From Alistipes sp. (lineage in GTDB: Bacteria; Bacteroidota; Bacteroidia; Bacteroidales; Rikenellaceae): a DNA stretch of 44,288 bases. Position numbers and translations under genes: made by a program. The notes under the pieces are model-generated. The model did not search any database. It was not told where the DNA came from and was given only the letters and a program-made list of their open reading frames with translations. The stretch's first letter is position 1, and every line of letters starts with the position of its first letter. This document shows positions 1 through 44,288 of this stretch, in pieces. The stretch lies in the NCBI GenBank assembly GCA_017465605.1, contig JAFTVW010000017.1, forward strand, positions 1 to 44,288. The letters run 5' to 3'.

Positions 1-79
1 TAAAAAGTGGAATAAAACATAAAACGCGCTACCAAGAACAACCTTTGCTGCAAAAGACACACTCCCTCCCCTTCGGGTG

Positions 80-100
80 CTCCCTCTAACTTAGAGGGAG
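80..100 (+). terminator. Short hairpin near the left edge
   Basis: CTCCCTCTAA and TTAGAGGGAG face each other almost without a loop (effectively an 8-bp stem with a 5-nt loop) and are followed by AGTTTTT. It could end a plus-strand gene lying left of the window. No coding frame is convincing between 1 and 225. Confidence 0.4.
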
Positions 101-167
101 AGTTTTTGGAGTTCTTTGGAAGGTCGTAATTAAGCGGTTGATTCCTACATTTTTACATAGCCTCCTA

Positions 168-299
168 TACTATCACCGCAGGTTGGTTGATGTAAAAATG
201 AGGAATGACGTGTGTGTTTTATAAAAATACTCTATCCAACTCGATGTTAGATAGAGTATTAACTCAATTTTGAATCTTGAATTTTGAATTTTGAATTCC
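168..299 (-). repeat. Dispersed 3'-end repeat, radC copy
   Basis: Read on the minus strand directly after the radC stop: tandem AATTCAAAATTC units (about 265-299), a 15-bp hairpin (226-260), then a block containing GTCATTC, CATTTTTACATCAAC and GATAGTATA. The same order recurs after the folP core (27637-27753), and the first two parts recur after dnaK (34342-34391). It looks like a non-coding mobile or REP-like element that supplies terminators. No transposase is nearby. Confidence 0.7.
226..260 (-). terminator. Terminator hairpin of radC
   Basis: AATACTCTATCCAAC pairs with GTTAGATAGAGTATT (one G-U type mismatch) around a TCGAT loop. On the minus strand it is followed by TTTTTAT. It is part of the repeat at 168-299, and its loop and upper stem match the dnaK hairpin at 34342-34372. 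Confidence 0.75.
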
Positions 300-300
300 A

Positions 301-954
301 CTACAACAATCCATTACGGCGGAACGAATATTCGCCCTCGGCCGAGATAATCAGATGGTCGAGCAAGCGGATATCAAACAGAGCCGCCGCATCGGCCACT
401 TTGCGCGTAAGAGCCTTATCGGCTGCGCTCGGCTCAGCCGCCCCCGAAGGGTGGTTATGCACCATAATAATTTGAGTGGAGAGCAGCTCCAACGCACGTT
501 TCACAATCAAACGATGGTCAACCACCGTAGCCTGCACTCCGCCCTGACTTACCCTCTGACGCTCGATTATACGATTCGACGATGTGAGATACAACACCCA
601 GCACTCCTCGTGCAACATTCCATCGAAAACAGGTCGCATCACTCGCACCACATCTTCGTCGGTTGAGATTGAATCCATTTCGCCCGTTGACGAGGCCACT
701 ACCCTACGTCCATACTCCAATGCAGCGTGCAACCTCTCGGCACGACGCAGACCAATCCCCTCGACCATACGCAGGCGCGACAAAGGCATACGCGACAATG
801 CCGCCAATGAGCCATACTCCCCCAGAATACGCTCTGCGACCTGCACCACGTCACGCGAATCCGAAGCCGACTCCAACAGCAGGGTCAGCAACTCCACATC
901 GTCCAACGATGCTGCACCTCGCGACGAGAGTTTATCGTGAATATTCTTTGTCAT
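301..954 (-). CDS. radC: RadC family JAB/MPN-domain protein
   Basis: 217 residues, normal for RadC. Residues 1-85 contain a helix-hairpin-helix-like segment (MVEGIGLRRAERL). Residues 100-217 are the JAB/MPN metalloprotease-like domain: Glu in HEECWV (about 116-117), the metal-binding H166-N-H168-P-S-G motif, and an Asp about ten residues later. Despite the historical name, a role in DNA repair is unproven; the family is often associated with mobile DNA and recombination. The ATG at 954 lies 127 nt after the rnc stop, so co-transcription with rnc is possible but uncertain. The stop codon abuts a dispersed repeat that provides the terminator. Confidence 0.93.
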   Translation of the reverse strand: MTKNIHDKLSSRGAASLDDVELLTLLLESASDSRDVVQVAERILGEYGSLAALSRMPLSRLRMVEGIGLRRAERLHAALEYGRRVVASSTGEMDSISTDEDVVRVMRPVFDGMLHEECWVLYLTSSNRIIERQRVSQGGVQATVVDHRLIVKRALELLSTQIIMVHNHPSGAAEPSAADKALTRKVADAAALFDIRLLDHLIISAEGEYSFRRNGLL

Positions 955-1081
955 AATTATCTGCTTGTATGCCTACTTATCGCACGTTTACTGTTGTTTG
1001 TCTGCCGCTGCAAGTTTACCTCCACACGTCTGCCGCTGCACATTTTCCGCTACGCTTTTGCCTACCGCGCGTTTGCTGCTG
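955..1081. repeat. Short imperfect repeats between rnc and radC
   Basis: This 127-bp gap holds TCTGCCGCTGCA twice (1001-1012 and 1029-1040, period 28) plus two related flanking blocks with CGCACGTTTACTGTTG and CGCGCGTTTGCTGCTG. There is no convincing promoter or gene. It may have arisen by local duplication next to the repetitive 3' end of rnc. Confidence 0.4.
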
Positions 1082-2686
1082 TTATTCAGCATTTTGTTCG
1101 GTCTTTTGTTCTGCCTTCTGATCGGCTTTCTGATCAGCTTTCTTGGTGCGTCGTCTTACGCTCCTTTTTGCCTTTGGAGGTGTTGTTGCTACTATCTCCT
1201 CTTTGGCAACAACATATCCCGCTAATTGATTATCCGACACCTCCACCGACTGCTTCTCGGCTATCTCGGCTATGGGGGCAATTGTGGTTGCGAGTGCGAT
1301 TGGTGGCTCAGTTGTAGTTGCTGTTGTAGTTGCTGCTGCGGGCTCAGTTGCGACCTTCGGCTTTGCCGATTTAGCTCTGCTTGATGCACGACGACGAGGC
1401 TTTTTAGCCACGCTCTCTGTTTGGGCATCAACTTCATCAATAGTCTTCTCAACTGTGGAAATCTCCTCCACCGATTCAACCTTTAACTCTGCCTCCTGCT
1501 TTGCCTTTGGCTCTGCCTCCTGCTTGGCCTTTGGCTTGGTTTTCGACTTTGGTTTAGCCTTTGGCTTGGTTTCAGATTTAGGCTCTGACGTGGTTTCTGC
1601 CTTCGGCTCCGACTTAGGCTCGGCTTTCGGCTTCGGCTCGGCTTTCGGTTCGGCCTTTGGTTTTGGCTTTTGCTCTGCCGCAACCTCACGCTTCGAGTCA
1701 ACCTTTGGCTCTATCTTTTTCTTCTCACTCTGCTCACTCACAACACTCCCCGCGGGCTCTATACCCTTTGCTCTCTCCGCTCTCTCCGCTCTCCCTGCGC
1801 TCCTCACACTCTCCACGCTCTGCGCTTCCTGTGGCTCGTTAGGCTCACTCGCGGCTTTGTATTGTCGCATCGAATGGGCACGCGACTTGGCATCAAGCAA
1901 ATCCAGCTTATCGAGCAACTTGGTGCAATCCTCGTCGCTAAAACCCTGCGATACGGAGTAAGCAGCACGTTGCTCCGCCTCCTTCTTCGACTCGCCTGCG
2001 CCATATCCCATCTCGATACCGTCAATCAGCACCTTGCTATAAAAGAATGGGTGTGTTGACGAGTATGTTTTATCGTTCTCCGTATCGAAATAAATCGTAT
2101 GGTGATTCTTCTGACACCACTCAATCAATCGGCTCTTGAAATCAGTCTCAGCCTGAGTGAGTTGGTCAACCTTGATGTAGTCAACAAAAATCTTGTTTAT
2201 AAGCAGTCTGTTGACAAAATCGTAGCCTTGATCGAGGTAAATTGCACCCATCATAGCCTCGAAAGCATCACCGTAGATGTGTTTCTGCGAGACGTTATTT
2301 GAGGAGTGGGTAATCACATAGTCGGACAATCCGATGCGTTTTGCCACATCGTTGAGCATCTGACGTGAAACCATTTTTGAACGCAATTTGGTCAAGAATC
2401 CCTCGTTTTTGTCGGGAAACTCGATGAAAAGATAATCCGACGACACGCTCTCTAAAACCGCATCACCCAAAAATTCAAGTCGCTCATTATTAATATGTTG
2501 ACCATCAGCCAACACAATAGATGCCGACTTATGGATAAGTGCCAATTTATATAGCTCGATGTTATTGGGAATAAACCCAAACATATCATCGACAGCCGCA
2601 TAAAATCGCTTGTCCTTGCCGAAATTTCGGCGAATGGGACGAAGGATAAAATCTATCAAAACAGTGGTTTTATATGTTAATAACAA
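1082..2686 (-). CDS. rnc: Ribonuclease III with a long low-complexity C-terminal tail
   Basis: Cuts double-stranded RNA in rRNA and mRNA processing. The first 275 residues are an ordinary RNase III: signature ERLEFLGDAV (about 69-78), second metal-site segment GDAFEAMMGAIYLD (139-152), and a dsRNA-binding domain (about 180-245, ending GESKKEAEQRAA). Residues 276-534 are a Lys/Pro/Glu/Ala tail with many KPKAEPK, EPKSEPK and KQEAE units, then Ala/Thr-rich and Lys/Arg-rich segments. Most bacterial RNase III proteins are about 220-310 residues, so the tail is exceptional. No ATG precedes the domain. Both possible starts are TTG, at 2686 and 2659; the later one fits the length of Bacteroidales homologues as I recall them. 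It follows fabF by 70 bp, in the common acpP-fabF-rnc order. Confidence 0.92.
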   Translation of the reverse strand: MLLTYKTTVLIDFILRPIRRNFGKDKRFYAAVDDMFGFIPNNIELYKLALIHKSASIVLADGQHINNERLEFLGDAVLESVSSDYLFIEFPDKNEGFLTKLRSKMVSRQMLNDVAKRIGLSDYVITHSSNNVSQKHIYGDAFEAMMGAIYLDQGYDFVNRLLINKIFVDYIKVDQLTQAETDFKSRLIEWCQKNHHTIYFDTENDKTYSSTHPFFYSKVLIDGIEMGYGAGESKKEAEQRAAYSVSQGFSDEDCTKLLDKLDLLDAKSRAHSMRQYKAASEPNEPQEAQSVESVRSAGRAERAERAKGIEPAGSVVSEQSEKKKIEPKVDSKREVAAEQKPKPKAEPKAEPKPKAEPKSEPKAETTSEPKSETKPKAKPKSKTKPKAKQEAEPKAKQEAELKVESVEEISTVEKTIDEVDAQTESVAKKPRRRASSRAKSAKPKVATEPAAATTTATTTEPPIALATTIAPIAEIAEKQSVEVSDNQLAGYVVAKEEIVATTPPKAKRSVRRRTKKADQKADQKAEQKTEQNAE

Positions 2687-2687
2687 T

Positions 2688-2713
2688 GGCTGTCACACTC
2701 TTGTCCGACAGCC
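2688..2713 (-). other. Hairpin between fabF and rnc
   Basis: GGCTGTC and GACAGCC form a perfect 7-bp stem with a 12-nt loop immediately before the presumed rnc start. There is no U-tract, so it is more likely an RNA-processing or attenuation structure (possibly a target of RNase III itself) than a terminator. That role is inference. Confidence 0.35.
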
Positions 2714-2756
2714 TAAAAGATAAGATATATCCCACTCACTCGCGATGCCTTAGCAC

Positions 2757-4004
2757 CTAAAACTTGCGGAATATGATGGTTGAATTATGACCTCCAAATC
2801 CAAATGTATTACTCAATGCCACACGCACCTCGCGACGCTGGGCCTCTCCCAACGTAAGGTTTAGGCGTGGATCGATCTCCTCGTCGAGATTCTCAACATT
2901 GATGGTTGGGGGGATAATGCCTCGCGTGATAGCCATAATGCAAGCCAAAGCCTCGATGGCCGCCGTACCTCCCAACAAGTGGCCGGTCATAGATTTGGTG
3001 GAAGAGATATTGATTTGGTATGAATGCTCGCCAAACAAAGAGGTAATAGCCTTTATTTCAGCAACATCACCCAACGAAGTAGAGGTACCGTGAGCGTTGA
3101 TGTAGTCGATATCCTCAATCGACAACTCTGCATCGCGAATCGCCTCACGCATAGAAATCATAGCTCCCTTGCCCTCTGGGTGTGGAGCAGTCATATGATA
3201 TGCGTCAGCCGACATTCCGCTTCCTGCAACCTCACAATATATTTTTGCACCTCGCGCCAATGCGTGCTCCAACTCCTCGAACACGAGTGCGCCACCGCCC
3301 TCGCCAATGACAAAACCATCGCGATCCTTATCAAACGGACGCGACGCGTGGGCTGCATCATCGTTGCGTGTTGAAAGGGCCTGCATACCGCAGAAACTAC
3401 CAACACCCGGGTCGTTAATCGAAGCCTCCGAGCCACCCGTAACAATCACATCGGCCTTGCCCCAACGAATCAGGTTCAAAGCATCAATCATTGCGTGGTT
3501 CGACGATGCACACGCCGAGACGGTGCAATAGTTCGGCCCCATAAACCCATATTTGATTGAGATGAATCCAGCCGCCAAGTCGGAAACCATACGGGGTACA
3601 AAAAATGGGCTAAATCGAGGTGTAAAATTACCCTCGATATAGCCCTTGCTCTCTTCGTAGAACGTAGTTGTTCCACCTGTGCCTGAACCCCACACAACAC
3701 CCACTCTCTCCAAGTCGATATTGCTCTCGACCAACGCCGCATCGCGAACAGCCTCATCGGCTGAAATCATCGCAAACTGCGCAAAAAGGTCGTACTTTCG
3801 CACCTCCTTACGGTCGAAATACTGAGTCCAGTCGTAATCCTTAACCTCGCAAGCTATCCTTGAACGGAATTTTGTGGCATCGAAACGAGTAATCGGAGCA
3901 GCGGCACTAACACCTGCTTCAAGATTTGAAAAATACTCCTCAACAGAGTGACCCAAAGGGTTGATTGTACCAATTCCTGTAACAACGACTCTTCTGCCCG
4001 CCAT
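2757..4004 (-). CDS. fabF: 3-oxoacyl-[acyl-carrier-protein] synthase II
   Basis: Condensing enzyme of fatty-acid elongation; it joins malonyl-ACP to acyl-ACP. Counting from MAGRRVVV, the thiolase-fold triad is C165 (SACAS), H305 (NAHGTST) and H342 (MTGHLLGG), the normal KAS II arrangement in a protein of 415 residues. An upstream GTG at 4010 is in frame, but the ATG at 4004 gives the usual N-terminus, so I use it. The gene follows acpP by 48 bp and precedes rnc, forming the acpP-fabF-rnc operon found in many bacteria. It probably uses the promoter upstream of acpP. Confidence 0.97.
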   Translation of the reverse strand: MAGRRVVVTGIGTINPLGHSVEEYFSNLEAGVSAAAPITRFDATKFRSRIACEVKDYDWTQYFDRKEVRKYDLFAQFAMISADEAVRDAALVESNIDLERVGVVWGSGTGGTTTFYEESKGYIEGNFTPRFSPFFVPRMVSDLAAGFISIKYGFMGPNYCTVSACASSNHAMIDALNLIRWGKADVIVTGGSEASINDPGVGSFCGMQALSTRNDDAAHASRPFDKDRDGFVIGEGGGALVFEELEHALARGAKIYCEVAGSGMSADAYHMTAPHPEGKGAMISMREAIRDAELSIEDIDYINAHGTSTSLGDVAEIKAITSLFGEHSYQINISSTKSMTGHLLGGTAAIEALACIMAITRGIIPPTINVENLDEEIDPRLNLTLGEAQRREVRVALSNTFGFGGHNSTIIFRKF

Positions 4005-4052
4005 AATCACCTAACTTAGATAGCCCGAAGAATTAGAATATTTGATATGAAA

Positions 4053-4289
4053 TTATTTCTTGTGAGCCTCAACGTATGCTACTGCATCGCCAACGGTTGC
4101 AATCTTCTCAGCGTCCTCATCGGGAATCTGAATGTCGAATGCCTTCTCAAACTCCATAATCAACTCTACTGTGTCGAGTGAATCTGCGCCCAAATGTGCT
4201 GTAAAGCTTGCCTCGGGTACTACCTCAGACTCCTTAACGCCCAACTTGTCAACGATAATCTCAACAACTTTTGCCTGAATCTCTGACAT
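4053..4289 (-). CDS. acpP: Acyl carrier protein
   Basis: 78-residue acidic four-helix protein that carries growing acyl chains on a phosphopantetheine arm. The attachment Ser is S37 in GADSLDTVE. It is the first gene of the acpP-fabF-rnc operon. A promoter-like TACTTTTG lies about 65 nt upstream of the ATG. The preceding 5' region is A/T-rich, and the divergent pepE gene starts 164 bp away. Confidence 0.98.
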
Positions 4290-4353
4290 AATTTTAACTT
4301 TTTTAGTTTAACAATTTATTTTTGATTGGTTTAATCTTTCAACATAATCTGCG

Positions 4354-4361
4354 CAAAAGTA
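4354..4361 (-). promoter_or_regulatory. Candidate -7 box for acpP
   Basis: TACTTTTG on the minus strand fits the Bacteroidetes -7 consensus TAnnTTTG. No clear TTG lies at the -33 position. It sits in the acpP/pepE divergent gap. Confidence 0.45.
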
Positions 4362-4453
4362 ACACTTTTTTTATTAATTTTGGCATTAGAAAGCAATTAT
4401 TTTACTGCCATTTTTTTGGTCAATATGTACAAACACCTAAATATCAACGGATT

Positions 4454-5155
4454 ATGAACTTATTACTGATTTCAAACTCTACCAACGCAGGTGAAGAATA
4501 CTTGCAATACCCTATCCAGCAGATTGGAAAGTTCCTCGAAGGCGTTAGCGAAGTGGTATTTATTCCCTACGCAGCCGTCACTTTCTCATACGCCGCATAC
4601 GAGGCAAAGGTGCAAAACAGATTCAACGAAATAGGCGTAAAAGTGCGCTCGATTCACCGTGCTGCAAATCCTCGTCATATGATTCGCAACGCTCAGGCAA
4701 TATGTGTCGGAGGAGGAAACACCTTCGCATTGGCAAAGAAGATGCAGGAGCAGGGTCTTATGCAGGCAATCCGCAAGAAGATAGCCGAAGGAACTCCCTA
4801 TGTAGGTTGGTCGGCAGGTAGCAACGTATGCTGTCCTACAATCTGCACCACCAACGATATGCCCATCGTGCAGCCCGAATCATTCAAGGCTATCGGTGCT
4901 GTCAAGTTCCAAATCAATCCCCACTATCTCGATGCCAACCCCGAAGGCCACGCAGGCGAGACCCGCGAGCAGCGAATTTTGGAGTACATCGAGGCCAACC
5001 CACGCCGCTGGGTGGTAGGACTTCGTGAGGGTTGTATGCTCCACGTCGAGGGTGAAAAGATGGAGCTTATCGGCTCGCGCCCGATGCGAATCTTCAAGAA
5101 GGGTGTCGAGACCTACGAGGTGAAGGCTGGTGACGACTTGGGATTCTTGATGTAA
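4454..5155 (+). CDS. pepE: Dipeptidase E (alpha-aspartyl dipeptidase, family S51)
   Basis: Cytosolic serine peptidase that cleaves N-terminal Asp-X dipeptides. 233 residues from the ATG at 4454; upstream in-frame sequence is A/T-rich with no family resemblance. The catalytic residues fall at the numbers described for the Salmonella enzyme: S120 in GWSAGSN, H157 in NPHYLD and E192 in LREG. The conserved CVGGGNTF segment is also present. It is transcribed divergently from acpP and followed by its own hairpin, so it is probably monocistronic. Confidence 0.95.
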   Translation: MNLLLISNSTNAGEEYLQYPIQQIGKFLEGVSEVVFIPYAAVTFSYAAYEAKVQNRFNEIGVKVRSIHRAANPRHMIRNAQAICVGGGNTFALAKKMQEQGLMQAIRKKIAEGTPYVGWSAGSNVCCPTICTTNDMPIVQPESFKAIGAVKFQINPHYLDANPEGHAGETREQRILEYIEANPRRWVVGLREGCMLHVEGEKMELIGSRPMRIFKKGVETYEVKAGDDLGFLM

Positions 5156-5196
5156 AACATCGTCAAAACAAAACCCAAACAGATTTATAAGCATAT

Positions 5197-5229
5197 TGGA
5201 GGGTGCAACAAAAACAACGCCACCCTCCA
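5197..5229 (+). terminator. Hairpin after pepE
   Basis: TGGAGGGTG and CACCCTCCA form a perfect 9-bp stem with a 15-nt loop, 41 nt after the pepE stop. The U-tract is poor (ATTTGC), so termination may be partial. Confidence 0.5.
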
Positions 5230-5260
5230 TTTGCAATTTCCCACCATAAACCTCCCTCAG

Positions 5261-5626
5261 ATGCAAACCAAATCTCAAATAGGCAAGCAAGGCGAGGAGA
5301 TAGCCGTTGCGTATCTGCGCCGCAATGGTTTTCTCATTGCCGACACCAATTGGCGAAATGGCCGCTACGAGATTGATATTGTGGCTCAAAAGCACGGTAT
5401 GACCCACTTTGTCGAGGTTAAAACTCGCAGTGCCAGCTCTCTCACTTCGCCCGAACAAGCTCTATCAAAGGCTAAAACCGATGCTATGCGCCGAGCCGCC
5501 AACGCATACCTCGCCCAGCATAGAATCGTGGGAGAATTTGAGATGGATTTGGTTGCAATTGACCTCTTTCCCGACGGGTCGAGCGATGTTCGTTTCATAA
5601 GAGATGTAGCCGAGAGTCATTGGTGA
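5261..5626 (+). CDS. YraN/UPF0102 family endonuclease-fold protein
   Basis: 121 residues from the ATG at 5261; an upstream TTG at 5231 would add ten residues unlike the family and overlap the terminator. Family landmarks are GKQGEEIAVAYLRRNGF at the N-terminus, NWRNGRYEIDIVA and FVEVKTR, which together give the E-D-ExK pattern of restriction-endonuclease-like folds. The usual GEID is YEID here. The biological role is not firmly known. The stop lies 58 bp before the waaA start, and a promoter for waaA lies between them. Confidence 0.85.
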   Translation: MQTKSQIGKQGEEIAVAYLRRNGFLIADTNWRNGRYEIDIVAQKHGMTHFVEVKTRSASSLTSPEQALSKAKTDAMRRAANAYLAQHRIVGEFEMDLVAIDLFPDGSSDVRFIRDVAESHW

Positions 5627-5627
5627 T

Positions 5628-5658
5628 TTGGAGAGTAAAAGAAAAAAGAGTAACTTTG
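5628..5658 (+). promoter_or_regulatory. Promoter of waaA
   Basis: -33 TTTG (5627-5630) and -7 TAACTTTG (5651-5658) are separated by 20 nt, a near-ideal Bacteroidetes promoter. Transcription should start near 5665. That rules out the TTG at 5628 as the start and supports ATG 5685. Confidence 0.65.
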
Positions 5659-5684
5659 TAATCCCAAACACAGAATACCAAAAT

Positions 5685-6920
5685 ATGTTTCTCTATAATT
5701 TATGCATAGCCATATATGCACGCTTGATTGCGTTTGCAGGTTTGTGGAACAATAAAGCCCGATTGTGGGCCGACGGACGTAAAGGCATATTTAAGCGTAT
5801 GGCGGCTGCTATATCGCCATCTGACAAGGTGGTGTGGATTCACGTTGCATCGCTGGGCGAATTCGAGCAAGGACGCCCCATTATCGAGCAGATAAAGAAG
5901 CAGCACCCCGAATACAAAGTCCTGCTCACATTCTTCTCGCCATCGGGTTATGAGATTCGCAAGAACTACAACGGAGCCGATTACATCTTCTATCTACCCG
6001 CCGACACACCCCGCAATGCAAAAAGATTTCTCGACATTGCGCACCCCGAGATTGCCATCTTTGTAAAATACGAATTTTGGCTCAACTATCTCTACTCGCT
6101 TAAAAAACGTGGCACACGCACACTCCTCATATCTTCGATTTTCCGCCAAAACTCCATATTCTTCCGAAGCTACGGATTCTATTGGCGCAAGGCTCTCGAT
6201 ACATTTGAATATATGTTTGTGCAAAATCAGGAGTCGCGCGATTTGCTCCATAGCATAGGTTTCGACAACGTGATTATTGCGGGCGACACCCGTTTTGACC
6301 GCGTGGCCGACATTGCCAAAGCGGCAAAGAAGATAGACCTTATTGAGCGTTTCAAGCAGCAGAGCAAGCTATTTGTGGCAGGTTCGACGTGGGGACCCGA
6401 CGAGGATATTTTGCAGAGCCTAATCAACGACAACCCCGAAATCAAGTTTGTCGTAGCACCACACGAAATGAACGAAGGCCGCATTGGCAAGATAATCGCT
6501 TCGACTAAGCAGGGGGCTGTGCGATACACCCAATGTAATGCCGACACAGACCTTGCATCGTATCAGGTGCTGATTCTCGATACGGTCGGAATTCTCTCAT
6601 CGGTGTATGGCTATGCCACTTGGGCATATATCGGCGGAGGATTCGGAGTGGGAATCCACAACACATTGGAGGCCGCCACATTTGGCCTACCCATAGCCTT
6701 TGGCCCGAACTACCACAAGTTCAAGGAGGCTCGCGATATGGTCACTTTGGGAGCAGCCACAAAGGTCGAATCGGCCGAAGAGTTAAAAGCGTGGTTTGAG
6801 CCACTGCGTGACGAAGAGACAGCCCTGCAAAAGGCAAGCTCAACGGCAAAGGACTATACCAAAAAGAATCAAGGTGCAACATCGCTTGTAATGAAGATTG
6901 CATTTGGAGAGCAGAAATAA
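5685..6920 (+). CDS. waaA: 3-deoxy-D-manno-octulosonate (Kdo) transferase
   Basis: Transfers Kdo from CMP-Kdo to lipid A precursor at the inner membrane, an essential step of LPS inner-core synthesis. 411 residues, within the family range. It has an N-terminal membrane-associating helix (MFLYNLCIAIYARLIAFAG), the acceptor-side motif HVASLGEFEQGRPI with the conserved Glu, PADTPRN, the lysine-containing KYEFWLNY, and a GT-B C-terminal half with GGGFGVGIHNTLEAATFGLP. The start was chosen from family length and the promoter just upstream. It lies 3' of the yraN-like gene. No other LPS gene is in the window. Confidence 0.95.
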   Translation: MFLYNLCIAIYARLIAFAGLWNNKARLWADGRKGIFKRMAAAISPSDKVVWIHVASLGEFEQGRPIIEQIKKQHPEYKVLLTFFSPSGYEIRKNYNGADYIFYLPADTPRNAKRFLDIAHPEIAIFVKYEFWLNYLYSLKKRGTRTLLISSIFRQNSIFFRSYGFYWRKALDTFEYMFVQNQESRDLLHSIGFDNVIIAGDTRFDRVADIAKAAKKIDLIERFKQQSKLFVAGSTWGPDEDILQSLINDNPEIKFVVAPHEMNEGRIGKIIASTKQGAVRYTQCNADTDLASYQVLILDTVGILSSVYGYATWAYIGGGFGVGIHNTLEAATFGLPIAFGPNYHKFKEARDMVTLGAATKVESAEELKAWFEPLRDEETALQKASSTAKDYTKKNQGATSLVMKIAFGEQK

Positions 6921-7236
6921 TTAAATCACACCATAAAATACAAGAAAATCATATTGCCTATGATTAAATAACAGTAGAAAAAATAGACATATAAATAAAA
7001 GGCGTTAGCTTATATCCGTGATTCTGAAACTTCGACACTTTCACTAATCACTCATCGGAATAAAGTTTGACGTCCACGCTGTGCGTTTACAGCGTGGGCT
7101 TTATTCCATATTTGAGTGATAGGTAGTCGAAGACCTCAGAATCAAATATTAGCGAATTTAGTCCGCGCTTTTTGTTTTGTCTGTAATTTGGGCTATTAAG
7201 GATTGTATCAATCATTAACACAAAAAAACATAAATT
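6921..7236 (+). promoter_or_regulatory. Long intergenic leader before the surface-protein locus
   Basis: 316 bp between waaA and the 41-codon ORF. The first 100 bp are A/T-rich and featureless. The centre is the nested hairpin at 7020-7143. After it comes CCGCGCTTTTTGTTTTG, then AATTTGGG and A/T-rich sequence up to the ATG. No clear TAnnTTTG promoter is present, so I cannot say where transcription begins. Confidence 0.5.
7020..7143 (+). ncRNA. Candidate structured RNA (nested hairpin, 41 perfect pairs)
   Basis: Five perfect helices share one centre: GATTCTGA/TCAGAATC (7020-7027, 7136-7143), CTTCGAC/GTCGAAG (7030-7036, 7126-7132), ATCACTCA/TGAGTGAT (7047-7054, 7113-7120), GGAATAAAG/CTTTATTCC (7057-7065, 7099-7107) and CCACGCTGT/ACAGCGTGG (7074-7082, 7089-7097). 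The loop is GCGTTT. Asymmetric internal loops (10/5, 2/5 and 8/1 nt) separate the helices, as in a functional RNA. It could be a cis leader of the downstream genes or an independent sRNA on either strand; a short 6S-like RNA is possible but unproven. Confidence 0.55.
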
Positions 7237-7362
7237 ATGGAGAAACAAAACTACATCGCCCCCGATTTAGAGGTGCTGGAAATTAAAATTGAGAAAGGAT
7301 TTGCCCAGTCGGGCAGTGAAGGAGACCCCAGTGATTATGGTTGGGGAGGAGATTTAAGTTAA
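7237..7362 (+). CDS. 41-residue small protein upstream of a fimbrillin-like lipoprotein
   Basis: Starts ATG 7237 and ends TAA 7362. The protein begins MEKQNYIAPDLEVLEIKIEK, continues with GFAQSG, and ends in a Gly/Asp/Ser-rich tail containing DYGWGGD. It has no signal peptide or membrane helix. From memory, short Bacteroidales proteins of the pattern YxxPxxEvxxiexExGFAxS often stand beside fimbrillin-type genes, but I know no demonstrated function. It lies 19 bp before the lipoprotein start and downstream of the hairpin RNA, so all three may form one transcript. The leader-core look of the sequence is suggestive of a processed peptide, but no modification enzyme is present. Confidence 0.65.
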   Translation: MEKQNYIAPDLEVLEIKIEKGFAQSGSEGDPSDYGWGGDLS

Positions 7363-7381
7363 ACAAAACAGCGTTATGATT

Positions 7382-9010
7382 ATGAAAAAGATTATATTCA
7401 GTATATTCACATTGGCATTGGCTACAATGGTTGGCTGCCAAAAGAGCGAAGACCCCGAAATCAGCAAAGGCAAACAAGTTACGGTAACCGCTACAATTGC
7501 GGGGGCGGGAGATTCTCGTGTTGCACTTACACCATCAACCGACGGTGAAGACAATCCAATAGTAAATGTTGCGTGGAAAGATAGTGGGGAATCGTTCAGA
7601 GTTTGTGGAGCATCGGACGATATGAACTCTACTACTGCATATCAGACATTTACTCAGATTTCAGGTAATAAATTTAGCGGAGAACTACCCGAAACTAATG
7701 ACTACAATTTTTATTATGCCACATACCCTGCAAGCGATTTGATTACAGGTTCGACAGACCCAATACTCCCCGTAAGATACGATAAAAGTATTTTCACCTC
7801 TCAGACAGGTAAATTATCTGAGGATAAAACAGTTATGTTTGTATGGACAATCATAGATGGCTCAATAAATTTCAATTTTAGCCACTTAACAACATTGCTT
7901 AAACCAAGTTTCAAGATTGGAGATGAACTGATTACAGCCGACAAGATTAATACTATCACATTTAAGGATATGCAAACTATGGGCGGCGATGCTGATTTTA
8001 ACATAGATTGCACATCTCACGCAGCAGGCGATGGTATTTATGTATATATCCCTAATCATTACGATTGCCAATATGGAAATCCAACATATAACCCCGAGGA
8101 TTATAAAAAATCAATAGATATAATTGTCAAGACTGATGATGATAAAACATACGAAGGTGCAATCAATATCCCATCGGGCGTAATACTTAATGCAGGCAAG
8201 CTCTATACTGCCACAGTTTCGCTCACACCAGTTGTTTCGACCAATGTTATTACTTATACCACAACCGATAATCAACAAATTGTATTAGACAATATGATTT
8301 GGAGTGCTGATAACTATTTGTCTCACACATTTGAAAATGGCATTGGCGAAATCACTCTTAAAGATGGTATTACCGCCATACCTTATTTTGGATTCCAATA
8401 CTTATCAACATTAAAAACAGTCATTATTCCAACACAGGTTACATCAATAAGCGAATACGCCTTTCGCAAATGTACAGGCCTAATAGAAGTTATTATGCCA
8501 AGTGTAACAACGGTTGGAGAACACGCCTTTAATATGGAGGGCATCACGGCTAACAACAACCTTCAAACAGTTGATTTATCAAATGTTAGGATATTTGGAG
8601 TAAAGGCATTCTACGAGTGCCATATAAGTTCTGCTAATTTATCAAGCGCAACAGAAATCGGTGAAAAGGCATTTGCCATAACAAGACTCACATCTATCAC
8701 AATGCCTAAGCAAGATTGCACACTTGGCAACTATGGTTTTGCCCGTATCCCAATTCAAGAGATTGATTTGTCGGCATTCACATCGTTGGGCGGACAAGCT
8801 CTCCATCACTCCGAAAGCCTTAAAACTGTTATTATTGATAGAGAAACTCCTCCCACGTTTGGATTTGTTGATGGTAGCAATAATATTTTCAACGAATGCA
8901 CTGCATTAGAGAGTATTTATGTCCCCGATGCTAAGGTTGATACCTACAAAGCAATTGATAAACTATCAATGCATATAGGGAAGATTAAACCAATTTCAGA
9001 AAAGCCTTAA
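7382..9010 (+). CDS. Lipoprotein: fimbrillin-like N-terminus plus BspA-type leucine-rich repeats
   Basis: 542 residues from ATG 7382 (an ATG two codons earlier is possible). The signal peptide ends in a lipobox (ATMVGC), so the mature protein is lipidated and probably surface-exposed. Residues of about 30-290 resemble the fimbrillin/Mfa family: a VTVTATIAG strand, then a long domain closing with SGVILNAGKLYTATVSL. Residues of about 295-540 hold irregular leucine-rich repeats of the BspA (LRR_5) type, with units like AFRKCTGLIEVIMPS, KAFYECHISSANLS and IFNECTALESIYVP. This suggests a pilus-associated or adhesin-like protein with a ligand-binding tip; that role is inference. A strong terminator follows. 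Confidence 0.82.
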   Translation: MKKIIFSIFTLALATMVGCQKSEDPEISKGKQVTVTATIAGAGDSRVALTPSTDGEDNPIVNVAWKDSGESFRVCGASDDMNSTTAYQTFTQISGNKFSGELPETNDYNFYYATYPASDLITGSTDPILPVRYDKSIFTSQTGKLSEDKTVMFVWTIIDGSINFNFSHLTTLLKPSFKIGDELITADKINTITFKDMQTMGGDADFNIDCTSHAAGDGIYVYIPNHYDCQYGNPTYNPEDYKKSIDIIVKTDDDKTYEGAINIPSGVILNAGKLYTATVSLTPVVSTNVITYTTTDNQQIVLDNMIWSADNYLSHTFENGIGEITLKDGITAIPYFGFQYLSTLKTVIIPTQVTSISEYAFRKCTGLIEVIMPSVTTVGEHAFNMEGITANNNLQTVDLSNVRIFGVKAFYECHISSANLSSATEIGEKAFAITRLTSITMPKQDCTLGNYGFARIPIQEIDLSAFTSLGGQALHHSESLKTVIIDRETPPTFGFVDGSNNIFNECTALESIYVPDAKVDTYKAIDKLSMHIGKIKPISEKP

Positions 9011-9044
9011 CGGAGATAATTTGTAGGCAAATAAAGAAATCACT

Positions 9045-9073
9045 ATGCGGCAGCGATTGTTGCCGCATTTTTT
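9045..9073 (+). terminator. Rho-independent terminator after the LRR lipoprotein
   Basis: ATGCGGCA and TGCCGCAT form a perfect 8-bp stem with an 8-nt loop, followed by six T residues, 34 nt after the stop codon. Confidence 0.85.
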
Positions 9074-9082
9074 GTATCCATG

Positions 9083-9123
9083 TGAGGATTTCGTGAACGA
9101 GCAAGATGACGAAAGAGCCTTGC
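9083..9123. repeat. Partial copy of the palindromic element's right half
   Basis: TGAGGATTTCG, GCAAGA and ACGAAAGAGCCTTGC match the order of the right half of 9142-9251 (TGAGGATTTTG, GCAAGA, AGAAAGAGCCTTGC). It appears to be a truncated second insertion. Confidence 0.55.
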
Positions 9124-9141
9124 ACCCTAAACCCGAAAAAG

Positions 9142-9251
9142 CATATAGCAAGAGCTATTTTTAGGCCCTCGAAGCCCGAAAAACCGCAGTTTACTTAACG
9201 TAAATGAGGATTTTGAGGGCAAGAGAAACGAAGAAAGAGCCTTGCTATATG
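9142..9251. repeat. 110-bp palindromic element after the desulfidase gene
   Basis: CATATAGCAAGAGCT at the left faces AGAGCCTTGCTATATG at the right. Inside, GGCCCTC faces GAGGGC, AAAACCGCAGTTTAC faces GTAAATGAGGATTTT, and the centre is TTTAC-TTAAC-GTAAA. It ends 6 bp before the 3' end of the minus-strand gene and so could act as its terminator. There is no transposase, and the structure fits a MITE- or REP-like unit. Confidence 0.55.
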
Positions 9252-9257
9252 TTTTTT

Positions 9258-10544
9258 CTAACATTTGTGGGTCATTATATTCAGTATAAGCGAATCAGTC
9301 TCATTCATACCCTCACGCCCAATGGTAGTAAGATTACGAATCGAGCGATCTACATCATCGTCGATGATTCCCTCCAACCTCGATACGCACCTATGCTCCA
9401 TAGCCATCATAGCCGATAATACGGCTGTCGATACTCCACTCGCCAATTTCAATGCACAGCTGGGCTTTGCTCCATCGCAAATCATTCCCGTAAGGTTGGC
9501 AATCATATTCTTTACTGCCATAGCAACCTCGTCGAAACCACCTCCCATCAGATAGGTAATACCGCAACTCGAACCAGCTGCTGCAACCACACAACCACAC
9601 AAAGCCGACAATCGGCCCAAGCTCTGCTTGATATATATGACAGTCAGGTGGCTTAACATCAATGCACGAATCATCTGCTCGTCCGACGCACCACACTCCT
9701 CGCCATACACCACTACGGGCAATGTGGCTGTAATGCCCTGATTCCCACTGCCAGAGTTACTCATAACGGGAATCATTGCACCTCCCATACGGGCATCACA
9801 CGCCGAAGCGGTATATGAAATTATGCGAGAGAAGATGCTATCACCCATAATATTCAATTCGCGCTCACCTCGCAATGTCCTACCCAGCGAATGGCCATAA
9901 TCCTCCACAAATGCACTCTCGGCGGCAGATTTGTTCAATCGCTTCGACTCCAAAATAAAGTCAATCTCCTCCAACGGTGTATCCATCGCAAACTCATAGA
10001 CCGTACTCAACGACAACTCCACCTCATCGCTACTCTCTCCGCCACCACGCTCACCACGCGCATCAAGCAACACCTGCTCATCATTTTGCAAAAATACGAA
10101 GTTGGTGTGACCTCCCGAAATGATGGCAACAGCACGCTTCTCGGCGCAATAGACCGCAACCTCGATATAGAGTTTCTCCTCGATACCCTCCTTTAAGTCT
10201 ATTGAGATACATTTTTTGTCAATGTATTGGCGGCCCTGCTCAACAGTCTCGACTGTGGCATCTTTCAGCACCTCCAAGCCATACTCCGAGCGGCCGACCA
10301 ACGCACCAAGCGCAATCGCAATAGGCAATCCAATCATACCCGTACCAGGGATTCCCACACCCATCGCATTTTTCAGAATGTTTGCGCTCAATCGCACTTC
10401 GATTTTATCGGGTTGCTGGCCAAGCATCTCGGTAGCTCGTGCCACACACAACGATACAGCAATAGGCTCGGTACACCCTATTGCAGGAACGACCTCACGC
10501 TTTACAAGGTCGATAATAGCTTTGCGCTTATCAGACGATAACAT
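9258..10544 (-). CDS. L-cysteine desulfidase-type (UPF0597/YhaM) family protein
   Basis: 428 residues, full length. The N-terminal PAIGCTEPIAV motif (C24) and Cys residues in the C-terminal third (LSALCGCVVAAAG, GMICDGAKPSC) match the set proposed to bind a [4Fe-4S] cluster in the serine-dehydratase-alpha/L-cysteine desulfidase family. GIPGTGMIGLPIAIALG and the Gly-rich SNSGSGNQGITATLPV are also typical. Characterised relatives break L-cysteine into sulfide, ammonia and pyruvate; the substrate here is inferred. It has its own promoter and a palindromic element just after the stop, so it is probably monocistronic. Confidence 0.88.
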   Translation of the reverse strand: MLSSDKRKAIIDLVKREVVPAIGCTEPIAVSLCVARATEMLGQQPDKIEVRLSANILKNAMGVGIPGTGMIGLPIAIALGALVGRSEYGLEVLKDATVETVEQGRQYIDKKCISIDLKEGIEEKLYIEVAVYCAEKRAVAIISGGHTNFVFLQNDEQVLLDARGERGGGESSDEVELSLSTVYEFAMDTPLEEIDFILESKRLNKSAAESAFVEDYGHSLGRTLRGERELNIMGDSIFSRIISYTASACDARMGGAMIPVMSNSGSGNQGITATLPVVVYGEECGASDEQMIRALMLSHLTVIYIKQSLGRLSALCGCVVAAAGSSCGITYLMGGGFDEVAMAVKNMIANLTGMICDGAKPSCALKLASGVSTAVLSAMMAMEHRCVSRLEGIIDDDVDRSIRNLTTIGREGMNETDSLILNIMTHKC

Positions 10545-10568
10545 ACTAATAGTATTCTCAATTTTTCA

Positions 10569-10600
10569 CAAAGTTACAAACACTCACCAATATAACAATA
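10569..10600 (-). promoter_or_regulatory. Promoter of the desulfidase-type gene
   Basis: Minus strand: -33 TTG (10596-10598), 19 nt, then -7 TAACTTTG (10569-10576). The ATG at 10544 follows after about 25 nt. Confidence 0.65.
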
Positions 10601-10627
10601 GCACTCGTTACAAATCGGCAAAAAAAA

Positions 10628-10659
10628 TTTGGGGCGCACTCTCCCGAGTGTACCCCAAA
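10628..10659 (-). terminator. Terminator of the acyl ligase gene
   Basis: TTTGGGG-C-GCACTC pairs with GAGTGT-A-CCCCAAA (one internal mismatch) around a TCCC loop. On the minus strand a run of eight T residues follows, a strong rho-independent terminator. Confidence 0.85.
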
Positions 10660-10717
10660 CACCAATACACAAATAAAACTGCTAATAGCTGCTATAACAT
10701 CAGAAATAGCATTTTTC

Positions 10718-12355
10718 TTATTTATAAAGGAAGCGTTTGATTGAACGCTTAGGCGTATGCTCAAACTCCTGCTCCATAATTTCAAACTTTGTAATCTGGC
10801 TATACATAGGCAACTCCTTGTTCAACTCACGGCGATTAGTCTCCATTGCCTCTGCAAGTTCCTCCTTCGACATTGAATCAACAGACTCCTGCGACAAAGC
10901 AACCAATGCAACCAAAATCTTATTGCGCTCCACAACCAACGACTCTGCAACGTGAGGCAAAGAGTTAATCTTACCCTCAATCTCCTCGGGATAGATATTC
11001 TGACCATTGGCTGTAAGAATCATACATTTGCTACGTCCGCGAATGAAGATATTACCCTGCTTGTCGATAATGCCTAAGTCACCCGTACGCAAGAATCCAT
11101 CATCGGTAAATACGGCTTGTGTAGCCTCTGGATTCTTATAGTAGCCCTGCATAACGTTGTCACCCTTAACTTGAATCTCACCCACTACCGATGCAGGCTT
11201 ATTAGAGTCGATGCGTACTTCAATATTTGTCACAGCACGACCACAAGAGCCCAACTTAAATGTATCCCAAGATGAGTAACCGATAAGCGGCGCACACTCG
11301 GTCATACCATAACCAACGGTGTATGGCAAGCGAATCTTACGCATTACAACCTCAACGGGGCGGCTGATAGCTGCTCCTCCAACCACAATCGAGCAAAGGT
11401 TTCCACCGAAAGTGGTCAACAACTTCTCGCGAATCTTACCATAGATGATATTGCGCACACCTGGGATTGAGGTCAACACACGCATCATCGGCTTATTGAG
11501 TGTGGGCATCACCTTATTCTTAAATATCTTCTCCAATACCAATGGTACGGTAATCAACAAATAAGGCTTAATATCAGCCAACGCCTGCAAAAGCAGAGTT
11601 GGGGTTGGAGTCTTACCCAAGAAGAAGATATGGGCACCGCCACACAAAGGATATATAAACTCAAATGCCATACCGTACATATGCGCCAAAGGCAACATCG
11701 ACATAAGGGTATATCCATCTTCAACGGGGATATTATTCAAGGCAAAATCGATATTCGACGAGATATTGCGAGTTGTGAGCATCACACCCTTTGGAGAACT
11801 TGTTGTTCCAGATGTATAGTTGATAACGGCCAAATCGTCCATATCGCCGAAGGTGTAATTCGTAATCTCCTCCTTCTTATCCTCGGCAAACACCTTTGGC
11901 ATAGGGGTAATGCACTTTGCAACCACTGCACGCATATCGCAATCACGACCATACAATGGAGAGAAATCATCAATCGAAATCGTAGCCGCAAGTTCAGGCA
12001 TATTTGCCGGTGACATATCCTCCCAAGTTTTAGTCTCGGTGAAGAGAATCTTACTCTCAGAGTGAGCAACCAAATTCTGAATATCACCAATTGCAAAATC
12101 ATTCAAAATGGGTACTGCTACTGCTCGATAGCTCACCGTAGCAATGAATCCAATAGCCCATCGAGCACTGTTCTTTGCAGCCAGAGCCACACGGTCACCG
12201 GGTTTAAGGCCAATCTCCTTGAAGATTGCGTGCATACGATAGATTTCGCTTGCAACCTCTGCGAATGTAAATGTTGTGCCACGATAGTCGCTAAGTACGG
12301 GAGCCTCCCAACGGCGGCGCATTGATGATTGTAGTATGGTTAAATAGTGTTGCAT
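10718..12355 (-). CDS. AMP-forming long-chain acyl-CoA/acyl-ACP ligase family protein
   Basis: 545 residues from MQHYLTIL (ATG 12355); sequence upstream of this does not resemble the family. The adenylate-forming core is complete: INYTSGTTSSPKGV phosphate loop (about 178-191), GYGMTECAPLI, RTGDLG, and RGRSKCMILTANGQNIYPEEIE at the hinge with the C-terminal lid. It activates a carboxylic acid, most likely a fatty acid, to the acyl-AMP and then the thioester. The exact acceptor (CoA or ACP) cannot be read from the sequence. No signal peptide is present, and a strong terminator follows. Confidence 0.9.
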   Translation of the reverse strand: MQHYLTILQSSMRRRWEAPVLSDYRGTTFTFAEVASEIYRMHAIFKEIGLKPGDRVALAAKNSARWAIGFIATVSYRAVAVPILNDFAIGDIQNLVAHSESKILFTETKTWEDMSPANMPELAATISIDDFSPLYGRDCDMRAVVAKCITPMPKVFAEDKKEEITNYTFGDMDDLAVINYTSGTTSSPKGVMLTTRNISSNIDFALNNIPVEDGYTLMSMLPLAHMYGMAFEFIYPLCGGAHIFFLGKTPTPTLLLQALADIKPYLLITVPLVLEKIFKNKVMPTLNKPMMRVLTSIPGVRNIIYGKIREKLLTTFGGNLCSIVVGGAAISRPVEVVMRKIRLPYTVGYGMTECAPLIGYSSWDTFKLGSCGRAVTNIEVRIDSNKPASVVGEIQVKGDNVMQGYYKNPEATQAVFTDDGFLRTGDLGIIDKQGNIFIRGRSKCMILTANGQNIYPEEIEGKINSLPHVAESLVVERNKILVALVALSQESVDSMSKEELAEAMETNRRELNKELPMYSQITKFEIMEQEFEHTPKRSIKRFLYK

Positions 12356-12515
12356 AGTTAAAATTAAACTGGGCGGCCCGCCATTTTGAGGCGAAAGCCA
12401 ATAGTTAAAACGTATTTTGACTTTGCAAATATCGTCCATCAACTTGAAACGTGAAAATTTATGTGATAGAGGGGTATGTGGCGTGGCGAAATGCTTATAG
12501 GGGGCAAAAAACAGA

Positions 12516-12550
12516 AATGAGGGGTAAAAATTCACATTTCACCCCTCATT
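12516..12550 (-). terminator. Terminator of the LytTR gene
   Basis: AATGAGGGGT and ACCCCTCATT form a perfect 10-bp stem with a 15-nt loop. On the minus strand TTCTGTTTTTTG follows. Confidence 0.75.
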
Positions 12551-12581
12551 ATTTTTACACCCACATCAGGAATGTGGCGAA

Positions 12582-13454
12582 TTAGGCGTTATCTACGAGC
12601 CATTTTTTGATAGCATCGGAGTAGGTCTTCGAGATGGGAACCTCAGGCACACCCTCGATTCCAAGCTCTACGAATACACCCTCTTTTTCGCGACGCATAA
12701 CCTTCACCAAATCCAAATTCACCATATACGAGCGATGGCATCGCTGAATGTGAGTCGAAGATAGTGAATCGGCAATATTTTTAAGCGTATTGCGAACAAG
12801 CACCTTTTTGGGAGAGTTGTTATTGAGATACCAAACGCATACATAGTTGTCGGCCGACTCCATCATTATCAAATTCTCACGACGCACCGATAGACGCATC
12901 TCGCCCTTGTCGTCGAAAATCTGAACGTATGCAGTCTTCAAAGAGGTCTCGTCCTCTGCCAATCTTGCCTTGATTGAGCGCAACTGAGCAACTCGCTCCT
13001 GCCATATAAAATAGATGTAGCATAGGGTATAGGGAATAAGCAGAATAAAGAATGTCTTAATCAATGAATTTCTAAATATGGTCACAACGCTCTTATTGGG
13101 TTCGATAGAGAATCCGCCCAAAGTAAAGAGCAATGTCATCACCAATATCTCGCAGGCAATCCACGAGATGTAAGTCACATAGGAAATCTGATGCTTACGT
13201 GTATATACCCCCATAATCCAACGACTGATAGCTGCCACAGCCATACCAATCAAGATAAGGCCGAGCGTGATGAGTTGCACAGCAAGCTCGCGTGACTCTA
13301 TATGCAGCCACGACAACACTTTGCCCTCGGTGTCAATCTGATTAAAGTCAAACGGACTATAAATTGCTATGAAGAGCAAAGCGAAAATCGGAACAAAGAT
13401 TACCATTGTAATCTGGTTCGACTTCTTGTAAATAAACGACGGAATAGGAGTCAT
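12582..13454 (-). CDS. Membrane-anchored LytTR-family transcriptional regulator
   Basis: 290 residues. The N-terminal half has four hydrophobic segments (near residues 17-35, 58-78, 95-115 and 130-150), then a helical linker. Residues of about 175-290 are a LytTR DNA-binding domain: RRENLIMMESADNYVCVWY, VRNTLKNIADSL, FxRCHRSY-type IQRCHRSYMVNLDLV, and the final VPISKTYSDAIKK. There is no receiver or kinase domain, so it probably senses a membrane signal directly. It follows the thioesterase gene by 41 bp in the same direction and is probably cotranscribed with it. The target genes are unknown. Confidence 0.88.
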   Translation of the reverse strand: MTPIPSFIYKKSNQITMVIFVPIFALLFIAIYSPFDFNQIDTEGKVLSWLHIESRELAVQLITLGLILIGMAVAAISRWIMGVYTRKHQISYVTYISWIACEILVMTLLFTLGGFSIEPNKSVVTIFRNSLIKTFFILLIPYTLCYIYFIWQERVAQLRSIKARLAEDETSLKTAYVQIFDDKGEMRLSVRRENLIMMESADNYVCVWYLNNNSPKKVLVRNTLKNIADSLSSTHIQRCHRSYMVNLDLVKVMRREKEGVFVELGIEGVPEVPISKTYSDAIKKWLVDNA

Positions 13455-13495
13455 AAATCGTATTATTAGTCGTTTGTCAAAACAGGTTCATAAAA

Positions 13496-14221
13496 TTACT
13501 TAACTTCGAGCGACATTCGGCAAAGGATATCACCCTCCGAATTACGATACTCATAATTGCGCAACGCCTCCTGCTGTTGAGCCATCAGCTGCAAGGTGTC
13601 GCCATAGCGCGCCTCGCGTATAAAGTTGATATCCATACGCATAGCATTTAGGCTCTCAACAATATCAATTGGCATCGAATCGAAAACAATATCGATATAA
13701 CGCATAGTATTCATATGGCGATTGAAATCAATATCACTATATGCCACCTTATGCTCGGCAACAGGCTCACTCTCAACGCTTGCCAAACGGCGGGGTCGCT
13801 CGCAAGGAGATGGAGCATCAACCATATGACCCTCGTGAGCAGCGGCCATAATCGACATATCGACAGGCATACGGGTAGTATAATCGAGCATACACCACTG
13901 CGATACAGCCCGACCAAACTCCTGCCCCGATGCATCGTAGAGAATGAAATTACGGGTTGATGAGAGGCGATTATAATCGCTAATCCAAGTGTTGAGTGTT
14001 ATCTGCTCATACTCTTTGGGCAGACGGTCCAGCTCAAAACAGATACGAGACAATACCCAGCCTGAATTATTCTTTGCCAACGCATCGATACCGAAACCGC
14101 GATTGTGAGCATCTTCGCCAGCAGCTCCCAAAATCAGGTTAAACATAGAAGAGACAGATATACGTCCCGAGAAATCAACCATTTGGGGATCGATAGAATA
14201 TTTGAATACGCTTTTTTCCAT
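13496..14221 (-). CDS. Acyl-ACP thioesterase
   Basis: 241 residues from ATG 14221. A double hotdog fold is expected: the first half contains SVSSMFNLILGAAGEDAHNRGFG and WVLSRICFELDR, the second VAYSDIDFNRHMNTMRYIDIVFD with the conserved Asn-His pair (FNRHMN) typical of FatA/B-like enzymes. It releases free fatty acid from acyl-ACP. An earlier in-frame ATG at 14281 lies upstream of a good promoter (-7 at 14251) and would give a non-homologous N-terminus, so I reject it. It probably heads an operon with the LytTR gene. Confidence 0.9.
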   Translation of the reverse strand: MEKSVFKYSIDPQMVDFSGRISVSSMFNLILGAAGEDAHNRGFGIDALAKNNSGWVLSRICFELDRLPKEYEQITLNTWISDYNRLSSTRNFILYDASGQEFGRAVSQWCMLDYTTRMPVDMSIMAAAHEGHMVDAPSPCERPRRLASVESEPVAEHKVAYSDIDFNRHMNTMRYIDIVFDSMPIDIVESLNAMRMDINFIREARYGDTLQLMAQQQEALRNYEYRNSEGDILCRMSLEVK

Positions 14222-14250
14222 TTTAATACATTCAAGGTTAAATCTCTCGG

Positions 14251-14281
14251 CAAATATACATTTTTTTGAGCAGAATGGCAA
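14251..14281 (-). promoter_or_regulatory. Promoter of the thioesterase-LytTR pair
   Basis: Minus strand: -33 TTG (14279-14281), 20 nt, then -7 TATATTTG (14251-14258). The ATG is about 30 nt downstream. Confidence 0.65.
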
Positions 14282-14294
14282 GATGTAACACGAA

Positions 14295-14327
14295 TTGTCC
14301 CACCTAACAGAGAGTTAGATGGGACAA
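14295..14327 (-). terminator. Terminator hairpin after the FAD oxidoreductase
   Basis: TTGTCCCACCTAAC and GTTAGATGGGACAA pair over 14 positions (one G-U type mismatch) with an AGAGA loop. The upper stem (CCTAAC/GTTAGAT) is the same as in the radC and dnaK hairpins. The U-tract on the minus strand is weak. Confidence 0.6.
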
Positions 14328-14414
14328 ATTCTCGATTACATATCAGAATTCTTCGGGCGAAGGATATAATCGTTAAACCATTATCCCGCAAGAATTCACT
14401 ATTGAAACTCCTCG

Positions 14415-16418
14415 CTATTTAGATTTAACCAGCAGCACCGCATCGGCCACAACCTTACCCGTAACCTTGCCATTATTGGTGAAATCAACATACCCCTTCT
14501 CGCCAGCCGATAATTCGTACTCGCCAAGCAATACCCACTCACCTGAGGTCTGACCCTTGACCACAATCTTAGCAGCATCGAGCCATAAGGTCTGTTTCTG
14601 CTTACCGTCAAAGAATTCCAACTCGGTAACTTTTGTACCTGCATTCCAAAGGTTAATGTAATAGGTATAAACTTTATACTTACCCGACTCCTTAACCTCA
14701 AATGGGAAACGCAAACGACGCTCTCCGCGAACTGGGTCAAGCGTGAAATATGAGCGGCCATAACCGTTGTTGGCTTTGATTCTTTTCCAATCTGATTTTT
14801 CGTCAACCTCGATGGCCGTATCATCAATCACAATATCGGCTGCCGTACCATCGAGCAATGGATCGACCTCGTACATACGCTGAATATCGCGATAATCAAC
14901 CTCCTGAACCTTCACACCTCCATCAATTGCCAAACAAGCTGCCTTAGCGGCACTCTGACCCAGAAGCATAAACACAGGCTCCATACGGATTGAGCCGTAG
15001 GCAATATGGCTGGCCGATAGACATACTGGCACAAGCAGATTGGTACACTCCTCACGCTTTGGAGTAATCGAGCGATATGAAATATCGTAAGGAAGGCCTC
15101 CATGAATCTGTACATCGCCCTCGTTCTTAACCATTGCTTTACCATCTTTCACAATTACTACACGCTGGCAATTATGCGAATCCATCGTATAGGCTGCCAT
15201 ACCGATACCATCTTCTACGGTTGTACGATTATCGCAGTTGGCCTGAGTTGTAACATACTCTCCCACCATACGACGTGCCTCGCGAATATAGAGTTGCGGA
15301 GTCCAATGACCATACTCCACATACTCATCTTTGGGCAACCCCCAACGAAGCATCTCATTGCGAATCTTCTCGGGCACGCGCTCATCGTGACCCAAGAACC
15401 ACAATAGGCCGAAGGTGTAACTTCTATGGGCCTCGATAATCTTCTCTCGCTCCTTGTACGACGCCTCAGGGTAGTTATGATTCATTCCAATCATATCCGA
15501 CGAGAAACCACCGTTATTATTGATATCGGTTTTGCGATTAGGCATATGGCTGAAATGCAGATATGAGTGGATAGAGTTATCGCCCTTTGCCTTAATCAAG
15601 CGCAGGAGCAACTCATATTTTGTTGAATCGTAGTCATCGGGGCGAGTAATAGGGATAGCATTCTCCTTCACATCGGTCAAACACATACGATAGTTGTAGG
15701 CTTGAACCTTGCTATCGCCACTACCCTGCTCAGCCAATGGTTCAGGTGAGATACCCCACAAAAGACCACTCTCGGGGTCACCTTCAACTACATACGGGTC
15801 AACGCCATCGGGGAATTGGTGGTATTGGCGCATCTGCACACCGTTCCAATTCTCGTTATACTGCGAATTAGGCTCACGACCCACCGTATAGCTCACGCCC
15901 GAGCGAGCCATCAAATCGCCCTCGTAAGAGCAATCGATATATACCTTTGCCTTCACTGTGGCTCGGCCGCAGAATTTTTCTACGTTTTCAAGCTTTATAG
16001 AGGTTAGCTGGGTATCCTGCTTCGTTGCCTCCAAAATACGATGGCCATAAAGCACCTCAACCTGTCCACGCTCGATATATCCCTTGAAGATACTCTCGGC
16101 CACACTTGGCTCGAATATCCACTGCTCCAATGCTCCGTAATGTTGACCGACACGACGATAAAAATCGAGCGACAGGCCCTTCACAACCTGCTTATTACCA
16201 ATATCGGTCATTCCAAGTCCTCCCGACGAAAGACCGCCCAAACGATAAGCTGGCTCAACAAGCAAAACCTTTTTTCCCTGTTTTGCCACTGCGTAGGCCG
16301 CAATTACACCCGACGAAGTTCCGCCATAAACGCATACATCGCATTCGTACTCCTCGTGCGAACAGCTGCCACACAATAGCATAGCGGCAGCCGAGATAAT
16401 AAATAGAATCTTCTTCAT
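14415..16418 (-). CDS. Exported FAD-dependent oxidoreductase with C-terminal golvesin-like domain
   Basis: 667 residues. The signal peptide ends in a lipobox (LLCGSC), so this is a predicted lipoprotein. The FAD-binding Rossmann fold starts at about 28 (VCVYGGTSSGVIAAYAVAKQGKKVLLVEP), followed by RLGGLSSGGLGMTD, the pattern of the FAD_oxidored family. IDCSYEGDLMARSGVSYTVGRE and GLLWFLGHDERVP are also family-like. The last 130 residues (FPFEVKESGKYKVYTYY, WVLLGEYELSAGEKGYVDFTN) resemble the golvesin/xanthan-lyase-type beta domain, probably carbohydrate-binding. The substrate is unknown; a sugar or polysaccharide is plausible. Sec-type export of a flavoprotein is noteworthy, since FAD must then be loaded outside the cytoplasm. 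Confidence 0.85.
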   Translation of the reverse strand: MKKILFIISAAAMLLCGSCSHEEYECDVCVYGGTSSGVIAAYAVAKQGKKVLLVEPAYRLGGLSSGGLGMTDIGNKQVVKGLSLDFYRRVGQHYGALEQWIFEPSVAESIFKGYIERGQVEVLYGHRILEATKQDTQLTSIKLENVEKFCGRATVKAKVYIDCSYEGDLMARSGVSYTVGREPNSQYNENWNGVQMRQYHQFPDGVDPYVVEGDPESGLLWGISPEPLAEQGSGDSKVQAYNYRMCLTDVKENAIPITRPDDYDSTKYELLLRLIKAKGDNSIHSYLHFSHMPNRKTDINNNGGFSSDMIGMNHNYPEASYKEREKIIEAHRSYTFGLLWFLGHDERVPEKIRNEMLRWGLPKDEYVEYGHWTPQLYIREARRMVGEYVTTQANCDNRTTVEDGIGMAAYTMDSHNCQRVVIVKDGKAMVKNEGDVQIHGGLPYDISYRSITPKREECTNLLVPVCLSASHIAYGSIRMEPVFMLLGQSAAKAACLAIDGGVKVQEVDYRDIQRMYEVDPLLDGTAADIVIDDTAIEVDEKSDWKRIKANNGYGRSYFTLDPVRGERRLRFPFEVKESGKYKVYTYYINLWNAGTKVTELEFFDGKQKQTLWLDAAKIVVKGQTSGEWVLLGEYELSAGEKGYVDFTNNGKVTGKVVADAVLLVKSK

Positions 16419-16463
16419 AAATATTGAGTTAATTGATTTTATATTGTCATTATTCGGGTATTT

Positions 16464-16496
16464 AGTGCATACTTACTGCATTCAAAGTGCATTTTC
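16464..16496. repeat. Three tandem 11-nt units, possible operator
   Basis: AGTGCATACTT, ACTGCATTCAA and AGTGCATTTTC follow each other without gaps, sharing the core TGCATW at a period of one DNA turn. They lie between the -7 box at 16500-16507 and the oxidoreductase ATG at 16418, in the expected 5' untranslated region. Confidence 0.45.
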
Positions 16497-16499
16497 AGA

Positions 16500-16507
16500 C
16501 AAATATA
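16500..16507 (-). promoter_or_regulatory. Candidate -7 box for the FAD oxidoreductase
   Basis: TATATTTG on the minus strand fits TAnnTTTG. A -33 TTG at the right distance is not clear. Confidence 0.4.
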
Positions 16508-16572
16508 CTCAAAATAAGCCTAACCACATCATAAAAATTATTATTTTTACTCGATTTCGGCCACAATGGATA

Positions 16573-16602
16573 TTGTATAGAGGGAAATATTCTGTAACTT
16601 TG
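16573..16602 (+). promoter_or_regulatory. Promoter of the rarA operon
   Basis: -33 TTG (16573-16575), 19 nt, -7 TAACTTTG (16595-16602). The rarA ATG at 16657 follows after an expected 5' region of about 48 nt. Confidence 0.65.
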
Positions 16603-16656
16603 CGTTGAGAAGTGACGCAGAAAAATCACTTTCCACAAAAAACACTATTGCGTATT

Positions 16657-17931
16657 ATGAATAAACCGTTGGCAGAGCGTTTACGTCCTCAAAACATAGA
16701 AGAGTATATTGGCCAGACACATCTTGTTGGGCCAAACGGCGTTTTCCGTAAATTCTTGGAGACGGGGAATGTGCCTTCGTTCATTCTGTGGGGGCCACCG
16801 GGTGTGGGTAAAACCACCCTTGCTAAACTCGTTGCCAACCAGCTCAAACGCCCATTCTACACTCTGTCGGCCGTAACATCGGGAGTAAAAGACGTGAGAG
16901 AGGTGATTGAATCGGCTCGCAAGCAGAGCCTCTTTCAACAATCCTCGGCATTCCTATTCATTGATGAGATTCACCGCTTCAACAAGAGCCAGCAGGACTC
17001 ATTGCTCGGAGCCGTTGAGCAAGGCATCGTGACGCTCATTGGTGCTACGACTGAAAATCCCTCGTTTGAAGTTATCTCGCCGCTGCTTAGCCGTTGTCAG
17101 GTATATATCTTAAAGTCGATGAATGACGAGGAGCTAAACACATTGCTCAATCGTGCTATCAACTCGGAAAATGGTCTGCGCGACAGGAACGTTAAGGTGA
17201 GCCAAACCGAAGCTCTATTCAAATTCTCAGGCGGAGATGCAAGAAAACTGCTCAACATACTCGACATCATTGCAGGAGCAACCGATGGCGATATAGAGAT
17301 AACAGATTCGTTTGTCACAGAGTGCTTGCAGCAAAACATAGCACTTTACGACAAAAACGGCGAACAACACTACGACGTCATATCGGCATTCATCAAATCT
17401 GTACGCGGCAGCGACCCCAACGCTGCAATATACTATCTGGCTCGAATGTTGGCAGGTGGCGAAGAGCCTCGATTCATTGCTCGCCGATTGGTCATCTTGG
17501 CGTCGGAGGATATTGGATTGGCCAATCCCAATGCTCTGCTTTTGGCAAATGCCTGCTTCGATACGGTTCACAAGATTGGAATGCCCGAAGCAAGAATCAC
17601 TCTTGCCGAGACCACAATATATCTGGCCACAAGTCCGAAGAGCAACTCTGCTTATATGGCGATAAACGAGGCTTTGGCATTTGTCGAACACGACACAACT
17701 AATCGACCTGTTCCTCTACATCTGCGCAATGCTCCGACAAAACTTATGAGCGAGGCAGGATATGCTAAGGGTTATAAATATGCTCACGACTTTGACGGGT
17801 CGTTCGTCGAGCAGGAGTTCCTACCCGAGAGCATCGCTGGTCGCAGATTCTACAAGCCCAATCTGCAAAACTCCACCGAAGCAAAGATTGCAGAACGTAT
17901 GGAACGATTGTGGGGAGATAAATATAGATAA
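16657..17931 (+). CDS. rarA: Replication-associated recombination protein A (AAA+ ATPase)
   Basis: 424 residues, homologous to RarA/MgsA and eukaryotic WRNIP1; it acts at stalled replication forks. Walker A is GPPGVGKT (46-53), Walker B FLFIDEIHRFNK (D103, E104), sensor 1 GATTENPSFEV, and the arginine-finger region LLSRCQVYIL. The C-terminal tetramerisation part (GSDPNAAIYYLARML, ASEDIGLANPNALL) is complete. The start is ATG 16657, since an upstream frame from 16612 would overlap the promoter-proximal leader and lacks homology. The esterase gene follows after 29 bp and then the phosphoesterase, so a three-gene operon is likely. Confidence 0.96.
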   Translation: MNKPLAERLRPQNIEEYIGQTHLVGPNGVFRKFLETGNVPSFILWGPPGVGKTTLAKLVANQLKRPFYTLSAVTSGVKDVREVIESARKQSLFQQSSAFLFIDEIHRFNKSQQDSLLGAVEQGIVTLIGATTENPSFEVISPLLSRCQVYILKSMNDEELNTLLNRAINSENGLRDRNVKVSQTEALFKFSGGDARKLLNILDIIAGATDGDIEITDSFVTECLQQNIALYDKNGEQHYDVISAFIKSVRGSDPNAAIYYLARMLAGGEEPRFIARRLVILASEDIGLANPNALLLANACFDTVHKIGMPEARITLAETTIYLATSPKSNSAYMAINEALAFVEHDTTNRPVPLHLRNAPTKLMSEAGYAKGYKYAHDFDGSFVEQEFLPESIAGRRFYKPNLQNSTEAKIAERMERLWGDKYR

Positions 17932-17960
17932 AACAATACATAGAGAGATACAAATACATT

Positions 17961-18911
17961 ATGAGAAAGATTTTACTTTTGCTGTCGCTACTCGCATTGT
18001 GCGCATCGTCGGCGATGGCCAAACTTCCCGAAAGAAAGAGCCATTTGTACGCAGTCAAAGGGGCTGATTCGCTTTACTTGGACCACTACGCTGCCGATGT
18101 AGAGGGTTATCGTCCCTGCGTGATATACATCTTCGGTGGCGGTTTTGTAAATGGCGTAAGATACCAAGAGTGGTACGAGCCTTATTTTCAGATGCTACTC
18201 GACGAAGGCTACGACGTGGTGTCGATAGATTACCGACGTGGACTGCGCCCGATGATGACTCAAAGCGGACCGCTACCTTCGATTCGCGATGTTGTGATTC
18301 AGCTGAACAAGGCAATCAATATGGCCGTCGAGGACCTTTTCAGCGCGACACTATTTATCATAGAGAATGCCGAAAAGTGGCAAGTAAACCCCACGAAGCT
18401 AATCACAAGTGGTTCGAGTGCAGGAGCTATCACAGCCTTGCAGGCCGAATATGCAATTGCGAATCGCACGTCATTGGCAGCAATGCTTCCCGAAGGTTTC
18501 GACTATGCGGGTGTAATGTCGTTTGCAGGAGCAATCTTCTCGGTAGAAGGCAAGCCTGAGTGGAAAAACAAGCCAGCTCCGATTGTTATGTTCCACGGCA
18601 ACTCCGACCAGCAAGTTCCCTACGACAAGGCAACGATGATGGGCATTGGTTTATATGGTCCTAAGTATCTGAGTGAAGAGTTTGCAAAGGAGAAGTGGGC
18701 ATATTGGTTCTACGATATGGAGTATCAGGGTCACAACATTGCTGGTGCGCCTATGTTTGCCAACCACAACGAGATCAAGACCTTCATCAAGGAGTTTGCC
18801 ATCAAACGCCGACCTCTGATGATTCATACCGTCATAAAAGATGGCGAGCTACCCGAAAGCAAGACCAAATTCAAGCTCAAAGATTATATCGAAGCGAATT
18901 TCGGTAAATAA
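17961..18911 (+). CDS. Secreted alpha/beta-hydrolase (esterase/lipase-like)
   Basis: 316 residues with a cleavable signal peptide (cut after about SAMA, residue 20). An oxyanion-hole-like IYIFGGGFVNG (about 56-65) precedes the nucleophile elbow GSSAG (S153), with Asp in HGNSDQQVPY and His in YQGHNIAG as the likely rest of the triad. The architecture is that of BD-FAE/HSL-like carboxylesterases acting on short acyl esters, often on carbohydrates. The substrate cannot be told. It lies between rarA and a phosphoesterase in a tight run of three genes with no obvious functional link. Confidence 0.82.
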   Translation: MRKILLLLSLLALCASSAMAKLPERKSHLYAVKGADSLYLDHYAADVEGYRPCVIYIFGGGFVNGVRYQEWYEPYFQMLLDEGYDVVSIDYRRGLRPMMTQSGPLPSIRDVVIQLNKAINMAVEDLFSATLFIIENAEKWQVNPTKLITSGSSAGAITALQAEYAIANRTSLAAMLPEGFDYAGVMSFAGAIFSVEGKPEWKNKPAPIVMFHGNSDQQVPYDKATMMGIGLYGPKYLSEEFAKEKWAYWFYDMEYQGHNIAGAPMFANHNEIKTFIKEFAIKRRPLMIHTVIKDGELPESKTKFKLKDYIEANFGK

Positions 18912-18926
18912 ATTTGGCTACGACAA

Positions 18927-19433
18927 ATGAAACGCATTGGAGTAATTTCGGATACCCACTCTACATTCGACGCTACGCTGCGGGAGTTTCTGCGCGATGT
19001 AGATGAGATTTGGCACGCAGGAGATTTTGGTTCGATTGAGATTGCCGACCAGATTGCAGCTTTCAAGCCGCTCAGGGGAGTGTATGGCAATATCGACGGA
19101 GGTGTGATGCGACGTTCATTTAGGGAGTTCGACTGCTTTGAGTGCGAGAATAAACGAGTGCTGATAACCCACATCGGGGGATACCCACGACACTACTCCC
19201 CCGCCGCTGTTAGAATGATTCAGAGTGCAAAGCCCGATATTTTCGTAGCGGGACATTCGCATATTTTGAAGGTTATGTACGACCCGATTTATCAGCTACT
19301 GCACATCAACCCCGGAGCCGCAGGACAATACGGATTCCACAAAGTCCGCACCGCGATACGTTTCACAATAGATGGCGACGATATTCGCGATATGGAGATA
19401 GGCGAGTGGCCGCGAGTGCTTCGCAAGGAGTAG
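18927..19433 (+). CDS. YfcE/MJ0936-type metallophosphoesterase
   Basis: 168 residues. The calcineurin-like metal ligands are all present: SDTH (residues 8-11), HAGDFG, GNIDG, THIGGYP and GHSH, the compact layout of the YfcE family of phosphodiesterases. The physiological substrate is unknown. The start is 15 bp after the esterase stop, and a strong terminator follows, closing the rarA operon. Confidence 0.9.
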   Translation: MKRIGVISDTHSTFDATLREFLRDVDEIWHAGDFGSIEIADQIAAFKPLRGVYGNIDGGVMRRSFREFDCFECENKRVLITHIGGYPRHYSPAAVRMIQSAKPDIFVAGHSHILKVMYDPIYQLLHINPGAAGQYGFHKVRTAIRFTIDGDDIRDMEIGEWPRVLRKE

Positions 19434-19462
19434 CGATTTTCGTTTGATTACCAATCTATTAT

Positions 19463-19496
19463 AATTAGCACCCAACCTAACGGGTGCTAATTTTTT
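19463..19496 (+). terminator. Terminator of the rarA operon (CIRCE-like sequence)
   Basis: AATTAGCACCC and GGGTGCTAATT pair over 11 bp with loop AACCTAAC, then T6. The arms TTAGCACCC-N8-GGGTGCTAA are two substitutions and one spacer base away from the CIRCE heat-shock operator, and the Clp gene starts 75 bp later. The U-tract favours a terminator. Confidence 0.8.
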
Positions 19497-19570
19497 ATAC
19501 ATATATTACAATTTTATATACTATCCACGCAACCATATTCGTTATTGCTGAGAAACAACAATTAACTAAT

Positions 19571-22036
19571 ATGGGAAATAGAATTTCAAAGATTTCTGAT
19601 GCTGCAATGGCTCGTGCAACATTCGACCTTGCCAAAGCCGACATACGGCAATCCTACAAAGACAGATTAGCGTTGGAGCTACTGAGAGAAGATAGTTCGA
19701 TGGCATACAACACACTCTCGACGATGCTCAGCCGCGAGGAGTTGCAAAATCTCAGCCTACGCATCAAAAATATGGTAGCCTCACAACCAAAGCAGGAGGA
19801 ACTCTCGCCAGAGGATTTTATGCGTAGTTACCGGGATATGCTGCTCAACACATTCGATTCGGCTAAGACAATCTCTACGATTCATATTTTGCGCGACATT
19901 GTGGCCGACACCACAACCGCTACATCGCAGATACTTGCCATATATGGCGTTACGGCACAAAGCATCGATCACTCAATAGAATCGGTCAGCACGCCCACCG
20001 TCATAATGCAATCGGAAGCACAATTTGGGCCATCGTTTTTCAACGACAATCACCTCAGTTCCTTGTCGGCGCAACACCCCAAAGCGGAGAAGCTACTCGA
20101 TAAGTTCGGAATCGACCTTACGCTTCTTGCACGACAGGGCAAGATTGACCCCGTCGTAGGACGTGATGCGGAGATTCAACGAGTGTTGCAAATACTCTCG
20201 CGCCGCCGCAAGAACAACCCCATACTCATTGGCGAGGCAGGCGTGGGCAAGAGTGCCATTGTGGAGGGTCTTGCGCTGAGGATTGTGGCAGGAGATGTGC
20301 CGTCAACGATTCGAGGCAAGCGGATATTCTCGCTCGACGTATCCTCACTCATCGCTGGAACAAAATTTCGGGGCGAGTTTGAGGAGCGTATGCAACAACT
20401 ACTCGACGAACTGAGAAAAGAGACGCAGACCATAATCTTCATCGACGAGATACATACCATCGTCGGGGCTGGTGCGACACAAGGCAGTCTCGATACGGCC
20501 AACATTCTCAAACCCGCCCTTGCCCGAGGTGAATTGCAGACCATAGGCACTACGACCCTCGATGAGTATCGCGAAAACATAGAGTGCGACTCGGCTTTGG
20601 AGCGACGTTTCCAGAAAGTTATGGTTGAGCCTACATCGGCAACGCAGACTCTCGAAATACTGCACCGCATAGCTCCTCACTACGAGAAGTATCACAACGT
20701 AAAGTATAGCCAAGAGGCATTGGAGGCTTGTGTGACACTCACCGAGCGTTATATCACCGACCGCCACTTCCCCGACAAAGCCATCGACATAATGGACGAG
20801 GCGGGAGCCCGCTCTCGATTAGAGGGTGACGTATTGCCCCTACCGATTCGGCAGACCGAGCAAGATATGGAGCTTGCAAAGCAGGAGCGAAACGAAGCAA
20901 TAGCCTCGCTCGCATACGAAAAGGCTGCCATTGCTCGCCTAAAAGAGATTGCTCTTAAATCAAGACTCGACGAGCAACGACGCGAGTGGGACAAAGAGAT
21001 GCAAAAGAATCCGCGCGGCATCGAGGCAAAGGATATTGAGCAGGTGATAACCTCTATTACGGGCATTCCTGCGGAGCGCATATCAGAAAACGACGCTCAC
21101 CGCCTGAGAGGATTGAAAAGCCACCTATCGGAGCGCGTTGTGGGGCAGGAGCAGGCTGTGGAACGCATCACAAAATCGCTCATACGTTCTCGTGTGGGAT
21201 TGAAAGACGAGAATCGTCCAATAGGTGTATTTATGTTTGTCGGACCGACGGGCGTGGGGAAAACCCTTTTGGCCAAAGAGTTATCAAAGTGGCTATTCGA
21301 CCAAAAGCGTGGACTGATTCGGATAGATATGTCGGAGTACAGCGAGAAACACAACGTCGCTCGGCTCATTGGCTCGCCTCCGGGTTATGTAGGTTATGGC
21401 GAGGGAGGACAACTTTCGGAGGCTGTAAGGCGCAAGCCGTATTCGGTTGTGTTGTTTGATGAGATAGAGAAGGCTCACTCCGACGTATTCAACATTATGC
21501 TGCAAATATTCGATGAGGGCCGTTTGACCGATGGTGCGGGGCGTGAGGTAGATTTCAAAAATACGGTGATAATACTCACCTCCAACATCGGCTCTCGCAA
21601 CGTGGCCGAGCGAAGCATACAGGTAGGATATAACACCTCATCGAAGCTGAACAACACCACGCTCACCCCTCGTCACGAATACGACAAGGCTTTGGAGAGT
21701 CAATTCGCCCCTGAATTTTTGAATCGCTTGGACGACATCATATATTTCCGCACGCTCGAATTGGAAGATGTTGAACAAATCATTGATTTAGAGTTGGGGA
21801 ACATACTCCGCAAGGCTCGAAATTTGGGACTCGACATAGCCATCACACCCGAGGCGCGTCGCCTGCTTGCGACAATGGGATATGAGTCGAAATATGGAGT
21901 CAGAGCCCTGCGCAGAACTCTTATCGACAAGGTTGAAGAACCGCTCTCGGCCCTTATCGTTGAGCAGAATTTATCGGCAGGCACAAACATCAAAATCGAG
22001 AGCCAAGACGAGCAGATAGAGGTTCGGGTAGCGTAA
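19571..22036 (+). CDS. clpC: ClpC-type AAA+ unfoldase, ATPase subunit of Clp protease
   Basis: 821 residues from ATG 19571. The N-terminal domain is divergent (about 1-150). The first AAA module has Walker A GEAGVGKS (221-228) and Walker [11 protein letters not shown] short middle region with a UVR-like coiled coil (about 433-475) is of ClpC type, not the long ClpB M-domain. The second module has GPTGVGKT (558-565) and [11 protein letters not shown]. The expected ClpP-binding tripeptide is VGY (about 684-686) where most have [LIV]GF. It unfolds substrates for ClpP. A CIRCE-like palindrome stands before it, and a bidirectional hairpin follows. Confidence 0.93.
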
Positions 22037-22072
22037 CACTTGCAACGTTTACCCTGCTAATAGATGAAGCAA

Positions 22073-22102
22073 GAGGGTATCCGCACAATGCAGGATACCC
22101 TC
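22073..22102. terminator. Bidirectional hairpin between clpC and the small frame
   Basis: GAGGGTATCC and GGATACCCTC form a perfect 10-bp stem with a 10-nt loop. Neither side has a strong U-tract. It sits 36 nt after the clpC stop and 3 nt after the stop of the minus-strand small frame. Confidence 0.6.
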
Positions 22103-22105
22103 AAC

Positions 22106-22255
22106 TCATAAATGTAGCCGACAGTCAATTATCATATCGGCACACTCATCTACCGCAATAGGGTTTTGCAAAATCTCACAAATCCCATAATCAAAGTGGC
22201 AATAATCATAATCAGTCAGGCAATTAGGTTGTTTATAAATCGTTTTCGGGTTGTG
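22106..22255 (-). other. 49-codon open frame, possible small or decayed gene
   Basis: An open frame after the AraC gene on the same strand, 37 bp beyond its stop. The peptide has protein-like composition: NCLTDYDYCHFDYG, then ICEILQNPIAVDECADM and IIDCRLHL, with five Cys. There is no in-frame ATG, GTG or TTG before the body; only ATT or CTG codons could start it. A perfect hairpin follows its stop. It may be a real small protein with an unusual start, or the remnant of a gene that lost its 5' end. I do not recognise the family. Confidence 0.35.
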
Positions 22256-22292
22256 TTACCTATATTTTAGTTCAAGTTTGCAATCTGCGCAT

Positions 22293-23192
22293 TTACCCTA
22301 TGCGGCGATACTCTTTGGGTGAGAGTCCCACTCTGCGCTTGAAGTATTTTCCGAAGAAGGTCTGCGATGGAAAATTCAGTTCATCGCTTATCTGCTGAAC
22401 GGTCATATTGGTACTCTTCAACAAGGCACGCGCCTCCAAAACCACCAATCGCTCAATCCAATCGGCTGCCGAAAATTGGGTACACTCCTTCACCACTCGC
22501 GATAGATAGCGAGGTGTGATACACATCTTGTCGGCATAGAATTTCAACTGACGCTCTTCGCGGAAATGCTCCTTCACCAACGCCAAGAACTCCTTTGTCA
22601 AAATATCGGCATTGGTACGGGGTTTCTCAACCTCATTCTTCGATATCTTCTCAGAAGAGTAGATGATAGCCATCATAACGTGCTGTACAATCTTTGCCTT
22701 GTATGGATTATCGGCATTTTCTGTTAGGATATGATGAATAGCCTTAAAAAAGATGCTTGCCATCTTTTCCTGTTCGTCGATATTCACAACAGCATTCAAC
22801 TTCTTATCAAACGAGAACGGTATGCCACCATTTATATACACAAGCAGACTCTCAACAAACGACTTCGACATAACGATAACATCACCATCAAAATCTGGAC
22901 TAATATTGTTGAACGCGACAATCTGACCAGGCAACAATCTTATCATATTGCTGGGCTTCGAGAGCTCGTACTTCTCCATATCGATTTCCAAAGTGGCACT
23001 ACCGACCCTATGATTAACAAGCAAAAAGAAGTCGAACTTATGTGGTTTGCCGATAGACTCGTTATGGAAAGGATTTACCCTTTGGACATAAGATTTTATA
23101 TCCGAAAACGAAAATGCCAGCAATTCGTTACTAATACTACTAACTCCCTCGATTGATTCAAGTTGCGGGAGCCATTCATAATACTGTATCAT
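22293..23192 (-). CDS. AraC-family transcriptional regulator
   Basis: 299 residues. The N-terminal 185 residues form a ligand-sensing domain with a beta-rich centre (HKFDFFLLVNHRVGSATLEIDMEKYEL, RLLPGQIVAFNN), followed by the C-terminal double helix-turn-helix: MCITPRYLSRVVKECT (first HTH) and VQQISDELNFPSQTFFGKYFKRRVGLSPKEYRR (second HTH with the family signature). It is transcribed divergently from the MATE exporter with a 235-bp shared control region, so it may regulate that pump. The inducer is unknown. Confidence 0.92.
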   Translation of the reverse strand: MIQYYEWLPQLESIEGVSSISNELLAFSFSDIKSYVQRVNPFHNESIGKPHKFDFFLLVNHRVGSATLEIDMEKYELSKPSNMIRLLPGQIVAFNNISPDFDGDVIVMSKSFVESLLVYINGGIPFSFDKKLNAVVNIDEQEKMASIFFKAIHHILTENADNPYKAKIVQHVMMAIIYSSEKISKNEVEKPRTNADILTKEFLALVKEHFREERQLKFYADKMCITPRYLSRVVKECTQFSAADWIERLVVLEARALLKSTNMTVQQISDELNFPSQTFFGKYFKRRVGLSPKEYRRIG

Positions 23193-23427
23193 ATCTATTA
23201 CTCCATTAAAATATCTCTTTTAGGCCAACAAAATTATATACAGACAGCTAAAATTCAAAAATCAGTGTACATTTTGACCAATTATACAAACCTTTACACT
23301 CATCAAATTTCCAATCATCTAAATCGAGGATTTACCCTGCCGCACATAATCGAAGTATCTTTATTGTATAACGTACTTTTCCTATTTTTTATTACCTTTG
23401 CGCTTCGATAAAAGTTGTTATAGTACA
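23193..23427. promoter_or_regulatory. Divergent control region of AraC regulator and MATE pump
   Basis: 235 bp, A/T-rich. On the plus side a -7 box TACCTTTG (23393-23400) lies 27 nt before the MATE ATG, without a good -33 TTG, as is common for activator-dependent promoters. No clear direct repeats for AraC binding could be fixed by eye. Confidence 0.45.
23393..23400 (+). promoter_or_regulatory. -7 box of the MATE gene
   Basis: TACCTTTG fits TAnnTTTG; the nearest TTG upstream is 26 nt away, outside the usual 19-21 nt. Confidence 0.5.
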
Positions 23428-24828
23428 ATGAGATTATTTTTCAATACATATAAGACATATTACAAGGAGAATCTGAAATTGGCCCTACCCGTGATACTAT
23501 CGCAAGTAGGACAAATTACAGTTCAATTGGCCGATACCGCAATGGTGGGTCACTATGGCGGCGATGACCCTGTACCATTGGCTGCGGTATCGTATGCGAC
23601 AAGTCTATTTTTCATTGTATTCGTTACGGCTATGGGTCTTACATTCGGCTTAACACCACTCGTAGGAGAGCATTATGCCAAAGGCAACAAATCGTATGTA
23701 GGTGAGCTACTCCGCAGTGGATTTGTGCTGTATGGTATTATCGGAGCGATAACCACACTACTGCTTTTTGCCATTCGTCCGTTGTTCAGGATTATGGGCG
23801 GAATGATGATATCGTCGGGTAGCGACGCATCTATAAGCGATGTGATCGATATGGCACTCCCCTACTATGATATAATCGTATGGACCATCTTCCCGATAAT
23901 GATATGGGGAACAATAAAACAGTTCCTCGAAGGTGTGGGTAACACACGAATTGCAATGGTCACGATTATCTTCTCAAACGTGATTAATATCTTCCTGAAT
24001 TGGGTGTTGATTTTCGGCCATTGTGGATTTGAGGCTATGGGCGCATTGGGTGCTGGTTTGGCCACATTGATAGCTCGCGTGGCTCAATGTGTAGTGATGG
24101 TTGCTTACTTCTTCTACGTCCCCAAATTCAGAGAGTACACCAAGCAAATATTCACTCTCGCACGTCTCAACTTCAAGGCTATGATTAGCACAATAAAAGT
24201 GGGAATACCCATTGCTTTTCAGATGCTTATGGAGGCAAGTGCCTTCGCGCTGGCAGGAGTGCTGGTCTTGGCATTTGGAGCACACTCGGTGAGTGCCTAC
24301 CAGATTGGTACCAATATGATGAACGTTACGTTTATGATTGTGATAGCCATAGGTTCTGCCACCACAATTCTATGTTCGCACATCTACGGCAGGGGTGATT
24401 TCCAAAACCTCCGCAAAACAGTATATGCATCGTATCAAATGGGACTTATGTGGAATGTGAGTGTAGCGATACTTTTCGTGCTGCTTCGCAACCATATTCC
24501 TGCACTCTTCACCTCGAATGAGCAGACCATAGAACTTACGGCTACGATGCTTATTTTCATCGCTTTATTTCAGGTGTCAGACTGCCTGCAAGCTCTGTCA
24601 ATCAGCATTTTGCGAGGTCTGCAAGATGTAAAGGTCATTATGCCGATTGTGGTCATTTCATACATTGTTTTCAATATTCCCGTCGGCTATCTACTCGCCT
24701 TCAAATGCGGATTGGAGTCCATAGGACTCATCATTGGATTTATCGTCGGATTGTCGATTTGTGCGGTGCTTACGATACTGCGAGTTAGAAGAGACATAAA
24801 TCGATGGGAAAGAAAGGTCGGAAATTAA
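23428..24828 (+). CDS. MATE-family multidrug/cation exporter
   Basis: 466 residues from ATG 23428; an in-frame TTG at 23398 overlaps the promoter and is rejected. About twelve membrane segments are visible, with the pseudo-symmetry of MATE transporters: LALPVILSQVGQITVQLADTAMVGHYGG in the first bundle and VGIPIAFQMLMEASAFALAGVLVLAFG in the second. It exports cationic drugs or metabolites using a Na+ or H+ gradient; the substrate cannot be told. It is divergent from the AraC regulator and 36 bp before ricT. Confidence 0.93.
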   Translation: MRLFFNTYKTYYKENLKLALPVILSQVGQITVQLADTAMVGHYGGDDPVPLAAVSYATSLFFIVFVTAMGLTFGLTPLVGEHYAKGNKSYVGELLRSGFVLYGIIGAITTLLLFAIRPLFRIMGGMMISSGSDASISDVIDMALPYYDIIVWTIFPIMIWGTIKQFLEGVGNTRIAMVTIIFSNVINIFLNWVLIFGHCGFEAMGALGAGLATLIARVAQCVVMVAYFFYVPKFREYTKQIFTLARLNFKAMISTIKVGIPIAFQMLMEASAFALAGVLVLAFGAHSVSAYQIGTNMMNVTFMIVIAIGSATTILCSHIYGRGDFQNLRKTVYASYQMGLMWNVSVAILFVLLRNHIPALFTSNEQTIELTATMLIFIALFQVSDCLQALSISILRGLQDVKVIMPIVVISYIVFNIPVGYLLAFKCGLESIGLIIGFIVGLSICAVLTILRVRRDINRWERKVGN

Positions 24829-24864
24829 AATTAATTTCTTACCTTTACAAAAATTTTTACATCA

Positions 24865-26337
24865 ATGAGTTTTAACAATAATTGCTCGAAAAAACATATA
24901 CCCGAACCGGGGCGAGGTTTCAAAGTCTGCGACTGCGGCGAGGAACTTCACGTTGAGCCGGTCGAGGGTTGCTATAAACTTCACGAAACGCCGTGGTTGG
25001 AGGAGTATCCCGATAATATTCCTACCGACATTTTTGAGGTGCGTTTCAAGAATACCCGCCGTTCATACTATAAGAATGTCAACAATCTGCAATTGAAGCG
25101 TGGCGACATAGTTGCTGTCGAGGCCTCACCGGGTCACGACATCGGTATCATATCGCTTACTGGCGATATGGTTGCCAAGCAGATTCGCAGAATTGGATTC
25201 ACTCCATTCAACGGCGAGTACAAGAAGATTTATCGCAAAGCACGTCCCTACGACATTGAGCGTTGGCAGGAGGCTATCGCATTGGAGCACGACACGATGA
25301 TTCAGTCGCGCCAAATCGCAGCCGAGATGGGATTGGATATGAAGATTGGCGATGTGGAGTATCAGGGCGACAAAATCAAGGCTATATTCTACTATATTGC
25401 CGAGGGTCGAGTTGACTTCCGCGAGCTTATCAAGGTCTTTGCCGAGCGTTTCCACATTCGTATCGAGATGAAGCAGATTGGCGCACGACAGGAGGCCGGC
25501 CGCATTGGCGGTATTGGAGCCTGTGGTCGTGAGTTGTGCTGTGCGTCGTGGATTTCCAACTTTTCAAGCGTAACGACAAATGCAGCTCGTATTCAGGACA
25601 TCTCGCTCAACCCATTGAAGCTGGCGGGACAATGCTCGAAGCTGAAATGTTGCTTGATGTATGAGTATGATGTCTATGCCGATGCACGTCAAACTCTGCC
25701 TCGCGTAAGAGAGCCATTGCAGGCTGTCGATGGAGAGTATTACTTGGTTAAGACCGACATATTGGCTCACACAATGTCGTTCAGCAGTAGCAAGGAGACT
25801 ATGTCGAATGTTGTGACTATCCCCACTTCGCGAGTAAGAGAGATTATCGCTATGAATCGTGCAGGGAAGCGTGTTGAGTCGCTTATCGATAAGGATAGCG
25901 TAAACGAGGTTGAAGAGCCCACATACCGCACTGAGGAGGATAGCATCACTCGTTTTGACAATCAAAACAAGCGTCGCCGCAACCGAAACAATCGCAACAA
26001 CCGTAATAACCGCAATGCCAATAGAAACAAGGAGGGTGTTGCAGCTGGCGAAGAGCAGCAAGATAGGCAAGAGCGACACAACGACAACAACGAGGGTCGT
26101 GAGAATAGAGAGGGTTGTGAGGGCCGCGAGAACAGAGGTAATCGCGATGGTCAGCGCAATCGCCGCGACAATAACCGTAATGGCCGCAATAACCGCAATT
26201 TCCGCGAAGGCAGAGAGGGTCGTGAAGGCCGCGACAATAGAGAAGGCCGCGACAGCAATCGCAATTTCCGCCGTCGCGACGACAACCACAAGCGAGATGG
26301 CAACAAGTCGGAGTCACAACAACCCAAGCAGGAGTAA
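24865..26337 (+). CDS. ricT: PSP1-domain protein (RicT/YaaT-like) with Arg/Asn-rich tail
   Basis: 490 residues. The PSP1 core runs from about 50 to 330. It has the conserved Cys pattern CGRELCC (C220, C225, C226) and C257, C262, C263, which in Bacillus RicT helps bind Fe-S clusters in the RicAFT complex that stimulates RNase Y-dependent mRNA processing; the role here is inferred. Residues of about 366-490 are low complexity: RNRNNRNNRN repeats, then REG/GRE/DNRE units, strongly basic and Arg-rich like RGG-type RNA-binding tails. It is the first gene of the ricT-gldH-trmB cluster, which is common in Bacteroidetes; gldH starts 2 bp after the stop. Confidence 0.92.
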   Translation: MSFNNNCSKKHIPEPGRGFKVCDCGEELHVEPVEGCYKLHETPWLEEYPDNIPTDIFEVRFKNTRRSYYKNVNNLQLKRGDIVAVEASPGHDIGIISLTGDMVAKQIRRIGFTPFNGEYKKIYRKARPYDIERWQEAIALEHDTMIQSRQIAAEMGLDMKIGDVEYQGDKIKAIFYYIAEGRVDFRELIKVFAERFHIRIEMKQIGARQEAGRIGGIGACGRELCCASWISNFSSVTTNAARIQDISLNPLKLAGQCSKLKCCLMYEYDVYADARQTLPRVREPLQAVDGEYYLVKTDILAHTMSFSSSKETMSNVVTIPTSRVREIIAMNRAGKRVESLIDKDSVNEVEEPTYRTEEDSITRFDNQNKRRRNRNNRNNRNNRNANRNKEGVAAGEEQQDRQERHNDNNEGRENREGCEGRENRGNRDGQRNRRDNNRNGRNNRNFREGREGREGRDNREGRDSNRNFRRRDDNHKRDGNKSESQQPKQE

Positions 26338-26339
26338 TT

Positions 26340-26816
26340 ATGCAATTCGCCCAGTGGCATAACAGCATAGGAAGCCATCTGCGAGGTGTGGTTACGATGC
26401 TTTTTGTTATCGTTTGCGCCATCAGTTGCAGCAACGAGCAAAACATTGTGGCTATGACCGATGTGAATCTTACAGAGTGGAACGAGCCTATCACCGTATC
26501 GCTTTTAAGCGAGCAGGCCGAAAGCGAGGGCGACCTTACCATCGTGCTACACGTCAACCGCAACTTCAAAGCTAAGCAGGTGGACTTGGAGATTGTGAGT
26601 ATGACGGCCGATTCACTCCGCTACACCGAGAGAATCACCTCCGAGCCGCAAATCGTATGGCCCGCAGCAACGGCTCAATCGGTCGATGTGGAGATACCCT
26701 ACCGCCACAGTGTGATGATGCGCAAGGCTGGCCCATATAGCTACACCATAACTCCGCTTTTACCCCTACGAGGTGTGGAGTCCGCAGGTATGAGTTTCAA
26801 AACCGAAAACAGATAA
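26340..26816 (+). CDS. gldH: GldH-family lipoprotein
   Basis: 158 residues. A signal peptide of about 30 residues ends in the lipobox CAISC. The rest, with DVNLTEWNEPITVSL, LTIVLHVNRNF and YRHSVMMRKAGPYSYTITPLLP, matches the GldH lipoprotein family in length and layout. GldH is needed for gliding in flavobacteria, but Bacteroidales homologues occur in non-gliding species and their job is not known. Its position between ricT and trmB supports the call. It starts 2 bp after ricT. Confidence 0.8.
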   Translation: MQFAQWHNSIGSHLRGVVTMLFVIVCAISCSNEQNIVAMTDVNLTEWNEPITVSLLSEQAESEGDLTIVLHVNRNFKAKQVDLEIVSMTADSLRYTERITSEPQIVWPAATAQSVDVEIPYRHSVMMRKAGPYSYTITPLLPLRGVESAGMSFKTENR

Positions 26817-26820
26817 CAAC

Positions 26821-27579
26821 GTGGGAAAAGATAAACTAAAACGATTTGCCGAGAATCTCACATTCAGCTGTATGGTACAGCCCGAATTTGATGAGATTTT
26901 TCACAAAGACCACCCGCTGAAAGGGCGTTGGCACAAGGAGTTCTTCCACAACGACAACCCCATCATTTTGGAGTTGGGTTGCGGTAAGGGTGAATATACC
27001 ATAGCTCTTGCCGAGCGTAACCCCAACGCCAACTATATTGGTGTGGATATCAAAGGTGCGCGAATGTGGCGTGGCGCAAAGACTGCCACTGAGCAGGGAA
27101 TGACCAATGTGGCGTTCCTGCGTACGCGAATTGAGTTTATCAACTCATTCTTCGCCGAGGGCGAGGTGGCCGAGATTTGGATTACCTTCCCCGACCCACA
27201 GCTCAAAACACGTCGTGCGAAGAAGCGTCTCACATCGCCAATTTTTTTGGAGTATTACGCTCAATTCCTCGCAGCCGATGGGTGGATTAATCTGAAAACC
27301 GATTCGCAACACCTCTACGGCTACACCAACGAGGTTGTGCGCCACTTCTCTTTGCCTTGTGAGGCATCAAACAACGACATCTACGGCACAGGCTATGCCG
27401 ATGCTGAATTGTCGGTAAAGACCGCCTACGAGACCAAATTCTTGCAGCGAGGCCTGCCCATCACCTACACACGTTTCTCGCTGGCTGGCGGCAAGGAGTT
27501 TCCAATGTTTGATTGGGAGGAGGACGAAAAGTTGGAGAAAGACAACGAGGAGGCTCGCATCGGAATCAGCAAATGCTAA
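26821..27579 (+). CDS. trmB: tRNA (guanine-N7-)-methyltransferase
   Basis: 252 residues starting at GTG 26821, 4 bp after gldH. It methylates G46 of tRNA using SAM. SAM-binding motif LELGCGKGEYTIALAE (about 50-65), then IGVDIKGARMWRGA, the catalytic/tRNA-binding ITFPDPQLKTRRAKKRL and the C-terminal TAYETKFLQRGLPITY are all normal. It closes the ricT-gldH-trmB cluster and is followed by a perfect 14-bp terminator hairpin shared with the convergent folP. Confidence 0.95.
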   Translation: MGKDKLKRFAENLTFSCMVQPEFDEIFHKDHPLKGRWHKEFFHNDNPIILELGCGKGEYTIALAERNPNANYIGVDIKGARMWRGAKTATEQGMTNVAFLRTRIEFINSFFAEGEVAEIWITFPDPQLKTRRAKKRLTSPIFLEYYAQFLAADGWINLKTDSQHLYGYTNEVVRHFSLPCEASNNDIYGTGYADAELSVKTAYETKFLQRGLPITYTRFSLAGGKEFPMFDWEEDEKLEKDNEEARIGISKC

Positions 27580-27600
27580 TTCAAAACACAAAATAAACTT

Positions 27601-27633
27601 AAACTCTGATTAATATAATTAATCAGAGTTTTA
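27601..27633. terminator. Bidirectional terminator between trmB and folP
   Basis: AAACTCTGATTAAT and ATTAATCAGAGTTT form a perfect 14-bp stem with an ATA loop, T-rich on both sides. Confidence 0.85.
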
Positions 27634-27636
27634 TTA

Positions 27637-27753
27637 TATATTATCGCCTGCCGAAAGTTGATGTAAAATGTTGAATGACATATATATCCATATAAATAAG
27701 CATTGGATAACAAACTGTTACCCAACACCTTATCCAATTTTGAATTTTGAATT
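27637..27753 (-). repeat. Dispersed 3'-end repeat, folP copy (read through by folP)
   Basis: On the minus strand: AATTCAAAATTCAAAATT, an imperfect hairpin (27696-27712 with 27716-27733), then ATGTCATTCAACATTTT, ACATCAAC and GCGATAATATA. The order and much of the sequence match 168-299. Here the gene's frame stays open through the repeat, and its stop TAA falls in the final GATAAT block. Confidence 0.7.
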
Positions 27754-28591
27754 GCTTTATAAGCTCAACAGCCTCTTTCACATCGTGCACACGCAGGATT
27801 GAAGCACCCTGACAGAGAGCCTGCCAATTCAGCACAGTTGTACCCTGCAAGGTGGCAGAATCCGAAGGTGACACACCCAATAGATTATATATCATCGATT
27901 TGCGCGATAATCCCGCCAAGACAGGATAACCCAAATCGCACACTTTGTCAAGATTGAGCAATAACTCATAGTTCTGACGCAAATCTTTTGCGAAGCCAAA
28001 TCCAGGGTCCAAGATTATTTTATGCACTCCGCGCGATTGCAAAAATTCTGCACGCTGGCGCAAATACGCCACCACTTCCGAAGTCACATCACTCTCGTAA
28101 TCAATGTTTTGTTGCATTGTTTGGGGTGTGCCGCGCATATGCATAGCAACATACGGCACATCATACTCTGCCACAACATCTAACATCTTCTCGTCTATCT
28201 CACCCGCCGAAATATCGTTAATGATTATCGGGCCATACTCCTGCAAAGCTCGTCGGGCAACCTCCGAGCGGAATGTATCGATAGAGATAGCAACATCGGG
28301 CAATACCTCTCGAATCGCTTTAAGCCCCAAGTTCACGCGCTGCCACTCCTGCTCCAAGCTAATCTCCTTTGCACCGGGGCGTGACGAATAACCACCTACA
28401 TCGAGAATCGTAGCACCCTCAGCCACAGCCTGCACGGCCCGCTCGGCCACAGCCCGCTCCGACATAGTGCGGCTCTGAGCATAGAAAGAGTCATCGGTGA
28501 CATTCACGATAGCCATCACCTGCGGCTCCACAAGATTCAAACCATTAAAGTTGAGATTCACGGCAATAAATTTTATGGAGCTGCTCCACAT
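27641..28591 (-). CDS. folP: Dihydropteroate synthase with repeat-encoded C-terminal tail
   Basis: Condenses p-aminobenzoate with dihydropterin pyrophosphate in folate synthesis; the target of sulfonamides. The TIM-barrel motifs are present: NVTDDSF (the usual Pro is Asp), DVGGYSSRPGA, ISIDTF, NDISAG, MHMRGTPQTMQ, LDPGFGFAKD, GLSRKSM and RVHDV. The enzyme should end near VKEAVELIK. The next about 37 residues (QFKIQNWIRCW... to FGRR) are encoded by a dispersed intergenic repeat and match no DHPS part. The start is either ATG 28591 or GTG 28561; the GTG gives a more typical N-terminus. It overlaps the 3' end of coaE by 17-47 bp. In many relatives folP adjoins cdaA, which here lies about 15 kb away. 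Confidence 0.93.
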   Translation of the reverse strand: MWSSSIKFIAVNLNFNGLNLVEPQVMAIVNVTDDSFYAQSRTMSERAVAERAVQAVAEGATILDVGGYSSRPGAKEISLEQEWQRVNLGLKAIREVLPDVAISIDTFRSEVARRALQEYGPIIINDISAGEIDEKMLDVVAEYDVPYVAMHMRGTPQTMQQNIDYESDVTSEVVAYLRQRAEFLQSRGVHKIILDPGFGFAKDLRQNYELLLNLDKVCDLGYPVLAGLSRKSMIYNLLGVSPSDSATLQGTTVLNWQALCQGASILRVHDVKEAVELIKQFKIQNWIRCWVTVCYPMLIYMDIYVIQHFTSTFGRR

Positions 28592-29135
28592 CGCTCTCCA
28601 AATACTCCATTATTAGATTTACTATCGTGCGGGCAGCTCGGGTGTGCAACTCCTCATCACTCATTTGATTGGCTATACGAGCCTCAACGGCAGCCCTATC
28701 GGCCCCGTCACGGCTGATTGTACGCTTTATGCGCTCCTCGATTGGAGCCATCACCGCAAGCGTTGTATCGACCTCATTCTCGAAGCCCGCCTCAAACAAT
28801 ATCGCGCTCTCCAACACTACATATGCGGCCTTTTGCATATCGGCCCAAGCTCTGAAATCGGCCCTCACCGCAGGGTGAACAATCGCATTGAGTTTTGCAA
28901 GAGCCTCCTTATCGCCAAAAACCCGCTCGGCCAAATAGGCACGATTCAGCCCCTGCTCTCCGTAGCACTCCTCGCCAAAAGCCTCACACAAAGATTTACG
29001 GAGCGACTCACTATTTGTCATCAACTCCTTTGCTCGTGCATCAGAATCATAAACGGGCACGCCATACTCAGCCAGCAGACGGCACACCGTACTCTTACCA
29101 CTTCCGATACCTCCTGTAACTCCAACCTTATACAT
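28545..29135 (-). CDS. coaE: Dephospho-CoA kinase
   Basis: 196 residues from ATG 29135; in-frame sequence upstream is A/T-rich and unlike the family. It phosphorylates the ribose 3'-OH in the last step of CoA synthesis. The P-loop is GGIGSGKST (8-16), followed by VYDSDARAKELM, HPAVRADFRAW and ESAILFEAGFENEVDTTLAV, all typical. The 3' end overlaps folP, so the two are translationally coupled. It follows the YbbR-like gene in the same direction. Confidence 0.95.
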   Translation of the reverse strand: MYKVGVTGGIGSGKSTVCRLLAEYGVPVYDSDARAKELMTNSESLRKSLCEAFGEECYGEQGLNRAYLAERVFGDKEALAKLNAIVHPAVRADFRAWADMQKAAYVVLESAILFEAGFENEVDTTLAVMAPIEERIKRTISRDGADRAAVEARIANQMSDEELHTRAARTIVNLIMEYLESDVEQLHKIYCRESQL

Positions 29136-29207
29136 ATATATATTTATATAATGAATTGCATTTATAAAGATATGCGCACCACGATTGATGCGCATAATTG
29201 AACAAGT

Positions 29208-29765
29208 CTATTTGCTATCTTGCGATGCCTTTTGACCATCAGCCGACTCCTTATCCGCTCCCGTAGTCGCAGATTTCTTGGTTCGGAACAGGCCACCTAC
29301 TTTACTCTTAACATTTTGTGTAGTATCGGCCTCATCTTGCGGCTTAGGGATTGGCAATGGCGGGATATCACCCAACGACACAATCTTTATATCGCTAAAA
29401 CGCACCGAAATTGCATTTTGCACCGATTGAGGGTCGAGAATATAGCACACCTGCGGCTCACCCGTCTCTTCATCAACAACACTACCCTTGCGATACTTCA
29501 AATCTGCAAGACGCAACTTTATCTCCTTGCGAGTATAGTTTCTATAACCCAAAAGATTTGTACCAACGCCCTCCACAACCGAAGGGATACGCAATGTCTG
29601 CCCATCGATGTTTACGAGTATATTATACTCGGTGGTATAGGTATTACCCAATTTGAGGATATACCAAAACACAAACGATGCACAAAACAACAATATGAAG
29701 GCTGGCGAAATATAACTCTTCAACCAACGCTTGACCACCTGCAACTTAAAAAGTAATGTTCCCAT
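29208..29765 (-). CDS. YbbR-like membrane-anchored protein
   Basis: 185 residues from ATG 29765 (a longer frame up to 29819 would run into the promoter and the secDF terminator). One N-terminal membrane segment (YISPAFILLFCASFVFWYILKL) is followed by an exported part with one YbbR-like beta domain (TTEYNILVNIDGQTLRIPSVVEGVGTNLLGY) and a Ser/Lys/Asp-rich tail. YbbR proteins are often linked to diadenylate cyclase as regulators (CdaR); cdaA is in this window but distant. The family call is moderate because the domain repeats are weak. The neighbour coaE is a common partner in Bacteroidetes. Confidence 0.65.
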   Translation of the reverse strand: MGTLLFKLQVVKRWLKSYISPAFILLFCASFVFWYILKLGNTYTTEYNILVNIDGQTLRIPSVVEGVGTNLLGYRNYTRKEIKLRLADLKYRKGSVVDEETGEPQVCYILDPQSVQNAISVRFSDIKIVSLGDIPPLPIPKPQDEADTTQNVKSKVGGLFRTKKSATTGADKESADGQKASQDSK

Positions 29766-29787
29766 AACTATTACACAGAAAACTACA

Positions 29788-29814
29788 CAAAGGTATAAAA
29801 AAATAGGTTGCAAA
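29788..29814 (-). promoter_or_regulatory. Promoter of the ybbR-coaE-folP run
   Basis: Minus strand: TTTG (29811-29814), 15 nt, then -7 TACCTTTG (29788-29795). The spacing is short. The upstream element lies inside the secDF terminator hairpin, so the two signals overlap. Confidence 0.5.
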
Positions 29815-29834
29815 CCCACAGTTGCAACCTATTT
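29801..29834 (-). terminator. Terminator of secDF
   Basis: AAATAGGTTGCAA and TTGCAACCTATTT form a perfect 13-bp stem with an 8-nt loop and a run of T residues on the minus strand. It lies 20 nt after the secDF stop. Confidence 0.88.
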
Positions 29835-29853
29835 TTATTATCTTCCTCCGATA

Positions 29854-32844
29854 CTACTTAACCTTCTTATCGGTACGACGCAAAATGTCATAAGCGATAG
29901 GAGTTGCAATGAACACTGATGAGTATGTACCAATAATGATACCAATCAACAATGCGAATACAAATCCACGAAGATTCTCACCACCCAAGATGAAGATTGC
30001 AAGCAATGTTACAAGAGTGGTCAACGATGTATTCATCGTACGAGACAATGTAGAACAGATAGCCTGATTGATATTGAGCTTCATATCGCGCTTAGGATAC
30101 AATGTGATGTACTCACGGATACGGTCGAAGATAACTACTGTATCGTTGATTGAGTAACCGATGATTGTAAGGATAGCGGCGATAAATGCTTGGTTAACCT
30201 CCAAGTTGAAAGGCATAACGTGGTAGAAGATTGAGAAGATACCAATCACCAAGAATGAGTTGTGAGCCAATGCCAATGTAGCACCTGTTGCCCACTCCCA
30301 ACGCTTGAATCGGAATGTGATGTAAAGACCGATTGCGATGAGCGAGAACAATACTGCGTAGAATGCGCTGTAAATCAAATCCTTTGCAATAGCAGGACCA
30401 ATCTTCTCAGATGAAATGATACCGTTGACATCCTCCTGAGTTGATGTAAAGCCTTCCAATGTGATAGGATATGTATAGAAGCCCTTCAATGCCTCATAAA
30501 GCAATGCGTCAACCTCAGCAGTTACCTCCTCAGAAGTATCGTCATACTTATACTGAGTTACGATACGCATCTGATTCTCGGCACCATACTGCTTAACCTC
30601 GATTGAAGACTTAGTTGCATCGTCGCTTACCAAAGCCTTATCCAAAGCCTCACGAACAGCCTCAGCCGATACGTTCTGGTCGAAACGTACTACATAAGTA
30701 CGACCACCTGTAAAGTCAACACCTGTATTCAAGCCCAAAGTGAAGAGTGAGATGATTGACAATACTACGAATGAGCCAGAGATGATGTAAGAAACCTTAC
30801 GCTTTGCAATGAAATCGAATGATACGTTTGACAACCAATTCTCAGACCAAGAGCGAGAGAATGAGATTGTACCCCACTTCTCCTCTACCCACTCAATCAA
30901 CATACGAGTAATGAAGATTGCGCAGAAGAGTGAAGTAACGATACCGATAACGAGTGTAGTTGCAAAACCCTGAACTGGACCATTACCGAATACGAACAAC
31001 ACGATACCTGTGATAATAGTTGTGAGCTGACCGTCGATAATTGCTGAATATGCATTTGAGAAACCGTCCTTGATAGCGAGAGTCAAGCCCTTACCAGCAC
31101 GAAGCTCCTCCTTGATACGCTCGTAGATGATAACGTTAGCATCTACCGCCATACCCATAGTAAGCACGATACCGGCGATACCAGGCAATGTAAGAACTGC
31201 ACCGAATGACACCAATACACCCATCAACAAGAATACGTTAAGGATAAGTGCCAAGTCAGCCAACCAACCTGCGGTCTTGTAGAACAAGCCCATATAGAGC
31301 AACACGAGGATAAACGCCAAAACGAATGAGAACATACCTGCGTTGATAGACTCCTGACCGAGTGATGGACCTACCACTGTATCCTGAATAATACGCGCGG
31401 GAGCAGGAACCTTACCTGACTTCAAAACGTTAGCCAAGTCCTGAGCCTCCTGGATTGTAAATTTACCAGTGATACGAGATGTACCACCCTCGATTTTGTT
31501 CTGTACGTTAGGAGCTGAATATACATAACCGTCCAAAACGATTGCGATAGGCTTACCTACGTTCTGACCTGTAAGCTGTGCCCACTGTGAAGCACCGTCA
31601 GAGTTCATCGAAAGGCTAACCTCAGCAGTAGCACCCTGCTCTGCATACATCTCCTGAGCAGTTGAAACCGAAGAGCCGTCCATAGCTGGCTTGCCATCAA
31701 CCGAGCGAAGTGCATACAAAGCATAACGACCACCAAAGTAATCCTCACCCTTTACACCCCACTTCAAGCTAAGGTCTGCGGGGAAGAGGTTCTGAACCTC
31801 AGGGCGTGCCAAATATGCGTTGATTGCAGGAATGTCAGCAGCAGTAGCAGCACCTACGATGCAACCTCCTGAATAAGAAGGATCCAAAAGTGCGAACAAA
31901 GGATTCTCCTCACGAGAGAAACGTGACTGAGACTCAACATCTGTCTGCTCGGCTGCATTCTGAGCAACCTCAGCAGCGAGGTCTGCTGTCTTCTTCTCTG
32001 CCTCATCAGTTGTTGCAGTTGCCTCTGCGCTCTGCTCAGCTGCGGGAGCTGAATCAGCCTCTTTGATAAGACGCTCTGCCTCAACCAAAATAGGAAGAAT
32101 CTCCTGAGTATTGTAAGTTACCCAAAACTCCAACGATGCAGAACCCTGCAAAAGCTTACGAACACGCTCAGGCTCCTTAACACCTGGCAACTCAACCAAG
32201 ATACGGTTTGAGTTAGGCAAACGCTGGATATTGGGCTGAGTTACGCCGAAGTGGTCGATACGGCTACGCAAGATGTTGAAAGATGCAGCAATAGCAGCAT
32301 TAGTCTCATCGCGCAAAACCTTCAAAACCTCATCGTCAGAAGAGTTAGGATTGATATCCTTACGGTCGGGGCTTACGAAGATAGTAGCCAACGAACCTCC
32401 ATTCGATGTCTCGGCATAAGCCTTAGCGAACTCACCGATGTAGTCGTTTGTACCAGCCTTCATAGCCTCGTTAGCACGATTGATAGCCTCTACGAAAGCG
32501 GGGTCATTTTGGCTTTCACCAGCGAGTGACTTCACCAAATCCTGAACCTCGATTTCGAGCATTACGTTCATACCACCTTTAAGGTCAAGACCCAAGTTAA
32601 CTTCCTTCTCCTTGCACTGCTTGTATGTGAAATCCACCATACCGAGGAAGCTGTAAACGGGCTGATTCTGAATTGAATCCAAGTAGTAAGCCTCACGAGA
32701 AGCCTGCTCAGACTCATCAAATGCGGCAGCGTACTCAACAGCTGCCTTCTCTACCTTTCTCGTTACAAACGAGAACGAGAGCTGATAAATACACGCAATC
32801 ACCAAAAGGATTGCAAGTACTTTAATTGCGCCTTTACTTTGCAT
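29854..32844 (-). CDS. secDF: Protein translocase subunit SecDF (fused)
   Basis: 996 residues from ATG 32844 (MQSKGAIKVLA), with 12 expected membrane segments. It uses the proton gradient to help pull preproteins through SecYEG. The SecD half has LGLDLKGGMNVMLEI, a large periplasmic domain, VVGPSLGQESINAG and GMAVDANVIIYERIKEEL. The SecF half has GVDFTGGRTYVVRF and GYSINDTVVIFDRIRE. An Ala/Glu/Thr-rich insertion of about 50 residues (AEQSAEATATTDEAEKK region) sits within the SecD periplasmic domain. The start of 15 more residues upstream is possible but not family-like. Confidence 0.97.
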   Translation of the reverse strand: MQSKGAIKVLAILLVIACIYQLSFSFVTRKVEKAAVEYAAAFDESEQASREAYYLDSIQNQPVYSFLGMVDFTYKQCKEKEVNLGLDLKGGMNVMLEIEVQDLVKSLAGESQNDPAFVEAINRANEAMKAGTNDYIGEFAKAYAETSNGGSLATIFVSPDRKDINPNSSDDEVLKVLRDETNAAIAASFNILRSRIDHFGVTQPNIQRLPNSNRILVELPGVKEPERVRKLLQGSASLEFWVTYNTQEILPILVEAERLIKEADSAPAAEQSAEATATTDEAEKKTADLAAEVAQNAAEQTDVESQSRFSREENPLFALLDPSYSGGCIVGAATAADIPAINAYLARPEVQNLFPADLSLKWGVKGEDYFGGRYALYALRSVDGKPAMDGSSVSTAQEMYAEQGATAEVSLSMNSDGASQWAQLTGQNVGKPIAIVLDGYVYSAPNVQNKIEGGTSRITGKFTIQEAQDLANVLKSGKVPAPARIIQDTVVGPSLGQESINAGMFSFVLAFILVLLYMGLFYKTAGWLADLALILNVFLLMGVLVSFGAVLTLPGIAGIVLTMGMAVDANVIIYERIKEELRAGKGLTLAIKDGFSNAYSAIIDGQLTTIITGIVLFVFGNGPVQGFATTLVIGIVTSLFCAIFITRMLIEWVEEKWGTISFSRSWSENWLSNVSFDFIAKRKVSYIISGSFVVLSIISLFTLGLNTGVDFTGGRTYVVRFDQNVSAEAVREALDKALVSDDATKSSIEVKQYGAENQMRIVTQYKYDDTSEEVTAEVDALLYEALKGFYTYPITLEGFTSTQEDVNGIISSEKIGPAIAKDLIYSAFYAVLFSLIAIGLYITFRFKRWEWATGATLALAHNSFLVIGIFSIFYHVMPFNLEVNQAFIAAILTIIGYSINDTVVIFDRIREYITLYPKRDMKLNINQAICSTLSRTMNTSLTTLVTLLAIFILGGENLRGFVFALLIGIIIGTYSSVFIATPIAYDILRRTDKKVK

Positions 32845-32921
32845 TGTAGTTAAAAATTTTTGTTTGTATTTATTTTTTATGTTATTCACATATCATCGGA
32901 CACAGTCCGAATTTTAGTTCG

Positions 32922-32929
32922 CAAAGATA
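32922..32929 (-). promoter_or_regulatory. Candidate -7 box of secDF
   Basis: TATCTTTG on the minus strand, 78 nt before the ATG and just downstream of the terminator of the serine hydrolase gene. The -33 element is unclear. Confidence 0.45.
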
Positions 32930-32940
32930 ATAAAAAAAAA

Positions 32941-32974
32941 TCTGAAAAACTATCCTTTTGGACCGATTTTCAGA
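32941..32974 (-). terminator. Terminator of the serine hydrolase gene
   Basis: TCTGAAAA and TTTTCAGA form an 8-bp stem with an 18-nt loop; a run of nine T residues follows on the minus strand. Confidence 0.65.
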
Positions 32975-33044
32975 CTTTTCCATTAATATTAGGTGTTTAT
33001 ACTGCTTCACGCAGTAAAAAACAGGCATCAGACAGCTCTGCCAG

Positions 33045-34127
33045 CTACTTCAACACGGGCAAAATATGCTCCCAAATGAAGTTTATCTCGCGCTGCATAT
33101 TACTTAAATTGGCCGTTACGGCTATCACTGCATTCTGGTCGGGCATAATGATAATGTATTGACCTGCCGCACCATCGGCACGCACCGCATTGTGGCGACA
33201 ACGCCACATCTGATAGCAATATCCCTGCAACCAATCACTATCCTCCGGCTTGACCTTTACATTTTCGGGACGAACACCCGCAGGACGTGATGCGATGTGA
33301 GCCTTTGTAGCCTCCATAATCCACTTTGCAGGCACGATTCGCTTACCGTTCCATTTGCCTTTCTGCAAAATCATCTGACCCAACTTTGCCAAATCCTCGG
33401 TTTTCAGATAGAGCCCCCAACCTCCGACATTAATACCCAGACTGCACTCCTCCCAGCGTGCGTCCTCAATTCCCAAAGGCTCGAACAATCGGGGACGGAG
33501 ATAATCTACCACTTTCTCACCTGTGGTTTTTTGCACGATAGCCGATAACATATAGGTTGCCAAGCTGTTATAGACGAAGAATGTACCAGGCTCGTGCAAC
33601 ACGGGCTCGGCATAAAAACCCTTAATCCAATCGGCATCAGCACCCATTTTATGACGGTCGGGGGCATAGTCGTGACCCGTTGACATCGATAGCAGATGAC
33701 GCACCTCCATCTTACGCAAATTCTCGCTCACCTCCGCAGGCAACTTATCGGGAAAGAACGATACGACTTTATCCGACAATGAGAATCGCCCCTCGGCCAA
33801 TGCAATACCGACAGCCGTAGCGGTAAATGTTTTACTCACCGAATTCAGAACGTGTGGCACATCGGCGGCTGCTCCATTCAGCCAACGCTCAGCAACGACT
33901 TTGCCATTCTGCACAACCATAATGCTATGTATCTCTTGCTTAGCCTTTTCGGTAGCTGCCAAAAAGTCATCTACGGCTTTATTGATTGGGACTGAATACT
34001 CTGCACGGGGTAACGATTTATCGGCAGCGGCATCACTCGCAGATTTGTTTTTTTGTTGCGCCATAAGAGGGAGAGAGAGCATCGCAAACAACAATAAAAT
34101 AAGGCTTCGTTTAATTATAGTGGTCAT
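33045..34127 (-). CDS. Exported serine hydrolase of the class C beta-lactamase fold
   Basis: 360 residues from ATG 34127, with a signal peptide ending near LPLMAQ. The catalytic S96-x-x-K99 (SVSK) and Tyr motif YNS match the DD-peptidase/AmpC-fold esterase group, and the third motif is DGAAGQY where beta-lactamases have KTG. GHDYAPDR and GGWGLYLKTEDLAKLGQ are usual in the beta-lactamase-related esterases (PF00144). It is more likely an esterase or peptidase than a true beta-lactamase. A good promoter is present, and a terminator follows, so it is monocistronic. Confidence 0.88.
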   Translation of the reverse strand: MTTIIKRSLILLLFAMLSLPLMAQQKNKSASDAAADKSLPRAEYSVPINKAVDDFLAATEKAKQEIHSIMVVQNGKVVAERWLNGAAADVPHVLNSVSKTFTATAVGIALAEGRFSLSDKVVSFFPDKLPAEVSENLRKMEVRHLLSMSTGHDYAPDRHKMGADADWIKGFYAEPVLHEPGTFFVYNSLATYMLSAIVQKTTGEKVVDYLRPRLFEPLGIEDARWEECSLGINVGGWGLYLKTEDLAKLGQMILQKGKWNGKRIVPAKWIMEATKAHIASRPAGVRPENVKVKPEDSDWLQGYCYQMWRCRHNAVRADGAAGQYIIIMPDQNAVIAVTANLSNMQREINFIWEHILPVLK

Positions 34128-34155
34128 ATCGAAATTGATTTTGGTTAACATCACA

Positions 34156-34186
34156 CAAAGTTAACAATATCGCTGTAAAAAGTCAA
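34156..34186 (-). promoter_or_regulatory. Promoter of the serine hydrolase gene
   Basis: Minus strand: -33 TTG (34184-34186), 20 nt, -7 TAACTTTG (34156-34163). This places the transcript start near 34150 and supports ATG 34127. Confidence 0.65.
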
Positions 34187-34341
34187 GCGCATAAACAAAA
34201 AGTTCTATACTCGTTTTCAGATATTTTCCTCCTGACACAAATTTGTCTTTTGGATACATTGGAGAATAAATTAAAGAATTAATCCCCCGTTTGGTATTGG
34301 GCGAGTAATACGAAAATGCAATGCAGTATATACACAAAAAA

Positions 34342-34372
34342 AATCCTACCTAACTCAATGTTAGATAGGATT
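34342..34372 (-). terminator. Terminator hairpin of dnaK
   Basis: AATCCTACCTAAC and GTTAGATAGGATT pair over 13 positions (one G-U type mismatch) around TCAAT, followed by eight T residues on the minus strand. Loop and upper stem match the radC hairpin. Confidence 0.85.
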
Positions 34373-34391
34373 TTAATCAATTTTGAATTCC
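34342..34391 (-). repeat. Dispersed 3'-end repeat, shortened dnaK copy
   Basis: GGAATTCAAAATTGATT then the hairpin, in the same order as at radC but with one A/T-rich unit instead of several and without the distal GTCATTC/ACATCAAC block. The interval 34155-34341 holds no gene. Confidence 0.6.
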
Positions 34392-34395
34392 CGTA

Positions 34396-36309
34396 TTACT
34401 TAACCTCCTCGAACTCTACGTCCTCAGGCTGCTGCTGTGCGCCACCCTGCTGGCCTGCACCTGCGCCAGCGTTCTGCTGTGCGCCACCCTGTGCCTGCTG
34501 CTGAGCCTGCTGCGCTGCATACAAATCCTGCGAAGCTGCCTGCCAAGCGTTGTTAAGCTCTGCAATAGCGGCATCAATAGCGGCCAAATCCTGATTCTTG
34601 TGAGCCTCCTTCAACTTAGCCAAAGCACCTTCGATAACCGACTTCTTATCGGCAGGAATCTTATCGCCATACTCTTTGAGCTGCTTCTCGGTAGCAAAGA
34701 TATTTGAGTCGGCAGCGTTAACCTTATCAACACGCTCCTTCTCCTGCTTATCCTTCTCCTCGTTAGCCTTTGCCTCATCGCGCATACGCTGAATCTCCTG
34801 CTCGGTAAGACCGCTCGAAGCCTCGATACGAATCTTCTGCTCCTTGCCTGTACCCTTATCCTTAGCCGACACATTCAAGATACCGTTGGCGTCGATATCG
34901 AATGTAACCTCAATCTGAGGAACACCGCGTGGAGCTGCTGGAATACCGTCCAAGTGGAAACGGCCAATTGACTTATTGTCGCGTGCCATAGGACGCTCAC
35001 CCTGACATACGTTAATCTCTACCGAAGGCTGATTATCGGCTGCCGTAGAGAATACCTCACTCTTGCGAGTAGGGATAGTTGTGTTGGCCTCGATGAGCTT
35101 TGTAAACACGCCACCCAAAGTCTCGATACCGAGTGACAATGGAGTTACGTCCAACAAAAGCACGTCTTTAACCTCACCTGTCAACACTCCGCCCTGAATA
35201 GCTGCACCAATAGCTACAACCTCATCGGGGTTAACCGACTTGTTAGGAGCCTTACCGAAGAATGACTCTACAATCTGCTGGATAGCAGGGATACGAGTAG
35301 AACCACCCACCAAGATAACCTCGTCGATATCGCTTGCCTGCAAGCCTGCATCACGCAACGCAATCTTACAAGGCTCGATAGTCTTCTGAATAAGGTGGTC
35401 GCTGAGCTGCTCGAACTTAGCACGAGTAAGCGACATTACAAGGTGCTGAGGAATACCGTTTACAGGCATAATGTAAGGCAAGTTAATCTCGGTTGTTGTA
35501 GATGACGAGAGCTCAATCTTTGCCTTCTCGGCTGCCTCCTTCAAACGCTGCAAAGCCATTGCATCTTGACGAAGGTCGATACCGTGCTCAGCCTTAAATG
35601 CCTCAGCCATATAGTCGATAAGAACGTGGTCGAAGTCGTCACCACCGAGGTGAGTATCACCATTGGTTGACTTAACCTCAAATACGCCATCACCCAACTC
35701 CAAAATTGAGATATCAAAAGTACCACCACCGAGGTCATATACTGCAACCTTCATATCGGCGTCCTTCTTATCCAAACCGTAAGCCAACGCAGCGGCGGTG
35801 GGCTCGTTGATAATACGACGCACCTTCAAACCAGCAATCTCACCAGCCTCCTTAGTTGCCTGACGCTGAGAGTCTGAGAAGTATGCAGGAACTGTGATAA
35901 CTGCCTCTGAAACCTCCTGACCCAAATAATCCTCAGCAGTCTTCTTCATCTTCTGCAAGATGATAACTGAAATCTCCTGAGCAGTGTACTGACGACCGTC
36001 AATATCCACGCGAGGGGTGTTATTGTCGCCGCGCACGATTGTATAAGGAGCGCGAGCGATATCGTTGCTTACGTTATCGTACTTCTCACCCATAAAACGC
36101 TTGATAGAGAATACCGTACGCTTAGGGTTGGTGATAGCCTGACGCTTTGCAGGGTCGCCCACCTTACGCTCCGAAGAGTCGGTGAAGGCTACGATAGAAG
36201 GAGTGGTGCGGTGACCCTCCGAGTTGGGGATAACAACGGGCTCGTTACCCTCCATTACAGATACACAAGAGTTTGTTGTACCTAAATCAATACCAATAAT
36301 CTTTCCCAT
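34396..36309 (-). CDS. dnaK: Chaperone protein DnaK (Hsp70)
   Basis: 637 residues, normal. The ATPase domain starts [20 protein letters not shown], with [15 protein letters not shown] and [10 protein letters not shown]; the peptide-binding domain contains [15 protein letters not shown]. The C-terminus is Gln/Ala/Gly-rich and ends in EDVEFEEVK, the EEVD-like tail common in bacteria. It folds and protects proteins with DnaJ and GrpE, which are not in the window. No CIRCE element or clear TAnnTTTG promoter lies before it; the 5' region is A/T-rich. A repeat-derived terminator follows. Confidence 0.98.
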
Positions 36310-36663
36310 AGTTGTAATTTTTTATTTTGTTTATATTTTTTCTAATTTAACTTATTTTCTGTTACAACTCCGATAGTGCGACATATTGCTCTCAACGACC
36401 ACTCCATCGGACAACTGCCTTTATATGAACAAAGGTTATACCAAAAATATTTCTGCTCAAAAATCATAATTAATTGTACCATTTCCTGCCAAACAACCCA
36501 TTTTGTCTGCCATTTTGGCCGAAAATGTGTGACAGATACCCGTATTTGTCATACTCCCACAAAATAAAGCAGATGCCAAAAAACTTTGACATCTGCCATA
36601 TTCATAACCATTATTGGCGATTGGTTGAATCGCAAGAAACCTATCCCCCTCGCAATTCAATAA
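36310..36663. other. 354-bp gap upstream of dnaK
   Basis: Contains the dnaK leader (A/T-rich, no recognised promoter), a bulged hairpin near 36500-36536 around CATTTT-GGCCG-AAAATG, and the terminator at 36569-36596. Short open frames exist on both strands but have no homologous look, good start or conserved motif. I see no gene. Confidence 0.4.
36569..36596 (-). terminator. Terminator of the plug-domain gene
   Basis: GCAGATGCCAAA and TTTGACATCTGC pair over 12 positions with one mismatch and an AAAC loop. TTTATTTTG follows on the minus strand. Confidence 0.65.
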
Positions 36664-37350
36664 TTATTTACTATCGCCACTGCGGGTCTTAATCAAAATC
36701 ACGCCATTAGCACCACGCAAACCATACATCGTACCATCTTTCTGCACCGTAACCGTCTCCACGTCCTGCACATTCACCATCGAGAGGTTGGCAACCTCGC
36801 TTCCATCAACCAGAATAAGTGCAGCCTGCGAAGCATTGGTGGGGTTGACCGTTCCCACATTACGAATCACTATCTGGCCATTAACCTTAGTAACACCAGC
36901 CACACGGCCCAAAATTGCAGCTTCCAAATCCTGCGTACCCATACGACGCAAAAACTCGCCCGATATAGTACCCGAACTATTTGTGTACTCGCGTTTTTTC
37001 ACATAGCCAAAACCTGTGTCGATAAGTTCTGCCGACTCGGAAGATTTGGGTTTAGCACCATCAAGCATCACAACGTGCAAACTACGACGTCCCTCAACCG
37101 GCACCTCCACTCGCTCGCGCTTTCTAATAAATATAAGTACATCGTCGGCTTTCAGATTTGTAAAACCGAAACGCCCCTCCTTGTCGGAATAGGTATAGAC
37201 ACCCACACCTTTCAATTCAATTTTAACCTTTGCCATCGGTTTACCCGAAGCGTCCTCAATCAATCCATTGAAAGGCACACTCTCAGCTTGTTGTGCCTGC
37301 AATCCACCCATAAAAAAGAGCGCAAAAACAATTGACAAAAGATATTTCAT
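36664..37350 (-). CDS. Stand-alone TonB-dependent receptor plug-domain protein
   Basis: 228 residues with a signal peptide (cut near LQAQQA). Residues of about 25-95 are a CarboxypepD_reg-like beta domain (FNGLIEDASGKPMAKVKIELKG, TYSDKEGRFGFTNLKADD). Residues of about 115-225 are a SusC-type plug: GTISGEFLRRMGTQDLEAAILGRVAGV, IRNVGTVN, ALILVDGSEV and YGLRGANGVILIKTR. No beta-barrel follows; the frame ends cleanly after the plug and a terminator comes next, so this is not a frameshifted receptor. It could interact with TonB or with receptor barrels; the function is unknown. Confidence 0.85.
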   Translation of the reverse strand: MKYLLSIVFALFFMGGLQAQQAESVPFNGLIEDASGKPMAKVKIELKGVGVYTYSDKEGRFGFTNLKADDVLIFIRKRERVEVPVEGRRSLHVVMLDGAKPKSSESAELIDTGFGYVKKREYTNSSGTISGEFLRRMGTQDLEAAILGRVAGVTKVNGQIVIRNVGTVNPTNASQAALILVDGSEVANLSMVNVQDVETVTVQKDGTMYGLRGANGVILIKTRSGDSK

Positions 37351-37384
37351 TGCAATAATTAAGTTATCCGCATCAACAAAAAAA

Positions 37385-37419
37385 ATGGCATCGAACTCCT
37401 ACCAGAGCCACGATGCCAT
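37385..37419 (-). terminator. Terminator of the small HTH gene
   Basis: ATGGCATCG and CGATGCCAT form a perfect 9-bp stem with a 17-nt loop; eight T residues follow on the minus strand. Confidence 0.8.
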
Positions 37420-37439
37420 AGATTCACAATCGGGTTCGA

Positions 37440-37685
37440 TTATTTATCCTCGTTGAGAATACGCATTGCCGCATCGAGAATAGCTGTATCGTCCAATGTT
37501 ACAACACCACCATCGGGGCCCTGCTCGATATGGATACCAGCACCAGCCTTAGCATCAAAGTGCTTACCACCGAAATAGTTACGTACAGTCTCTACATCAA
37601 TACCCAGCTCGTCAGCGATACGCTGAGAGCTACCACTGGGCAACTTGTCCTTAATGCGACGCAATTCATTGAATGTGATAATCAT
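37440..37685 (-). CDS. Small helix-turn-helix DNA-binding protein
   Basis: 81 residues. The N-terminal half reads as an HTH: FNELRRIKDKLPSGSSQRIADELGIDVETVRNYFGG, with recognition-helix-like DVETVRNYF. The C-terminal half ends in GPDGGVVTLDDTAILDAAMRIL. Proteins of this length and layout are widespread in Bacteroidales as I remember them, without assigned function. It lies alone between two terminators, so it has its own transcript. Confidence 0.8.
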   Translation of the reverse strand: MIITFNELRRIKDKLPSGSSQRIADELGIDVETVRNYFGGKHFDAKAGAGIHIEQGPDGGVVTLDDTAILDAAMRILNEDK

Positions 37686-37811
37686 AATTCAATAGTTTTT
37701 AAGTTTATATTATTGTTAATATTTTACTAAAAGTGAAAAGCTATCACGTTTGCAAGATAAAATTACTGCTTTTTTTTCATTCTACCAAATTTAACCACAA
37801 AAAAGGACAAA

Positions 37812-37845
37812 AAAAGAGGATTATATCGAAATACAATCCTCTTTT
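37812..37845 (-). terminator. Terminator of the FKBP-like lipoprotein operon
   Basis: AAAAGAGGATT and AATCCTCTTTT form a perfect 11-bp stem with a 12-nt loop, followed by T-rich DNA on the minus strand, 43 nt after the stop. Confidence 0.8.
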
Positions 37846-37887
37846 GATATGATTAAGCCCTGTTTCGGGATATTTTCCAACCCACCA

Positions 37888-39471
37888 CTACTCACTCTCT
37901 GCATCGGTGGTTTCGATAAACACCTGCCACAAAAGCGGTGAATATGGCTGAACCTCCGATGTTACAATCAACTTACTCTCCTCCTCTTCGGTTGAACCGA
38001 AATAGGAGTTATTCATATAATTGTTGTAGTAATAGCTATTGTAGTAGTTGTTATAATAGCCACCATAACCGCCATAATAACCACCATAATAGTTGTTGTA
38101 GTAGTTATTATAATAGTTATTGCCGTAATAGTTGTTGTAGTAGTTGTAATAGTTATAATAGTTCCAATAGTTATCCTCCCAAGTAGTACCCGAAGAACTT
38201 ACCTGACCCGACACACCCGTTGCACCGTAGGCATTCGACGACGTGGTAAGAATAGCGTTCCACGCACCGAGTTTCATCTGCGGAATGGCGTAAATCCAAG
38301 CATCTACATATTTATTCTCCTCGCTATTCTTTGCTGTAACAAATTCCAAAGCCTCGCCTACTTCGTCATCATCTACATCATCATAGACAATACGCTTAAC
38401 CTCCGGAATATTTGAGTCGATAATAAAGCCGTCCAACAGGCGAGTTACATACCACACCTTAGCAGTCTTAACCGAATCCAACGGCTCGGCATCGGCGGGA
38501 TTAAGGCCTCTACCAAAACGCTTTACCAGCACATCATCAACCTCACGATTAATATCGGCCAGACTCTTTGTGCCGTAAACCTTACCCTCCTTATACTCTG
38601 TCTGTCCCTCATATATAAGCGTATCAGCACCCAAGCAGTTAAACTCCAACGACTGCTTTGGGGTATAGAGGTAGTTAATATACAAACCGGCAATCGAGTC
38701 AACAGCCAAGTGCCACTCGTTATCATAAACCGTGTCGGATTCATCAGAACTTGAACGCATATAGCTACGACGCTTCGATGCTGCGTCGCTATCCTTCTCA
38801 TCTTCGGGAGCTAAACCGCCATTTACCTTCGCAAACGACTTAATCCACTGGTCCTCATATGCAACGGGATTCGCCACGCTACCCCACACATCGACCTCAA
38901 CAATCATCGGGCGATTGGCATCAAGAATATACTGACCCTCGTATCCGGCCTCGCCGCCCATAGTCTTATCACCAGTACCAATCGACGAAGGCAAATACAG
39001 ACGCATTTTTGTACCATAGCGAGCTTCAAAGACCTTCTCTCCAATACGAAGTTTGCTTCTGAGCGATAGATATGTACCCTCGGGCATTGCTACATTATCC
39101 GTACCCACAAACAGGAAGAATGGCACATAGTGAGTATGCTCGGTATATGAGTTCTGCATACGCGCCAAATCGGATTTACGGGTAAGCACCACATTACCTG
39201 CCAAGTCGCGACAAGTAACATCAAACCACACCCAAGCGTCTTTGCTTCTTACAGGTAAGCTATCGGGGTGACCCTCGTCCAACAACTCTACATAATATTC
39301 GCCGATAGGCTGGAAATTATCCAACAAATCGGGACGGTTAATCTCAATCCACGCTTTCAGAGCAATCTTTTCAACCTCCTCGAATGGCATATCCTCGGAA
39401 TCGACACACGAGATGAGCGATACCGACAACACCGAGCAGGTAATCAAAAATAAGCGATAAAAAAACTTCAT
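37888..39471 (-). CDS. Lipoprotein with two FKBP-like domains and a Tyr/Asn-rich insertion
   Basis: 527 residues with lipobox SLISC. Domain 1 (about 60-220) has AWVWFDVTCRDLAGNVV and GTKMRLYLPSSIGTG. Domain 2 (about 330-527) has VWYVTRLLDGFIIDSN, then IPQMKLGAWNAILTTSSNAYGATG and, after the insertion, PYSPLLWQVFIET; these are the closing strands of an FKBP fold. Between AYG and PYSPL lies a 59-residue block (434-492, bases 37996-38172) that I count as 27 Tyr, 19 Asn and 8 Gly, in NYYNNYY-like units. Whether the isomerase is active is unknown. It follows the second FKBP-like gene by 46 bp in one operon. Confidence 0.75.
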   Translation of the reverse strand: MKFFYRLFLITCSVLSVSLISCVDSEDMPFEEVEKIALKAWIEINRPDLLDNFQPIGEYYVELLDEGHPDSLPVRSKDAWVWFDVTCRDLAGNVVLTRKSDLARMQNSYTEHTHYVPFFLFVGTDNVAMPEGTYLSLRSKLRIGEKVFEARYGTKMRLYLPSSIGTGDKTMGGEAGYEGQYILDANRPMIVEVDVWGSVANPVAYEDQWIKSFAKVNGGLAPEDEKDSDAASKRRSYMRSSSDESDTVYDNEWHLAVDSIAGLYINYLYTPKQSLEFNCLGADTLIYEGQTEYKEGKVYGTKSLADINREVDDVLVKRFGRGLNPADAEPLDSVKTAKVWYVTRLLDGFIIDSNIPEVKRIVYDDVDDDEVGEALEFVTAKNSEENKYVDAWIYAIPQMKLGAWNAILTTSSNAYGATGVSGQVSSSGTTWEDNYWNYYNYYNYYNNYYGNNYYNNYYNNYYGGYYGGYGGYYNNYYNSYYYNNYMNNSYFGSTEEEESKLIVTSEVQPYSPLLWQVFIETTDAESE

Positions 39472-39517
39472 ATCTTAACTTTACTTCATTTTCCTTAATC
39501 CCGCTGACTCCAAGCAA

Positions 39518-40135
39518 CTACTTTTTCACCACAGAGTCAATCGTATAAAACCACGCGACGGCCGACTTTTTAGGCACAATGCCCACAACCTTATCCTCGT
39601 AGGCCTCTTCGAGAGTCATATAGACCTCAACCTTGTCACCTTCACGACAACCTATTAACGACTTTGAAACACCTTTTATTATATTGGTTTCGTCGATTTT
39701 CACAACAAGTGGCTCCGCTGACCAATATTCGGGATTCAAGCCAGCCTGTTTCAACTGCGAAATCACCGCCGTATCGTTCGAGAAATAGACATTCTCTGTT
39801 CGGGGCATACCTCCCGTAAAGGTATATGCCGTAAATGTTAGCGACACCTCATCTCCACCATCAATCATCGCGCGGCTATCGCGACCAGCATCGTAGTAAG
39901 TTGCAATGTAGCGATACAAATCAATGTTGAGTTTCTGATAAAAACTCGGCTGGGCATCGAGCGATGTCTCAATATCCTCCTCAGCCACTAAACGTGGAAC
40001 GTGTGTCGAGGTAAGAAAACGCACAATGTCGTCGCGCTGAGACGTAACCTCCACGTCATCTTCGCTACAACCAACCGCAAGGGCCAAGCCCACAACGGCA
40101 CACATTGCCACTATCAATCTAAATTTCTTACCCAT
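39518..40135 (-). CDS. FKBP-like lipoprotein (peptidyl-prolyl isomerase fold)
   Basis: 205 residues from ATG 40135, lipobox LAVGC. Residues of about 85-205 show the FKBP order: DEVSLTFTAYTFTGG, then NIIKGVSKSLIGCREGDKVEVYMTLEEAYEDK and SAVAWFYTIDSV. The usual Trp at the base of the active site is not seen, so catalysis may be weak or lost. It is the first gene of the two-gene operon with the Tyr/Asn-rich protein and has its own promoter. In flavobacteria an FKBP lipoprotein (GldI) serves gliding; equivalence is not shown. Confidence 0.72.
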   Translation of the reverse strand: MGKKFRLIVAMCAVVGLALAVGCSEDDVEVTSQRDDIVRFLTSTHVPRLVAEEDIETSLDAQPSFYQKLNIDLYRYIATYYDAGRDSRAMIDGGDEVSLTFTAYTFTGGMPRTENVYFSNDTAVISQLKQAGLNPEYWSAEPLVVKIDETNIIKGVSKSLIGCREGDKVEVYMTLEEAYEDKVVGIVPKKSAVAWFYTIDSVVKK

Positions 40136-40144
40136 ATAATCGTG

Positions 40145-40177
40145 CAAAAATAAACAAAAATATCGATTCAACCAATT
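40145..40177 (-). promoter_or_regulatory. Promoter of the FKBP-like lipoprotein operon
   Basis: Minus strand: -33 TTG, 20 nt, -7 TATTTTTG (40145-40152). The ATG at 40135 follows after only 10 nt, so the leader is very short. Confidence 0.5.
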
Positions 40178-40234
40178 TCTATACCACATATATTTATATA
40201 AATAGGTTATTCGACATCTCTCCTACGCTTTGCG

Positions 40235-40825
40235 CTACATTCGTCTTAGAGCCTGACGCACGGCGTCTTCCACAGAAATCGCGGGCGACTCCTTGAAGAT
40301 AGTCTTCACCACCTTCTCCGACACACCTTTCTGGAAACCAAGCATTTGAAGAGCCGACAAAGTCTCATCATAGGCTTGTGTATCGGCCTTACCCATAAGC
40401 ATAGCCTCATCGCTATCAACTCCCAATTCGAGCATTTTGCCACTCAACTCAACAATAATCTTTTGCGCCGTTTTCAGACCCAATCCCTTCACATTTTTGA
40501 GTAGCACAGCATTCTCGGTTGCGATAATATTGCGCAGTTCCGAAGGCGAATAGGTCGAAAGAATCATTCGTGCCGTATTTCCACCCACTCCCGAAACGCT
40601 GATAAGATTGCGGAAGAGTTCTCGCTCGATTTTAGAAGAGAATCCATACAAAAGTTGAGCGTCCTCGCGCACTACAAAATGCACATACAATCGCACATCG
40701 CTCTGATTCTCAATAACAGAGTAGGTATGCAACGAGATATTGATATAGTAGCCCACGCCAGCAGCCTCCACAACGGCATAAGCGGGAGCAATTTCGGTTA
40801 GTTTGCCTGAAATATATTCGTACAT
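40235..40825 (-). CDS. ruvA: Holliday junction branch migration protein RuvA
   Basis: 196 residues, normal length. It binds four-way DNA junctions as a tetramer and loads the RuvB motor. Domain I begins MYEYISGKLTEIAPAYAVVEAAGVGYYINIS; domain II has two helix-hairpin-helix motifs (ISVSGVGGNTARMILS and LKNVKGLGLKTAQKIIVEL with the acidic pin region before them); domain III (about 145-196, LQMLGFQKGVSEKVVKTI) contacts RuvB. ruvB is not in the window. It is divergent from the Skp-like gene. Confidence 0.96.
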   Translation of the reverse strand: MYEYISGKLTEIAPAYAVVEAAGVGYYINISLHTYSVIENQSDVRLYVHFVVREDAQLLYGFSSKIERELFRNLISVSGVGGNTARMILSTYSPSELRNIIATENAVLLKNVKGLGLKTAQKIIVELSGKMLELGVDSDEAMLMGKADTQAYDETLSALQMLGFQKGVSEKVVKTIFKESPAISVEDAVRQALRRM

Positions 40826-40851
40826 AGCATTAATTTTGATAGTCGATATGA

Positions 40852-40883
40852 CAAAAATAAATATTTTTTTTTACCTTTGTCAA
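40852..40883 (-). promoter_or_regulatory. Promoter of ruvA
   Basis: Minus strand: -33 TTG (40881-40883), 21 nt, -7 TATTTTTG (40852-40859). It overlaps the divergent box at 40872-40879. Confidence 0.55.
40872..40879 (+). promoter_or_regulatory. -7 box of the Skp-like gene
   Basis: TACCTTTG, 52 nt before ATG 40931. It lies inside the ruvA promoter spacer, so the two promoters are back to back and may interfere. Confidence 0.5.
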
Positions 40884-40930
40884 TTATTATACGCATAAAT
40901 GCAAAAAAACATAAAATCAGAATAGAGAAA

Positions 40931-41533
40931 ATGAAGAAAATTTTTTGGGCAATATTGATTGCCACCATTTCATTGGCATCTTGCCAGAATCAAGGCGCAG
41001 AGGCGCAGACTGAGACTCAGGCATCTGAGACTGAGGCGGTTAACGGCAGCGACATCGCTTATGTACGCGTTGAGTATGTGATGGCCGAGAGCGAGATTTT
41101 CAAGACTGAGGGTATTGCTTTGCAGGAGAAGACCGAGAAGGCTGGCAAGGCGTGGGCTCAGAAGGAGAAGAACCTTCAATATGAGGCTACTCAGTTGCAG
41201 GAGAAGTACCAAAAGGGACTTATCACAACTGCCGATGCTCAGAAGCAGCAGCAGAACATAGAGCGCAAGATTGCAAACTATCAGACCAACACTCAGAAAG
41301 AGGCTAAGACTTTGGAGGAGGAGAACATTGTATTCACCAACCGCACTCAGGATTTGGTGATGCGTGCTATCCGCGAGGTTAACGCCGACAAGAAGTACAA
41401 GCTCATCATCAACGCTACTGCTTTGTTGGACGGTGACGAGGGTCTTGATATCAGCGCAGCAGTTTTGGCAAAGGTAAACGAGCTCTACGCAAAGGAGAAG
41501 GCCGAGGCTAAGCAGGCTGAGAAGGCTGAATAA
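40931..41533 (+). CDS. OmpH/Skp-family lipoprotein
   Basis: 200 residues from ATG 40931 with lipobox SLASC (C18). After a Glu/Thr-rich spacer, IAYVRVEYVMAESEIFK begins the Skp-like domain, followed by a long coiled coil rich in Lys/Glu/Gln (EKAGKAWAQKEKNLQYEATQLQEKYQ) and closing strands KKYKLIINATALLDGDEGLDIS. Skp proteins chaperone outer-membrane proteins in the periplasm; here it is membrane-anchored by lipid, unlike E. coli Skp. It is followed by a terminator. Confidence 0.85.
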   Translation: MKKIFWAILIATISLASCQNQGAEAQTETQASETEAVNGSDIAYVRVEYVMAESEIFKTEGIALQEKTEKAGKAWAQKEKNLQYEATQLQEKYQKGLITTADAQKQQQNIERKIANYQTNTQKEAKTLEEENIVFTNRTQDLVMRAIREVNADKKYKLIINATALLDGDEGLDISAAVLAKVNELYAKEKAEAKQAEKAE

Positions 41534-41601
41534 AGTAAAGTACCACGCAATCTTTTATGGCCAAACAAAGTAAGGCCAAATAAATAGTTGCAAAAAACAT
41601 T

Positions 41602-41643
41602 TCGCGAATTCCCCACACAAAATAAGGGAGTTCGCGATTTTTT
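41602..41643 (+). terminator. Terminator of the Skp-like gene
   Basis: TCGCGAATTCCC and GGGAGTTCGCGA pair over 12 positions with one mismatch and a 12-nt loop, then seven T residues. Confidence 0.85.
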
Positions 41644-41646
41644 GTG

Positions 41647-41654
41647 TAAATTTG
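41647..41654 (+). promoter_or_regulatory. Candidate -7 box of the nucleosidase gene
   Basis: TAAATTTG fits TAnnTTTG, directly after the terminator's U-tract and 53 nt before the ATG. No -33 TTG at the usual distance. Confidence 0.4.
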
Positions 41655-41706
41655 TTTCGCATAAACCAAAGGCATACACGCCAATATTTGTTAATCAAAA
41701 TATACG

Positions 41707-42312
41707 ATGAATAACAACTCCATAAAGATATTGCTCCTTACAGCTGTGGCCGACGAGTTGGGAGAGAGAGCTATTGAAACATTAAGACAACTTTGCGATG
41801 TGAAATTTACGGGCGTGGGTAAGCTATGCGCGTTTGAGGCCACATTGGAGGCTCTGCAAGATGGCGACTATACACACATTATCAATGTTGGCACTTGCGG
41901 CTCGTTCCACCACGCACCCTCATCGCTACTCTTTCCGTCGCGTGTAGTGCAGGGCGATATATACATCGATTCCGACTTTGCCACCCAGCCCATCAATCTC
42001 AATACGGGCGACGCTTCGACCTCGATTGTATCGTCCGACAACTTCATAGGCTCCGACACTGCTCCCACGCAACTCAAATTGCTTGAACCATACGATTGTA
42101 TGGATATGGAGAGTTACGCCATTATGCGTGCCATCTTGTTCCACTCGAAGCAGACCAATACCCCGCTACCCGAAGTACATATGATTAAGATTGTGAGCGA
42201 TGCCGCCGATGGCACATTGGAGGAGTGGCGTGAACGCATAGAGCGTCTGCAAAGCAAGCTCACCGATGCCACCATAGCCAAGATTCAGGCTATCAACAAC
42301 TCCGGTAATTAA
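41707..42312 (+). CDS. Nucleoside phosphorylase-superfamily nucleosidase (MTA/SAH- or futalosine-type)
   Basis: 201 residues, short for the superfamily. KILLLTAVADELGE at the N-terminus, the conserved HIINVGTCGSF phosphate-loop-like segment, CMDMESYAIMRA with the ribose-binding Met-Glu, and KIVSDAADG with the purine-contacting Asp are seen. Hydrolase rather than phosphorylase action is suggested by similarity to MTA/SAH nucleosidases, and a futalosine hydrolase (MqnB) cannot be excluded. ispE begins 50 bp later, so they may be cotranscribed. Confidence 0.75.
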   Translation: MNNNSIKILLLTAVADELGERAIETLRQLCDVKFTGVGKLCAFEATLEALQDGDYTHIINVGTCGSFHHAPSSLLFPSRVVQGDIYIDSDFATQPINLNTGDASTSIVSSDNFIGSDTAPTQLKLLEPYDCMDMESYAIMRAILFHSKQTNTPLPEVHMIKIVSDAADGTLEEWRERIERLQSKLTDATIAKIQAINNSGN

Positions 42313-42362
42313 TACAAAACCTCCAAACCAATAACACATTAACCGAGTAATTCTCACACATT

Positions 42363-43178
42363 ATGAAAATCAAAGCCAACTGCAAAATCAACATCGGCCT
42401 CGATGTACTGCGCCGACGTGAAGATGGATTCCACGACCTCTCGACCGTAATGTTCCCTGTCAGAGGATTGTACGACGTTGTGGAGGTTGAGCCAATCGAG
42501 GGTAACGCGGCAAAATTTCGCCCGCTCGGGCTTAGGATTGATTGCCCCGACGAGGATAACATCTGCGTCAAGGCTCATCGTCTGATGCAGGAGCAATATG
42601 CAGTGGGCGGAGTGCGCATAACCTTAGACAAGCGCGTTCCTTTTGGTGCAGGATTGGGAGGTGGCTCAGCCGATGGTACAGCGGTAATAGTGGCCATAAA
42701 CGAACTGTTTTCGCTCAATCTTAGCGAACGGGAATTAATCAACATAGCAGCCCAACTCGGTAGCGACACTGCATTCTTCGTACGCAACTCACCGCAGCTA
42801 TGCGAGGGTCGTGGCGAGGTGATGACCCCCATAGAGATTCCCCAACTCAGAGGGCGATGGATAGTGCTTGTCAAACCCGACGAGGGTGTATCTACGCGCG
42901 AAGCCTATGCTGGCGTATGCCCCGCCATACCCGAAGTGGAGCTTACCGAGCGACTGAAATCTCCAATCGAGGAGTGGCAGCAGAGCATCAAAAACGATTT
43001 CGAGAAGTCGGTTTTTGCCGCTCACCCCGCAATCGGAGAGCTAAAACAACAACTCATCGACTGCGGAGCAGCCTACGCAGCGATGTCGGGTAGCGGCTCA
43101 ACTATATTTGGGATATTCCACAGCCAAGAACAGGCTCAGCAATTGGCTCATTTGACACCATATATCTTTGAGATGTAG
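42363..43178 (+). CDS. ispE: 4-diphosphocytidyl-2-C-methyl-D-erythritol kinase
   Basis: 271 residues. ATP-dependent kinase of the non-mevalonate (MEP) isoprenoid pathway. GHMP-kinase hallmarks: N-terminal KANCKINIGLDVLRRREDGFHDL with the catalytic Lys region, PFGAGLGGGSADGTA (93-107) as the phosphate loop with the catalytic Asp, and AAMSGSGSTIFG near the C-terminus. The start at ATG 42363 gives the normal N-terminus. A bidirectional terminator separates it from the convergent cdaA. Confidence 0.96.
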   Translation: MKIKANCKINIGLDVLRRREDGFHDLSTVMFPVRGLYDVVEVEPIEGNAAKFRPLGLRIDCPDEDNICVKAHRLMQEQYAVGGVRITLDKRVPFGAGLGGGSADGTAVIVAINELFSLNLSERELINIAAQLGSDTAFFVRNSPQLCEGRGEVMTPIEIPQLRGRWIVLVKPDEGVSTREAYAGVCPAIPEVELTERLKSPIEEWQQSIKNDFEKSVFAAHPAIGELKQQLIDCGAAYAAMSGSGSTIFGIFHSQEQAQQLAHLTPYIFEM

Positions 43179-43248
43179 TTGCAGTGTTAATTGATCGCCC
43201 AATCGTGTCGTTCAATCGGCGATGCGAAAAGCGGGCTAATAACAATAG

Positions 43249-43294
43249 AAACAACGGTGGCAGGTTTCTACTATTTAACCTACCACCGTTGTTT
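43249..43294. terminator. Bidirectional terminator between ispE and cdaA
   Basis: AAACAACGGTGG and CCACCGTTGTTT form a perfect 12-bp stem, extended by GGT/ACC beyond a one-base bulge, with A/T-rich flanks on both sides. Confidence 0.85.
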
Positions 43295-43316
43295 GTTTAT
43301 GTTGTCATCGTACTAC

Positions 43317-44246
43317 CTACTCATTACCCTCAGCCCTTGAATTCTGATTATCGGTATTGCCGACTGCGCCCTCCGATTGGGGCGACGCAGGCTCGGGCGA
43401 TGCTCCCTCTGTCTTAGACGATGCTGACTCCGACTTGTGGAAGCCAGTCGCACCTTTGCGTCGTGCACGTCGCACTCGTTCAGGCTCGGCATTTACGAAA
43501 TGCTGTGCAATGGCCTTTGCCAAACGCTGCGGAGGAATATTACGCTCGATTTTTCCACCACACGCCACCGAGATTCCTCCCGTCTCCTCCGAGACTACTA
43601 CCACAATTGCATCGGAAGTCTCCGTAATACCGATTGCAGCACGGTGACGAGTACCATACGATTTGGGAACATTAGACTGCGTAACAGGCAAGATACACTT
43701 GGCAGCCACCACCCTATTGTTCATCACAATCGCAGCACCATCGTGCAAAGGAGCATTCTTAAAAAAGATGTTTTCGAGAATAGGCACCGACAACTGCGCA
43801 TCGAGCGTGATACCACCATCGATAATATCGCGCAAATCGCTATTCTGCGCCAGCACAATCAACGCACCCGTTTTTGTAGCCGACATCTCGGTACAAGCCG
43901 TCACAATGGGTTGTAAAGTAGGCTCGTTCTGATTCTGAGAGTTGAATATCGAATTGAGCAGCTTGAAGTTACGACGCATACCAATCATCTGCAAGAAACT
44001 TCTCAGTTCAGGCTGGAAGAGTATTATCACCGCAATCATACCCACACTCACCACCTGACCCAATATGCTCTGCAAGAGCGTCATATTCAAAGCACGCACC
44101 ACAATCCATACGATATATATGACAATAATACCCGTAAAGATATACGGAGCATTTGTACCGCGTGTCATACGGTAAAGACCCAACATCAACAACGCTACAA
44201 GCAGAATGTCGATAAAGTCGATAAATGTAAAAGGTATAAAATCCAT
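43317..44246 (-). CDS. cdaA: Diadenylate cyclase CdaA (DAC domain)
   Basis: 309 residues. Makes cyclic di-AMP from two ATP; c-di-AMP controls potassium and osmolyte balance and envelope stress. Three N-terminal membrane segments (about 8-25, 33-53, 59-77) precede the DAC domain with the DGA motif (LHDGAA, 169-171) and RHR motif (GTRHRAAIG, 200-202). The last about 50 residues are a Ser/Glu/Pro-rich tail not needed for catalysis. Many relatives have folP next to cdaA and a YbbR-like regulator nearby; here those genes lie about 15 kb away. A promoter box with an overlapping palindrome precedes it. Confidence 0.96.
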   Translation of the reverse strand: MDFIPFTFIDFIDILLVALLMLGLYRMTRGTNAPYIFTGIIVIYIVWIVVRALNMTLLQSILGQVVSVGMIAVIILFQPELRSFLQMIGMRRNFKLLNSIFNSQNQNEPTLQPIVTACTEMSATKTGALIVLAQNSDLRDIIDGGITLDAQLSVPILENIFFKNAPLHDGAAIVMNNRVVAAKCILPVTQSNVPKSYGTRHRAAIGITETSDAIVVVVSEETGGISVACGGKIERNIPPQRLAKAIAQHFVNAEPERVRRARRKGATGFHKSESASSKTEGASPEPASPQSEGAVGNTDNQNSRAEGNE

Positions 44247-44257
44247 ATTGTGATTGA

Positions 44258-44274
44258 AACTTTGGCCAAAGTTA
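44258..44274 (-). promoter_or_regulatory. -7 box of cdaA within a 16-bp palindrome
   Basis: AACTTTGGCCAAAGTT (44258-44273) is perfectly palindromic. Its right arm overlaps the minus-strand -7 box TAACTTTG (44267-44274). The -33 element would lie outside the window. The palindrome may be an operator. Confidence 0.5.
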
Positions 44275-44288
44275 CCTATTGAAATTCA

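Follow-up and report, generated by a model that had tools for sequence, protein, structure and literature searches.

The STRR sequences of cyanobacteria are dispersed heptamer arrays. MITEs, such as the P. gingivalis MITEs and BrickBuilt, are small, mostly non-coding elements with inverted ends that occur in many copies and hold nested cargo, and REP/RAYT palindromes are a further system for comparison. S23p (PF05635, 23S_rRNA_IVP; TIGR02436) is a four-helix-bundle protein for which, to our knowledge, no catalytic residues are known.

Arrays of the heptamer TAACTGA have been described in Beggiatoaceae, cyanobacteria and Bacteroidetes, with the remark that "no mechanism is evident" by which they spread (PMC4679880). 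Arrays of GGGAATC and GGGGA(C/T)T have been reported in Xanthomonas and Nostoc, respectively, with 70 and 75 convergent array pairs in two xanthomonads (PMC4692102). No associated gene is named in the sections of these two papers that describe the arrays, and the terms "s23" and "four helix" do not occur in their main texts. The S23p protein has been listed as having "no known function" (PMC4990558). 23S rRNA intervening sequences (IVS) with an S23p ORF contain tandem GACAGAT heptamers at the 5' side of the ORF, which are not linked to dispersed arrays in the part of the paper that reports them (PMC4990558). The S23p structures 2RLD and 2GSC are known; the latter is that of XCC0516 from Xanthomonas campestris (2GSC), a species with GGGAATC arrays. 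Among the matches listed in a literature search, with subscription papers and preprints outside its scope, no title or abstract tied S23p to heptamer arrays.

A repeat was identified at the genes radC, folP and dnaK of Alistipes sp., within a window of 44,288 nt (the whole stretch of DNA analysed, contig C10 from base 1). All three copies lie on the minus strand where the initial annotation had placed them (Table 1). The same ordered blocks had been described after each gene. This holds for radC, where the copy is truncated at base 1 of the contig, but not for dnaK, where the copy has one end with one heptamer unit, without an array and without the distal block. The folP copy is present, but instead of lying behind folP it continues the reading frame and encodes the C-terminus of FolP, whose Pfam domain stops at residue 269 of 316. 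This copy represents one terminus of an element that is complete, and the far end supplies part of the stop codon of a convergent putative methyltransferase gene (Methyltransf_4, trmB-like). The stem of the folP-side hairpin is unlike those of radC and dnaK in sequence. All three hairpins fold with z below -5; the dnaK and folP hairpins were called by the terminator scan, whereas the radC hairpin was not called by the simple scan of its stretch. A known structured RNA was ruled out by Rfam, which gave no match above a family's gathering cut-off in the whole window. As previously noted, no transposase was recognised on reading the ORFs of the window, five of which were compared with Pfam.

Table 1. 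Features of the three repeat copies in the window
Feature	Position	Strand	Remark
Heptamer array (ATTCAAA)n, four units, one element end, radC	266..297	-	3 nt past radC stop codon
Family hairpin CTATCTAAC-ATCGA-GTTGGATAG with T-rich tail, after radC	219..265	-	15-bp stem, -18.9 kcal/mol
Distal block GTCATTC...ACATCAAC, element cargo, radC	140..209	-	One long imperfect hairpin, arms CATTTTTACAT / ATGTAAAAATG
CTCCCTC hairpin of repeated cargo	80..100	+	Element runs on toward contig end at base 1
Degenerate heptamer array AATTCAAAACACAAAATA, far end of folP element	27578..27595	+	Two final bases of the neighbouring gene's TAA stop (27577-27579) come from this array
Palindromic terminator-like hairpin after Methyltransf_4 (trmB-like) gene, within element	27601..27631	+	
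Distal block GTCATTC...ACATCAAC, folP copy, degenerate	27657..27679	-	
folP-side hairpin, terminator-like (27730-27698)	27696..27735	-	-18.1 kcal/mol
folP-end heptamer array	27736..27753	-	In-frame FolP residues FKIQNW
Element-encoded C-terminal tail of FolP	27641..27755	-	Missing from FolP of 22 readable relatives
Single heptamer unit AATTCAAAATT(G) after dnaK stop codon	34379..34391	-	
Family hairpin with 8-T tail after dnaK (stem-loop 34374-34340)	34333..34379	-	Relatives show unrelated hairpins in the same place

The sequence AATTCAAAATT (at most one mismatch) occurs eight times in the window compared with 2.0 expected, and TTTTACATCAAC occurs twice compared with 0.01 expected. Throughout the genome, ATTCAAAATTCAAAATT (at most two mismatches) gave 108 + 113 = 221 matches, whereas the reversed pattern gave 3 + 2 = 5. 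A whole-genome search with a covariance model of the hairpin returned 63 rows, 17 of which are the opposite-strand reading of the same palindrome, and a hand count reduced them to 46 distinct places, a lower bound because 150 of 1306 candidates were scored. The (ATTCAAA)n heptamer and hairpin occur at 46 or more places; the earlier claim of a dispersed family was borne out, and the search did not end with the three original copies. An ATTCAAA-type unit lies directly upstream of 41 of the 46 hairpins (27 from the array set, dnaK and 13 of 18 others), as found with a model that was trained on array-adjacent hairpins and reaches just 5 bases upstream of the stem. One of the five hairpins without such a unit sits 2 bases from a contig end. 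With its 221 matches, the heptamer array is the more general part of the repeat. The family hairpin was found at 24 of 67 arrays examined, and array length differs by whole units. For the stem alignment, two of 24 hairpins were left out (one short, one identical to another row) and the dnaK copy was added by hand. In the resulting 23 copies 98.8% of the stem cells are paired, both sides have changed in 8 of 15 pairs, and 33 cells are doubly changed compared with 7.3 in shuffles. These data support a dispersed repeat family in which the hairpin has been kept by compensatory change.

Neighbouring arrays in the genome form 12 inward, one outward and one same-direction pair, and those of the relative G014 form eight inward pairs and none of the other two kinds. 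Inward pairs enclose mosaic, hairpin-rich cargo that is mostly without a recognisable gene. Hairpins of the GTCATT...AATC type, which resemble REP/RAYT palindromes, are cargo here and in G014, and lie inside heptamer brackets in the examples seen. The outward sequence was readable for 74 arrays, of which 38 adjoin gene stops and 32 adjoin gene starts; the distance from an array to a stop codon is often some 10 nt or less. Because the pairs are mostly inward and starts are about as frequent as stops, the arrays are better read as element ends than as 3'-end signals. In the initial annotation just one end of each element had been noticed. Twenty-four arrays with enough sequence have no partner. 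A decayed second end was sought for them and none was found, the best inward partner scores resembling those of the outward and reversed controls.

The genome contains a single PF05635 match, and this gene sits between ATTCAAA arrays, so the repeat is not purely non-coding as first described. It is the only element of the genome with an S23p ORF; the folP element has none, the radC copy is cut and the dnaK copy is one-ended. The remaining 11 of the 12 inward pairs are without S23p. One of them, on contig C55, surrounds an ORF of 89 aa that matched nothing in Pfam, which indicates that S23p is not the sole possible cargo gene.

The association of S23p with heptamer arrays extends across phyla. 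From a scan with a profile of an 8-sequence S23p subset, which favours one S23p subgroup, the best 80 of 585 loci were kept. Period 7 (20 or more of 28) was detected in 62 of their 78 upstream flanks and in 62 of their 80 downstream flanks, but in only 10 of 421 control windows. Any other period was found in at most two flanks per side of these loci. An earlier set (25 of the first 30 loci, weak-match loci being uncounted and heptamers assigned by eye) gave 17/25 and 16/25 flanks with period 7 compared with 3/143 controls. At plasmid loci (10 of 25 records) the values were 8/10 and 10/10, with no control windows in this set, and three of four plasmid stretches have arrays beside the S23p gene only. 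Arrays are present on both sides at 66 of 103 S23p loci. With near-identity of the two heptamers set at 6 or more of 7 bases, and loci L116 and L117 left out of the orientation test, 56 are inverted and five direct, whereas 11% were inverted in a mismatched-locus control. Complementary termini capable of forming a stem are thus found at 56 of the 66 two-sided S23p loci, and the folP element is likewise two-ended.

The heptamer sequences differ among S23p loci, and their likeness climbs with S23p identity. All seven checkable genomes contain many copies (24-146 matches) of the heptamer found at their S23p locus. GAGAACT, for example, has 90 matches in G004 and none in 28 other genomes. The genome-wide counts cover four heptamers and leave out AGATGAA (G014), AATTAGT (G024), GGCTATT (G002) and others; the reversed-pattern control is void for AAGTGAA and CTGGTCA, since the reversed array is the same array. 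Genomes G011 (19 + 42 + 79 array matches) and G013 (100) have no strong PF05635 match, and in G014 and G024 the abundant heptamer differs from that at their own S23p locus. This pattern implies either that S23p is now dispensable in the same draft genome or that another factor moves the arrays.

The folP array was absent from all 22 readable relatives (one of 24 rows, G009, was dropped for an incomplete flank) and the dnaK element from all 18 compared (five of 24 rows dropped as contig-edge or partial). Judged from the aligned relatives, both sites are lineage-specific. At trmD, where one of 23 rows was dropped at a contig edge, the site is filled in G000 and empty in the relative G013, and the element runs in frame into TrmD as it does into FolP. 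This one filled/empty pair (trmD 586/672 identical) has an AATT-like junction and no clear target-site duplication. Few sites are common to different species.

The elements share with MITEs the small size, mostly non-coding content, inverted ends, high copy number and nested cargo. They differ in that their ends are arrays of variable unit number, no parent transposase was noticed on inspection and no target duplication was seen; terminal inverted repeats are present in the 12 inward pairs, yet one-sided arrays occur as well. Like the arrays reported in PMC4679880 and PMC4692102, as far as these are described there, they are mostly intergenic and highly repeated, each genome having one heptamer or a few. 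With the IVS as presented in PMC4990558 they share stem-forming terminal inverted repeats, sporadic distribution and suspected mobility and, in the one element of this genome that has it, the S23p ORF with tandem heptamers beside it. IVS lie in 23S rRNA helices and are removed by RNase III. The copies in the window, by contrast, are located between genes or at their ends and were not classed as IVS, and the elements occur at protein-gene edges, by the dozen and mostly without the S23p ORF.

The most probable explanation, held with reasonable though far from full confidence, is a family of S23p-linked, heptamer-ended elements with non-autonomous derivatives that supply terminators where they land at gene 3' ends. 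The family, its inverted ends, their match to the ends of the S23p gene, the covariation and the lineage-specific occupancy are evident in the sequences themselves. The radC, folP and dnaK repeats would be members or remnants of small elements with inverted arrays of 7-bp repeats, here ATTCAAA. One member carries an S23p gene between the same ends, and the others are most likely non-autonomous and spread by the S23p protein in trans. From this arrangement we infer that the elements are mobile, S23p being the protein that recognises their heptamers and promotes their movement; a hairpin formed between the inverted ends, in either RNA or single-stranded DNA, may be the route, together with host enzymes. 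The elements appear to land at gene edges, and at a gene 3' end the array-side hairpin may act as an intrinsic terminator.

The initial proposal was a repeat kept by selection as a terminator behind genes. Terminator-like hairpins were detected at 32 of 36 stop-adjacent but 16 of 31 start-adjacent arrays (Fisher p=0.001), the latter with a stem and T-run; the scan also called 76 of 600 random windows, and 30 of 75 inward windows on the opposite strand as well. At gene stops the hairpins probably end transcription, and relatives have other terminators at dnaK, where the family hairpin has presumably taken the place of the ancestral one. The stem covariation also fits selection as a terminator, although it could also arise by correction between inverted-repeat arms. 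The hairpin family is found at a minority of arrays, and 32 of the 70 arrays with a neighbouring gene edge are at starts, on which ground a simple terminator repeat was rejected; this explanation is very improbable. Strand slippage on AT-rich DNA, with no element involved, would account for array lengths that vary by whole units. Period 7 stands out, however, and the arrays form inverted pairs, results on which slippage alone was rejected; moreover, most genomes lack a heptamer that is plentiful in another one, and slippage has next to no likelihood as the origin of the arrays.

Two further explanations are unlikely, to a similar degree, but deserve more weight. A regulatory network, in which S23p or another protein controls genes, its own among them, by binding the heptamers in RNA or DNA and no transposition takes place, is consistent with arrays at both starts and stops, with a heptamer that tracks the S23p protein and with the translational role proposed for the Beggiatoaceae TAACTGA arrays (PMC4679880). 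Inward pairs around unrelated cargo, the in-frame run-on into FolP and TrmD and the little sharing of sites fit insertion better. Alternatively, the arrays may bound MITE-like elements that depend for movement on an unrelated, unseen transposase specific to heptamer ends, with S23p as a frequent passenger. The array-rich genomes G011 and G013 and the inward pairs without S23p, one of which holds the 89-aa ORF, favour such a transposase. Apart from that ORF, however, S23p is the single gene identified between inward pairs. It is also bracketed across many phyla by different heptamers, and a passenger would not be expected to bring its own heptamer type.

The S23p-linked element reading suggests that a widespread, unexplained protein family is the hallmark of mobile elements of a little-known type. 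If true, it would give one answer to the function of S23p, the occurrence of genome-specific tandem heptamers and the origin of 23S rRNA intervening sequences, and the dnaK case would be one in which an inserted element can replace a gene's terminator. A wider proposal is put forward more tentatively, being possible but not favoured. In this proposal, S23p/23S_rRNA_IVP proteins are mobility factors of a pan-bacterial heptamer-ended class, each specific to one heptamer. This class would have given rise to the dispersed heptamer repeats of Bacteroidota, cyanobacteria and others, as well as to the 23S rRNA intervening sequences and to the S23p genes of cas operons, and it would supply terminators to adjoining genes.

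Eighteen S23p genes have been reported in cas loci (PMC3936711), and these would be insertions if the explanation is true. Two cyanobacterial plasmids have S23p in the interval from cas2 to cas1, and on a third it immediately precedes cas1. In all three plasmid cas loci, period-7 arrays, identified by periodicity only, flank the S23p gene on both sides.

The blocks recorded in the initial annotation were found on the minus strand of the window, downstream of radC and of dnaK and at the end of folP, and occur there above chance; Pfam matches to RadC, pterin-binding (FolP) and Hsp70 proteins confirmed the three genes. The repeat had been read as a mobile, non-coding terminator element. The terminator part of this reading was partly supported; more broadly, the repeat is one end of heptamer-ended elements of the S23p type, S23p being the 23S_rRNA_IVP/four-helix-bundle protein (PF05635, TIGR02436). 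The copy at folP is a complete element flanked by convergent genes; it has a degenerate array as its second end, and each of its two sides has a terminator-like hairpin. All three hairpins fold far better than shuffled sequences, and a simple terminator scan called those of dnaK and folP and did not call that of radC. An Rfam search of the whole window matched no family.

The genome under study (G000) comprises 2.3 Mb in 64 contigs, and the window starts at base 1 of one of these (C10). With up to two mismatches, ATTCAAAATTCAAAATT gave 108 forward and 113 reverse matches in this genome, whereas reversing the pattern left 3 and 2; positions were listed for about the first 100 places. A covariance model of the hairpin trained on 23 copies returned 63 rows, or at least 46 distinct places by hand count; 150 candidates were scored per genome (of 1306 in G000), and the counts are therefore lower bounds. 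An ATTCAAA-type unit lies directly upstream of the hairpin at 41 of the 46 places (27 from the array set, dnaK, and 13 of the other 18). In the stem, 98.8% of 345 cells are paired and double changes occur in 8 of 15 pairs, with 33 doubly changed cells (7.3 in shuffles) and a sharp drop when the partner was slid; the stem is thus supported by compensatory changes. With 150 candidates scored in each of the other 28 genomes, 23 gave no match and 5 gave one to three weak matches (E 7.9e-5 or worse).

The 65 merged segments of G000 picked around matches (194,861 bp) contain 79 arrays, and neighbouring arrays at most 800 bp apart face inward in 12 pairs, outward in one and in the same direction in one. 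Within one of the inward pairs (L075) lies a 124-aa ORF with matches to PF05635 (6.5e-28) and TIGR02436 (8.2e-30), the only PF05635 match in the genome. Another, on contig C55, surrounds an 89-aa ORF (MAKRKIEYYGDERKH...), and the other pairs contain only ORFs of at most 78 aa or no ORF. The 89-aa ORF has no Pfam match and is possibly a second kind of cargo gene. For 24 arrays with at least 800 bp of inward sequence, neither a partner nor a decayed partner exceeding controls was found; 31 arrays run into the end of a contig or stretch. The cargo is a mosaic of alternative hairpins, a long GTCATTC...GGAATC hairpin and a CTCCCTC hairpin. Between copies of the long hairpin (in the window, L078 and L029) the arms co-vary by eye (TTTTTACAT/ATGTAAAAA, TTTCTTCAT/ATGAAGAAA and TTTTTGTAT/ATACAAAAA), and in several copies it forms an inverted pair within heptamer brackets, resembling a nested palindromic element.

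Coordinates of features in the window and on contig C55
Feature	Sequence	Position	Strand	Description
Long GTCATTC hairpin	window	140-209
RNase III gene (rnc)	window	1082-2686	-	C-terminal extension of about 290 residues past the dsRNA-binding domain
Direct repeats	window	9083-9123 and 9205-9245		two 41-nt copies, 76% identical, between two ORFs
Degenerate second array at folP	window	27578-27595
Putative lipoprotein ORF	window	37888-39471	-
Tandem Tyr/Asn-coding repeats	window	38003-38163		C-terminus of the putative lipoprotein
Inward heptamer pair	C55	8485-8884 (L084 787-1184)		after a UvrD/PcrA-like gene, around the 89-aa ORF

The association of S23p genes with heptamer arrays extends well beyond this genome. 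PF05635 matches at E 0.001 were obtained in 26 of 41 genomes (above the curated cut-off in 21) and in none of 14 named control genomes. At 25 S23p loci above the cut-off, period-7 arrays occur upstream of 17 and downstream of 16, versus 3 of 143 control windows; period 8 occurs in two or three flanks per side. In a cross-phylum scan of 80 further loci, assigned by record title to Bacteroidota, Clostridia, Verrucomicrobia, Ignavibacteria, Fibrobacter, a gammaproteobacterial symbiont and others, period 7 was found in 62 of 78 and 62 of 80 flanks versus 10 of 421. Ten plasmid loci of Bacteroidota, Spirochaetota, Cyanobacteriota and Chloroflexota, picked from 25 records and scanned without control windows, gave 8 of 10 and 10 of 10. 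Arrays are present on both sides in 66 of 103 loci, and are inverted in 56 (at least 6 of 7 consensus bases in common), direct in 5, tied in 1 and neither in 4; randomly paired loci are inverted in 11%. The heptamer varies together with the protein: it is alike at 6 or more of 7 positions in 5 of 5 pairs with S23p identity above 80%, in 22% of 107 pairs at 65-80%, in 10% of 1608 at 50-65% and in 5% of 425 below 50%.

On cyanobacterial plasmids, the S23p gene lies between cas2 and cas1 in Nostoc TCL26-01 and Anabaena cylindrica (L328 and L329) and directly before cas1 in Pseudanabaena galeata (L333). Because period-7 arrays flank these genes on both sides, their position in cas loci may result from insertion. 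S23p genes in cas loci have been reported before (PMC3936711). A segment with an N-6 DNA methylase, a helicase and an S23p gene occurs twice on Euhalothece plasmid pEu1 (L335 and L336); in one of the copies the annotation splits the methylase into two shorter ORFs.

Four heptamers (ATTCAAA, ATTCACA, GAGAACT and AAGTGAA) were counted in 29 genomes as overlapping matches, S23p locus included. In all seven genomes (G000 and six relatives) whose read S23p locus carries a counted heptamer, that heptamer is abundant: ATTCAAA in G000 (126) and G023 (24, most of them in the ATTCAAA/ATTTAGA mixture that its S23p locus also has), ATTCACA in G017 (57), GAGAACT in G004 (90, and 0 elsewhere), and AAGTGAA in G006 (146, a count without places), G020 (138) and G016 (52). 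A second S23p locus in G006 carries a different heptamer. ATTCAAA is also frequent in G014 (113) and G013 (100) and occurs in G004 (28), G011 (19), G017 (10) and, with no more than 6 matches each, five further genomes; ATTCACA in G011 (42), G006 (2) and G027 (1); and AAGTGAA in G024 (157), G011 (79) and G008 (1). Since G011 has no PF05635 match and G013 only a weak one, and the S23p loci of G014 and G024 carry a heptamer unlike the abundant one, arrays persist or spread in draft genomes that lack a matching S23p. Among four plasmid stretches, one from Dolichospermum has additional arrays of the S23p heptamer, nine clusters in total within about 7 kb, and the other three have such arrays only beside S23p.

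Occupancy differs between lineages. On the 3' side of folP, no array was seen by eye in 22 readable relatives, and in G000 the element codes for a tail on the FolP protein. The 3' side of trmD carries an S23p element in G000, G017 and G006, with a heptamer that differs among the three, and arrays without S23p in G011, G002 and G023 (by eye); the site is empty in G013 (GAAATTGAATTATAAT), and G000 has GAAATTCAAAATTC ... TTTTGAATTATAAT. In G014, 20 stretches picked around matches contain eight inward, no outward and no same-direction pairs. Two of its 28 array-adjacent genes match the G000 set (72 genes) at 80% identity or more with the array at the same edge; for one more the gene is shared but the edge differs, and all other matches are weak (26-41%). 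Between the two species the heptamer is identical and the cargo different. Three G014 stretches (L341, L343 and L345) have ATTCAAA ends around GTCATTGCGAGG...GGCAATC palindromes, which we take to be REP-like.

Terminator-like hairpins are commoner where the adjoining gene edge is a stop. For 74 arrays with outward sequence, the nearest edge is a stop in 38, a start in 32, none in 3 and the inside of a gene in 1, a placement that may reflect selection against insertion inside genes. For 23 of the 38 stop-adjacent arrays the stop codon is no more than 10 nt away, and 6 of the 38 supply the AA of the TAA codon from the element itself (TAATTC). Read from gene into element, a stem followed by a T-run occurs in 32 of 36 stop-adjacent versus 16 of 31 start-adjacent arrays (p=0.001), and the specific hairpin family in 17 of 36 versus 7 of 31 (p=0.044). 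Stem and T-run were found in 52 of 75 inward windows overall; shuffled sequence gave 16.7 and the opposite strand 30, and among random windows 76 of 600 had them. The element is absent from the 3' side of dnaK in all 18 relatives listed, most of which have, by eye, an unrelated hairpin and T-run after the stop codon; in G007, G016 and G017 an array of another heptamer type lies just past the hairpin site (by eye). The family hairpin occupies this position in G000, and the dnaK terminator therefore appears, from the sequence comparison, to have been replaced by it. Several start-side arrays (L035, L045, L054, L063 and others) adjoin, by eye, GCAAAG(A/T)TA, which on the opposite strand reads as the Bacteroidota -7 box TAnnTTTGC, and their TTTTGAA units would put TTTG around -33.

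Intervening-sequence (IVS) elements and heptamer arrays are each known already. In the IVS of Coxiella 23S rRNA the terminal stem measures 28 bp and tandem heptamers (GACAGAT) precede an S23p ORF (PMC4990558), a likeness consistent with the heptamer-ended class. TAACTGA (PMC4679880) and GGGAATC (PMC4692102) arrays have been described, with no associated gene named in the sections retrieved; 83% of the GGGAATC arrays of Xcc are in the same context in Xac (PMC4692102), which argues against recent movement there. Among the matches listed from open-licence literature, no statement linking S23p to heptamer arrays was found. The four-helix bundle S23p has been reported to form a homopentamer, and no function is known for it (PMC4990558). 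Because the inverted end arrays are complementary, the element can fold back on itself when transcribed or single-stranded. S23p would most likely bind RNA or single-stranded DNA at its cognate heptamers and guide host enzymes, and non-autonomous elements would use the same heptamer ends. The protein is, we assume, related to the Avd protein of diversity-generating retroelements. If both the class and the mechanism hold, this would be closer to a new kind of element.

Elsewhere in the window, the extension of RNase III is rich in Lys, Glu, Pro and Ala.
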